64,000 bases of DNA from Archivesica marissinica. Taxonomy: Eukaryota > Mollusca > Bivalvia > Venerida > Vesicomyidae. Every line of letters begins with the position of its first letter. The stretch's first letter is position 1. Positions 1-64,000 of this stretch are shown here, one piece after another. The notes under the pieces were generated by a model that saw only the letters and a program-made list of their open reading frames with translations, had not been told where the DNA came from and searched no databases. The position numbers were made by a program, and so were the translations under genes. The stretch lies in assembly GCA_014843695.1 (NCBI GenBank), contig CM026386.1, positions 10,419,814-10,483,813 of the forward strand, written 5' to 3'.

Positions 1-112
1 TCCCCTGTAAATACATGATTGTGTGTCTGTATATGACTAGGAATTAATTATTTGCTTTCACTTTGAAGACGAAACATTGGACACGAGTTTGACTCGTCGA
101 GCAAGAACATAT
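1..112 (+). repeat. Dispersed repeat, copy 1
   Basis: This ~112-bp sequence recurs inverted at 38818-38931 with about 85-90% identity by eye, including 'tatatgactaggaatt' and 'acgagtttgactc'. The class is unknown. Confidence 0.6.
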
Positions 113-212
113 GTCATATTTCAGAAACGATTCGCATATTAGCTTATAACATTGGACAATAGTTTGTGAACGGTCGAAAGAAATATAGCAGAATTCGGGA
201 GACGAATCCTAT

Positions 213-474
213 GCTATGTTATATTTCGGGTTTTACGCCTACATCAGCACCATGTTGGGCTATATCGCCGGCGGACAGTTTACCTAACAACACCTTTCCT
301 GGGCAGGCTCCAACGGTTAACCAGTACTTGGGTGCACCAACCACCGTAAGAAACTGCCACCATTTTCATATAAATGAGACACGGTCTGGGCGGGGCTCGA
401 ACCCGTGACCATCAGTGATGATAGGTTACAGTGGTATACAAGTCAGCGACCTTAACCACTCGACCACAGAGGTG
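213..474 (-). mobile_element. SINE family E, copy 1
   Basis: The minus strand has a tRNA-like head with box B-like 'gggttcgagcccc' and box A-like 'gtcgagtggttaagg', followed by a ~200-bp body. It is nearly identical to the copy at 21188-21452. Confidence 0.75.
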
Positions 475-749
475 GGGAGACGAATCCACACCGCCTTACA
501 TCTACAGATAGCCATAGTCGCCCTACGCAATCAGGATACAACAGCATAGCTGCACTGTGAACAGTCAATACAACGTAACACGGACACATATTGAAATAAC
601 TTCCTGTAAGTTGTAGCAGTTACAATCCAAGTCCGTGTTCAGTTGTATCAACTATCTCCAGCATAGCCGAGTTGTTGTATCCGACCAAACGTGGTGATAC
701 GTCGATAGTACTATTACAGATAGATGTACACTGAGCCTCTGGTCACTTG

Positions 750-988
750 TGGACGTCGTGATAGCGCAGTGGATGCGCGTTCGTTTCATATGCGAAATGT
801 CCGGGGTTCGAGTCCCGCTGGAGCCGTTACGAATGTGGCCTTAGGCAAGGCATTTAAATTCTACGTTGCCTCATCTCTCTCCCTCGTGGCGATGGACAGT
901 GATGGATTCCATCAGGAATGAGGTCTCGAGAGTGATTACTATAAGTTGTAAGACCTTGTTTCGCAATCGAGCAAAATAAATTTGTATT
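750..988 (+). mobile_element. SINE family A, copy 1
   Basis: The tRNA-like head 'gatagcgcagtgg' with box B 'ggttcgagtccc' is followed by a body with 'cttaggcaaggcattt' and the tail 'tttcgcaatcgagc'. Confidence 0.8.
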
Positions 989-1078
989 AACTAACTGGTC
1001 ACTTGAATGTGTCATAACTGCCAATTCTCGACTATTCCGAGAGATCTGGAGTAAATATGCAATATAAAACGGGGGTCG

Positions 1079-1311
1079 TATTGTTTGGCAACATTAAACT
1101 GAGACAGTTGCATATTCCGTGAACTTACTTCGTTAATAATCGATATCCGAAGTAAAATATGAGCTTTAGGTTATGGTACACTTACTTACTTACTTATTTG
1201 ATTCAAATATTAACGGTAAAACCCTAACGTATGTCCTGGTCATAGTTCACGAAAACTCACGAAGGCTTTGGCGGAGATTAATTAGTCTCAGTTTAATGTT
1301 GCCAAACAATA
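1079..1311. mobile_element. MITE with perfect 27-bp inverted ends
   Basis: 1079-1105 and 1285-1311 are exact inverted copies (outer end 'tattgtttggcaacattaaa'), 233 bp overall, with no coding content. The perfect ends suggest a recent insertion. Confidence 0.75.
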
Positions 1312-1807
1312 TTATCCCTTGGTTACAAATAAACATGTTTATTTACAAATAAACATGCGTAGGTAAATTCAATCGAAATTTGAAAAATAGATTTTGAGTA
1401 GGTTCGTACCTGCCTAAGCCAAGTGCCAGCATTAATCATTCCACCAGCACGACTTCACTTGTCATTCTCGCCATTCTAACTGTTTTTCACCAAGTTGTAA
1501 AATTAATGTCGATTGTCGTGAATATCTCTCGGTTGTTCCACGTGCTGCACGTGCAGAACATGTATAAATGACCACTCAGCGCCGCTCGAGTGATTCCGTT
1601 TTGAAAATTATTTATTGTGCTAAATGCATATGTTTGCAAACTCCACTATGGAAAGGAATTAGTATAAGAATTTTAATATGCTTGTATCCCAATCCAAATG
1701 TTTTCTATTGCAGCACTTTATTCTTGTATGTTATTTTTGAAGTTTTTAAAGATCCCTATACCATATCCATTAAAGCGACACTACATCCGTGAAGATGGCA
1801 ATTTCTA
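1312..1807. other. No recognised feature
   Basis: A/T-rich sequence with a short direct repeat ('aaataaacatg' near 1328-1356). I saw no coding or mobile-element signal. Confidence 0.5.
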
Positions 1808-2058
1808 ATGTGTGTGTGTTTTACGTTTATTTATCGTCGCTACCGGTTGCCCATACGAGCGACGTCGCCTGAAGAGATGAGTCATTTTAGATTTTTGGAG
1901 GATAGTGCAATGATACAGACAGAGACCCATTCCAGAATCTCCTCTGGTTCTTTTACGTGCACGGTGTACAGCACCGACACGAAACCTCGGTTTAATGTTA
2001 AACTGTTAATTTTACTAGGGTCAGACGGGGGATCGAACCTGCGATCCCTGGATTAACC
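1808..2058 (-). mobile_element. SINE family C, copy 1
   Basis: An inverted copy whose tRNA-like head is at the right ('ggatcgaacctgcgatccct'). The tail 'gtcgctaccggttgcccat' at the left is shared by all family C copies. Confidence 0.78.
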
Positions 2059-2168
2059 AGTACAATTTTTTGGCGTTATTTTTTTGCGATGTTGCTTTTT
2101 AAGTGGAAATTTACAGAAAGATCGTAGCCATGATTTTCATAAACATGCATTTGATAGGGCGATGAGTA

Positions 2169-2232
2169 GTGGAGTGATAGCATATACTCATCGTGGAGTG
2201 ATAGCATATACTCATCGTGGAGTGATAGCATA
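2169..2232 (+). repeat. 24-bp tandem repeat, ~2.7 copies
   Basis: The unit begins 'gtggagtgatagcatatact'. It lies immediately before a family A SINE. Confidence 0.7.
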
Positions 2233-2255
2233 ACGTATTCCAAAGCAGGGTAATG

Positions 2256-2490
2256 GAAGTCGTGATAGCGCACTGGTAGCGCGTTAGCCTCAGGTACTAG
2301 CGGACCCGAGTTCGAGCCTAGCTGGAGCCGTTACGAATGTGCCTTTAGGCAAGGCACTTGAATTCCATATTGACTCTTCTCTCTCCCTCGTGGCGATGGA
2401 TTCCATCAGGAATGAGGTCTCGAGAGTGATTAATATAAGTTGTAAGGACTTGTTTCGCAATCGAGCTACAATCAATTTGTTTAAACTAAG
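2256..2490 (+). mobile_element. SINE family A, copy 2
   Basis: The head 'gtcgtgatagcgcactggta', box B 'gagttcgagcc' and the family body and tail are all present. It ends about 200 bp upstream of IGFBP-like gene 1. Confidence 0.8.
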
Positions 2491-2691
2491 GAGGCGCAAT
2501 CACCTAGATCTAAATGTATTTGGACGGATGTATACATGTATACTTCAATGACTCGTTAAAGATACTTATCATTTTGCCCTGACCCCTGTGTCAACAAACT
2601 AGGCCGGAATTTTGAAATCAACACAAACGTACTAATGTGTAGGCAATAATGTTTTTGTAAAGTCCGAGACGCCACACATGTTTAGTTAATA

Positions 2692-2884
2692 ATGGATGTT
2701 CGCTGGTATACACTGGTTGCAGCTTTAGCAACCGTTGTCATAGTAACATCAGGATATACTCACCACTGTCCGACCGACTGTGCGGGTGTTCAGTGTCATC
2801 CGGTTGCGACATCATCATGCAAGGGAAGGATCCAGATGGGTGGCGGTTACTGCGGGTGTTGTTTAGCCTGCTTTACGTATATCG
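2692..2884 (+). CDS. IGFBP-like gene 1, exon 1
   Basis: The exon runs 193 nt from the ATG to donor 'ATCG|gtaaga'. It encodes the signal peptide and the first eight cysteines, ending GGGYCGCCLACFTYI. Reading on past the donor soon leaves the family pattern, and the twin gene splits at the same codon. Confidence 0.88.
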
Positions 2885-4491
2885 GTAAGATATGCCAAGT
2901 TATTTCTAACACGGGAGTTTGTGTAACCTTGCGTTATTGCTCCGTATAGAGGAGACCAAAACACATCTACAGCATATTTTATTAAACGAGTTTATAGCTT
3001 TCATAAGTGCATAACATAACATAGTGTGGCGTCCGTGGTCCAGTGGTAGAGCGTCGGATTTGGAATCGGTCCCGGGTTCGATACTCAGTCGAGCCACGTA
3101 TGTAGTGTAATTGAGCAAGGCACCTCACACACATAGTACTGGTTAACCACTTAGGTCGGCTAAGCTTGCCCAGGAAAACATGTATAGGTCCCCGCAAGGG
3201 GTTTGACATTAATGGAACATACATACATACATACATAATAATAATAATAATAATAAAGACTTTATTTAACGAGAGTACTCATTTAACAAAAGTTAATCTA
3301 CCATGAGGCCCTCAACATATATACAATCAAATGCAATCAAAACATAGCACTATAAGTGAGAACTGCACATTGGAATAATATAGTAATGTAAAAGCTGAAA
3401 AATAGAGAAACTATATTTAATATGTAATGGAAAATGATGATATATGGACTTGGCTAGCAGAGTAGAAAATGGGAATGAGACAATTTATGATGCTAGATCT
3501 TATCTAACAATATGCAGACATACATACATAACATTATGAAATGAAAATATTATAAATCTAAATTGTAGATTGTTTGCGTAATTTGGGTTTTTAAAATTAA
3601 TAAAATTACCTCGACCTTTAGCACTATTGGTATGTGTGTGTGGTGGTGGTGGTGGTGGTGGGGTATATCATTAGTGAGGTTATATCGTGATAGCGCGCAA
3701 TTGTCGTGCGCTCGATTCAGGTGCGAAAGACTCGATGTTCACGCCCAGCTGTAGTAGATACGATTGTGCCCTTAGGCAAGGCATTTAAATTCCACGTTGC
3801 CTCTTCTCTCTCCCTTGTGGCAATGGATTTCAGCAGAAATGAGGCCTCGAGAGTGATTAATATAAGTTGTAAGAACTTTGTTTCGCAATTATAGTATCAC
3901 ATTAGTGACCAAGTTACTGCCCCAAAATACTCTCTTATTAAATTATTATATCTCGACAGATCTCCTGGGTACTTATTTGTAACATCTGATTAGGGAACAA
4001 CAGTAAAAACAAAGGATTCCAACTAAAATGACCTATTTACATTTTAGGATAAATCAGACTTTATCTGCCAAGGGAGGTTATAGAAAGTTAGCGATGCCTG
4101 TCATTTTATCATCACTTCAATACAAATCTTGGAAACGGGAGGGCACACCCTCACATACACACCTTGACCGCCACCCCAATGTTCGACCGACCACAACGGG
4201 CCTGTTTTACCCGGACACACGCCAGTGTCTGAAATACTGCTCGGATGGGCAGGCTGGATCTTCCTCCAATAAAAGCTGGGGAGTCGCGAGATGACCTTGT
4301 TGTTAATTACCTCTACGTTATTGATATAACTTCACATTTGGGTGTTATGTCTATCTCCAGGTTACCAAGAGACGTGTGTACACCAAGACCCAGCGACAGA
4401 GGCACTATATCCTACCACGGCATTCTGTAATATCGGACTGCAGTGTGATCGCAATACATCAACCTGCACGCCTGCTCCTGAAGTTGGATAA
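2692..4491 (+). CDS. IGFBP-N-domain-like secreted cysteine-rich protein, gene 1
   Basis: Two exons (2692-2884 and 4361-4491) with a phase-1 GT-AG intron encode 107 residues. A hydrophobic leader (LVAALATVVIVTSG) is followed by a mature chain with 12 cysteines. These include HCPTDC, a YCGCCLAC motif close to the GCGCCxxC signature of IGFBP N-terminal domains, and a later FCNIGLQC matching the family's CxxGLxC. Twelve cysteines is the usual number for that fold. Small single-domain members exist in molluscs (perlustrin, a shell nacre protein) and arthropods. Binding of insulin-like peptides, protease inhibition or shell-matrix use are all possible and none is shown here. The intron (1476 bp) holds two SINEs. 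A twin gene follows 4.6 kb downstream on the same strand. Confidence 0.85.
3027..3255 (+). mobile_element. SINE family D, copy 1, with simple-repeat tail
   Basis: The tRNA-like head 'gtggtccagtggtagagcgt' with box B 'gggttcgatac' is followed by a body ending 'tttgacattaatggaacat' and a tail of (acat)n and (aat)n. It lies in the intron of IGFBP-like gene 1. Confidence 0.78.
3634..3662 (+). repeat. (TG)n/(TGG)n microsatellite
   Basis: A short run of tg followed by about seven tgg units. Confidence 0.8.
3683..3893 (+). mobile_element. SINE family A, copy 3 (diverged head)
   Basis: The body 'cttaggcaaggcatttaaat' and the tail are clear. The tRNA-like head is diverged. It lies in the intron of IGFBP-like gene 1. 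Confidence 0.75.
4361..4491 (+). CDS. IGFBP-like gene 1, exon 2
   Basis: After acceptor 'ctatctccag' the 131-nt exon encodes YQETCVHQDPATEALYPTTA, then FCNIGLQCDRNTSTC, and ends with TAA. It is the same length as exon 2 of the twin gene. No clear AATAAA was seen just downstream; an AATATA variant is nearby. Confidence 0.86.
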
Positions 4492-4936
4492 AACCGTGTT
4501 GAAAATGAAATATATATATTTATCACAAAACTTTGCTTGTATTCAGTGTAATACAGTCATCTAATAATTTCTTATATGTACACACGTGTAGTATCACCTG
4601 GAAGGATTATGATTGGTTGAGAGAATAATCCTATGAATTGTAAATTAAACTAAACAGTATGCATATTTCTTTGTGAATTGGTACATAACGTCAATGATAA
4701 GACAAATGACGATTTAAAAGAAGTCTCAACGAAATGCTAACGCTGTCTAAAATGTAAATATAACGCTGTTTTGTGTAGTGACGTCATGGCAATTTAGTGA
4801 CGTCATGCCAATTTGCGCCGATACTTGGTGCCAAAATGAAAGTAGCAACTTGATTTATTAAAACAACCTCGCTATAGAAATGTGCTTTCAGTGCACCTAA
4901 ATGAACCCTGGGTTAATTAGAGATCAACACTGGTCA
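4492..4936. other. No recognised feature
   Basis: Sequence downstream of IGFBP-like gene 1. It contains a short tandem 'agtgacgtcatg' pair near 4778-4809 (two CRE-like TGACGTCA motifs about 23 bp apart). Nothing else stands out. Confidence 0.4.
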
Positions 4937-5252
4937 GGGGCGTAGCCAGGAGGCAAATTATGTGCAGGCCTGGGTAAAGAATGTTGAGTGAGCGTAGCGA
5001 ACGAGGTTGCTAGGGGGGTCCGGGGGTGCATGCAACATGTTTTGTTTTTTAGGATGCAATTTCCCGCATTCTGCTGCATTTAAAAGACAAATTCGGACAT
5101 GTTTTTATAACAAATAAACATGACAATACACTGTTCTGCTTAGCTATACATGTACATCAAAAGCAATAACAATTCTATATTTGTTTGTGTGGTCAAAATG
5201 ATGTGCAGGCCCGGGCCTTTTGGTCTAATGGCTGCTACGCGCCTGCTGGTAC
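4937..5252. mobile_element. Possible hAT-type MITE
   Basis: The left end 'caggggcgtagccaggagg' and the right end 'gctacgcgcctgctgg' are imperfect inverted copies. A 'gagcgtagcgaacgag' motif common in such elements lies inside. No target duplication could be confirmed. Confidence 0.4.
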
Positions 5253-5428
5253 TCCACCCTTTGTTATTCTGGTGTGTCATTACATTTATTTCAATAGAAA
5301 ATACCAGGATAATAACATTAGAGAAAATATGTAAATTTTATACCCACGTGATGTACCTAATGTTGTGGCATTTGTTTCTTTTAAAAGAAATAGAAATTCA
5401 ATTCCTTGTTCTGGAAAGAGAATTGACA

Positions 5429-8400
5429 TATCGTCGGCCTAATATCAAAACCTCGTATAGACAATTTTTTCAGAAAACAACTTTTTGACATCGCGGGAAT
5501 CATTGCGGCATAGCGCAGATTCTGTCAAAACGACGTACTCCTACTCCAATTGTAAGTGCTGTAAACAGTCATATGACAAAATATCGTATACTGATTGGTG
5601 CATAACCCTTAAGATCAAAACCTCGTACTTCGTTTAGAACAGTGTCAGCTATGATAAGCAGTCTTCAACAGAAGGATGCCAAATAGTAGGAGATGAAAAC
5701 ACTGACCATGTGCGAGCTAGTATTGGAAGTGTGTTAGCTCAGGCAACGATGGTTTGTGAAGATGGACACAATGATAACATTAATAAGGAAGAACATCATG
5801 CAGTTGACAAGAGCGATTGTGAAATTAGGAAAAATGGTGATGAAGAATTATCTGTTTTAAAGTCACCAGAAGTTGGAGGGGATAACCAGACTCTCGAGAG
5901 GAGTCATACATGTACAGGAGGAGATGACATTTCTGAGGACGCAGAGGAGCTAGACCTAGATGATTATGTAAGAGATCCAGATTACTTCCCCGAAAAAAGA
6001 GATAAGAGTTATGAGACTTCTGATGAATTAGAAAAATTTCCAACATATATAAACGAAGCCAGTGTAGATCATGAAGAGGTCGTATAAGATCAACCAACTG
6101 TAAAGAGAAGAAAACGCAGGTCGGAACATGAATGGAACAGACAAAAGCAAATGGTGGCCAGAATGGCAGGAAGGTCATACAAAGGTTGGAAGAAAAATGA
6201 AGAAGGAAAGTGGCTGTTAACTGAAGCGAGAAAAGAGAGGGTTTTGAAACCACCAGGTTGTTCAAAACAGTGTCGGAATTCAAAAATTAAGTGTTGTGAT
6301 CAGATTTCTGAGAACCTTTATTCAATCAGTTCTGGACGCAGTATGATTGGAATGAGAAGAAACTGTATGTCTCTACCTCAGTTCTAGAATCCGACGTTAA
6401 GTCGACATCAGCCGAAAGCTCTGGTAGAAAGGGCAAGACCTACAAATATTACATGACAGTCAGAGAAAAGAGAATATGTGTCTGCAAACACATGTTTTTG
6501 AACACTCTATGCATCGGTGAGAAAGCAGTATATGGGTGGAAGCAGACTAATTTTCAAGAAAGTCAAGAAGCGACAGAATATGCAGAGGCCTCTGACGATA
6601 ACACACGTACAGGAGGTAGACAGCGTGTGCAACCCCATAAAGAAAAGCCACAGTCAGAAGTTAGACAGAGTGCACAAGAATATCTAGAAAAACTACCCAA
6701 AATGGAATCACACTACTGTAGGGCAACTAGTAAAAAGCTTTATATTGAACCAGTTTTCACAACAAAAGCTGAACTGTACAGGGCGTATGTCGAGAATTGT
6801 AAGGAGAATGGTCATAATGCAGCATCAAACTGTAACTTTAGGACAGTATTCGACAAACTGAATCTTTCACTGTACACACCTAAGAAGGATCAATGTGACA
6901 AGTGCTGTGAGTATGAATGTGGAAATATCACAGAGGATGTATACCGCCAAACACATGCAAAGAAAAGAAGATGCTAGACAAGCAAAGGCAGAAGACAAAG
7001 AAGTGTCTTAGTGACAACTCATACAAAGTGCTGACAATGGATTTACAGGCTGTTATGCTTTGTCCAAAACTTCAAGCCAACTTTATATTACAAGACGAAG
7101 TTTGCATGTCATAACTTCACAATTATGGACCTGGGAAGCAAAGATAACACGTGCTATTTTTGGAATGAATCAGACGGTGACCTGTCAGCAAGTTCGTTTG
7201 CTGCTACATGCATAACACATTACATAGAGCACTTGTTGGCAACCGAACCAGGAGTTAAAGAAATTGTTCTGTATAGTGACGGCTGCAATTATCAGAATCG
7301 AAATGCTGTGTTGGCAAACGCCCTTTTGAAGACAGCCGTCGACAAACAGATTACCATTGTCCAAAAGTTCCTAGAGCGTGGACATACCAATATGGAGGTA
7401 GATGCAATGCACATTCTCATAGAAAGGAATCTGAAAAAAAGCCCATCTACGTGCCTCAGAATTATGGAGACATAATTTCGTCAGCAAGGCCGAAACAGAA
7501 ATGCATGGTACACTACGTACCATACACATTCTTCAAAGACTACACTACAGCTCAATAAGGCCAGGAAATAAAGTTGGGAACCCAACTGTGACAGAAATTC
7601 GAGTACTCAGGTACAGTACAAATGGGACCATCTATTACAAACTTGGATTCCAAGAGGACTACCAGGACCTTCCACGGAGGGCAAAGCAACAGACCGGAGT
7701 TGGAGCAATTACAAGACTTCATCAGAACAAACTTCCAATCAAACAGCCTAAATATAAGCACCTGCAGGAACTGAAACGAGTTATACCTCAAGACTACCAT
7801 ACATTCTATGACTGCTTGCCTTTTCATTAAGTACACAAGAGTGAAAACTCTGCTATCTGTGCTATAATGTAGATAGCTGTTATTTTGAACTACTTACTGT
7901 AGGAATTGAGAGCTGCCTTAAGTCATAATGTTCATTAGTGGAGGTTACAGGAGTGTCTAGTGAGTTTCCTTCCATTACAAAACAATTCAAAACATTGAAA
8001 CTTTACTGCTCATTATGAGCAGTTATTTTCGGCATTGTTTTTGTATAACCCTATTGTGCGTTTTACGCATTGTTTTTGTTCACATTTGCAGATTTCTCTT
8101 TGCTTTCAACTTATAGCATCATTGGCATTTACAGTCAAACATGTTTTATACGACCATATGACATACAATATAGTGGTTGTTCTGGACAGGTGGTAGTATA
8201 ATACAGGTCAAATGTAATGCAGGAAGCTCCAACTGCCACCTGCCTGAAAGGTATTATTGTCTATGGCCGATTGATACAGGTTTCACAGTAGATCTAGTTA
8301 TAGTTCTATATTACAGGAAGTAAATAATTATAGTTAGTATTTCAACGTTATTTCTTCTTTGAAATTATCTGTTATAAATGTTGTTCTTATAAGCCAGAGT

Positions 8401-8943
8401 GTTTTTAATCTATTGATACCATACTTCAAACCTGTCCTAAGCGACACTATAAGAGAAGTTAATATCTTGGGATTACATTCAACCTAAATTTAGCGACCAT
8501 CTTGCAATAGTAATCACCAAATTCCTGGTGTGACGGTCGATGAATACAACTTTTACTGTAGGTGGAGTTGTCCCCGAGAACGTGATTTTTTCCTATGAAG
8601 AATATGGTTTACATTTGTTTGCTACAATGTCAATATTTTGATATAAATACCATCTATTCATACAGAATAATTGTATATTGCATTATTGAGTACCACAATA
8701 CAAAAGTCGTATATGTATTAAAAATTTAAAACTGGTGCCAAACGATCGTATACGAGATTACTCATCTATTTTGTTTACAAATGCAAAAATCAGATTGCTA
8801 AGCAATTTGTTATGACATCTTAATGGTACATTCGAAATTTAGAAAGATTCCAACAAAATTTGAAACAATGAGAAACAAAAATGTCTCTCCTGTAAAATAT
8901 AGAAAACTGGCTATACGAGGTATTGATATTAGGCCGACGATAT
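5429..8943 (+). mobile_element. DNA transposon with ~32-bp terminal inverted repeats
   Basis: The ends 5429-5460 and 8911-8942 are inverted copies with one mismatch over about 32 bp (left end 'tatcgtcggcctaatatc'). They enclose a decayed transposase-like gene. TA or TATA flanks both ends, so the target duplication is probably TA, although it overlaps the ends of the inverted repeats. The superfamily was not assigned. Confidence 0.75.
5710..7830 (+). pseudogene. Transposase-like gene, broken
   Basis: Conserved blocks appear in order but in changing frames. They are an acidic N-terminus, VCKHMFLNTL, LPKMESHYCRATSKKLY, KKDQCDKCCEY, LTMDLQAVMLCP, YSDGCNYQNRN and GHTNMEVDA, then a C-terminal block ending YDCLPFH. 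The Asp of TMDLQ, the Asp of YSDGC and the acidic residues of MEVD could form a DDE/D-type catalytic triad. That is inference. There is an in-frame stop at 6085-6087 and frameshifts near 6330, 6960-7010 and 7090-7115, with another stop or shift near 7450-7475. I recognise the protein as a common uncharacterised family of invertebrate repeats but cannot name its superfamily. It sits between matching inverted repeats, so it is the decayed gene of this element. Confidence 0.7.
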
Positions 8944-9124
8944 ATGCACTGGACCTAGCCTAGGCTAAGGACGCGTACATCAGAAAGATTACAGACTCAA
9001 TGCCATTCAAAAACACAGTAAGACCATGATTAAAACTTCTTATCACGAAACCTTGACCCTGAACAAACTAAACCGTATTAAACTCCGACCTTAGGCGCAC
9101 ACCAGTACCTAATACTATTCAAAC

Positions 9125-9317
9125 ATGATTATTCGCGGTTACATGCTCGTTGTAACCTTGGTTACCGTTGTCATAGGAACATCCGGACTGATGTGCCAGC
9201 ACATGCAGACATCATGCCTAAAAGCCCACTGCCATCCGGTAGTGAACTGTACAGGAACAACTCGGAAGGGTGGCGGATTCTGCGGGTGTTGTTTAGCCTG
9301 CTTTACGTATGATATCG
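9125..9317 (+). CDS. IGFBP-like gene 2, exon 1
   Basis: The exon runs 193 nt from the ATG to donor 'ATCG|gtaaga'. It encodes the signal peptide and eight cysteines, ending GGGFCGCCLACFTYDI. The 20-bp array starts about 27 bp after the donor. Confidence 0.88.
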
Positions 9318-12300
9318 GTAAGATTAAATTTATTTGGAAACCATGTAACAATGACTATATGACGGCAACAATGACTATATAACCGTAACAATGACTATAT
9401 GACCGCAACAATGACTATATAACCGCAACAATGACTATATGACCGCAACAATGACTATATGACCGCAACAATGACTATATGACCGAACAATGACTATATG
9501 ACCAACAATGACTATATACCGCAACAATGACTATATGACCGCAACAATGACTATATGACCGCAACAATGACTATATGACCGCAACAATGACTATATGACC
9601 GCAACAATGACTATATGACCGCAACAATGACTATATGACCGTAACAATGACTATATGACCGCAACAATGACTATATGACCGCAACAATGACTATATGACC
9701 GCAACAATGACTATATGACCAACAATGACTATATGACCGCAACAATGACTATATGACCGCAACAATGACTATATGACCGCAACAATGACTATATGACCGC
9801 AACAATGACTATATGACCGCAACAATGACTATATGACCGCAACAATGACTATATGACCGCAACAATGACTATATGACCGCAACAATGACTATATGACCGC
9901 AACAATGACTATATGACCGCAACAATGACTATATGACCTCAACAATGACTATATGACCGCAACAATGACTATATGACCGCAACAATGACTATATGACCGC
10001 AACAATGACTATATGACCGCAACAATGACTATATAACCGCAACAATGACTATATGACCTCAACAATGACTATATAACCGCAACAATGACTATATGACCGC
10101 AACAATGACTATATGACCGCAACAATGACTATATGACCGCAACAATGACTATATGACCGCAACAATGACTATATGACCGCAACAATGACTATATGACCGC
10201 AACAATGACTATATGACCGCAACAATGACTATATGACCGCAACAATGACTATATGACCGCAACAATGACTATATGACCGCAACAATGACTATATGACCGC
10301 AACAATGACTATATAACCGCAACAATGACTATATAACCTCAACAATGACTATATGACCGCAACAATGACTATATGACCGCAACAATGACTATATGACCGC
10401 AACAATGACTATATGACCGCAACAATGACTATATGACCGCAACAATGACTATATGACCTCAACAATGACTATATGACCGCAACAATGACTATATGACCGC
10501 AACAATGACTATATGACCGCAACAATGACTATATGACCACAACAATGACTATATGACCGCAACAATGACTATATGACCGCAACAATGACTATATGACCCA
10601 ACAATGACTATATGACCGCAACAATGACTATATAACCGCAACAATGACTATATAACCTCAACAATGACTATATGACCGCAACAATGACTATATGACCGCA
10701 ACAATGACTATATGACCGCAACAATGACTATATGACCACAACAATGACTATATGACCACAACAATGACTATATGACCGCAACAATGACTATATGACCGCA
10801 ACAATGACAATATGACCGCAACAATGACTATATGACCACAACAATGACTATATGACCGCAACAATGACTATATGACATCAACAATGACTATATGACCGCA
10901 ACAATGACTATATGACGACAACAATGACTATATGACCACAACAATGACTATATGACCGCAACAATGACTATATAACCGCAACAATGACTATATGACCTCA
11001 ACAATGACTATATGACCGCAACAATGACTATATGACCGCAACAATGACTATATGACGACTATATGACCGCAACAATGACTATATAACCGCAACAATGACT
11101 ATATGACCGCAACAATGACTATATAACCGCAACAATGACTATATAACCTCAACAATGACTATATGACCGCAACAATGACTATATGACGACTATATAACCG
11201 TAACAATGACTATATGACCGCAACAATGACTATATAACCACAACAATGACTATATGACCGTAACACTGACTATATGACCGCAACAATGACTATATAACCG
11301 CAACAATGACTATATAACCTCAACAATGACTATATGACCGCAACAATGACTATATGACCGCAACCATGACTATATGACCGCAACAATGACTATATGACCG
11401 CAACAATGACTATATGACGACAACAATGACTATATGACCGCAACAATGACTATATAACCGCAACAATGACTATATGACCTCAACAATGACTATATGACCG
11501 CAACAATGACTATATGACCGCAACAATGACTATATGACAGCAACAATGACTATATGACCACAACAATGACTATATGACAGCAACAATGACTATATGACCG
11601 CAACAATGACTATATGACCACAACAATGACTATATGACCACAACAATGACTATATGACCGCAACAATGACTATATAACCGCAACAATGACTATATGACAT
11701 CAACAATGACTATATGACCGCAACAATGACTATATGACCGCAACAATGACTATATGACGACTATATGACCGCAACAATGACTATATGACCACAACAATGA
11801 CTATATGACCACAACAATGACTATATGACCACAACAATGACTATATGACCACAACAATGACTATATGACCGCAACAATGACGATATGACCGCCACAATGA
11901 CTATATAACCTCAACAGTGACTATATGACGACAACAATGACTATATGACCGCAACAATGACTATATGACCGCAACAATGACTATATGACCGCAACAATGA
12001 CTATATGACCGCAACAATGACTATATGACCGCAACAATGACTATATAACCGCAACAATGACTATATGACCGCAACAATGACTATATAACCGCAACAATGA
12101 CTATATAACCTCAACAATGACTATATGACCGGAACAATGACTATATGACGACTATATGACCGTAACAATGACTATATGACCGCAACAATGACTATATAAC
12201 CACAACAATGACTATATGACCGTAACACTGACTATATGACCGCAACAATGACTATATAACCTCAACAATGACTATATGACCGTAACACTGACTATATAAC

Positions 12301-15300
12301 CACAACAATGACTATATAACCACAACAATGACTATATGACCGTAACACTGACTATATGACCGCAACAATGACTATATAACCACAACAATGACTATATGAC
12401 CGTAACACTGACTATATGACCGCAACAATGACTATATAACCGCAACAATGACTATATAACCTCAACAATGACTATATGACCGCAACAATGACTATATGAC
12501 CGCAACAATGACTATATGACCTCAACAATGACTATATGACCGCAACAATGACTATATGACGACAACAATGACTATATGACGACAACAATGACTATATGAC
12601 CGCAACAATGACTATATAACCGCAACAATGACTATATGACATCAACAATGACTATATGACCTCAACAATGACTATATGACCGCAACAATGACTATATGAC
12701 CGCAACAATGACTATATGACCGCAACAACGACTATATGACCACAACAATGACTATATGACAGCAACAATGACTATATGACCGCAACAATGACTATATGAC
12801 CACAACAATGACTATATGACCGCAACAATGACTATATGACCGCAACAATGACTATATGACCGCAACAATGACTATATGACCGCAACAATGACTATATAAT
12901 CGCAACAATAACTATATAACCTCAACAATGACTATATCACCGCAACAATGACTATATGACCGCAACAATGACTATATAACCGTAACAATGACTATATGAC
13001 CGTAACAATGACTATATAATCGCAACAATAACTATATAACCTCAACAATGACTATATGACCGCAACAATGACTATATGACCGCAACAATGACTATATGAC
13101 CGTAACAATGACTATATGACCGCAACAATGACTATATGACCGCAACAATGACTATATGACCGTAACAATGACTATATGACCGCAACAATGACTATATGAC
13201 CGTAACAATGACTATATGACCGCAACAATGACTATGTGACCGCAACAATGACTATATAACTGCAACAATGACTATATGACCGCAACAATGACTATATGAC
13301 CGTAACAATGACTATATGACCGCAACAATGACTATATGACATCAACAATGACTATATGACCGCAACAATGACTATATGACCGCAACACTGACTATATGAC
13401 AGCAACAATGACTATATGACCGTAACAATGACTATATGACCGCAACAATGACTATATGACATCAACAATGACTATATGACCGCAACAATGACTATATGAC
13501 CGTGACAATGACTATATGACCGCAACAATGACTATATAATCGCAACAATAACTATATAACCTCAACAATGACTATATGACCGCAACAATGACTATATGAC
13601 CGCAACAATGACTATATAACCGTAACAATGACTATATGACCGTAACCATGACTATATAATCGCAACAATAACTATATAACCTCAACAATGACTATATGAC
13701 CGCAACAATGACTATATGACCGCAACAATGACTATATGACCGCAACAATGACTATATGACGACAACAATGACTATATAACTGCAACAATGACTATATGAC
13801 CGCAATAATGACTATATGACCGCAACAATGACTATATGACCGCAACAATGACTATATAACCGCAACAATGACTATATAACCCAACAATGACTATATGACC
13901 GCAACAATGACTATATGACCGCAACAATGACTATATGACCACAACAATGACTATATGACCACAACAATGACTATATGACCGCAACAATGACTATATGACC
14001 ACAACAATGACTATATGACCACAACAATGACTATATGACCACAACAATGACTATATGACCGCAACAATGACTATATGACATCAACAATGACTATATGACC
14101 GCAACAATGACTATATGACGACAACAATGACTATATGACCACAACAATGACTATATGACCGCAACAATGACTATATAACCGCAACAATGACTATATGACC
14201 TCAACAATGACTATATGACCGCAACAATGACTATATGACCGCAACAATGACTATATGACGACTATATGACCGCAACAATGACTATATGACCACAACAATG
14301 ACTATATGACCACAACAATGACTATATGACCACAACAATGACTATATGACCACAACAATGACTATATGACCGCAACAATGACGATATGACCGCCACAATG
14401 ACTATATAACCTCAACAGTGACTATATGACGACAACAATGACTATATGACCGCAACAATGACTATATGACCGCAACAATGACTATATAACCGCAACAATG
14501 ACTATATGACCGCAACAATGACTATATAACCGCAACAATGACTATATAACCTCAACAATGACTATATGACCGCAACAATGACTATATGACGACTATATAA
14601 CCGTAACAATGACTATATGACCGCAACAATGACTATATAACCACAACAATGACTATATGACCGTAACACTGACTATATGACCGCAACAATGACTATATAA
14701 CCGCAACAATGACTATATAACCTCAACAATGACTATATGACCGCAACAATGACTATATGACCGCAACAATGACTATATGACCGCAACAATGACTATATGA
14801 CCGCAACAATGACTATATGACGACAACAATGACTATATGACCGCAACAATGACTATATAACCGCAACAATGACTATATGACCTCAACAATGACTATATGA
14901 CCGCAACAATGACTATATGACCGCAACAATGACTATATGACAGCAACAATGACTATATGACCACAACAATGACTATATGACAGCAACAATGACTATATGA
15001 CCGCAACAATGACTATATGACCACAACAATGACTATATGACCACAACAATGACTATATGACCGCAACAATGACTATATAACCGCAACAATGACTATATGA
15101 CCTCAACAATGACTATATGACCGCAACAATGACTATATGACCGCAACAATGACTATATGACGACTATATGACCGCAACAATGACTATATGACCACAACAA
15201 TGACTATATGACCACAACAATGACTATATGACCACAACAATGACTATATGACCACAACAATGACTATATGACCGCAACAATGACGATATGACCGCCACAA

Positions 15301-18300
15301 TGACTATATAACCTCAACAGTGACTATATGACGACAACAATGACTATATGACCGCAACAATGACTATATGACCGCAACAATGACTATATGACCGCAACAA
15401 TGACTATATGACCGCAACAATGACTATATGACCGCAACAATGACTATATAACCGCAACAATGACTATATGACCGCAACAATGACTATATAACCGCAACAA
15501 TGACTATATAACCTCAACAATGACTATATGACCGGAACAATGACTATATGACGACTATATGACCGTAACAATGACTATATGACCGCAACAATGACTATAT
15601 AACCACAACAATGACTATATGACCGTAACACTGACTATATGACCGCAACAATGACTATATAACCTCAACAATGACTATATGACCGTAACACTGACTATAT
15701 AACCACAACAATGACTATATAACCACAACAATGACTATATGACCGTAACACTGACTATATGACCGCAACAATGACTATATAACCACAACAATGACTATAT
15801 GACCGTAACACTGACTATATGACCGCAACAATGACTATATAACCGCAACAATGACTATATAACCTCAACAATGACTATATGACCGCAACAATGACTATAT
15901 GACCGCAACAATGACTATATGACCTCAACAATGACTATATGACCGCAACAATGACTATATGACGACAACAATGACTATATGACGACAACAATGACTATAT
16001 GACCGCAACAATGACTATATAACCGCAACAATGACTATATGACATCAACAATGACTATATGACCTCAACAATGACTATATGACCGCAACAATGACTATAT
16101 GACCGCAACAATGACTATATGACCGCAACAACGACTATATGACCACAACAATGACTATATGACAGCAACAATGACTATATGACCGCAACAATGACTATAT
16201 GACCACAACAATGACTATATGACCGCAACAATGACTATATGACCGCAACAATGACTATATGACCGCAACAATGACTATATGACCGCAACAATGACTATAT
16301 AATCGCAACAATAACTATATAACCTCAACAATGACTATATCACCGCAACAATGACTATATGACCGCAACAATGACTATATAACCGTAACAATGACTATAT
16401 GACCGTAACAATGACTATATAATCGCAACAATAACTATATAACCTCAACAATGACTATATGACCGCAACAATGACTATATGACCGCAACAATGACTATAT
16501 GACCGCAACAATGACTATATGACGACAACAATGACTATATAACTGCAACAATGACTATATGACCGCAACAATGACTATATGACCGCAACAATGACTATAT
16601 GACCGCAACAATGACTATATAACCGCAACAATGACTATATAACCTCAACAATGACTATATGACCGCAACAATGACTATATGACGGCAACAATGACTATAT
16701 GACCGCAACAATGACTATATGACCACAACAATGACTATATGACCACAACAATGACTATATGACCGCAACAATGACTATATGACCACAACAATGACTATAT
16801 GACCACAACAATGACTATATGACCACAACAATGACTATATGACCACAACAATGACTATATGACCGCAACAATGACTATATGACCGTAACAATGACTATAT
16901 GACCGCAACAATGACTATATGACCACAACAATGACTATATGACCGCAACAATGACTATATGACATCAACAATGACTATATGACCTCAACAATGACTATAT
17001 GACCGCAACAATGACTATATGACCGCAACAATGACTATATGACCGCAACAATGACTATATGACCGCAACAATGACTATATGACCGCAACAATGACTATAT
17101 AACCGCAACAATGACTATATAACCTCAACAATGACTATATGACCGTAACAATGACTATATGACCGCAACAATGACTATATGACCGTAACAATGACTATAT
17201 GACCGCAACAATGACTATACAACCGCAACAATGACTATATAACCTCAACAATGACTATATGACCGCAACAATGACTATATGACCGCAACAATGACTATAT
17301 AACCGCAACAATGACTATATAACCTCAACAATGACTATATAACCTCAACAATGACTATATGACCGCAACAATGACTATATGACCTCAACAATGACTATAT
17401 AACCTCAACAATGACTATATGACCGCAACAATGACTATATAACCTCAACAATGACTATATAACCTCAACAATGACTATATGACCGCAACAATGACTATAT
17501 GACCGCAACAATGACTATATAACCGCAACAATGACTATATGACCGCAACAATAACTATATAACCTCAACAATGACTATATGACCTCAACAATGACTATAT
17601 GACCACAACAATGACTATATGACCGTAACAATGACTATATAACCGCAACAATGACTATATGACCGTAACAATGACTATATAACCGTAACAATGACTATAT
17701 AACCGTACCAATGACTATATGACCGCAACAATGACTATATGACGACAACAATGACTATATAACCGCAACAATGACTATATGACCGCAACAATGACTATAT
17801 AACCGTAACAATGACTATATGACCACAACAATGACTATATGACCGCAACAATGACTATATGACCGCAACAATGACTATATGACCGCAACAATGACTATAT
17901 AACCGCAACAATGACTATATAACCGTAACAATGACTATATGACCGCAACAATGACTATATGACCGCAACAATGACTATATGACCGCAACAATGACTATAT
18001 GACCGCAACAATGACTATATAACCGCAACAATGACTATATAGCCGTAACAATGACTATATGGCCGCAACAATGACTATATGACCGCAACAATGACCACAA
18101 CAATGACTATATGACCGCAACAATGACTATATGACCGCAACAATGACTATATAACCGCAACAATGACTATATAACCGTAACAATGACTATATGACCACAA
18201 CAATGACTATATGACCGTAACAATGACTATATAACCGCAACAATGACTATATGACCGTAACAATGACTATATAACCGTAACAATGACTATATAACCGTAA

Positions 18301-21300
18301 CAATGACTATATGACCACAACAATGACTATATGACCTCAACAATGACTATATAACCTCAACAATGACTATATGACCGTAACAATGACTATATGACAGCAA
18401 CAATGACTATATAAGAGCAACAATGACTATATGACCGTAACAATGACTATATGACAGCAACAATGACTATATGACCGCAACAATGACTATATGACCGCAA
18501 CAATGACTATATGACCGCAACAATGACTATATAACCGCAACAATGACTATATAACCGTAACAATGACTATATGACCACAACAATGACTATATGACCGCAA
18601 CAATGACTATATAACCTCAACAATGACTATATGACCTCAACAATGACTATATAACCACAACAATGACTATATAACCACAACAATGACTATATGACCACAA
18701 CAATGACTATATAACCTCAACAATGACTATATGACCGCAACAATGACTATATGACCGTAACAATGACTATATGACAGCAACAATGACTATATAACCGCAA
18801 CAATGACTATATAACCTCAACAATGATTATATGACCGCAACAATGACTATATAACCGTAACAATGACTATATAACCGTAACAATGACTATATGACCTCAA
18901 CAATGACTATATGACCGCAACAATGACTATATAACCGTAACAATGACTATATAACCGCAACAATGACTATATGACCTCAACAATGACTATATGACCGCAA
19001 CAATGACTATATAACCGTAACAATGACTATATAACCGCAACAATGACTATATAACCTCAACAATGACTATATGACGACAACAATGACTATATGACCGTAA
19101 CAATGACTATATGACCGCAACAATGACTATATGACCGCAACAATGACTATATGACCTCAACAATGACTATATAACCGTAACAATGACTATATAACCATAA
19201 CAATGACTATATGACCTCAACAATGACTATTTGACCGCAACAATGACTATATAACCGTAACAATGACTATATAACCGTAACAATGACTATATGACCTCAA
19301 CAATGACTATATGACCGCAACAATGACTATATGACCGCAACAATGACTATATAACCGTAACAATGACTATATGACGACAACAATGACTATATGACCGCAT
19401 CAATGACTATATGACCGTAACAATGACTATATGACGACAACAATGACTATATGACCGCAACAATGACTATATGACCGCAACAATGACTATATAACCGTAA
19501 CAATGACTATATGACCTCAACAATGACTATATGACCGCAACAATGATTATATGACCGTAACAATGACTATATGACAGCAACAATGACTATATAACCGCAA
19601 CAATGACTATATAACCTCAACAATGACTATATGACCACAACAATGACTATATGACCGCAACAATGACTATATGACCTCAACAATGACTATATGACCGCAA
19701 CAATGACTATATAACCGTAACAATGACTATATAACCGTAACAATGACTATATGACCTCAACAATGACTATATGACCGCAACAATGACTATATAACCGTAA
19801 CAATGACTATATAACCGTAACAATGACTATATAACCGTAACAATGACTATATAACCTCAACAATGACTATATGACCTCAACAATGACTATATGACCACAA
19901 CAATGACTATATGACCTCAACAATGACTATATGACCTCAACAATGACTATATGACCTCAACAATGACTATATAACCGCAACAATGACTATATAACCGTAA
20001 CAATGACTATATGACCGGAACAATGACTATATGACCGTAACAATGACTATATGACCACAACAATGACTATATGACGACAACAATGACTATATAACTGCAA
20101 CAATGACTATATGACCGCAACAATGACTATATAACCGTAACAATGACTATATGACGACAACAATGACTATATGACCGCAACAATGACTATATGACCGTAA
20201 CACTGACTATATGACCTCAACAATGACTATATAACCTCAACAATGACTATATAACCGTAACAATGACTATATGACCGCAACAATGACTATATAACCTCAA
20301 CAATGACTATATAACAGCAACAATGACTATATGACAGCAACAATGACTATATGACCGCAACAATGACTATATGACCGCAACAATGACTATATGACCGCAA
20401 CAATGACTATATAACCGCAACAATGACTATATGACCTCAACAATGACTATATGACCTCAACAATGACTATATGACCGCAACAATGACTATATGACAGCAA
20501 CAATGACTATATGACAGCAACAATGACTATATAACCGCAACAATGACTATATAACCTCAACAATGACTATATGACCTCAACAATGACTATATGACCACAA
20601 CAATGACTATATAACCTCAACAATGACTATATAACCTCAACAATGACTATATAACCGCAACAATGACTATATGACCGTAACAATGACTATATGACCTCAA
20701 CAATGACTATATGACCGCAACAATGACTATATGACGACAACAATGACTATATGACCGCAACAATGACTATATGACCTCAACAATGACTATATGACCTCAA
20801 CAATGACTATATGACCGCAACAATGACTATATGACAGCAACAATGACTATATGACCGCAACAATGACTATATAACCGCAACAATGACTATATGACCTCAA
20901 CAATGACTATATGACCGCAACAATGACTATATGACTGCAACAATGACTATATGACCGCAACAATGACTATATGACCGCAACGACTATATGATCACAACAA
21001 TGACTATATGACCGCAACAATGACTATATGACCGCAACAATGACTATATGACCACAACACTGACTATATGACAGCAACAATGACTATATGACCGCAACAA
21101 TGACTATATAACCGTAACAATGACTATATGACCGCAACAATGACTATATAACCGCAACAATGACTATATGACCACAACAATGACTATATGTTATGTTATA
21201 TTTCGGGTTTTACGCCTGCATCAGCACCATTTTGGGCTATATCGCCGGCGGGCAGTTTACTTAACAACACCTTTCCTGGGCAGGCTCCAGCGGTTAACCA

Positions 21301-23662
21301 GTACTTGGGTGCACCAACCTCCGTAAGAAACTGCCAACTTTTTCATATAAATGAGACACGGCCTGAGCGGGGCTCGAACCCGTGAACATCAGTGATGATA
21401 GGTTACAGTGGTATACAAGTCAGCGACCTTAACCACTCGACCACGGAGGCGGACAACAATGACTATATGACCACAACAATGACTATATGACCGCAACAAT
21501 GACTATATGACCACAACAATGACTATATGACCGCAACAATGACTATATGACCGCAACAATGACTATATGACCGCAACAATGACTATATGACGACAACAAT
21601 GACTATATGACCGCAACAATGACTATATGACCGTAACAATGACTATATGACCGCAACAATGACTATATAACCGCAACAATGACTATATGACCGTAACAAT
21701 GACTATATGACCGTAACAATGACTATATGACCGCAACAATGACTATATGACCGCAACAATGACTATATGACCGTAACAATGACTATATGACAACAACAAT
21801 GACTATATGACCGCAACAATGACTATTTGATCGCCACACTGACTATATGAATTTATATTTATTATTCTAACAGTAAAGTCTTTTTAGGTCGAACCGTGAC
21901 TCAAGCTGGTATTAGCTTAGTTTATATACATTTATATTAGCTCGATTGCGAAACAAGTTCTGACAACGTATATTAATCACTCTCGAGACCTCATTCCTGA
22001 TGGAATCCAGAGAGAACAGGCACTGTGGAATTTAAATACCTTGCCTAAGGGCACAATCGTAAAGGCTCCAGTGGGGCTCGAACTCCGGGCCTTTCGCAAA
22101 CACGCTACGACTTCCAGTATGCTGGTATTGGTGGTAGACCCCCAGGTGCACCCCGTACAGTATTTCAGGCATGGACCTTCCGTAAGCCAACTGTGTAGCT
22201 CATTCATGAAATAATGTAGTACCCCCAGAATGGTTCGAACATACAGCTGTATGGGGAAAGGAAGTTGTACACACGTGTATTCAGGCTACAAGTAAGTTGT
22301 ACACACGTGTATTCAGGCTACAAGTAAGTTGTACCCACTTGTATTCAGGCTACAAGTAAGTTGTACACATGTGTATTCAGGCTACAAGTAAGTTGTACAC
22401 ACGTGTAGTCAGACTACAAGTAAGTTGTACACACGTGTAGTCAGACTACAAGTAAGTTGTATACACTTGTATTCAGGCTACAAGTAAGTTGTACACATGT
22501 GTATTCAGGCTACAATTAAGTTGTACACACGTGTAGTCAGACTACAAGTAAGTTGTACACACGTGTAGTCAGACTACAAGTAAGTTGTACACACTTGTAT
22601 TCAGGCTACAAGTAAGTTGTATACACTTGTATTCAGGCTACAAGTAAGTTGTACACACGTGTAGTCAGACTACAAGTAAGTTGTACACACGTGTATTCAG
22701 GCTACAAGTAAGTTGTATACACTTGTATTCAGGCTACAAGTAAGTTGTACACACGTGTAGTCAGACTACAAGTAAGTTGTACACACGTGTATTCAGGCTA
22801 CAAGTAAGTTGTACACACGTGTATTCAGGCTACAAGTAAGTTGTATACACTTGTATTCAGGCTACAAGTAAGTTTTACACACGTGTAGTCAGACTACAAG
22901 TAAGTTGTACACACGTGTATTCAGGCTACAAGTAAGTTGTACACACGCGTATTCAGGCTACAAGTAAGTTGTACACACGTGTATTCAGGCTACAAGTTGC
23001 ACGATCAAACAATCTCATTTCCTTCAGAAACTACGCGTTGGGCTACCCAGGAAATGTATGTGAACAAACCAGAACTGTTGCTTTGAATGCATCAGTTAAC
23101 ATATGTATGAATTTTCATATGTAAATGAAATTCAGAAGTCACGTATAAGATTTTATTTCGACCATGTGCACACATATGTTTGGCTTAAACATATTCATTT
23201 TCTATCATGTACATGATTATTTACAACAATTGAAATAAGGAATTGGACAGAAAGCTATACAGCGTTTGGTTGTCCTTTCCTTATAGTGGATGTGCGTTCG
23301 CTTCAGGTCCGGAGTGCGAGTCCCGCTGGAGCCATTACTATTGTGCCCTTAGGCAAGGCATTTAAATTCCGCATTGCCTCTTCTCTCCCTCGTGGCGATG
23401 GATTCCATCAGGAATGAGGTCTCGAGAGTGATTAATTAATACAAGTTGTAAGAACTTGTTTCGCAATCGAGCTAAAATAAATTTGTATAAACTAAACAGA
23501 TGTTTGGGTTCATCACTGGATGTGGTTTCAGGTTATAAAGAACCGTGCAACTATAAGGATCCCTACACAGAGGTTCTGTATCCTACCACAACTTTCTGCC
23601 GTAACGGACTATACTGCGAGCGAAACTCATCCAAGTGTCAGACAATACCCATGCCGGGATAG
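9125..23662 (+). CDS. IGFBP-N-domain-like secreted cysteine-rich protein, gene 2
   Basis: Exons 9125-9317 and 23532-23662 have the same lengths and intron phase as gene 1 and also give 107 residues. The leader MIIRGYMLVVTLVTVVIGTS is followed by 12 cysteines in the same spacing class, with FCGCCLAC and FCRNGLYC. The two proteins share GGGYCGCC/GGGFCGCC, the LACFTY stretch and LYPTT. They are clear tandem paralogues, diverged mostly near the mature N-terminus and at the C-terminal tail. The 14.2-kb intron is nearly ten times that of gene 1 because it contains a 12.5-kb 20-bp array, a 32-bp array and several SINEs. An AATAAA lies 36 bp after the stop. Confidence 0.86.
9345..21850 (+). repeat. 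Giant 20-bp minisatellite (~610 units)
   Basis: The unit is 'aacaatgactatatgaccgc', about 12.5 kb in total, broken once by a SINE at 21188-21452. Units differ mainly in the last four to five bases (accgc, accac, accgt, acctc, acgac, acagc) and in tatatg/tatata. A few 'tatatgacgactatatgacc' fusions mark short deletions. It starts ~27 bp after the donor of IGFBP-like gene 2. Confidence 0.97.
21188..21452 (-). mobile_element. SINE family E, copy 2, inside the 20-bp array
   Basis: Nearly identical to 213-474. Array units resume on both sides, so insertion came after array expansion. The target duplication cannot be separated from the array repeat. Confidence 0.8.
21934..22122 (-). mobile_element. 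SINE family A, copy 4
   Basis: An inverted copy: tail 'agctcgattgcgaaacaagt' at the left, tRNA-like head 'ggggctcgaactccgg' at the right. Confidence 0.78.
22125..22245 (-). mobile_element. SINE family F fragment, copy 1
   Basis: It shares 'cagtatttcagg', 'gaccttcc' and 'ttcgaacatacagc' with 58752-58963. Inverted and partial. Confidence 0.5.
22250..22996 (+). repeat. 32-bp minisatellite, ~23 copies, with E-box motifs
   Basis: The unit begins 'aagttgtacacacgtgtatt'. Most units contain CACGTG; others have CACTTG or CACATG. It is the second array in the same intron. Confidence 0.93.
23290..23497 (+). mobile_element. SINE family A, copy 5
   Basis: The head 'gtgcgttcgcttcagg' and box B 'gagtgcgagtccc' are followed by the full body and tail. 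It ends 34 bp before exon 2 of IGFBP-like gene 2. Confidence 0.78.
23532..23662 (+). CDS. IGFBP-like gene 2, exon 2
   Basis: After acceptor 'gtggtttcag' the exon encodes YKEPCNYKDPYTEVLYPTTT, then FCRNGLYCERNSSKC, ending in TAG. It is 131 nt long, as in gene 1. It lies directly downstream of a SINE (23290-23497). Confidence 0.87.
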
Positions 23663-23697
23663 CTCGTCACCGACCGCGCATCTTGAATTGTATACAC

Positions 23698-23703
23698 AAT
23701 AAA
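23698..23703 (+). terminator. Polyadenylation signal of IGFBP-like gene 2
   Basis: An AATAAA hexamer lies 36 bp after the TAG stop, in the expected position for a short 3' UTR. Confidence 0.6.
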
Positions 23704-23740
23704 ACAGTACAAGTAAATCTAATGGTATTACTGTTATTTA

Positions 23741-23946
23741 GTGCCTCGCAGTCTGGGAGAGCATGGTCACGGGTTCGAGTTTCGCTCAGACCATGTCTCT
23801 TTATATGAAAAAGTTGGCAGTTTCTTACGGAGGTTGGTGCATCAAGTACTGGTTAACCGCTGGAGTCTGTCTAGGGAAAGTTGTTAGGTAAACTGCCGGT
23901 CGCTCAAATGCGCAACCGGTAGCGACGTTAAATAAACTTATATTAA
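23741..23946 (+). mobile_element. Chimeric SINE: family E head and body, family C tail
   Basis: Box B 'cacgggttcgagtttcgctc' and the body match family E. The end 'gcaaccggtagcgacg' then 'ttaaataaac' is the family C tail. Confidence 0.6.
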
Positions 23947-24128
23947 ATATCGGGTATGTGGTGTGAATTATTTTTAGAAATTATAGCCAAAGCATGTTCC
24001 AACAATATCTTCGAGAGTGAAACGTAAATATCAACCAGACTGGATGAGAACAGAAATCTTAGATATTACGAAAGCTCGTGATAAATGAAGCAAGTTAAAG
24101 CAGAGCAAGGGACTTATCAATATCAAAT

Positions 24129-24626
24129 CAGGGCTCATTCTAGAGGGAGACTATTTCCCTGACTTCGCCTCCTGCCCCCTCCCCCCACTTCTCCCTAAAA
24201 ACAAATTCATAAAAAATGTAAGCCACACTGTCCATAGTAAAGCACTCCTATTCAAATGTTGTATTAAATGAACATATTGTGTATTTTAACCCCATTTTGT
24301 TGACATTAAATTACAGGCTGTCCGATTTGAGCAGTGCTTAGCACGCTTGCTTCTCACCAATGCAACCCGGGTTCGATCCTCGGACAGGGAAGTATGCGAG
24401 ATGATACGGTGGTTGCCAGATCGGACAGGTGGGTTTTCTCCGAGTACTCCGGTTTCCTCCCACACGAATGACCACATTTACACTTTCATCCGAGCGAACG
24501 AGAGTGATTAATATAAGTTGTTAGAACTTGCTTCGCAATCGTAAAATTAAAAATTAAATAACACAATTCAAAGACGCAATCGCGGGCTTTCTCCCAAAAA
24601 TTAAAACCTAAATCTATTGAGCCCTG
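24129..24626. mobile_element. MITE ('cagggctcattc' ends) with a nested SINE
   Basis: The left end 'cagggctcattctagaggg' and right end 'tattgagccctg' are inverted. The body matches the uninterrupted copy at 44983-45248. A family B SINE is inserted at 24313-24550. Confidence 0.65.
24313..24550 (+). mobile_element. SINE family B, copy 1
   Basis: The head 'ggctgtccgatttgagcagt', box B 'gggttcgatcc', body 'gtgggttttctccgag' and tail 'gaacttgcttcgcaatcg' are present. Confidence 0.8.
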
Positions 24627-24791
24627 CAAATACTTAGAAACATAGCGGCGCCTGGTCTACAAGGATAAGATATGGGAGGTACTTATGTTTATAAAACAAA
24701 GTTGTCTCATAAGTCAGTAATGGCTGGCCCTTTCAACAATAATAAACGAACACTATACAACCAATGATCCGATTACTTCCAAAATGTTGAA

Positions 24792-25330
24792 ATGGCAAAT
24801 ATATTTAATGAATTTTTTGTCGATGTTGCATCCTACAGACGGATCTGTAGTCCAGTGGTTAACATGTTGGAATGTAGGTTTGATCACCCCGTCTAACCAT
24901 AATATAATCAACAGTCTTTCAGATTGGACTTTAAACTGAGGTCTCGTGTCGGTGCTTTACACCGTGCACTTAAAAGAACGAGAGGAGACTCTGGAATGGG
25001 TCTTTGTCAGTATAATTGCACTATCCTCCAAAAATCTAAAATGGCTAATCTCTTCAGGAGGCGTCGCTCATATGGGCAACCGGTAGCGACGATAAATATA
25101 CGTAAAACACATCCAACATCACAGATCCAGTCCCTGCGCACTTAAACTTTGACTTACATTACAGATTTTACTGATGAACATGTACCTTCAGATACAGTGT
25201 TTGAAATACCAGAATACTATCAGAAGGCAATTACTGGATCTTGATGTTTCTAAAGCTACAGAAATCGATAATATTGCACCAAAGCTGTTAAAATTTTCAG
25301 TTGATAGTATTTTATCACCAATAGACAGGC
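24792..25330 (+). pseudogene. LINE reverse-transcriptase fragment split by a SINE
   Basis: MANIFNEFFVDVA at 24792-24830 and LLDLDVSKATEIDNIAPKLL at about 25234-25290 are typical of the start of a non-LTR reverse transcriptase domain (LDVSKATGxDxIPPKLL). A family C SINE (24836-25110) lies between them, flanked by a possible short target duplication ('gcatcctac'/'acatccaac'). It is a dead fragment. Confidence 0.65.
24836..25110 (+). mobile_element. SINE family C, copy 2
   Basis: The head 'ggatctgtagtccagtggtt' is followed by a body with 'tcgtgtcggtgctttacacc' and the tail 'gcaaccggtagcgacg'. Inserted into a LINE remnant. Confidence 0.8.
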
Positions 25331-25484
25331 TTTTGGCGCAATTTTGGTTGTGTGAAATAAATCTGTCTACCCGGGTAGACAAGGGGACTACTTTATGCTA
25401 ATTAGATATCACAAACAAGTCAGGTAGTTTCCGTTTATTTCCACGTCCAAATTTATATCATTTCATTGGATAACGGTAAAATCC

Positions 25485-27808
25485 GAACACTGCCGTGAAG
25501 TTAGAGGAGATATGACTTGTAGAATGTTGATACAGAGACAGACGGAGGAATGGTGGACAAGTATCTTCCTGCACTGGAAGACTGCCGTGAAGTTAGAGAA
25601 GAAAAGACTTGTAGAATGTGGATACAGAGACAGACAGATGAATGGTGGACAAGTATCTTCCTGCACTGGAACACTGCCGTGAAGTTAGAGGAGATATGAC
25701 TTGTAAAATGTTGATACAGAGACAGACAGATGAATGGTGGACAAGTATCTTCCTGCACTGGAACACTGCCGTGAAGTTAGAGGAGATATGACTTGTAAAA
25801 TGTTGATACAGAGACAGACGGAGGAATGGTGGACAAGTATCTTCCTGCACTGGAAGACTGCCGTGAAGTTAGAGGAGATATGACTTGTAAAATGTTGATA
25901 CAGAGACAGACGGAGGAATGGTGGACAAGTATCTTCCTGCACTGGAAGACTGCCATGAAGTTAGAGGAGATATGACTTGTAAAATGTTGATACAGAGACA
26001 GACGGAGGAATGGTGGACAAGTATCTTCCTGCACTGGAAGACTGCCGTGAAATTAGAGGAGATAGGACTTGTAGAATGTTGATACAGAGACAGACGGAGG
26101 AATGGTGGACTAGTATCTCCCTGCACTGGAAGACTGCCATGAAGTTAGAGGAGATAGGACTTGTAGAATGTTGATACAGAGACAGACGGAGGAATGGTGG
26201 ACAAGTATCTTCCTGCACTGGAAGACTGCCATGAAGTTAGAGGAGAAAAGACTTGTAGAATGTTGATACAGAGACAGACGGAGGAATGGTGGACAAGCAG
26301 CTTCCTGCACTGGAAGACTGCCATGAAGTTAGAGGAGATAGGACTTGTAGAATGTTGATACAGAGACAGACGGAGGAATGGTGGACAAGTATCTTCCTGC
26401 ATTGGAAGACTGCCATGAAATTAGAGGAGATAGGACTTGTAGAATGTTGATACAGAGACAGACGGAGGAATGGTGGACAAGTATCTTCCTGCACTGGACA
26501 AGTATCTTCCTGCACTGGAAGACTGCCATGAAGTTAGAGGAGAAAAGACTTGTAGAATGTTGATACAGAGACAGACGGAGGAATGGTGGACAAGCAGCTT
26601 CCTGCACTGGAAGACTGCCATGAAGTTAGAGGAGATAGGACTTGTAGAATGTTGATACAGAGACAGACGGAGGAATGGTGGACAAGTATCTTCCTGCACT
26701 GGAAGACTGCCGTGAAGTTAGAGGAGATAGGACTTGTAGAATGTTGATACAGAGACAGACGGAGGAATGGTGGACAAGTATCTTCCTGCATTGGAAGACT
26801 GCCATGAAGTTAGAGGAGAAAAGACTTGTAGAATGTTGATACAGAGACAGACGGAGGAATGGTGGACAAGTATCTTCCTGCACTGGAAGACTGCCGTGAA
26901 GTTAGAGGAGATAGGACTTGTAGAATGTTGATACAGAGACAGACGGAGGAATGGTGGACAAGTATCTTCCTGCATTGGAAGACTGCCATGAAGTTAGAGG
27001 AGAAAAGACTTGTAGAATGTTGATACAGAGACAGACGGAGGAATGGTGGACAAGTATCTTCCTGCACTGGAAGACTGCCATGAAGTTAGAGGAGAAAAGA
27101 CTTGTAGAATGTTGATACAGAGACAGACGGAGGAATGGTGGACAAGCAGCTTCCTGCACTGGAAGACTGCCATGAAGTTAGAGGAGATAGGACTTGTAGA
27201 ATGTTGATACAGAGACAGACGGAGGAATGGTGGACAAGTATCTTCCTGCACTGGAAGACTGCCGTGAAGTTAGAGGAGATAGGACTTGTAGAATGTTGAT
27301 ACAGAGACAGACGGAGGAATGGTGGACAAGTATCTTCCTGCATTGGAAGACTGCCATGAAGTTAGAGGAGAAAAGACTTGTAGAATGTTGATACAGAGAC
27401 AGACGGAGGAATGGTGGACAAGTATCTTCCTGCACTGGAAGACTGCCATGAAGTTAGAGGAGAAAAGACTTGTAGAATGTTGATACAGAGACAGACGGAG
27501 GAATGGTGGACAAGTATCTTCCTGCATTGGAAGACTGCCATGAAGTTAGAGGAGAAAAGACTTGTAGAATGTTGATACAGAGACAGACGGAGGAATGGTG
27601 GACAAGTATCTTCCTGCACTGGAAGACTGCCATGAAGTTAGAGGAGAAAAGACTTGTAGAATGTTGATACAGAGACAGACGGAGGAATGGTGGACAAGTA
27701 TCTTCCTGCATTGGAAGACTGCCATGAAGTTAGAGAAGATAGGACCTGTAGAATGTTGATACAGAGAGACGGAGGAATGGTGGACAAGCGTCTTCCTGCA
27801 CTGGAGTA
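25485..27808. repeat. 92-bp minisatellite, ~25 copies
   Basis: The unit contains 'gttgatacagagacagacgg' and 'aatggtggacaagtatcttc'. One unit near 26483 carries an 18-bp internal duplication. It lies between IGFBP-like gene 2 and the 3' end of IGBP1. Open frames of 85 codons through it are a by-product of the repeat. Confidence 0.95.
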
Positions 27809-27906
27809 TGTTCTTCCCTCTATTCGCTCTGAGTGACATAGATGACCTTGACACCAGATGACCTTGACCCCACTGTCTAGCTGTCACAGGGTTCAAGCTA
27901 ATGAGT

Positions 27907-28134
27907 TTAACCCTTAACCTGCCGCAAACATTGGACGGAATGTGCAAACAACATAGATTCAGATCAGCCGCAGCGTAATGCCATGTCTGATCAGGATCTA
28001 TATATTTTTTTATATATTCAGCCACATGTTTTAGCTCCACAATCCAAATAGCAAACAGCGTTCTGTGCCGTCTGATCTGGCTCTATGCTGTTTGCAAAAG
28101 TGACGTAAGTTGTAATTGGCAGGTTACGGATTAA
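27907..28134. mobile_element. piggyBac-like MITE, TTAA target duplication
   Basis: TTAA at 27907-27910 and 28131-28134 flank inverted ends ('cccttaacctgcc' and 'ggcaggttacgga'). The TTAA duplication and CCC start are typical of piggyBac derivatives. It lies in the 3' region of IGBP1. Confidence 0.7.
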
Positions 28135-28185
28135 TCGTAAATTATCACAATAAACATGTTGATTTTGCTGCCTATACAACATGGA

Positions 28186-28226
28186 TCAATGCCTGTTCTT
28201 TCTGTTTCCCCAACCTCTTCTGTGAT
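28186..28226 (-). CDS. IGBP1: IGBP1 exon g, terminal
   Basis: The exon contributes 41 coding nt. It enters in phase 1 after acceptor 'tttgtattgtag' and encodes HRRGWGNRKNRH and a TGA stop, the conserved basic C-terminus. A TTAA-flanked MITE begins about 50 bp after the stop, so the 3' UTR runs into it. A TATAAA variant lies near 28006-28011, and no clear AATAAA was seen close by. Confidence 0.88.
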
Positions 28227-31200
28227 CTACAATACAAACAAATACACTCAAATAGATATCTTGGAAAACTAATCTATCAGGCAATAGAGTGGTGGAACCT
28301 AAGCTCGGCGTATTCCTAAGATCGGCAGCTTATTCCTAAGCTCGGCATATTCCTAAGCTCGGCATATTCCTAAGCTCGGCATATTCCTAAGCTCGGCGTA
28401 TTCCTAAGCTCGGCGTATTCCTAAGCTCGGCATATTCCTAAGCTCGGCGTATTCCTAAGCTCGGCATATTCCTAAGCTTGGCGTATTCCTAAGCTCGGCG
28501 TATTCCTATGATCAGCGTATTTGTCGATTTACATCCGTATTTAAAATATTTATATACCGGTAGTTCTAGGCTAATTTCACTGACAGAGCTGAAGGATGGT
28601 TCAATAGCATTCCGTTGCGTGTATCGGTAGCCTGATGCAACTGTCACGTGACTGGTCTAGGTGACGAATATAAAGAACCAAATCATTTGGAGAATATTTC
28701 CACCGAAACTGATACGGTGTATGAGCAATTCAGGTAGCTATCCGAATTTTAAAAATCTACACCTAACCCGAAAAATAGTTTCCTTTTCTGATAAAGACCA
28801 ATAAGTGATTTTATTCAATGATGTACTATATCAAAATAAGATATTCAATAAGTTCTGGTGGATAAATAAAAAATAAGAAGTACGCCGTGCATAGGTGCCC
28901 TGAAGTCTTGAGTTCCCTATATACCTAGTAAACGGGTGCCGACCCGACATCGTTGCGATAGCTGAATTGAGCAGCAAGGTCACGTGATGAAGCTAAAACT
29001 GTCAACAAGAGTTTTTTTAAAGTTGTTTTCACGACATAAGAAAATAATAACATACGGGCAAGTGTAATTAACATTTTATATTGGTCATTATTTGTGGGAT
29101 TAATGCTGCATAGATTCCACCGCTCTATGTCAATGTGAAATTTCTTAAACATACATTACATCTGAAGTATGTCGCCGGTCACCCATTCAGAGGGTCCATA
29201 TATATGTACTAGGAGGTTTGTTTTCACAAAAGCTTGAGAACTGTGATATATCCTTCTTAATTCTATATCACAAACGGTCGTTTAAATACCCCCCCCCCCA
29301 TTGGAATGACAGATTTCCAATCAAATTCATGGCCAGGACACCCGGGGCATTAGACATGCAATAATTTCTAAGTAATACTTGGGATATGATTTTGAACTGA
29401 TGCATGCATGAACCCCGCCCCCGTGCCACACCCAATGCAATATCATGATAATGATACCCACTTAGGCTGTCCGATTAGCTTCTCACCAATGCAACCCAAG
29501 TTCGATCCTCGGACCGGGAAGTATGCAAGATGGTACGGTGGTCGCCAGATCGGACAGGTGGGTTTTCTCCCAGTACTCCGGTTTCCTCCCACACGAATGA
29601 CCACATTTACGCTTTCATCCGCGCCAACGAGAGTGATTAATATAAGTTGTTAAAACTTGCTTCGCAATCGTTGTAAAAAAGTTTAAATGACACAAACTAT
29701 TGCATCATGCCCTCTATGGACTTACTGTCTCTGTATTCATCCCAGTTTCTAGCTTTCATCAGTTCCTCTGGATCTTCTCTCTCTATTCGTTCTTCCTTCT
29801 CTGCTTCTTCGCCCTCCTGCACTATTTTGTCTTTATCTGGATCCTTCGCCCAATCCTCCATACTGTGTCCTCCACTGAAAGTTTATGATAGACAGTTAGT
29901 CAAATTGCTGTTGTATAACCAGGTACAAAATTAGTGTTATATAACCTAATAAAGTCTTAGTGTTATATACCCTGATACAGAATTAGTGTTCTATAGCCTG
30001 GTAGAGAATTAGTGTTGTACAACCTGGTAGAGAATTAGTGTTCTATAACCTGGTAGATAATTAGTGTTCTATAACCTGGTAGAGAATTAGTGTTCTATAA
30101 CCTGGTACAGAATTAGTGTTCTATAACCTGGTACAGAATTAGTGTTCTATAACCTGGTAGAGAATTAGTGTCATGCAACCGATTACAGAATGGTATTATA
30201 TAATCTGATACAGAATTAGTGCTATATAACCTGGTACAGAATTAGTGTTCTATAAACTGGTACAGAATTAGTGTTCTACAACCTAGTACAGAATTAGTGT
30301 TATATAACCTGGTACAGAATTAGTGTTCTATAACCTGGTACAGAATTAGTGTTATATAACCTGGTACAGAATTAGTGTTCTATAACCTGGTACAGAATTA
30401 GTGTTATATAACCTGGTACAGAATTAGTGTTCTATAACCTGGTACAGAATTAGTGTTATATAACCTGGTACAGAATTAGTGTTCTATAACCTGGTACAGA
30501 ATTAGTGTTATATAACCTGGTACAGAATTAGTGTTCTATAACCTGGTACAGAATTAGTGTTATATAACCTGGTACAGAATTAGTGTTCTATAACCTGGTA
30601 CAGAATTAGTGTTATATAACCTGGTACAGAATTAGTGTTCTATAACCTGGTACAGAATTAGTGTTATATAACCTGGTACAGAATTAGTGTTCTATAACCT
30701 GGTACAGAATTAGTGTTATATAACCTGGTACAGAATTAGTGTTCTATAACCTGGTACAGAATTAGTGTTATATAACCTGGTACAGAATTAGTGTTCTATA
30801 ACCTGGTACAGAATTAGTGTTATATAACCTGGTACAGAATTAGTGTTCTATAACCTGGTACAGAATTAGTGTTATATAACCTGGTACAGAATTAGTGTTC
30901 TATAACCTGGTACAGAATTAGTGTTATATAACCTGGTACAGAATTAGTGTTCTATAACCTGGTACAGAATTAGTGTTATATAACCTGGTACAGAATTAGT
31001 GTTCTATAACCTGGTACAGAATTAGTGTTATATAACCTGGTACAGAATTAGTGTTCTATAACCTGGTACAGAATTAGTGTTATATAACCTGGTACAGAAT
31101 TAGTGTTCTATAACCTGGTACAGAATTAGTGTTATATAACCTGGTACAGAATTAGTGTACGCTATGCCTTCTAGTGTTTTACTGGTTTGATACAGTAACC

Positions 31201-34200
31201 GTATTTCTTCATAGAGTCTGACAATGTAGATTAGTACCACACATGGGTAGGGCCTCACACTGTAGAGTAGTTCCACACATGAGTAGGACCACACAATGTA
31301 GAGTAGTTCCACACATGGGTAGGGCCACACAATGTAGATTAGTTCCACACATGGGTAGGGCCACACAATGTAGATTAGTACCATACATTAGTAGGACCAC
31401 ACAATGTAGATTAGTTCCACAAATGAGTAGGGCCACACACTGTAGATTAAATCAATACATGAGAAGGGCCTCACAATGTAGATTAGTTCCACACATGAGT
31501 AGGACCACACAATGTAGAGTAGTTCCACACATGGGTAGGGCCACACAATGTAGATTAGTTCCAGACATGAGTAGGGCCTCACAATGTAGATTAGTTCTAC
31601 ACAAGAGTAGGGCCTCACAATGTAGATTAGTTCCACACATGAGAAGGGCCTCACACTGTAGAGTAGTTCCACACATGAGTAGGACCACACAATGTAGATT
31701 AGTTCTACACAAGAGTAGGGCCTCACAATGTAGAGTAGTTCCACACATGAGTAGGGCCTCACACTGTAGAGTAGTTCCATACATGAGTAGGACCACACAA
31801 TGTAGAGTAGTTCCACACATGAGTAGGGCCTCACAATGTAGAGTAGTTCCACACATGAGTAGGACCACACAATGTAGATTAGTACCATACATTAGTAGGA
31901 CCACACAATGTAGATTAGTACCATACATTAGTAGGACCACACAATGTAGATTAGTACCATACATTAGTAGGACCACACAATGTAGATTAGTACCATACAT
32001 TAGTAGGACCACACAATGTAGATTAGTACCATACATTAGTAGGACCACACAATGTAGATTAGTACCATACATTAGTAGGACCACACAATGTAGATTAGTA
32101 CCATACATTAGTAGGACCACACAATGTAGATTAGTACCATACATTAGTAGGACCACACAATGTAGATTAGTACCATACATTAGTAGGACCACACAATGTA
32201 GATTAGTACCACACATCAGTAGGACCACACAATGTAGATTAGTTCTACACAAGAGTAGGGCCTCACAATGTAGATTAGTTCCACACATGAGTAGGACCAC
32301 ACAATGTAGATTAGTTCCACACATGAGTAGGGCCTCACAATGTAGATTAGTTCTACACAAGAGTAGGGCCTCACAATGTAGATTAGGTCTACACATTAGT
32401 AGGACCACACAATGTGGATTAGTTCTACACAAGAGTAGGGCCTCACAATGTAGATTAGTTCCACACATGAGTAGGGCCTCACACTGTAGAGTAGTTCCAT
32501 ACATGAGTAGGACCACACAATGTAGAGTAGTTCCACACATGAGTAGGACCACACAATGTAGAGTAGTTCCACACATGAGTAGGACCACACAATGTAGATT
32601 AGTACCATACATTAGTAGGACCACACAATGTAGATTAGTACCATACATTAGTAGGACCACACAATGTAGATTAGTACCATACATTAGTAGGACCACACAA
32701 TGTAGATTAGTACCAACATAGTAGGACCACACAATGTAGATTAGTACCATACATTAGTAGGACCACACAATGTAGATTAGTACCATACATTAGTAGGACC
32801 ACACAATGTAGATTAGTACCATACATTAGTAGGACCACACAATGTAGATTAGTACCATACATTAGTAGGACCACACAATGTAGATTAGTACCATACATTA
32901 GTAGGACCACACAATGTAGATTAGTACCATACATTAGTAGGACCACACAATGTAGATTAGTACCACACATCAGTAGGACCACACAATGTAGATTAGTTCT
33001 ACACAAGAGTAGGGCCTCACAATGTAGATTAGTTCCACACATGAGTAGGACCACACAATGTAGATTAGTTCCACACATGAGTAGGGCCTCACAATGTAGA
33101 TTAGTTCTACACAAGAGTAGGGCCTCACAATGTAGATTAGGTCTACACATTAGTAGGACCACACAATGTGGATTAGTTCTACACAAGAGTAGGGCCTCAC
33201 AATGTAGATTAGTTCCACACATTAGTAGGGCCTCACAATGTAGAGTAGTTCCACACATGAGTAGGACCACACAATGTAGATTAGTACCATACATTAGTAG
33301 GACCACACAATGTAGATTAGTACCATACATTAGTAGGACCACACAATGTAGATTAGTTCTACACATTAGTAGGACCACACAATGTAGATTAGTACCATAC
33401 ATTAGTAGGACCACACAATGTAGATTAGTACCATACATTAGTAGGACCACACAATGTAGATTAGTACCATACATTAGTAGGACCACACAATGTAGATTAG
33501 TACCATACATGAGTAGGACCACACAATGTAGATTAGTTCCACACATGAGTAGGACAACAATGTAGACATACAAGTAGGACCACACAATGTAGATTAGTAC
33601 CATACATTAGTAGGACCACACAATGTAGATTAGTACCATACATTAGTAGGACCACACAATGTAGATTAGTACCATACATTAGTAGGACCACACAATGTAG
33701 ATTAGTACCATACATTAGTAGGACCACACAATGTAGATTAGTACCACACATCAGTAGGACCACACAATGTAGATTAGTTCTACACAAGAGTAGGGCCTCA
33801 CAATGTAGATTAGTTCCACACATGAGTAGGACCACACAATGTAGATTAGTTCCACACATGAGTAGGGCCTCACAATGTAGATTAGTTCTACACAAGAGTA
33901 GGGCCTCACAATGTAGATTAGTTCTACACATTAGTAGGACCACACAATGTGGATTAGTTCTACACAAGAGTAGGGCCTCACAATGTAGATTAGTTCCACA
34001 CATTAGTAGGGCCTCACAATGTAGATTAGTTCTACACAAGAGTAGGGCCTCACAATGTAGATTAGTTCTACACAAGAGTAGGGCCTCACAATGTAGATTA
34101 GTTCTACACAAGAGTAGGGCCTCACAATGTAGATTAGTTCTACACATTAGTAGGACCACACAATGTGGATTAGTTCCACACAAGAGTAGGGCCTCACAAT

Positions 34201-37200
34201 GTAGATTAGTTCCACACATGAGTAGGGCCTCACAATGTAGATTAGTTCCACACCTCAGTAGGACCACACAATGTAGATTAGTTCCACACAAGAGTAGGAC
34301 CACACAATGTAGAATAGTTCCACACAAGAGTAGGGCCTCACAATGTAGATTATTTCCACACAAGAGTAGGGCCTCACAATGTAGATTAGTTCCACACAAG
34401 AGTAGGGCCTCACAATGTAGATTAGTTCCACACAAGAGTAGGGCCTCACAATGTAGATTAGTTCCACACCTCAGTAGGACCACACAATGTAGATTAGTTC
34501 CACACATGAATAGGGCCTCACAATGTAGATTAGTTCCACACCTCAGTAGGACCACACAATGTAGATTAGTTCCACACATGAATAGGGCCTCACAATGTAG
34601 ATTAGTTCCACACAAGAGTAGGGCCTCACAATGTAGATTAGTTCCACACAAGAATAGGGCCTCACAATGTAGATTAGTTCCACACAAGAGTAGGGCCTCA
34701 CAGTGTAGATTAGTTCCACACATGAGTAGGGCCTCACAATGTAGATTAGTTCCACACAAGAGTAGGGCCTCACAGTGTAGATTATGTTATAGATTTATTA
34801 TAGGAGAAGACCTCTATAAGCTATAGCTTTCGGTTCTAATCCTTTTCATACATGTATGTAAATCATGGTTTGTATATATAATGGATATATCATTGTTTAA
34901 ACTAAATGTAGATTAGTTCCACACCTCAGTAGGACCACACAATGTAGATTAGTTCCACACCTCAGTAGGACCACACAATGTAGATTAGTTCTACACAAGA
35001 GTAGGGCCTCACCTATTGATATGCAGCGTCCCTTCTTCTACCTTCTGATCAAAGAACTCTTCTATGGTCAGGGTGGGTAGACCAGGGTATCCTAGACCGT
35101 ATACCTGTTTCTGAATGAGATCTTTCGTGATGATGAATGGACGAAGCGGCTGAAAATACAATATACATTTATACTTAAGATATGGGTCTCCGTGGCTGGC
35201 CACGAATGGTTCATGACGGTGACTTCAGGTCATTTGCTCCTCGCCGCTGTTGGTTCAAATCCCACACATGTGAGAAAGATACCCATCTGTATGTATGTAT
35301 AAAACATGGTGAGGAAACTGGATTAAACATGGTGAGGAAACTGGATAAAACATGGTGAGGAAACTGGATAAAACATGGTGAGGAAACTGGATAAAATGTG
35401 GTGAGGAAACTGGATAAAACATGGTGAGGAAACTGGATAAAACATGGTGAGGAAACTGGATAAAACATGGTGAGGAAACTGGATAAAACATGGTGAGGAA
35501 ACTGGATAAAACATGGTGAGGAAACTGGATAAAACATGGTGAGGAAACTGGATAAAACATGGTGAGGAAACTGGATAAAACATGGTGAGAAAACTGGATA
35601 AAACATGGTGAGGAAACTGGATAAAACATGATGAGGAAACTGGATAAAACATGATGAGGAAACTGGATAAAACATGTGAGGAAACTGGATAAAACATGGT
35701 GAGGAAACTGGATAAAACATGGTGAGGAAACTGGATAAAACATGGTGAGGAAACTGGATAAAACATGGTGAGGAAACTGGATAAAACATGGTGAGAAAAC
35801 TGGATAAAACATGGTGAGGAAACTGGATAAAACATGCTGAGGAAACTGGATAAAACATGCTGAGGAAACTGGATAAAACATGGTGAGGAAACTGGATAAA
35901 ACATGGTGAGGAAACTGGATAAAACGTGGTGAGGAAACTGGATAAAACATGGTGAGGAAACTGGATTAAACATGGTGGGGGGAAACTGGATAAAACATGG
36001 TGGGGGGAAACTGGATAAAACATGGTGAGGAAACTGGATAAAACATGGTCAGGAATCTGGATAAAACATGGTAAGGAAACTGGATAAAACATGATGAGGA
36101 AACTGGATAAAACATGATTAGGAAAACGATATCATGATACTAAACAATTGGTTTGATGTATTGACGACGGCTTAATCAATAATTTTTCATGTATCATTGT
36201 TGACCCTATTGGTGGTGTCATATAGTGGTAGCAGTCAGATTTGTAATTGTCATAATGGTGATGTGGGTACGAAACCTGGCGTAATCTGGTTTACTGGTGC
36301 TTTCAAGATCTGCTAATATTCGGTACTTAAAATAAAGCGTTTCCATCATGTAATTCTCGTGTTTTTATTTGTATTTAATGGTAGATAACTCACTTCAGGT
36401 TTATGGTCAACTTTCTTTGGTAACTGCTGTGATATATCTCCCTTCTTCTTTGCCATCAACTCCAGTATACCAACTTCTCCTGAAAATCACAGACCCGCAC
36501 ATGTATATAAACCCTAATGAAGGAAAATGGGCTGTCCGATTAGCGCAGGCACTTCTCACCAATGTAACCCGGGTTCGATCCTCGGACCGGGTAGTATGCG
36601 AGATGTACGGTTGTCGCCAGATCGGAGAGGTGGGTTTTCTCCGGGTACTCCAGTTTCCTCCCACACTAAAGACCACATTTATGCTTTCATCCGCGCCAAC
36701 GAGAGTGATCAATATAAGTTGTTAAAACTTGCTTCGCAATCGAATATCGCAATAAAATAAATAAAGTTTAAACTTAATGAAGGAAATAATAAAGGGAGGT
36801 AAAAAAACAGGCACAATTCTCAAACAAATTCTCAGATTTGAATGACTGGATATTAAAAGTTGTTAGTTGGTTTTTTTAGGTTAAGTTTACAGTCAAACCT
36901 GTCTTAAGCAGGTGGCTGTTTAATAGAGCTCAAATGTATAATAAAACAACAGATTGAGAATCTTGAAACTGGCTGCTTAATACAGGTTGGTTGCTTAATG
37001 GAGGTGACCACTAACACAGGTTTGACTGTATATAAATTAATTTAGCCTGATTGCGAAACAAGTTCTTACAATTTGTATTAATCCCCCTCGACACCTCGTT
37101 CCTGTTCGGGTTATACGCCTTCATCAGTACCATTTTGAGCTATATCGACAGCGGGCAGTTTACCTAACAACACATTTCCTGAGGCAGGCTCGTATTAAAA

Positions 37201-40200
37201 GATTAATATTGATTTATTTCCGAAAAGTTGCTAAAACAATCTCGAATTGATCACTCTTGTTGGAGCAGATGAAAGCGTCTATGTGATCATATGTGCGCAA
37301 GGGAAACCGCAGTACCCAGACAAAACCCACCTGTCCTATTTGACGACAACAGTATCATTTCACATACTTCGCCTTCCGAGGATCAAACCCGGGTTGCATT
37401 GGTGAGATGCGTGCGGACAGCCAACAACGTGATATCATGCACTTGTTCACTAGATAATGTATATCAAGATAAGTGGATTAGACATTTTCTTAGGCTAGGT
37501 TTATTACAACATTTTCTTTAACCCTTTCCCTCATAGAAGCACCTCTTGACAACATTACTAATACGACATACATTGATGGAGATATAATAGTATATTAACC
37601 TAAATCTCTATGAAGGAAAGGGTTAGTCACCTAAATCGGATAGTAAACACAAGCAGATAATTAAAATAATAAAGCCATCTTGGATTGATGACATCATAGG
37701 ACACTTAGTATAAATGATAGAATATCAAAACATACAACTTAGTATAAATGATAGAATATCTAAACATACAACTTAGTATAAATGATAGAATATCTAAACA
37801 TACAACTTAGTATAAATGATAGAATATCTAAACATACAACTTAGTATAAATGATAGAATATCTAAACATACAACTTAGTATAAATGATAGAATATCTAAA
37901 CATACAACTTAGTATAAATGATAGAATATCTAAACATACAACTTAGTATAAATGATAGAATTTCTAAACATACAACTTAGTATAAATGATAGAATATCTA
38001 AACATACAACTTAAAGCAAGCAACTTAAAGCAAGCAACTTACAGCAAGCAACTTACAGCAAGCAACTTACAGCAAACAACTTAAAGCAAGCAACTTCAAG
38101 CAAGCAACTTCAAGCAAGCAACTTAAAGCAAGCAACTTAAAGCAAGCAACTTCAAGCAAGCAACTTCAAGCAAGCAACTTACAGCAAGCAACTTCAAGCA
38201 AGCAACTTAAAGCAAGCAACTTACAGCAAGCAACTTACAGCAAGCAACTTAAAGCAAGCAACTTAAAGCAAGCAACTTATAGAAAATGAAGGAGTATAAT
38301 TAGCTAATATTAAGTGTGTGTGTTTTACGTTTATTTATCGTCGCTACCGGTTGCCCATATGAGCAACGCCTCCTGAAGAGATTAGTCATTTTAGATTTTT
38401 GGAGGATAGTGCAATGATACAGACAGAGACCCATTCCAGAGTCTCCTCTGGTTCTTTTACGTGCACGGTGTAAAGCACCGACACGGGACTTTGGTTAAAA
38501 CCCCATCTGAAAGACTGTTAATTTTATTAGGGTCAGACGGGGGAATCAAAACTTGCAATCCCTGGATTTGCAGTCCCACATTTTAACCACTTAACTTAAC
38601 ATGCCTTTGCAATGGTGGCTGCAACGTACAATATTTGTTATGGTGTTTTCTAACTTGTAAAAGGGTCTACCTTAAAGAAAACAAAACAATTTATATGTTA
38701 TTATACAATCTATTGGAAAAGTATTGTATAAGCTAATATCTGAATATTTTCTGAAATATGACATCTGGAGTACTCAGGTACATGCAGCCTTGTAAGACAG
38801 TACTATGCTATATCCCTATGTTCTTGCTCGATGAGTCAAACTCGTGCCCAATGTTTCTTCTTAAAACTGAAAGTAAAGAAATAAATTCCTAGTCATATAC
38901 AGACGCACATAATCATGTATTTACAGGGGACAACCATAAACGGATCGGACAGGTGGGTTTTCTCCGGGTACTCCGGTTTCCTCCCACACGAATGACCACA
39001 TTACGCTTTCATCCGCGCCAACGAGAATGATTAATATAAGTTGTTAAATCTTGCTTCGCAATCGTTGTAAAATAAATCAAGTTTAAACAGACTCCTGTCC
39101 AAATCCTTGATCTATACTGTTGTAAATGTATTATACATTGACAGCAAATTAAATATATTTAACGTAAATTAACTCCTATTGAACAGGATATATAGAATAT
39201 ATTAGGTTATCAATATTAATTTATTCGGCGAGTTGGTGAAAATGTGTTGTATTAAATGTATTTTCTTCAGAGATGAGCCAAATGTAATAAAATTTATAAG
39301 ACAGTAACCTAATATTCTATTTATCCTATCCTCTGATAAAAAAATGTTTTAGAGAGGAGAGATTATCGAATATTCATGACCTGAAGTTTATGATAACATC
39401 TGTGAGCATATGACGTATAGTTGTGATGTCACGAAAGGTTTATTAGGCAGGCAGTTTTTGACAATTATTACAGACGGATCTGTAGTCCAGTGGTAACACG
39501 CTGGACTGGTAATCCAGGGATCGCAGGTTCGATCCCCCATCTGACCCTAATAAAATTAACCAGTCTTTCAGATGGGACGTTAAACCGAGGTCTCGTGTCG
39601 GTGCTTTACACCGTGCATGTAAAAGAACCAGAGGAGACTCTGGGGAATGGGTCTCTCTCTGTATCATTGCACTATCCTCCAAAAATCTAAAATGACTATT
39701 CTCTTCAGGAGGCATCGCTCATATGAGCAACTGGTAGCGATGATAAATAAACGTAAAAAACACACACGCACAATTATTACGCATGAATGCAGGATAAATT
39801 AGGCATAACTAATATAACAACACATTAAAAACTTATACCAACATGGACTAAAGGGTGCACTCTCACCTTCATGGCACTTGAATCCCAGCAATCAGTCATT
39901 GTACTCGCAGTAGCTGTCGTATTCGGCGTCACAAGTCATTTGTCCACCCTCACATTCACAATCGAGAGCTTCAGCGAATGGGAATCTATCATCATCTGAA
40001 TGTTGCAGAAAATGGATGTACAGGTGAAACAACAGGTGGTACAACAGGTGGAACAACAGATGGAACAACAGGTGGTACACCAGTCACCAGGTGAAACAAC
40101 AGGTGGTACAACAGGTGGAACAACAGGTGGTACAACAGGTGGAACAACAGGTGGTACAACAGGTGGAACAACAGGTGAAACAACAGGTGGTACAACAGAT

Positions 40201-43200
40201 GGAACAACAGGTGGTACAACAGGTGGAACAACAGGTGAAACAACAGGTGGTACAACAGGTGGAACAACAGATGGAACAACAGGTGGAACAACAGGTGGTA
40301 CAACAGGTGGTACAACAGATGGAACAACAGGTGGAACAACAGATGGAACAACAGGTGGTACAACAGGTGGAACAACAGGTGAAACAACAGGTGGAACAAC
40401 AGGTGGTACAACAGGTGGAACAACAGGTGGAACAACAGATGGAACAACAGATGGTACAACAGATGGTACAACAGGTGAAACAACAGGTGGAACAACAGAT
40501 GGTACAACAGATGGTACAACAGGTGAAACAACAGGTGGAACAACAGGTGGAACAACAGATGGAACAACAGGTGGTACAACAGGTGGTACAACAGGTGGAA
40601 CAACAGATGGTACAACAGGTGGAACAACAGGTGGTACAACAGGTGGAACAACAGATGGTACAACAGGTGGAACAACAGGTGGTACAACAGGTGGAACAAC
40701 AGATGGAACAACAGGTGAAACAACAGGTGGAACAACAGATGGAACAACAGGTGGAACAACAGTGACACAGTGGAACAACAGATGGAACAACAGGTGGAAC
40801 AACAGGTGAAACAACAGGTGGAACAACAGGTGGAACAACAGATGGAACAACAGATGGTACAACAGGTGGTACAACAGGTGAAACAACAGGTGGAACAACA
40901 GGTGGAACAACAGGTGGAACAACAGATGGTACAACAGGTGGAACAACAGGTGGTACAACAGGTGGAACAACAGATGGTACAACAGGTGGAACAACAGGTG
41001 GTACAACAGGTGGAACAACAGATGGTACAACAGGTGGAACAACAGGTGGTACAACAGGTGGAACAACAGATGGAACAACAGGTGAAACAACAGGTGGAAC
41101 AACAGATGGAACAACAGGTGGAACAACAGGTGAAACAACAGGTGGAACAACAGGTGAAACAACAGGTGGAACAACAGGTGAAACAACAGGTGGAACAACA
41201 GATGGAACAACAGGTGAAACAACAGGTGGAACAACAGATGGTACAACAGGTGAAACAACAGGTGGAACAACAGATGGTACAACAGGTGGAACAACAGGTG
41301 AAACAACAGGTGGTACAACAGGTGGTACAACAGGTGGAACAACAGGTGGTACAACAGGTGAAACAACAGGTGAAACAACAGGTGGTACAACAGGTGGTAC
41401 AACAGGTGGTACAACAGGTGGAACAACAGGTGGTACAACAGGTGGTACAACAGGTGGTACAACAGGTGGTACAACAGGTGGTACAACAGGTGGTACAACA
41501 GGTGGTACAACAGGTGGAACAACAGATGGAACAACAGGTGGAACAACAGGTGGAACAACAGATGGTACAACAGGTGGAACAACAGATGGTACAACAGGTG
41601 GAACAACAGATGGAACAACAGGTGAAACAACAGGTGGAACAACAGATGGAACAACATATGGAACAACAGGTGAAACAACAGGTGGAACAACAGGTGGAAC
41701 AACAGATGGAACAACAGATGGTACAACAGGTGGTACAACAGGTGAAACAACAGGTGGAACAACAGGTGGAACAACAGGTGGAACAACAGATGGTACAACA
41801 GGTGGAACAACAGGTGGTACAACAGGTGGAACAACAGATGGTACAACAGGTGGAACAACAGGTGGTACAACAGGTGGAACAACAGATGGTACAACAGGTG
41901 GAACAACAGGTGGTACAACAGGTGGAACAACAGATGGAACAACAGGTGAAACAACAGGTGGAACAACAGATGGAACAACAGGTGGAACAACAGGTGAAAC
42001 AACAGGTGGAACAACAGGTGAAACAACAGGTGGAACAACAGGTGAAACAACAGGTGGAACAACAGATGGAACAACAGGTGAAACAACAGGTGGAACAACA
42101 GATGGTACAACAGGTGAAACAACAGGTGGAACAACAGATGGTACAACAGGTGGAACAACAGGTGGTACAACAGGTGAAACAACAGGTGGAACAACAGATG
42201 GTACAACAGGTGGAACAACAGGTGAAACAACAGGTGGAACAACAGGTGGTACAACAGGTGGAACAACAGGTGGTACAACAGGTGAAACAACAGGTGGAAC
42301 AACAGGTGGTACAACAGGTGGTACAACAGGTGGTACAACAGGTGGAACAACAGGTGGTACAACAGGTGGTACAACAGGTGGTACAACAGGTGGTACAACA
42401 GGTGGTACAACAGGTGGTACAACAGGTGGTACAACAGGTGGAACAACAGATGGAACAACAGGTGGAACAACAGGTGGAACAACAGATGGTACAACAGGTG
42501 GAACAACAGATGGTACAACAGGTGGAACAACAGATGGTACAACAGGTGGAACAACAGGTGGAACAACAGATGGTACAACAGGTGGAACAACAGATGGTAC
42601 AACAGGTGGAACAACAGATGGTACAACAGGTGGAACAACAGGTGGAACAACAGGTGGAACAACAGATGGTACAACAGGTGGAACAACAGATGGTACAACA
42701 GGTGGAACAACAGGTGGAACAACAGGTGGAACAACAGATGGTACAACAGGTGGTACAACAGGTGGAACAACAGTGGAACAACAGGTGAAACAACAGGTGG
42801 AACAACAGGTGGTACAACAGGTGGAACAACAGGTGAAACAACAGGTGGAACAACAGGTGGTACAACAGGTGGTACAACAGGTGGTACAACAGGTGGTACA
42901 ACAGGTGGTACAACAGGTGAAACAACAGGTGGAACAACAGGTGGTACAACAGGTGGAACAACAGGTGGAACAACAGGTGGAACAACAGGTGGAACAACAG
43001 GTGGTACAACAGGTGGAACAACAGGTGGACAACAGGTGGTACAACAGGTGGTACAACAGGTGGTACAACAGGTGGACAACAGGTGGTACAACAGGTGGTA
43101 CAACAGGTGGTACAACAGGTGGAACAACAGTTAAACAGTGACAACAGGTGGTACAACAGGTGAAACAACAGGTGGTACAACAGGTGAAACAACAGGTGGT

Positions 43201-46200
43201 ACAACAGGTGGTACAACAGATGAACAACAGGTGGTACACAGGTGGAACAACAGGTGGTACAACAGGTGAAACAACAGGTGGTACAACAGGTGAAACAACA
43301 GGTGGTACAACAGGTGGTACAACAGGTGGAACAACAGATGGTACAACATGTGGAACAACAGGTGGTACAACAGGTGAAGCAACAGGTGGAACAACAGGTG
43401 GTACAACAGGTGGTACAACAGGTGGAACAACAGGTGGAACAACAGATGGAACAACAGGTGGAACAACAGATGGAACAACAGGTGGTACAACAGGTGGAAC
43501 AACAGGTGGTACAACAGGTGAAACAACAGGTGGTACAACAGGTGGTACAACAGGTGGAACAACAGGTGGTACAACAGGTGGTACAACAGGTGGTACAACA
43601 GGTGGAACAACAGGTGGTACAACAGGTGGTACAACAGGTGGAACAACAGATGGAACAACAGGTGGAACAACAGGTGGTACAACAGGTGGAACAACAGGTG
43701 GAACAACAGATGGAACAACAGGTGGAACAACAGATGGAACAACAGGTGGTACAACAGGTGAAACAACAGGTGGTACAACAGGTGGTACAACAGGTGGAAC
43801 AACAGATGGAACAACCGGTGAAATCGTGAGATACATGTAAGCAATATTTTCCTTTTTTTCTTTTATTATAAATTTGTCTTCTTTTTCCGATCCTTTAAGT
43901 GATTATTTATTTACATTCTATTTTGCGTATGCTTTTCAAAAAATAATTAATTTACTTTAATCAAACGTTAGCTTGACTTTTTGGTGCGGGCCATTGTCTA
44001 ATGTTGCTAAAACTTGTGGCCCAAACCATTTATATTATCATGGTATGTATTGTATCTTTATGTGTATGACATATTCACTATTGATTTGCAATCAAATATG
44101 ATTTTAAAAAATGTACAGGGGATTTGTGTGTGTTTTACGTTTATTTAACGTCGCTACCGGTTGCCCATATGAGCAACGCCTCCTGAAGAGATACATTTTA
44201 GATTTTTGGAGGATAGTGCAATGATACAGACAGAGATCCATTCAAGAGTCATCTCTGTTCTTTTACGTGAACGGTGAACAGCACCGACACGAGACCTCGG
44301 TTTAAAGTCCCATCTGAAAGACTGTTAATTGTATTAGGGTCAGACGGGGCATCGAACCTGCGATCCCTGGATTACCAGTCCAGTGTGTAAGGGGATAGTT
44401 ACTATTAATGTTTTATATCACAACCTATGCCTCTTGTACCTCTGTGCCTCATTCTTTGCATAACATTATAGGTGCTAGATTTAATCAAAAACAAACTGTT
44501 CTATCTTATGCTATGGAATATTACACCATAGCAACTAGGGGTGTCAGTGTTATTGAATACCTCTATCTTACATACATTATGGATGTCCCGATAGCGCAGT
44601 GGTAGCACATTCGAATCAGGTGTGAATGACCCAGAGTTCGAGCCCAGCTGGAGCAGCTACGATTGTGCCCTTAGGCAAGGCATTTAAATTCCACATTGCT
44701 TCTTCTCTCTCCCTCGTGGCGATGGATTCCATCAGGAATGAGGTCTCGATAGTGATTAATATAAGTTGAAAGAACTTGTTTCACAATCGAGCTAAAATAA
44801 ATTTGTATAAACTATTACATTATGGATTATTCTACAATGGGTGACAGGGGCGTCAGAGTTACAAAGTAAATCAGCAAATTCTTGTATCTTAGTTTACATA
44901 AATTTACTACAAATTTTCTTTGAATCAACGGTTGTTCAGTTAAAGGTATGTCACACAAACATTGACAAATATTATACAATAACAGGGTTCATTCTAGAGG
45001 GTGATGTGGGCGAAATAGTGGCCCTAGGGACCCTGACTTTGTCCTCTGGGGGCCCACTTCTCATACAATTTTTTCCAGTAACATACACTGGCCCATTATA
45101 AAGCACTCCTTCTATTCAAATGTTGTATTTAATGGCTATACCGTGCAATAACCATATTTTGTTGAAAATTTATTAAATAACACCATTTAAGGACGCGATC
45201 GCGCGCTTTCTCACTTCTCCCAAACATTCTGACGTAGAATGAACCCTGCATTAATTCTGTACTCACCAACGTCAAAGGGACCGTCATCCTGGCATCCTGC
45301 AAGCAAATAAAATAAATATAAATACCATACCATCTCACATTCGAACATGGGTTGAATTAATGCATGCCAATTACTGTACTAAAGGAGAGGACATCCGTAA
45401 ACCGTATAGCTTTCTGTCCAATTCCTTAATACAATTGTTGTATCATGTAGAAAATAAATATGTTTAATCAAACGCTGTTCTAGCCAGACAGCCAAGTAAA
45501 TTACTTGCGATTCATATTTAATCTAACCCTGTTCTAGCCAGACAGATTACTTGCGATTCATATTTAATCTAACCCTGTTCTAGCCAAACAGATTACTTGC
45601 GATTCATATTTAATCTAACCCTGTTCTAGCCAGACAGATTACTTGCGATTCATATTTAATCTAACCCTGTTCTAGCCAGACAGCCGAGTAAATTACAAGC
45701 GATTCATATTTTCAAATTATAAATGTTCAACTTATTATCAAACTTGAAAAGACTGTTTTCCTTGGTCTTGGATTTATAGCTACGGCAACAGCTATGGTCA
45801 TATGGTATGTTTAATTGGTGAAGGGAGGCTCCACATGCCCGGAGTACTCAAGGCAAGGGCATACACCCAGACAGAACCACCAACCTTCCTGCAATAACTT
45901 CCTAGCTTACATGAAAGAATTCTACACCTCTGTCATGATTTGAACGTACAGAGGAAAGGGGCAGGTGATATAAATCAAGGAGCTACCCATTTAAAAAATT
46001 AAAATACTACAAATAATGAAATTGCTAGAATGCAAAAGTTTGATATTTCTTCTAAGAATGTGATTGAAGTGGTAAGTCACACTTGCCGGACACGAAATGT
46101 AATTGCACTTTATCTTTTAACTATTCCAAATACCATGGGTGTACCGGTATTTGGTCATCTAAGGTTTGAATGTGAATAACTTCTAGTCAGTTTCTTTTAT

Positions 46201-49200
46201 AGCAGATGGAATAATATTACTATGTAAATTGATCATTCTTGCATTTAATACGCTTGACTAAACTCAGATTGCATAACATCTTTTAAAATAAAACCACATT
46301 TTCACTCACATGTGAATTCAACATGGCATCAGAAAAAGAACTTCGGACATCAATCAAATTGTACAATTCATGTACAAGAAATGTGTTTTCCGGTATTGTC
46401 ACATGATTGACATGTGATCTTGTAAAGCCAAGCGTTGCAAATTTAAACAAATATTTTGTTGCATATATCTCTGTGTAAGTGATATTTAGGGTACACGTGA
46501 ATGAGAAACATCAATATTTACATATTTTTTAAATAAAAGGTGAATATTAAACTGTTTTTGCTAATATTTGAGTTTGAAGAATTAGCGTCTACAATATAAT
46601 CCAAGTACCTGCTACTGACAGCGATGACGTCATTTGCAAACAAATTCGGAAAAACAGATGGTGTACAGAAATAGGGCGATTGACTTTATTGGAAATGTTT
46701 ATATTGTAATGTATTGATGTTTAATGAACAGATGGTGTACAGAAATAGGGCGATTGACTTTATTGGAAATGTTTATATTGTAATGTATTGATGTTTCATG
46801 AACAGATGGTGTACAGAAATAGGGCGATTGACTTTATTGGAAATGTTTATATTGTAATGTTTCATGAACTAACCATCACACGGGAAGCTCAAGCATAATT
46901 CAAATCCATTTCTGCAGCGGCACACTCGACAATTGTCGTCGCTGAAGAAGATTCCTCCGGAGCAGTAGTTAATGCCACCGATGGTACAGTTCGCATACGG
47001 TGAGCAGTGTGTGCTTAAACATTTCACATACCCATTCCTACACGTACACGCAGAATCATCATCTAATCCTTCAAATTCATCACCATCATCATACTCAACA
47101 TTGTCATACTCACAATCATCAGCTGCAAGATCGAAGAAGATTTCATAATTTATTAGTTTTATACAAAATTTATTTTAGATCGATTGCGAAACAAGTTCTT
47201 ACATATTCTATTAATCAATAATCACTCTCGAGACCTCATTCCTGATGGAATGCATCATCATGTGGTAGAGAGAAGAGGCATGTGGGATGTAAATGAATGC
47301 ATTGCCTAAGGGCACAATCGTAACGGCTCCAGCGATGCGTGAACATCAGGCATTATGCAACGCAAACGTGTTACCACTGCGCTATCACGACTTCCACAAT
47401 TTCACAGCTACAATGGACCCATTCCCATTCGACATAATGCAATAAATTTAACAATTGTACCGCTACAATGGAACACTTCCCAAGTAATAGTGCAAGACAT
47501 TCAAAGATAAAAATGCAATAAATTTAACAATTTTACCGCTACAATGGAACACTTCCCAAGTAATAGTGCAAGACATTCAAAGATAAAAATGCAATAAATT
47601 TAACAATTTTACCGCTACAATGGAACACTTCCCAAGTAATAGTGCAAAATATTCAAAGATAAAAATGCAATAAATTTAACAAATTCCCCATTTCCCTAGC
47701 AACAATGAAATAACATGCCATAGGTGTCAACAAATTCCCCATTTCCCTAGCAACAATGAAATAACATGCAATAGGTTCAACAAATTCCCCATTTCCCTAG
47801 CAACAATGAAATAACATGCAATAGGTTCAACAAATTCACAGCTACAGACGGATCTGTAGTCCAGTGGTAACACGCTGGACTGGTAATCGAGGGATCACAG
47901 GTTTGATCCCCCGTCTGACCCTAATAAAATTAACAGTCTTTGAGATGGGACTTTAAACCAAGGTCTCGTGTCGGTGCTGTACACCGTGCACGTAAAAGAA
48001 CCAGAGGAGACTCTGGAATGGGTCTCTGTCTGTATCATTGCACTATCCTCCAAAAATCTAAAATGACTTAATCTCTTCAGGAGGCGTCGCTCATATGGGC
48101 AACCGGTAGCGACGACAAATAAACGTAAAACTCACAGATACAATGGAACACCGTACAAGCATCAATAACACATTCAGAAATAAATGGAATAAATTCAAAT
48201 ATTTCACAGACACAATGAAACAACTCCCAAGTAACAATGGAACAACTCCCAAGTAACAATGGAACAACTCCCAAGTAACAATGGAACAACTCCCAAGTAA
48301 CAATGGAACAACTCCCAAGTAACAATGAAACAAATTCATGAACACGCTTGCATCATTTGTAAACATCTGATCTCCATTTAGTTTATACAAATTTATAAAT
48401 TTATAAATCAGACTTTATCTGACAAGGGAGGTAATAGAAAATTTACAAATTTATTTTAGCTCGATTGCGAAACAAGTTCTTTCAACTTATATTAATCACT
48501 CTCGAGACCTCATTCCTGATGGAATCCATCGCCACGAGGGAGAGAGAAGAGGCAACATGGAAATTAAATGCCTTGCCTAAGGGCACAATAGTAACGGCTC
48601 GTGATCTCCTTTTAAATCTTGTTATTTATTATCTCCCTTTTATTATGATGGATCAAGTTACGGTATAGATTATTTGAATCTTTACCCATGTTGGATGTAA
48701 AGGTTTAGCATTAAACCGTTAAACTTAACATGTAGATATATATACGTGGTGTTTACTTTAAAGTGACAATCAACATCAATGTGAGTAAATTTTCCAATGA
48801 CCTCATCACCGTATAGTAAATTCATACGCCATTGATGCGTGAATACAGACTAGCATAATTTGTAAAGTGCTTCAAAAGCATAATGAGAAAATAAATCTAG
48901 CACCTCCATAGAGTTGCAGATAAGGAAATCCCACCTTTGGGCTGAAGATGTGTGCAATGTACACGCCAGAGCCTCATTCTTTGCACGCATCTTCAGCACT
49001 TGGGTGGGAGTTCCTTATCTACAACTATTGTCGGGGCTAGATTCACTTTGTCTGAGTCACGTGACCTCTATATATTATATGAGGAAACAAACTTCTCCCC
49101 GCCCTCAAAATAGGGAGAAATGAGGCAGCCAAGGGAGATTTGTCTCCGGAATCACTATCCAGCTTATACCCTGATTAACATAGCATAGCATACACAATAT

Positions 49201-52200
49201 AAAGTGGATACATACGGCAGTCAAAATCAGAACAGGTGATGATTCCAGCCACACATATACATCTATTACAGTCATCGTCACTATCAAACCTGTCCCCATC
49301 AGGGTAAGTTGTAGCTGCAAACTCACATGATCCTGTATAACACGCAATGAGATATACATAACTACATGATCCTGTATAACACGCAATGAGATATACATAG
49401 CTACATGATCCTGTATAACACGCAATGAGATATACATAGCTACATGATCCTGTATAACACGCAATGAGATATACGTAACTACATGATCCTGTATAACATG
49501 CAATGAGATATACGTAACTACACGATCCTGTATAACACACAATGAGATATACGTAACTACACAATCCTGTATAACACGCAATGAGATATATGTAAATACA
49601 CGATCCTGTATAACACGCAATGAGATATACGTAACTACACGATCCTGTATAACACGCAATGAGATATACGTAACTACACAATCCTGTATAACACGCAATG
49701 AGATATAAGTAACTACACGATCCTGTATAACACGCAATGAGATATGTATAACTACATGATCCTGTATAACACGCAATGAGATATACATAACTACATGATC
49801 CTGTATAACATGCAATGAGATATAAGTAACTACACGTTCCTGTATAACACGCAATGAGATATACGTAACTACACGATCCTGTATAACACACAATGAGATA
49901 TGTATAACTACATGATCCTGTATAACACGCAATGAGATATAAGTAACTACACGATCCTGTATAACACGCAATGAGATATACATAACTACACGATCCTGTA
50001 TAACATGCAATCAGATATACGTAATGATCCTGTATAACACACAATGAGATATACGTAATGATCCTGTATAACATGCAATGAGATATACGTAATGATCCTG
50101 TATAACACGCAATGAGATATACATAACCACACGATCCTGTATAACATGCAATGAGATATACATAACTACACACTCCTGTATAACACGCAATGAGATATAC
50201 GTAACTACACGATCCTGTATAACACGCAATGAGATATACGCAACTACACGATCCTGTATAACACGCAATGAGATATACATAACTACACGACCCTGTATAA
50301 CACGCAATGAGATATACGTAACTACATGATCCTGTATAACACGCAATGAGATATACATAACTACACGATCCTGTATAACATGCAATGAGATATACATAAC
50401 TGCACGATCCTGTATAACACACAATGAGATATACGTAACTACACGATCCTGTATAACACGCAATGAGATATACAGAACTACACACTCCTGTATAACATGC
50501 AATGAGTTATAAGTAACTACATGATCCTGTATAACATGCAATGAGATATACATAACTACACGATCCTGTATAACACGCAATGAGATATACGTAACTACAC
50601 GATCCTGTATAACACGCAATGAGATATACATAACTACATGATCCTGTATAACACACAATGAGATATACATAACTGCACGATCCTGTATAACACACAATGA
50701 GATATACATAACTGCACGATCCTGTATAACACACAATGAGATATACATAACTACATGATCCTGTATAACACGCAATGAGATATACGTAATGATCCTGTAT
50801 AACACGCAATGAGATATAAGTAACTACATGATCCTGTATAACATGCAATGAGATATAAGTAACTACATGATCCTGTATAACATGCAATGAGATATACGTA
50901 ATGATCCTGTATAACACGCAATGAGATATAAGTAACTACATGATCCTGTATAACATGCAATGAGATATAAGTAACTACATGATCCTGTATAACATGCAAT
51001 GAGATATAAGTAACTACACGATCCTGTATAACACGCAATGAGATATACATAGCTACATGATCCTGTATAACATGCAATGAGATATACGTAACTACACGAT
51101 CCTGTATAACACGCAATGAGATATACATAACTACATGATCCTGTATAACACGTAATGAGATATACATAACTACATGATCCTGTATAACACGCAATGAGAT
51201 ATACATAACTGCACGATCCTGTATAACACACAATGAGATATACGTAACTACACAATCCTGTATAACACGCAATGAGATATACGTAACTACACGATCCTGT
51301 ATAACACACAATGAGATATACATAACTAGAAATGCATAGTTTATTTGAGCTCGATTGAGAAGCAAGTTGTTACAACATTAGTTTTATCGCTCCGGAGATC
51401 AGCCATGAGCGAGACAGAAAAGGTAATGCCATGAGATTCGAACTCACAACCTCTCTAGAAGTGTCACCAGGCACTAACAAATACACCCATCCCTGTAGCA
51501 GCTTTGTCTGCCTCTAATGTTGCTCTCTACATGTATACCGCCGCTACTTTTTCTTGTTGCATTTTTATTTTCAATTTTGATTGACCTACCCTGTCCTCCA
51601 CTCCCGCTTCCACCACACAAGTGACATTAACAGCCTCCTGCTTCTCCAATGACACATCCCACCCTGCCAGTGATACTCCCCACCCCGCCAGTGACACTAA
51701 CCACCCCCTCCAACAATGACAGCCCCTCGCCACCAATGGCACTCCCCACCCCACTAGTGACACCCCCACTCCTCCACCACTGACAGCCCCTCGCCACCAA
51801 TGACAATCCCCACCCCACTAGTGACACCCCCACTCCCTCCACCACTGACAGCCCCAATGACACCCTCCTCCACCACTGACAGCCCCTCGCCACCAATGGC
51901 ACTCCCCACCCCACTAGTGACACCCCCACTCCTCCACCACTGACAGCCCCCGCCACCAATGACACTCCCCACCCCACTAGTGACACCCCCACTCCTCCAT
52001 CACTGACAGCCCCTCGCCACAAATGGCACTCCCCCACCCCACTAGTGACACCCCACTCCTCCACCACTGACAGCCCCCCCGCCACCAATGACACTACCCA
52101 CCCCATTAGTGACACCCCCACTCCTCCACCACTGACAGCCCCTCGCCACCAATGACACTCTCCACCCCACTAGTGACACCCCCATTCCTCCACCACTGAC

Positions 52201-55200
52201 AGCCCCTCGCCACCAATGGCACTCCCCACCCCACTAGTGACACCCCCACTCCTCCACCACTGACAGCCCCCCCCCCAGCCACCAATGACACTCTCCACCC
52301 CACTAGTGACACCCCCACTCCTCCACCACTGACAGCCCCTTGCCACCAATGGCACTCCCCACCCCACTAGTGACACCCCCACTCATCCACCACTGACAGC
52401 CCCCCCTGCCACCAATGACACTCTCCACCCCACTAGTAACACCCCCATTCCTCCACCACTGACAGCCCCTCGCCACCAATGGCACTCCCCACCCCACTAG
52501 TGACACCCCCACTCCTCCACCACTGACAGCCCCCCCCCAGCCACCAATGACACTCTCCACCCCACTAGTGACACCCCCACTCCTCCACCACTGACAGCCC
52601 CTTGCCACCAATGGCACTCCCCACCCCACTAGTGACACCCCCACTCATCCACCACTGACAGCCCCCCCTGCCACCAATGACACTCTCCACCCACTAGTAA
52701 CACCCCCATTCCTCCACCACTGACAGCCCCTCGCCACCAATGGCACTCCCCACCCCACTAGTGACACCCCCACTCCTCCACCACTGACAGCCCCCCCCAG
52801 CCACCAATGACACTCTCCACCCCACTAGTGACACCCCCACTCCTCCACCACTGACAGCCCCTTGCCACCAATGGCACTCCCCACCCCACTAGTGACACCC
52901 CACTCCTCCACCACTGACAGCCCCTCGCCACCAATGACACTCTCCACCCCACTAGTGACACCCCCACTCCTCCACCACTGACAGCCCCTCGCCACCAATG
53001 GCACTCACCACCCCACTAGTGACACCCCCACTCATCCACCACTGACAGCCCGTCGCCACTCCCCACCCCACTAGTGACACCTCACTCCTCCACCACTGAC
53101 AGCCCCTCGCCATCAATGGCACTCCCCACCCCACTAGTGACACCCCCACTCCTCCACCACTGACAGCCCCTCGCCACCAATGACACTCTCCACCCACTAG
53201 TGACACCCCCACTCCTCCACCACTGACAGCCCCTCGCCACCAATGACACTCTCCACCCCACTAGTGACACCCCCACTCCTCCACCACTGACAGCCCCTCG
53301 CCACCAATGGCACTCCCCACCCCACTAGTGACACCCCCACTCCGCCACCACTGACAGCCCCCCCGCCACCAATGACACTCTCCACCCCACTAGTGACACA
53401 CCCCCACTCCTCCACCACTGACAGCCCACCCCCCTGCCACCAATGACACTCCCCACCCCACTAGTGACACCCCCACTCCTCCACCACTGACAGCCCACCC
53501 CCCTGCCACCAATGACACTCCCCACCCCACTAGTGACACCCCCACCCCTCCACCACTGACAGCCCACCCCCCTGCCATCAATGACACTCCCCACCCCACT
53601 AGTGACACCCCCACTCCTCCACCACTGACATACATTTAGAAGATTACTAAAACAAACTTACCAACTTCAGCAGTATCATCACAGAGAGGGCAACATAAAT
53701 CACTCTGTGTCTTCGTCTTCGCGCACGTCAATTGTGCACAATTCACTTTATTACAGAGAACCTTTGCTGCAGAAGAAAAAAAACAATAATAAGAAGATAT
53801 TTGTTTGATTCAGTGAATGATAGAATTATATTTCACCAAATGAACATTGAAAGTGTTATTATCCCTAGTGGAGCTAGCCAAGAGTGATAATAATAGCTTT
53901 CTATGTTAATTAAGGATACATCATCAGACCTGAAATTCAAAAGAACATACACTTGTTTATTTGTAGTAGGGATGGCAACGAATGTTCAAATATTTTTTCG
54001 AACACCCAAATATTTCGAGTGTTTTGTATATATATATTTATATATTTAAAACATGGATTTTCAATTTTTCAATTAAAATTTCAATAAATTGTAGTAAAAT
54101 CATATAACTATTTACCATCCTTGTGCCTGAAATTCCGAAAATGCGGCCCTATTTTGTAAAAATTCACAACATACGTGCTGAAAATTATTGCAATATTGGC
54201 TACATTGGTATGGGCACGTGAAAATAACAACTCGGACACGAAAGGGTACGGGCACGTGAAAATAACAACTCGGCCATGAAAGGGTACGGGCAAGTGTTAA
54301 TAACAACTCGGACACGAAAGGGTACGGGCAAGTGATAATAACAACTCGGACACGAAAGGGTACGGGCAAGTGAAAATAACAACTCGGACACGAAAGGGTA
54401 CGGGCACGTGATAATAACAACTCGGACATGAAAGGGTACGGGCACGTGAAAATAACAACTCGGACACGAAAGGGTACGGGCACGTGATAATAACAACTCG
54501 GACACGAAAGGGTACGGGCACGTGATAATAACAACTCGGACATGAAAGGGTACGGGCACGTGATAATAACAACTCGGACATGAAAGGGTACGGGCACGTG
54601 AAAATAACAACTCGGACACGAAAGGGTACGGGCACGTGATAATAACAACTCGGACATGAAAGGGTACGGGCACGTGATAATAACAACTCGGACACGAAAG
54701 GGTACGGGCACGTGATAATAACAACTCGGACATGAAAGGGTACCGGCACGTGAAAATAACAACTCGGACACGAAAGGGTACGGGCACGTGAAAATAACAA
54801 CTTGGACACGAAAGGGTACGGGCAAGTGATAATAACAACTCGGACACGAAAGGGTACGGGCACGTGAAAATAACAACTCGGACACGAAAGCCCCCCCGAT
54901 CAATTATAAAATAAATTACTTACAACATTTCTTGCCTTTGGTGGTCTTACACACAATCTCACCATTCTTACACTGACACTTGCGACATTTTCCGCCTTCC
55001 TTAAATTTTTGACCGTGATTGTAACTCTTGCCATTGTATTCACAGCTCTCTGTTCAAATTAAATAGTTTTGTTCAATAAGGTTGTATATAAGTAAATAGG
55101 CAGAAGTGCATCCGCGGTCCACTCGAATATAGTCCCAATAACTAATATAGTTCATTTTTCTTTTCGGTAAAAATGCATTTTCATGACAGGCAGTGTATAG

Positions 55201-58200
55201 TTTTTGTGTTTTTTTGAGAAATGATGTAACTTGAGAAGACTTCAGACTAGTTGATGTGGTATAAGAATTCAGGTCATTGCAAACTGAAGGTTGGTATACT
55301 GTATTATTTGGTGGAGGAATACAGTGTGTAAACATTGTGATGTTATTCACAGGCGAGCACTGCTATTTTAAACATTAAATTTGAAATATTCTTGGTGTGA
55401 AATACGGTATGATTTTACATTTGACAATGTATTTAAATGGCAATTTATTTGTTGTTGTACAACCATAAATAATAAAAGTATTTTCTCAGTGAGAGAAAGT
55501 GCTATCTTTCATTGTGAATGCTACATACTTAACCCTTTCAACACCAAGTAACTCACATGGACTGGTCCATGATATTCATAAACCAATAAATGAATCAGAA
55601 AATCACATTTGGACAAGTTCATTTATCAAAATGGGTAATTATGTCTAAAAATAGTAATATCACTGGCAAAAAGTGCAGATCCTGATGAGACGGCTCGTCA
55701 CGAGCCGGCTCATCTGGATCTACACTTTTTGTAAGCCTATTTAGAGGTCTGTGGTGTTGAAAAGGTTAATGCTTTGAGTAATCTGAGCCAATGTGTGAAT
55801 ACTAAAAGTTTAAACTTTAAACAACTTATATTAATCATTCAAAGAGTAAATGTGGTCATTCATGTGGGAGGAAACCGGAGTACCTGGAGAAAACTCACCT
55901 GTCTGATCTGGCGACCACCGTACCATCTCACATACTTCCCGGTCCGAGGTTGCATTTGAGAGAAGCGAGCGCTAACCAATACGCTAATCGGACAGCCATA
56001 CACAATGTGTGAACACTACATATTTACTGCTTTGAGATGTCTAGGATAACATGTGATATTACCGATACTTACTTGCTGCTTCGGTCACTTGGAATAAAGC
56101 GAGAATTCCAACCACACATATCGTCAATAACACCATCATTATTGTTGCCTTCATCGTATATGCTTAGATGCTTCATACGCTCCTGTATTAATAGAAACAA
56201 ACATTCAAATGTTGTGCCGGCTTAAATTTATTTTCAATTTATTTGAGTTATACAGAGATGATGTGTGCAAGGATTATAGAAGGTGACTTATAGGCCTGTT
56301 GGGCAGGGTGTTAACTATGATAGTTTTAATCTATATGAATGACTGGATCAATGACACAAATCAAAATAATACAATATTTACTTACTTACTGCTATTAATG
56401 ATTCAGAAACTCGGCTTTATTCTAAAATATTTAAACAGGGCCCGCGCTGGCAGTAGCCAGAGTAGCCATTGTCTAAAATATGGTAAAATTGGCAAATAAA
56501 AACTCAGTTTGGCGAAAATTATTAATTTAACTTTTGATAACAAAAAATAATCGGCTGTCCGATTAGCGCAGTGGTTAGCGTGCTCGCTTCTCACCAATGC
56601 AACCCGGGTTCGATCCTCGGACCGGGAAGTATGTGTGATGGTACAGTGGTCGCCAGATCAGACAGGTGGGTTTTCTCCGGGTACTCCAGTTTCCTCCCAC
56701 ACGAATGACCAAATATATGCTTTCATTAGCACTAACGAGAGTGATTAATATAAGTTGTTAGAACTTGCTTTGCAATCGTTGTAAAATAAATAAAGTTTAA
56801 ACATAAATAAATTAAACAAAGCAATAATCAATATTGTAAGACATAGAAACAACGTTCATGAACCCTCATTCAGTGAGATCATAAAATGAATAATTGCGTT
56901 GAGTTCTGAAAATAGAAACAAACGAAGGAGAGAGAGATATCCTACCTTCTGGTGACCGTATTCTTCTCTCGACTCTATCAAACTCGATTCAAAATCTCCG
57001 ATTCTCAGCAGATAAATAGCACGAAAAATGATTGTTCATGGCCATTAGCAGATTTTCCAATTGATAAATACAACTTAATTAAAACTTGTTATTAATTTTT
57101 ATTGAAATTTCAAACACAAGTGACATTATATTCAATTAAAATTATAAAAATAAACGTTATGGCAGAAGGTGATTACTTAAGCAGACGAAAAGTGTGCATT
57201 TTGTATGTAGGTGAGTTATTCACAATTAAAGTGTGCATGTTGTGTGTAGGCAAGTTATTCACACTTAAAGTGTGCATGTTGTGTGTAGGCGAGTTATTCA
57301 CAATTAAAGTGTGCATGTTGTATGTAGGCGAGTTATTCACATTTAAAGTGTGCATGTTGTGTGTAGGCGAGTTATTCACACTTAAAGTGTGCATGTTGTG
57401 TGTAGGCGAGTTATTCACACTTAAAGTGTGCATGTTGTGTGTAGGCGAGTTATTCACACTTAAAGTGCGCATGTTGTGTGTAGGCGAGTTATTCACACTT
57501 AAAGTGCGCATGTTGTATGTAGGCGAGTTATTCACACTTAAAGTGTGCATGTTGTGTGTAGGCGAGTTATTCACAATTAAAGTGTGCATGTTGTGTGTAG
57601 GCGAGTTATTCACACTTAAAGTGTGCATGTTGTGTGTAGGCGAGTTATTCACACTTCAAGTGTGCATGTTGTGTGTAGGCGAGTTATTCACATTTAAAGT
57701 GTGCATGTTGTGTGTAGGCGAGTTATTCACATTTAAAGTGTGCATGTTGTGTGTAGGCGAGTTATTCACACGTCAAGTGTGCATGTTGTGTGTAGGCGAG
57801 TTATTCACAATTAAAGTGTGCATGTTGTGTGTAGGCGAGTTATTCACAATTAAAGTGTGCATGTTGTATGTAGGCGAGTTATTCACACTTCAAGTGTGCA
57901 TGTTGTATGTAGGCGAGTTATTCACACTTCAAGTGTGCATGTTGTGTGTGGGCGAGTTATTCACATTAAAGTGCACATGTTGTGTGTGGGCGAGTTATTC
58001 ACATTTAAAGTACGCATGTTGTGTGTGGGCGAGTTATTCACATTTAAAGTGCGCATGTTGTGTGTGGGCGAGTTATTCACATTTAAAGTGCACATGTTGT
58101 GTGTGGGCGAGTTATTCACATTTAAAGTACGCATGTTGTGTGTGGGCGAGTTATTCACATTTAAAGTGTGCATGTTGTGTGTGGGCGAGTTATTCACACT

Positions 58201-61200
58201 TAAAGTGTGCATGTTGTGTGTGGGCGAGTTATTCACACTTAAAGTGTGCATGTTGTGTGTAGGTGAGTTATTCACACTTAAAGTGTGCATGTTGTATGTA
58301 GGCGAGTTATTCACACTTCAAGTGTGCATGTTGTGTGTGGGCGAGTTATTCACACTTAAAGTGTGCATGTTGTATGTAGGCGAGTTATTCACACTTCAAG
58401 TGTGCATGTTGTGCGTAGGCGAGTTATTCACACTTAAAGTGTGCATGTTGTATGTAGGCGAGTTATTAATACTTAAAAGTGCAAAGTTAGCAGTCACTAC
58501 AGTGGGTATGAATACCTGGTATGGAGCTCTGCAATGGAAGTATGTACACTGCTACAATATGTACCCATATAGAGCAGTGTTCATATATCTTAATGCCCCG
58601 ATTTCATGTAATGGCTCATAGCGAAATATAAAACCTCGCGAATAAAGCGACTTTTCCTGTACTTACAATGTGTAGCAAGCATTCAATGCATATTAAAAGG
58701 AGTGGATGACTAGAATCTGATTACTGTCTAATCTACTAGTCAACTCTCCAGCTATTATTGGTGGAGGAATACCGCAGGTGCAGTATTTCAGGAGCACGGA
58801 TGGACACCCGGGTACCACCACCGACCTTCCACAAGCCGGCTGTATAGCTTTTCTCACATGAAATAATTGAAACACACTCAGTGGGATTCGAACATACAGC
58901 GGTGATGGGTTTAATAACTTGAAGTCAAAGACTTTAACCAGTAGGTCAAAGAGGTCCCTAAGTTGGCTTCCAGCCCTCAGCAGTGGTAGGCAAGTCATTC
59001 AAGTAAAGAATGTTTATTTATTCTGAGAAGAAGTTTTAACAATGAGACTGATACATTGTATAAACCTCACCTTCAATGCTGTCCAACTCATCTATGCATA
59101 TATTCACCCATCGTATAACCTCACCTTCATTGCTGTCCAACTCATCTATGAATATATTCACCCATCGTATAAACCTCACCTTCATTGCTGTCCAACTCAT
59201 CTATGCATATATTCACCCATCTTATAAACCTCACCTTCAATGCTGTCCAACTCATCTATGCATATATTCACCCATCTTATAAACCTCACCTTCAATGCTG
59301 TCCAACTCATCTATGCATATATTCACCCATCTTATAAACCTCACCTTCAATGCTGTCCAACTCATCTATGCATATATTCACCCATCTTATAAACCTCACC
59401 TTCAATGCTGTCCAACTCATCTATGCATATATTCACCCATCTTATAAACCTCACCTTCAATGCTGTCCAACTCATCTATGCATATATTCACCCATCTTAT
59501 AAACCTCACCTTCAATGCTGTCCAACTCATCTATGCATATATTCACCCATCTTATAAACCTCACCTTCAATGCTGTCCAACTCATCTATGCATATATTCA
59601 CCCATCTTATAAACCTCACCTTCAATGCTGTCCAACTCATCTATGCATATATTCACCCATCTTCTCAACAATGTCAGGTAATAATCTCTCTGAAAGAAAA
59701 TCGCTTACTTTAAATTTTAATGGCAATACTCCCAGCCATAGGTTGACCTATGTCCAGGGTTCCCTCTGTCTGAATGTTTGTCTGCGCCACTTCTGTCGTC
59801 AATTGAAAAACACTGGAGCCAATTAAAAAAACTTGGAGCCAACTAAAAGCCATATAGTTCACAAATAATTATTTGAAGACATGTATTTGACAAAACATGT
59901 GCAAAAAAAAGAAAAGAAAAAAAGTTTGTGCCAAATATTTTCGCCAATTCACAAAATTTAGCGCCAATATTTGTTTTTTGTCGCAATTGGCGACCAACAA
60001 CGGGAACCGAATTTAAAAATTCTTTATGCTTTTCCAATGTATGATACGAGTGTTCTCAGTGACTCCATCTTACACAGTGAAAGATGGCATTGTCTCTGCC
60101 ACCAGTTGCATTTTGTATTCCTGCACGGTTAGATGTAATTTTCTATGTTAGCTATTTTCTAACTATCATGAACAGTTTATTATTTCTAAAGTAATATATT
60201 TTAATAAATTAGTTTTATCTGTAGTTTGAAATTTTGACAGCAAACAGACACTAACTTGAAAATTATACAGGAACTCTTTCTTATTACGGACGTGGTTGTG
60301 CAGTTGTGTCATGTAGTGCAATGAGGCTCCCGACAGGGCAATTAAAATGAATACAATTTGAAAACAAATATTATATTAGCCAAAGTCATTGGAAATCATA
60401 AAAGAAAAAGAAGATTTGTGTAGTTTAAGATATCACTCTATGAAATAAGATCCTATCTTACACCAATAGTTATACACAAATATCCTCTAAGTCGACATAT
60501 GGCTGAGAAACAAGCAAAAATAGTTGGGGGGAAATAAGTTTATTCTTTTTTATCTGATTGAACTTTATATCTGTTTTAATTAAAACAAAACCAAACAAAC
60601 AAAAATCAATTAGATTTTATCGAAACCGTAAAATTTGTGAGGGGTGTTCTTACGCAAATTATCGAGAGAAAAAAGAAAACTTGCACTAAATAAATAATAA
60701 TGTTCAGCATATTCGGCCCTATTTTTCCGTTTATACCTTTACGTCATCATCAACATGGTCTTGTTCCACAACCTCCTTTAAGTCATGCAGTTTCCTCTCT
60801 AGTTCCTTCTGTTCTTTGTATCTCTGTACCTTGTTATTCCTCTCGCCGGCCATTCCTCGCACATCTGCTGGGCTAAAAGAGGATTTCATTTATAATACAC
60901 ATAATGTATCTCCAGTCCATATTACTTTCAAATTACACACACATAATGTATCTCCAGTCCATATTTCTTTCAAATTACACACACATAATGTTTCCCCAGT
61001 CCATATTTCTTTCAAATTACACACACATAATGTTTCCCCAGTCCATATTTCTTTCAAATTACACACACATAATGTTTCCCCTGTCCATATTTCTTTCAAA
61101 TTACGTACACGTGAAATAAAATTGCTCTAAATTTCTTTAAAATTACACACACATGAAGTAATCTCGGTACAAATTTCTTTATTCTTTAAAATTACATTCA

Positions 61201-63255
61201 CGAGATGTATCCTTGGTCCAAATTTCTTATAATTATATAATAATGACATGAAACAAGCCACTCGCCGGCGGCGTTGGTTTATCAACACAATCATCTGAAG
61301 CATCATTCGCTTGCCGGTGGCATTGGTTTATCAGCACAATCATCTGAAGCATCATCCACTCGCCGGCGGCGTTGGTTTATCAGCACAATCATCTGAAGCA
61401 TCATCCACTCGCCGGCGGCGTTGGTTTATCAGCACAATCATCTGAAGCATCAGCCACTCGCCGGCAGAGTTGGTTTATCAGCACAATCATCTGAAGCATC
61501 ATCCACTCGCCGGTGGCGTTGGTTTATCAGCACAATCATCTGAAGCATCATCCATTCGCCGGCGGCGTTGGTTTATCAGCACAATCAACTGAAGCATCAT
61601 TCACTCGCCGACGGCGTTGGTTTATCAGCACAATCATCTGAAGCATCATCCACTCGCCGGCAGCGTTGGTTTATAAGCACAATCAACTGAAGCATCATCC
61701 ACTCGCCGGCGGCGTTGGTTTATCAGCACAATCATCTGAAGCATCATCCACTCGCCGGCAGCGTTGGTTTATAAGCACAATCAACTGAAGCATCATCCAC
61801 TCGCCGGCGGCGTTGGTTTATAAGCACAATCATCTGAAGCATCATCCACTCGACGGCGGCGTTGGTTTATAAGCACAATCAACTGAAGCATCACCCGCTT
61901 GCCGGCGGCGTTGGTTTATCAGCACAATGACATGAAGCATCACACGCTTGCCGGCGACATTGGTTTATCAGCACAATCAACTGAAGCATGATTGGTCCAC
62001 ATTTCCATCAGATAAGCCATGTTGTCACCCAAAATACAAAAAATACCCCTTGACCTATCGACGATTTCATCGTTGTTCTATATAGATATTTCATCGTTGT
62101 TCTATATAGATATTTCATCGTTGTTCTATATAGATATTTCATCGTTGTTCTATATAGATATTTCATCGTTGTTCTATATAGATATTTCATCGTTGTTCTA
62201 TATAGATATTTCATCGTTGTTCTATATAGATATTTCATCGTTGTTCTATATAGATATTTCATCGTTGTTCTATATAGATATTTCATCGTTGTTCTATATA
62301 GATATTTTACATGTCCTCCTTTGGTAATGAGACATGAATACAAACCGTATCGATACAGAGAAAGATATGAGTTGGGGCAACAAGTTCCATCAACTTTAGT
62401 TACAACCATTCGCTAAAATACGGATCAAAGATCATTTAACGTCGGAGGTGATACGTCGTAGGCATTTTGTAAATCCTAAAGCAACAATTTTGTTGTAAAT
62501 AGTATCATATATGGATTCATTGCTTCTTGGTTCACAGTCTACTGTAAACAAAATAATACCAAGGTGAACCGTTCATCCGATCAAATGTAAAAATTAATGT
62601 TTACACTTAGTAACTGACGATAGACTAAGTTTATTGATGGATGGCTCTACATGGCATTGTCAGTCTACTGTAAACAAAATAATACCAAGGTGAATCGTTC
62701 ATCCGATCAAATGTAAAAATTAATGTTTACACTTAGTAACTGACGATAGACTGACGATAGACTAAGTTGTTGTTTATTGATGGATGGCATAGTCAGTCTA
62801 CTGTAAACAAAATAATACCCAGATGAACGTTAAAAACAGTTCACCCAATCAAATGTTAGCATTTAGTCACTGACGATAGACTGACGATAGGCTAAGTTGT
62901 TGTTTATTGATGGATGGCATAGTCAGTCTACTGTAAACAAAATAATACCCAGATGAACGTTAAAAACAGTTCACCCAATCAAATGTTAGCATTTAGTCAC
63001 TGACGATAGACTGATGATATACTAAGTTGTTGTTTATTGATGGATGGCTCATGGCACTTAGGCTAGTCTGAAATAAACCCCAGAGTTCTGAACTGTGATA
63101 CAATATAAAGCTATCTCTCCGTACCTGGGCATCTGCGCTTTATGTGCGGGTCTGACCTCCAGTTGTGTCTCCTTGTTTTCATCGTGGGTCTCGCATACTT
63201 CATATTTAGTTACGTTGTAACTTCTGCACATTCTTAAATAATCACTATAAAAGCC
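28186..63255 (-). CDS. IGBP1: IGBP1 / alpha4 / TAP42 (C-terminal seven exons, partial)
   Basis: Seven exons on the minus strand join in phase: 63255-63125, 60872-60737, 59689-59620, 36479-36394, 35149-35013, 29874-29726 and 28226-28186. They give 750 nt (about 249 codons and a stop). Family hallmarks in order are a Cys/Tyr helix (DYLRMCRSYNVTKYEV), a basic helix (KVQRYKEQKELERKL), RDYYLTLLRRWVNICIDEL, the conserved PFIIT and GYPGLPTLT segment, an acidic stretch ending RNWDEYRD, and the basic tail HRRGWGNRKNRH. In known members this protein binds and stabilises the catalytic subunits of PP2A, PP4 and PP6 and acts in TOR signalling in the cytosol. The animal protein is about 340 residues, so roughly 90 N-terminal residues and the promoter lie upstream of the window. 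The intron between exons 59620 and 36479 (23 kb) contains a whole second gene. Every splice site is GT-AG. Recognition is by eye. Confidence 0.93.
28300..28515. repeat. 17-bp minisatellite, ~12 copies
   Basis: The unit is 'cctaagctcggcgtatt' or 'cctaagctcggcatatt'. It starts about 75 bp from the acceptor of the last IGBP1 exon. Confidence 0.92.
28516..29463. other. No recognised feature (IGBP1 intron)
   Basis: A/T-rich intronic DNA with a C homopolymer near 29290-29300. No repeat or coding signal was recognised. Confidence 0.5.
29464..29688 (+). mobile_element. SINE family B, copy 2
   Basis: The head 'ggctgtccgattagcttctc' is slightly shortened, and the body and tail are intact. It ends ~40 bp from IGBP1 exon f. 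Confidence 0.8.
29726..29874 (-). CDS. IGBP1: IGBP1 exon f
   Basis: The exon is 149 nt, phase 2 to phase 1, with acceptor 'aactttcag' and donor 'GACA|gtaagt'. It encodes an acidic, lysine-rich segment that ends EDPEELMKARNWDEYRD, corresponding to the conserved 'ArEWDdwkD' region of the family. The 26-bp array begins about 30 bp upstream of the acceptor. Confidence 0.9.
29906..31158. repeat. 26-bp minisatellite, ~48 copies, alternating as a 52-bp dimer
   Basis: The unit is 'cctggtacagaattagtg' plus ttatataa or ttctataa. From about 30295 to 31155 the two forms alternate strictly. The first ~14 units are diverged. Confidence 0.95.
31213..34785. repeat. 36-bp minisatellite, ~99 copies
   Basis: The unit contains 'aatgtagattagt' and 'gtaggaccacac' or 'gtagggcctcac'. 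36 is a multiple of three and the unit lacks stops in several frames, giving long open frames on both strands. Blocks of identical variants recur, for example 'accatacattagtaggacca' runs at 31870-32200, 32590-32960, 33270-33500 and 33590-33730. Confidence 0.96.
34786..34907. other. Non-repeat insert splitting the 36-bp array
   Basis: About 120 bp of A/T-rich sequence without the repeat. The array resumes at 34908. Confidence 0.6.
34908..35012. repeat. 36-bp minisatellite, last ~3 units, abutting the exon e donor
   Basis: The final unit ends 'gtagggcctcac', whose complement supplies the donor sequence GTGAGG of IGBP1 exon e with no intervening base. Confidence 0.9.
35013..35149 (-). CDS. IGBP1: IGBP1 exon e
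   Basis: The exon is 137 nt, phase 0 to phase 2, with acceptor 'attttcag' and donor 'AATAG|gtgagg'. It encodes PLRPFIITKDLIQKQVYGLG, then YPGLPTLTIEEFF, the most diagnostic stretch of IGBP1/TAP42. The 36-bp minisatellite starts exactly at the donor. Confidence 0.93.
35215..35290. other. Possible tRNA-like SINE fragment
   Basis: 'ggttcaaatccc' resembles a box B. No second copy was found in the window. Confidence 0.25.
35292..36122. repeat. 23-bp minisatellite, ~36 copies
   Basis: The unit is 'gtgaggaaactggataaaac' plus atg. Because 23 is not a multiple of three, all minus-strand frames stay open only because the unit has no stops. It lies between IGBP1 exons d and e. Confidence 0.95.
36394..36479 (-). 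CDS. IGBP1: IGBP1 exon d
   Basis: The exon is 86 nt, phase 1 to phase 0, with acceptor 'gattttcag' and donor 'CTGAA|gtgagt'. It encodes EVGILELMAKKKGDISQQLP then KKVDHKPE, the linker between the helical domain and the conserved PFIIT segment. It is separated from exon c by 23.1 kb. Confidence 0.87.
36527..36772 (+). mobile_element. SINE family B, copy 3
   Basis: The head 'ggctgtccgattagcgcagg', box B 'gggttcgatcc' and full tail are present, about 50 bp upstream of IGBP1 exon d in the intron. Confidence 0.8.
36888..37030. mobile_element. MITE, 'cagtcaaacctgt' ends, TA target duplication
   Basis: 'cagtcaaacctgtcttaa' at 36890 and 'aacacaggtttgactg' ending 37028 are inverted; both are flanked by TA. 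It is 139 bp with no coding content. Confidence 0.7.
37036..37195 (-). mobile_element. Fragments of SINE families A and E
   Basis: 37036-37100 is the tail of family A ('gattgcgaaacaagttctta'). 37101-37195 matches the family E body ('gggcagtttacctaacaaca'). Confidence 0.55.
37196..37425 (-). mobile_element. SINE family B, copy 4 (diverged)
   Basis: Inverted: 'gaggatcaaacccgggttgc' is the complement of box B, and the head ends 'cggacagcc'. Confidence 0.65.
37518..37626. mobile_element. Small TTAA MITE
   Basis: The ends 'ccctttccctcatag' and 'ctatgaaggaaaggg' are inverted with one mismatch, flanked by TTAA and TTAG. 109 bp. Confidence 0.55.
37695..38012. repeat. 34-bp minisatellite, ~9 copies
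   Basis: The unit begins 'acttagtataaatgatagaa'. It joins the next array at 'acaactta'. Confidence 0.93.
38005..38280. repeat. 13-14-bp minisatellite, ~19 copies
   Basis: The unit is 'aagcaagcaactt' with t/c/a variants. It continues directly from the 34-bp array. Confidence 0.92.
38313..38592 (-). mobile_element. SINE family C, copy 3
   Basis: Inverted, with the tail 'gtcgctaccggttgcccata' at the left and the tRNA-like head at the right. Confidence 0.78.
38818..38931 (-). repeat. Dispersed repeat, copy 2
   Basis: This is an inverted copy of the sequence at 1-112. It directly precedes a 5'-truncated SINE of family B at 38942. Confidence 0.6.
38942..39090 (+). mobile_element. SINE family B, copy 5 (head missing)
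   Basis: It starts in the body at 'cggacaggtgggttttctcc' and has the full tail. The tRNA-like head is lost. Confidence 0.72.
39091..39469. other. No recognised feature; possible VWC gene polyA region
   Basis: A/T-rich sequence. AATAAA on the minus strand at 39225-39220 could end the VWC transcript. Nothing else was recognised. Confidence 0.35.
39472..39765 (+). mobile_element. SINE family C, copy 4
   Basis: A full copy with head 'ggatctgtagtccagtggta', box B 'ggttcgatccc' and tail 'gtagcgatgataaataaacg'. Confidence 0.82.
39867..39995 (-). CDS. VWC gene exon 7, terminal (coding to 39892)
   Basis: The acceptor 'caacattcag' leads in phase 1 into DDRFPFAEALDCECEGGQMT, then CDAEYDSYCEYND and a TGA at 39894-39892. 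A consensus donor 'GAAG|gtgaga' lies 25 nt after the stop, at 39867/39866, and would also be phase 1. The transcript may therefore have a 3' UTR intron, or the exon may once have been internal. A possible AATAAA (minus strand) is at 39225-39220. Confidence 0.8.
39892..56154 (-). CDS. Secreted VWC-repeat protein, 270 aa, nested in an IGBP1 intron
   Basis: Coding exons are 56154-56073, 55049-54924, 53766-53662, 49332-49216, 47122-46874, 45296-45267 and 39995-39892, which sum to 813 nt (270 codons and TGA). All introns are phase 1. The protein starts with a signal peptide (MKATIMMVLLTICVVGILAL, then FQVTEAA). A full VWC domain follows, from SCEYNGKSYNHGQKF through CRKCQCKNGEIVC to a closing LCCPLC. 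After it come four half-VWC units of the form C..Y..GD.F...C..C.C..G...C....C: one in exon 49332, two in exon 47122, and one split between the 30-nt exon and the last exon. Asp/Glu-rich linkers suggest calcium binding. VWC proteins are extracellular and often bind BMPs or matrix; which of these applies here cannot be told. It lies wholly inside an IGBP1 intron on the same strand, and nearly every one of its own introns carries a minisatellite. Confidence 0.85.
40016..43826. repeat. 12-bp minisatellite, ~315 copies
   Basis: The unit is 'ggaacaacaggt' with g/t/a variants. 12 is a multiple of three and the unit lacks stops, so frames of over 1,000 codons exist on the minus strand and long ones on the plus strand. 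It fills 3.8 kb of the last VWC intron, ~21 bp from the acceptor. Two ~900-bp blocks near 40780-41660 and 41680-42560 are near-identical in order. Confidence 0.96.
43828..44125. other. No recognised feature (VWC intron)
   Basis: A/T-rich intron sequence between the 12-bp array and a SINE. Confidence 0.5.
44126..44388 (-). mobile_element. SINE family C, copy 5
   Basis: Inverted, with tail 'gtcgctaccggttgcccata' and the box B complement 'ggcatcgaacctgcgatccc'. Confidence 0.78.
44580..44813 (+). mobile_element. SINE family A, copy 6
   Basis: The head 'cgatagcgcagtggtagc', box B 'gagttcgagccc' and full body and tail are present. Confidence 0.82.
44983..45248. mobile_element. MITE ('cagggttcattc' ends), uninterrupted copy
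   Basis: 'cagggttcattcta' and 'tagaatgaaccctg' are inverted. It is 266 bp and shares its body with 24129-24626. It ends 19 bp from the micro-exon donor. Confidence 0.65.
45267..45296 (-). CDS. VWC gene exon 6 (30-nt micro-exon)
   Basis: The exon is only 30 nt, phase 1 to phase 1, between acceptor 'tttgcttgcag' and donor 'GTTG|gtgagt'. With the split codons it encodes GCQDDGPFDV and supplies the first cysteine of the last half-VWC unit, whose remaining cysteines are in the next exon. Exclusion would keep the frame but remove that cysteine. Confidence 0.75.
45399..45475 (-). repeat. Dispersed repeat shared with 23179-23262
   Basis: The reverse complement shares 'aggaattggacagaaagcta' and neighbouring sequence with 23179-23262. 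The class is unknown. Confidence 0.5.
45460..45706. repeat. 46-bp minisatellite, ~5 copies
   Basis: The unit contains 'attacttgcgattcatattt' and 'ctgttctagccagacag'. It is about 165 bp from the micro-exon acceptor. Confidence 0.85.
45825..45962 (-). mobile_element. SINE family F fragment, copy 2
   Basis: It shares 'accttcc' and 'tttgaacgtacag' order with the other family F copies. Diverged and partial. Confidence 0.4.
45963..46652. other. No recognised feature (VWC intron)
   Basis: A/T-rich intronic DNA. No coding or mobile-element signal was recognised. Confidence 0.45.
46653..46869. repeat. 74-bp tandem repeat, 3 copies, next to the exon 5 donor
   Basis: The unit begins 'aacagatggtgtacagaaat'. 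Copies start at 46653, 46727 and 46801; the last is 8 bp shorter and ends 4 bp from the donor of VWC exon 5. Confidence 0.92.
46874..47122 (-). CDS. VWC gene exon 5 (half-VWC units 2 and 3)
   Basis: The exon is 249 nt, phase 1 to phase 1, with acceptor 'gatcttgcag' and donor 'GATG|gttagt' (a weaker donor). It encodes an acidic linker, then CTCRNGYVKCLSTHC, then YCSGGIFFSDDNCRVCRCRN and FELCLSFPC. A 74-bp tandem repeat begins about 4 bp into the intron. Confidence 0.87.
47170..47396 (-). mobile_element. SINE family A, copy 7
   Basis: Inverted, with tail 'gattgcgaaacaagttctta' at the left and head complement 'actgcgctatcacgactt' at the right. Confidence 0.8.
47450..47680. repeat. 76-bp tandem repeat, ~3 copies
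   Basis: The unit contains 'ccgctacaatggaacacttc' and 'agtgcaagacattcaaagat'. Confidence 0.88.
47681..47843. repeat. 50-bp tandem repeat, ~3 copies
   Basis: The unit begins 'acaaattccccatttcccta' and follows directly on the 76-bp array. Confidence 0.88.
47846..48135 (+). mobile_element. SINE family C, copy 6
   Basis: A full copy with head 'ggatctgtagtccagtggta' and tail 'gcaaccggtagcgacgacaa'. Confidence 0.82.
48205..48335. repeat. 22-bp minisatellite, ~5 copies
   Basis: The unit is 'acaactcccaagtaacaatg' plus ga. Confidence 0.9.
48447..48600 (-). mobile_element. SINE family A, copy 8 (head truncated)
   Basis: Tail and body are present. It stops at 'gtaacggctc', before the tRNA-like head. 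Confidence 0.75.
48913..49025. other. Long hairpin (45-bp arms, 23-nt loop)
   Basis: 48913-48957 and 48981-49025 are inverted copies with 7 mismatches in 45 (outer 'gttgcagataaggaa'). It sits in the VWC intron between exons 4 and 5 and could be a tiny palindromic MITE or a miRNA-like hairpin. Confidence 0.6.
49216..49332 (-). CDS. VWC gene exon 4 (half-VWC unit 1); acceptor lies inside a minisatellite unit
   Basis: The exon is 117 nt, phase 1 to phase 1, with donor 'TGCC|gtatgt'. It encodes SCEFAATTYPDGDRF, then CNRCICVAGIITCSDFDC, which aligns without gaps to exon 2. That alignment selects acceptor 'gttatacag' at 49333 over an internal 'tttgcag' 22 nt downstream. The chosen acceptor and the first ~8 exon nt are the sequence repeated in the adjoining 39-bp array. 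Confidence 0.85.
49325..51325. repeat. 39-bp minisatellite, ~50 copies, containing a splice acceptor
   Basis: The plus-strand unit contains 'gatcctgtataacacgcaat' and 'gagatatacataactaca'. On the minus strand every unit has 'gttatacag|gatcatgt', the acceptor and first exon bases of VWC exon 4. Some units lack about 8 bp ('acgtaatgatcctg'). Confidence 0.95.
51345..51490 (-). mobile_element. SINE A-like variant
   Basis: The tail 'agctcgattgagaagcaagt' matches family A. The body differs, and 'gagattcgaactcacaacc' is a box B complement. Confidence 0.5.
51650..53632. repeat. ~64-bp C-rich minisatellite, ~31 copies
   Basis: The unit contains 'ctcctccaccactgacagcc' and 'ccccaccccactagtgacac'. Length varies with C-run size. 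The minus (transcribed) strand is G-rich with several GGGG runs per unit. It ends ~30 bp from the VWC exon 3 donor. Confidence 0.94.
53662..53766 (-). CDS. VWC gene exon 3 (second half of VWC1)
   Basis: The exon is 105 nt, phase 1 to phase 1, with acceptor 'cttctgcag' and donor 'GTTG|gtaagt'. It encodes KVLCNKVNCAQLTC, then LCCPLCDDTAEV. The CCxxC closing motif is typical of the VWC C-terminal subdomain. The ~64-bp array begins about 30 bp into the next intron. Confidence 0.88.
53767..54204. other. No recognised feature (VWC intron)
   Basis: A/T-rich sequence upstream of exon 3, with a polypyrimidine tract directly before the acceptor. Confidence 0.5.
54205..54891. repeat. 38-bp minisatellite, 18 copies, with CACGTG motifs
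   Basis: The unit contains 'aataacaactcggacacgaa' and 'agggtacgggcacgtg'. Most units carry the CACGTG E-box, the rest CAAGTG. It ends ~33 bp from the VWC exon 2 donor. Confidence 0.95.
54924..55049 (-). CDS. VWC gene exon 2 (first half of VWC1)
   Basis: The exon is 126 nt, phase 1 to phase 1, with acceptor 'ttgaacag' and donor 'TGTT|gtaagt'. It encodes SCEYNGKSYNHGQKF, then CRKCQCKNGEIVCKTTKGKK, a textbook VWC subdomain 1. A 38-bp array ends about 33 bp beyond the donor. Confidence 0.9.
55050..55528. other. No recognised feature (VWC intron 1)
   Basis: A/T-rich. Open frames here lack any family resemblance. Confidence 0.45.
55529..55769. mobile_element. piggyBac-like MITE, TTAA target duplication
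   Basis: TTAA at 55529-55532 and 55766-55769 flank inverted ends 'ccctttcaacacc' and 'ggtgttgaaaagg'. It contains the palindrome 'acggctcgtcacgagccggc'. Confidence 0.7.
55803..55997 (-). mobile_element. SINE family B, copy 6
   Basis: Inverted: tail 'acaacttatattaatcattc' at the left, head complement 'cgctaatcggacagcc' at the right. Confidence 0.75.
56073..56182 (-). CDS. VWC gene exon 1 (signal peptide)
   Basis: A probable acceptor 'attaatacag' precedes 28 nt of 5' UTR and then 82 coding nt ending at donor 'GCAA|gtaagt' in phase 1. The ATG at 56154 opens a hydrophobic 27-residue leader ending VTEAA. An upstream ATG 22 nt earlier opens a different, overlapping frame without a signal peptide, so I chose the second ATG. 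Confidence 0.85.
56183..56550. other. No recognised feature (VWC 5' UTR intron)
   Basis: A/T-rich. 'ggcagtagccagagtagcc' near 56450 resembles the end of a hAT-type MITE, but no partner end was found. Confidence 0.4.
56551..56803 (+). mobile_element. SINE family B, copy 7 (best preserved)
   Basis: The head 'ggctgtccgattagcgcagt', box A 'gcgcagtggttagcgtg', box B 'gggttcgatcc', full body and 'cgcttctcaccaatgc' arm are intact. Confidence 0.85.
56946..57020 (-). promoter_or_regulatory. Probable promoter and 5' UTR exon of the VWC gene
   Basis: On the minus strand a TATTTAT box (about 57018-57012) lies ~65 bp upstream of a consensus-like donor 'AGAAG|gtagga' at 56946/56945. The first coding exon has an acceptor upstream of its ATG, so a non-coding first exon is expected somewhere here. 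Placement is inference from spacing only. A 39-bp minisatellite starts ~170 bp further upstream. Confidence 0.4.
57190..58475. repeat. 39-bp minisatellite, ~33 copies
   Basis: The unit contains 'gtgtgcatgttgtgtgtagg' and 'cgagttattcacacttaaa'. It lies upstream of the VWC promoter region, inside the IGBP1 intron. Long open frames through it are a repeat artefact. Confidence 0.95.
58752..58963 (-). mobile_element. SINE family F, copy 3
   Basis: Minus strand: head 'gggacctctttgacctactg', box B complement 'gggattcgaacatac', body with 'gtgcagtatttcagg'. Confidence 0.65.
59055..59665. repeat. 55-bp minisatellite, 11 copies, containing exon end and splice donor
   Basis: Each unit is the last 43 nt of IGBP1 exon c (RWVNICIDELDSIE) plus 12 nt of intron starting gtgagg. 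Donors recur every 55 bp from about 59065 to 59619. Only the outermost copy is joined to the upstream part of the exon and its acceptor. Confidence 0.95.
59620..59689 (-). CDS. IGBP1: IGBP1 exon c (3' part tandemly amplified downstream)
   Basis: The exon is 70 nt, phase 0 to phase 1, with acceptor 'tttctttcag' and donor 'GAAG|gtgagg'. It encodes RDYYLTLLRRWVNICIDEL then DSIE, the best conserved helix of the family. The last 43 nt plus the first 12 nt of the intron form a 55-bp unit present about 11 times (59055-59665), so the real donor is only the first of a row of near-identical donors. Confidence 0.9.
59755..60012. mobile_element. Possible hAT-type MITE
   Basis: 'cagggttccc' at 59755 and 'gggaacc' near 60008 are inverted, with 'gcgcca'/'tggcga' motifs inside. 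No target duplication was confirmed. Confidence 0.4.
60013..60736. other. No recognised feature (IGBP1 intron)
   Basis: A/T-rich intronic sequence without recognised repeat or coding signal. Confidence 0.5.
60737..60872 (-). CDS. IGBP1: IGBP1 exon b
   Basis: The exon is 136 nt, entering in phase 2 and leaving in phase 0, with acceptor 'cctcttttag' and donor 'AAAG|gtataa'. It encodes PADVRGMAGERNNKVQRYKE followed by a charged helix ending DHVDDDVK. A 40-bp minisatellite begins about 26 bp upstream of the acceptor. Confidence 0.9.
60898..61100. repeat. 40-bp minisatellite, ~5 copies
   Basis: The unit contains 'acacacataatgtttcccca' and 'gtccatatttctttcaaatt'. It starts ~26 bp upstream of the IGBP1 exon b acceptor. 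Confidence 0.92.
61258..61990. repeat. 49-bp minisatellite, ~15 copies
   Basis: The unit contains 'cactcgccggcggcgttggt' and 'ttatcagcacaatcatctga'. It lies in the IGBP1 intron between exons a and b. Confidence 0.95.
62066..62306. repeat. 24-bp minisatellite, 10 copies, nearly perfect
   Basis: The unit is 'tttcatcgttgttctatata' plus gata, with almost no variation between copies, suggesting recent expansion. Confidence 0.95.
62533..63050. repeat. ~115-135-bp tandem repeat, 4 copies
   Basis: Each copy has 'agtctactgtaaacaaaata' and 'tgacgatagact'. The last two are almost identical, and some carry a duplicated 'gactgacgata'. Confidence 0.85.
63125..63255 (-). CDS. IGBP1: IGBP1 exon a
   Basis: The exon is 131 nt, from acceptor 'cttgcag' to donor 'CAG|gtacgg', starting in phase 0 and ending in phase 2. 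It encodes GFYSDYLRMCRSYNVTKYEV and continues to AHKAQMP, matching the middle of the helical domain of IGBP1. Earlier exons are outside the window. Confidence 0.88.
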
Positions 63256-63276
63256 CTGCAAGTAAATAATATGTGT

Positions 63277-63530
63277 TTCCACTGGTAATCCAGGGATCGC
63301 AGGTTCGATCCTCCATCTGACCATAATAAAATTAACAGTCTTTCAGATGGGACTTTAATCCGAGGTCTCGTGTCGGTGCTGTACACCGTGCACGTAAACG
63401 AACCAGAGGAGACTCTGGAATCGGTCTCTGTCTGTATCATTGCACTATCCTCCAAAAATCTAAAATGACTAATCTCTTCAGGAGGCGTCGCCCATATGGG
63501 CAACCGGTAGCGACGATAAATAAACATAAA
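63277..63530 (+). mobile_element. SINE family C, copy 7 (head truncated)
   Basis: It starts within the tRNA-like head at 'tggtaatccagggatcgcag' and has the full body and tail. It begins ~20 bp upstream of the IGBP1 exon a acceptor. Confidence 0.78.
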
Positions 63531-63795
63531 AACACGCAATATGAGTTTTTATAAAACCTTATATTCAGGATTATGATAATTGTGATATTAACTGAATTAT
63601 AAATAACTGTGTTTAAAGAAAACTGCCCCAGAAAGAAGGTGTACCGTACATACTTGCCTATAAGACGAGTTTTTTACCACCAGAATATGTCCTCAAAGTT
63701 GCTTCCCGTCTTATAAGTAAGTGCCAATAAAATGGTGTTCTTTTAAAATGTGTTAAATGGTATCCATAATTATAATTTTGCAAAGAAAGCTCTCT

Positions 63796-64000
63796 AGTGT
63801 GGAGTCCGTGGTCCAGTGATAGAGCGTCGGATTTGGAATTGAACGGTCCCGGGTTCAATACTCGGTCAGGCCACGTATGTAGTGTCATTGAGCAAGGCAC
63901 CTCACACACATTGCTTAGTACTGGTTAACCACTTAGGTCGGCTAAGCATGCCCAGGAAAACATGTCTAGGTCCCGAGAGGGGTTTGACATTAATGGAACA
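63796..64000 (+). mobile_element. SINE family D, copy 2, cut by window end
   Basis: The head 'gtggtccagtgatagagcgt', box B 'gggttcaatac' and body match 3027-3232. Confidence 0.75.

Follow-up and report, generated by a model that had tools for sequence, protein, structure and literature searches.

The window, which is the whole 64,000-bp stretch of DNA that was analysed (C1:10419814-10483813 of a 1.54-Gb genome), carries four reconstructed genes: IGBP1/TAP42, a gene with VWC domains nested in one of its introns, and two IGFBP-like genes (Table 1). Seven exons of IGBP1 lie in the window, and two further exons were recognised upstream in the flanking locus L009. One missing exon was located by a splice-site scan after a motif search gave nothing, with a general splice-site scoring matrix. 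The spliced protein, whose start is missing, has 315 amino acids and scores 248 bits against PF04177. Its three best named hits are the proteins of Mya arenaria (64% identity), Dreissena polymorpha (62%), and Mactra antiquata (59%), which puts the source of the genome among the heterodont bivalves or their near relatives. All eight joins fall inside the Mya and Dreissena IGBP1 alignments, with small gaps adjoining two of them, and junctions 29874, 35012, 59619, and 60872 are supported by this homology. A reverse-transcriptase domain (PF00078, E 1.3e-30) is present on the minus strand of L009 among the IGBP1 exons.

The five junctions of the VWC gene considered here (39995, 46873, 49332, 53661, and 54923) are supported by open frames, phase-1 joins, canonical sites, and the cysteine pattern. 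The Pfam VWC profile matched two of the five exons at 27.3 and 18.4 bits, both under the cut-off of 27.6, and the 5' end of the gene was not found in the models. In the IGFBP-like genes the donors of exon 1 lie near 2884 and 9317, and the starts given for their second exons are approximate. The two copies are 59% identical in exon 1, and junction 9318 is supported by this identity together with its frame and site. The Pfam IGFBP profile matched the first copy only, at 18.1 bits against a cut-off of 28. A search of solved structures with a single exon as the query gave no match. The gene models contain 28 junctions, 25 in the window and three in L009. Other features of the window include a tRNA-Thr-like match at 39476-39548, which may belong to a dispersed repeat derived from a tRNA, and long open frames at 5638-7827 (+) that resemble a transposon-type coding region.

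Table 1. Genes, exons, and tandem arrays of the window, with distances from junction to TRF edge
Feature	Position	Strand	Basis or location
Two tandem IGFBP/SIBD-like two-exon genes	2686-4488 and 9113-23659	+	open frames, pairwise identity
20-bp unit, 628 copies	9347-21850	+	29 bp from donor 9318, IGFBP-like gene
IGBP1/TAP42 gene (PF04177)	28186-64000	-	profile match, splice-site scan, protein alignment
IGBP1 exons in window	63255-63125, 60872-60737, 59689-59620, 36479-36394, 35149-35013, 29874-29726, 28226-28186 (stop)	-	
IGBP1/TAP42 exon RDYYLTLLRRWVNICIDELDSIE/G	59620-59689	-	open frame, bivalve protein alignment
26-bp unit, 48 copies	29909-31158	-	ends 34 bp from IGBP1 acceptor 29874
36-bp unit of 35012 array, 99 copies	31221-34784	-	deeper in intron
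36-bp units at IGBP1 donor 35012	34905-35012	-	16 bp; first copy degenerate, starts at donor GT
VWC-domain gene	39893-55049	-	same strand, nested in 23-kb IGBP1 intron 59619-36480
VWC gene exons	55049-54924, 53766-53662, 49332-49216, 47122-46874, 39995-39893 (stop)	-	
VWC gene exon GSCEFAATTYPDGDRF...	49216-49332	-	open frame, fitting phase-1 joins
12-bp unit, 319 copies	40020-43820	-	25 bp from last VWC acceptor 39995
74-bp unit, 2.8 copies	46653-46873	-	13 bp; homology back to about +5 of VWC donor 46873
Acceptor mirage, 52 copies of 39-bp unit	49320-51328	-	overlaps VWC exon acceptor 49332
64-bp-based array	51646-53630	-	31 bp from VWC donor 53661
38-bp unit, 18 copies	54207-54890	-	34 bp from VWC donor 54923
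Donor mirage, 11 copies of 55-bp unit	59059-59663	-	TRF, IGBP1 exon/intron border; overlaps 59619 by 44 bp
42-bp-based array	60897-61228	-	24 bp from IGBP1 acceptor 60872

Tandem arrays occupy much of the window and many of them lie beside splice junctions. After rows from Tandem Repeats Finder (TRF) were merged (period at least 10, score at least 100), 24 arrays cover 55% of the bases. The original prediction had named ten junctions, out of about 29, with a minisatellite close by. All ten fit open-frame models, and TRF recovers every array named. An array lies on the junction or within 34 bp of it at 11 of the 28 junctions. Nine of these arrays, including one in the flank that lies 30 bp from an IGBP1 donor in L009, do not cross the border but end within the intron, 13-34 bp from the junction. 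In two of the nine, degenerate homology extends as far as the donor or close to it. A degenerate unit fills the first 36 bp of the intron at 35012 and keeps the register of the downstream array, and the homology of gap to unit exceeds that of 500 out of 500 shuffles. Among 14 near arrays from the window and elsewhere that were examined for hidden homology between junction and array edge, it was found in three (35012, 46873, and one at the dynein locus L038) and was absent in 11.

Two arrays of the window span an exon border. At 59619 the 55-bp unit joins the last 43 bp of the IGBP1 exon to 12 intronic bp with the donor GTGAGG, and the copies are 98% identical. The outermost of the eleven donors gives the protein join ELDSIE/GEVGILE, which is collinear with Mya and Dreissena IGBP1, so that the outermost site predicts an intact protein; the next donor in the array adds a stop. 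At 49332 each 39-bp unit contains TTATACAG/GATCATGT, the acceptor, or a sequence that differs little from it. Three arrays had been thought to carry a splice site in every unit. This holds for 59619, where GT is intact in 11 of 11 copies, and for 49332, where AG is intact in 52 of 52, but at 35012 the intact units, although in register, read GTGTGG instead of GTGAGG.

The pattern recurs in unlinked genes. Dynein heavy-chain loci were found by a family search and then chosen by exon spacing, blind to arrays; from 98 listed matches 13 loci (L029-L041) were taken. Tubulin loci came from an initial search, and L007 was left out since its second exon is off the locus. Introns were called by match continuity, frame, and splice scores. 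Two dynein exon pairs (L033 and L034) were passed over because of large gaps in the query, the L040 acceptor was shifted by eye from 2234 to 2288 for reading frame, and a 450-bp array in L032 that ends at its acceptor was counted as near. In dynein an array lies on or less than 35 bp from 10 of 80 junctions. Six of the 80 (three donors and three acceptors) are inside an array whose unit contains the splice site, and another four lie 0-34 bp from an array. The tubulins add two near arrays among 17 junctions, for a total of 12 of 97. Two tubulin paralogs have unrelated arrays near the same acceptor, at distances of 18 and 10 bp, and a third paralog has none. The tubulin acceptors in L001 and L003 were noticed before they were included in the tally, and dynein is therefore also given alone. 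The density of arrays was estimated from sixteen 10-kb regions at round-number positions, in which 48 arrays cover 26% of bases; loci L010-L012 were used for array density only.

Including those at 59619 and 49332, nine borders are spanned by tandem repeats. L033 has two successive donors copied, one in five copies of an 85-bp unit that includes 75 bp of exon and the other in about 16 copies of a 45-bp unit, and at some bases its spare copies agree with one another but not with the exon copy. L036 has about 35 copies of a 50-bp donor unit. The acceptor units of L037, L041, and L040 are present in nine, four, and two copies. In the kinesin locus L042 (C6:90884300-90885250) a 113-bp unit made of the acceptor and 86 bp of exon occurs six times, and the last copy opens the conserved exon. 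This locus was picked for its repeated-looking matches and stands outside all statistics. AG has changed to AT in three of its six acceptors, and the shared change looks as if one dead copy had spread.

Most of the copied splice sites are intact. The dinucleotide is kept in 11/11, 5/5, 17/17, and 35/36 copies of the donor arrays and in 9/9, 4/4, 3/6, 52/52, and 2/2 copies of the acceptor arrays; in eight of the nine site-bearing arrays this amounts to 135 of 136 copies, exon copies included. Long neutral drift would decay such sites, suggesting that the arrays are young, homogenised, or kept. Of five arrays tested, three would gain a stop through use of a neighbouring site, and two would gain an insert that stays open and in frame. 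The latter two have the VWC unit of 39 bp and the dynein unit of 45 bp (L033, donor near 5144), whose lengths are divisible by three and whose exon frame is open, and a neighbouring site would therefore insert 13 or 15 in-frame residues. The exonic part of the unit, by TRF edge, is 75/85, 44/55, 26/45, 14/50, 18/60, and 24/64 bp, and this wide spread is what random breakpoints would give.

The units are unrelated to one another, as originally predicted. Comparison of 141 of the 145 arrays (period at least 15) gave 12 similar pairs, of which 11 are within one locus. The spread of a single repeat family is ruled out by this result, and because the units share no sequence, each array arose in place.

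The nearness of arrays to junctions exceeds chance in the window. Of 22 array ends, 9 lie within 35 bp of a junction, while 2.3 are expected when the same arrays are randomised within the same introns (P about 5e-5), and random placement purely in intron interiors is rejected at this distance; at 20 bp, however, there are 3 ends versus 1.4 expected (P 0.14), which is not significant. If units are allowed across borders, the expectation at 35 bp rises to 3.5 (P 0.001). The edge rate found 100-1500 bp into introns predicts 0.6 near edges, or 0.8-1.2 with dispersed repeats masked, versus 9 seen. With masking and a border-spanning model, the 11 of 28 junctions compare with 1.8-2.9 expected (P 1e-4 to 4e-3). 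Both the 35-bp cut-off and the window were chosen after the pattern was noticed, and the window excess is thus strong but post hoc.

The excess is smaller in the other genes. For the first dynein batch, placement purely in intron interiors is rejected at 10-50 bp (at 35 bp, 7/56 versus 3.35 expected, P 0.025), but when border-spanning is allowed the expectation becomes 5.3 (P 0.24). For dynein alone, with border-spanning allowed and the expectation drawn from the far rate, the 10 observed compare with 4.5 (P 0.034, about twofold), and near edges only give P 0.10. Dispersed repeats were masked as sequence matching other fetched loci, in at least 1, 2, 3, or 5 of them. The dynein expectations then become 7.7, 6.9, 6.5, and 6.1 versus 10 seen (P 0.30, 0.22, 0.18, and 0.13). 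Dynein and tubulin together give 12 versus about 4.6 unmasked (P 0.004-0.01) and versus 6.2-8.2 masked (P 0.05-0.18), with 8.8 (P 0.24) in the first mask variant. About half of the far sequence is lost under the loosest mask, which may also cover paralogous introns. A preference for borders, if there is one, could reach about twofold.

Arrays of this kind are already known. Contrary to the original prediction, which knew of no described process, tandem repeats that span exon borders have been named 'mirages' in the lancelet Adh gene, and they are also reported in Adh3, the globins BflGb6 and BflGb9, TnC, and PGBD5 (PMC3087553, PMC3902484). As described there, normal splicing is retained and the arrays are proposed as a route to new introns. 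In both animals units of about 10-160 bp copy the border and splice site, and donor and acceptor sides are both affected. In contrast to the handful of lancelet genes in those reports, about one sampled junction in sixteen in the clam (6/97) has its site in an array, in addition to two in the window and one in kinesin, with up to 52 copies. In the Rogers model, as cited in PMC3087553, introns are gained when exon sequence that contains a proto-splice site is duplicated in tandem, and Drosophila cases of such gain are described in PMC2891723. The clam arrays resemble this model in that extra splice sites near the exon come from local tandem duplication, but in the clam it is existing introns that lengthen. 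Human internal tandem repeats in segmental duplications have units averaging 30 bp, lie at exon-intron borders in some cases, and can alter splicing, according to PMC2812944. The human repeats create introns or make them vary, and do so in young paralogs, whereas the clam arrays are in conserved genes and leave the outermost site intact. Like ordinary intronic minisatellites, the clam arrays have unrelated units, many copies, and no dispersal; unlike them, a subset repeats the end of the exon together with its splice site in each unit. Among the matches listed in open-licence literature there was no bivalve or mollusc report of border-spanning arrays, and the additions made here are the occurrence in a bivalve, the frequency, and the copy numbers.

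The arrays are probably mirages, that is, local tandem duplications that straddled or adjoined a border by chance and then expanded into minisatellites. The density of 48 arrays over 26% of the sampled regions points to rampant tandem duplication, and the genome would generate and expand such duplications at a very high rate, presumably by slippage or template switching and with neutral effect. Duplications inside exons would be removed by selection, and those inside introns would persist. Duplications that cross a border would persist too, with the extra copies all turning into intron. These would be tolerated, and the protein spared, because an intact exon is still delimited by the outermost site, which is the first of the donors or the last of the acceptors; it is this site that would be used in the RNA. 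Dispersed repeats may lengthen the middle of introns and stay out of the bases beside splice sites, so that older, array-bearing DNA would become relatively commoner near borders. Density and tolerance together could place an array on or within 35 bp of roughly one junction in eight. The array density, the 10 of 80 dynein junctions with six sites inside units, the near-chance first dynein batch, the masked dynein values (P 0.13-0.30), the varied exonic share, the conserved IGBP1 protein given by the outermost donor, and the kinesin exon opened by the last acceptor favour this explanation. Against it are the 11 of 28 junctions in the window, the unmasked results for dynein (P 0.034) and for dynein with tubulin (P 0.004-0.01), the different arrays gained at the same acceptor in two tubulin paralogs, and the 135 of 136 intact dinucleotides. 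The nine window-set edges that lie 13-34 bp inside the intron are not predicted by it.

It is less likely, and on balance doubtful, that exon borders are true hot spots at which splicing, transcription (through R-loops or polymerase pausing), or chromatin promotes tandem duplication. The near edges themselves argue for such a process, with 9 in 831 bp versus 8 in 10,704 bp in the window set (P 7e-7) and 6 in 3,030 bp versus 26 in 45,905 bp in dynein and tubulin (P 0.013), as do the two independent arrays at one tubulin acceptor. However, the tubulin hits were noticed ahead of the tally, the overlaps are equal on donors and acceptors (3 and 3), and dynein alone gives P 0.10 for near arrays only, 0.034 with overlaps, and 0.13-0.30 when masked. 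A form of this idea specific to the bivalve lineage, in which splicing or transcription would repeatedly seed and expand arrays of spare splice sites at several per cent of junctions and the spliceosome would reliably pick the outermost of dozens of identical sites, is likewise rather unlikely. The claim that arrays are seeded at junctions is supported only in part. They recur in unlinked genes (10/80 in dynein, 12/97 with tubulins) and exceed chance in the window, but the dynein excess fades once dispersed repeats are masked. Special nucleation is uncertain because arrays are already dense in introns and duplications that span a border are tolerated.

Retention of the spare splice sites by selection, as redundancy that guards splicing or as a source of useful isoforms, is improbable. 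The intact dinucleotides in eight arrays and the 13 or 15 in-frame residues offered by the VWC and dynein units would fit this explanation. The high copy identity of the IGBP1 donor array fits youth or homogenisation equally well, though, and the stops added by a neighbouring site in three of five arrays and the three dead kinesin acceptors speak against it. Very improbable is an artefact of assembly or chance, with mis-assembled repeats or mis-called junctions beside arrays, since, although the arrays are long, hard to assemble, and seen in a single assembly, are so dense that some junctions must fall near one, and adjoin five VWC junctions that rest on frames, sites, and cysteine pattern, the IGBP1 joins align with bivalve proteins (which leads to rejection of mis-calling for that gene, 8/8), the pattern appears in many loci with unrelated units, and the lancelet arrays are supported by re-sequencing (PGBD5) and RT-PCR (globin), as reported in PMC3087553 and PMC3902484.

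The clam genome provides a natural test of splice-site choice where the spliceosome faces 2-52 near-identical sites. It can also be used to test the lengthening of introns by tandem duplication and whether mutation at exon edges differs from that in the rest of the intron. The introns of the two tandem IGFBP/SIBD-like genes are very unequal in length, at about 1.4 and 14 kb. The 12.5-kb array of 20-bp units beside donor 9318 shows a higher-order duplication, marked by three pairs of 31-bp variant units (11157/14560, 11728/15131, and 12119/15522) with 3403 bp between the two members of every pair.
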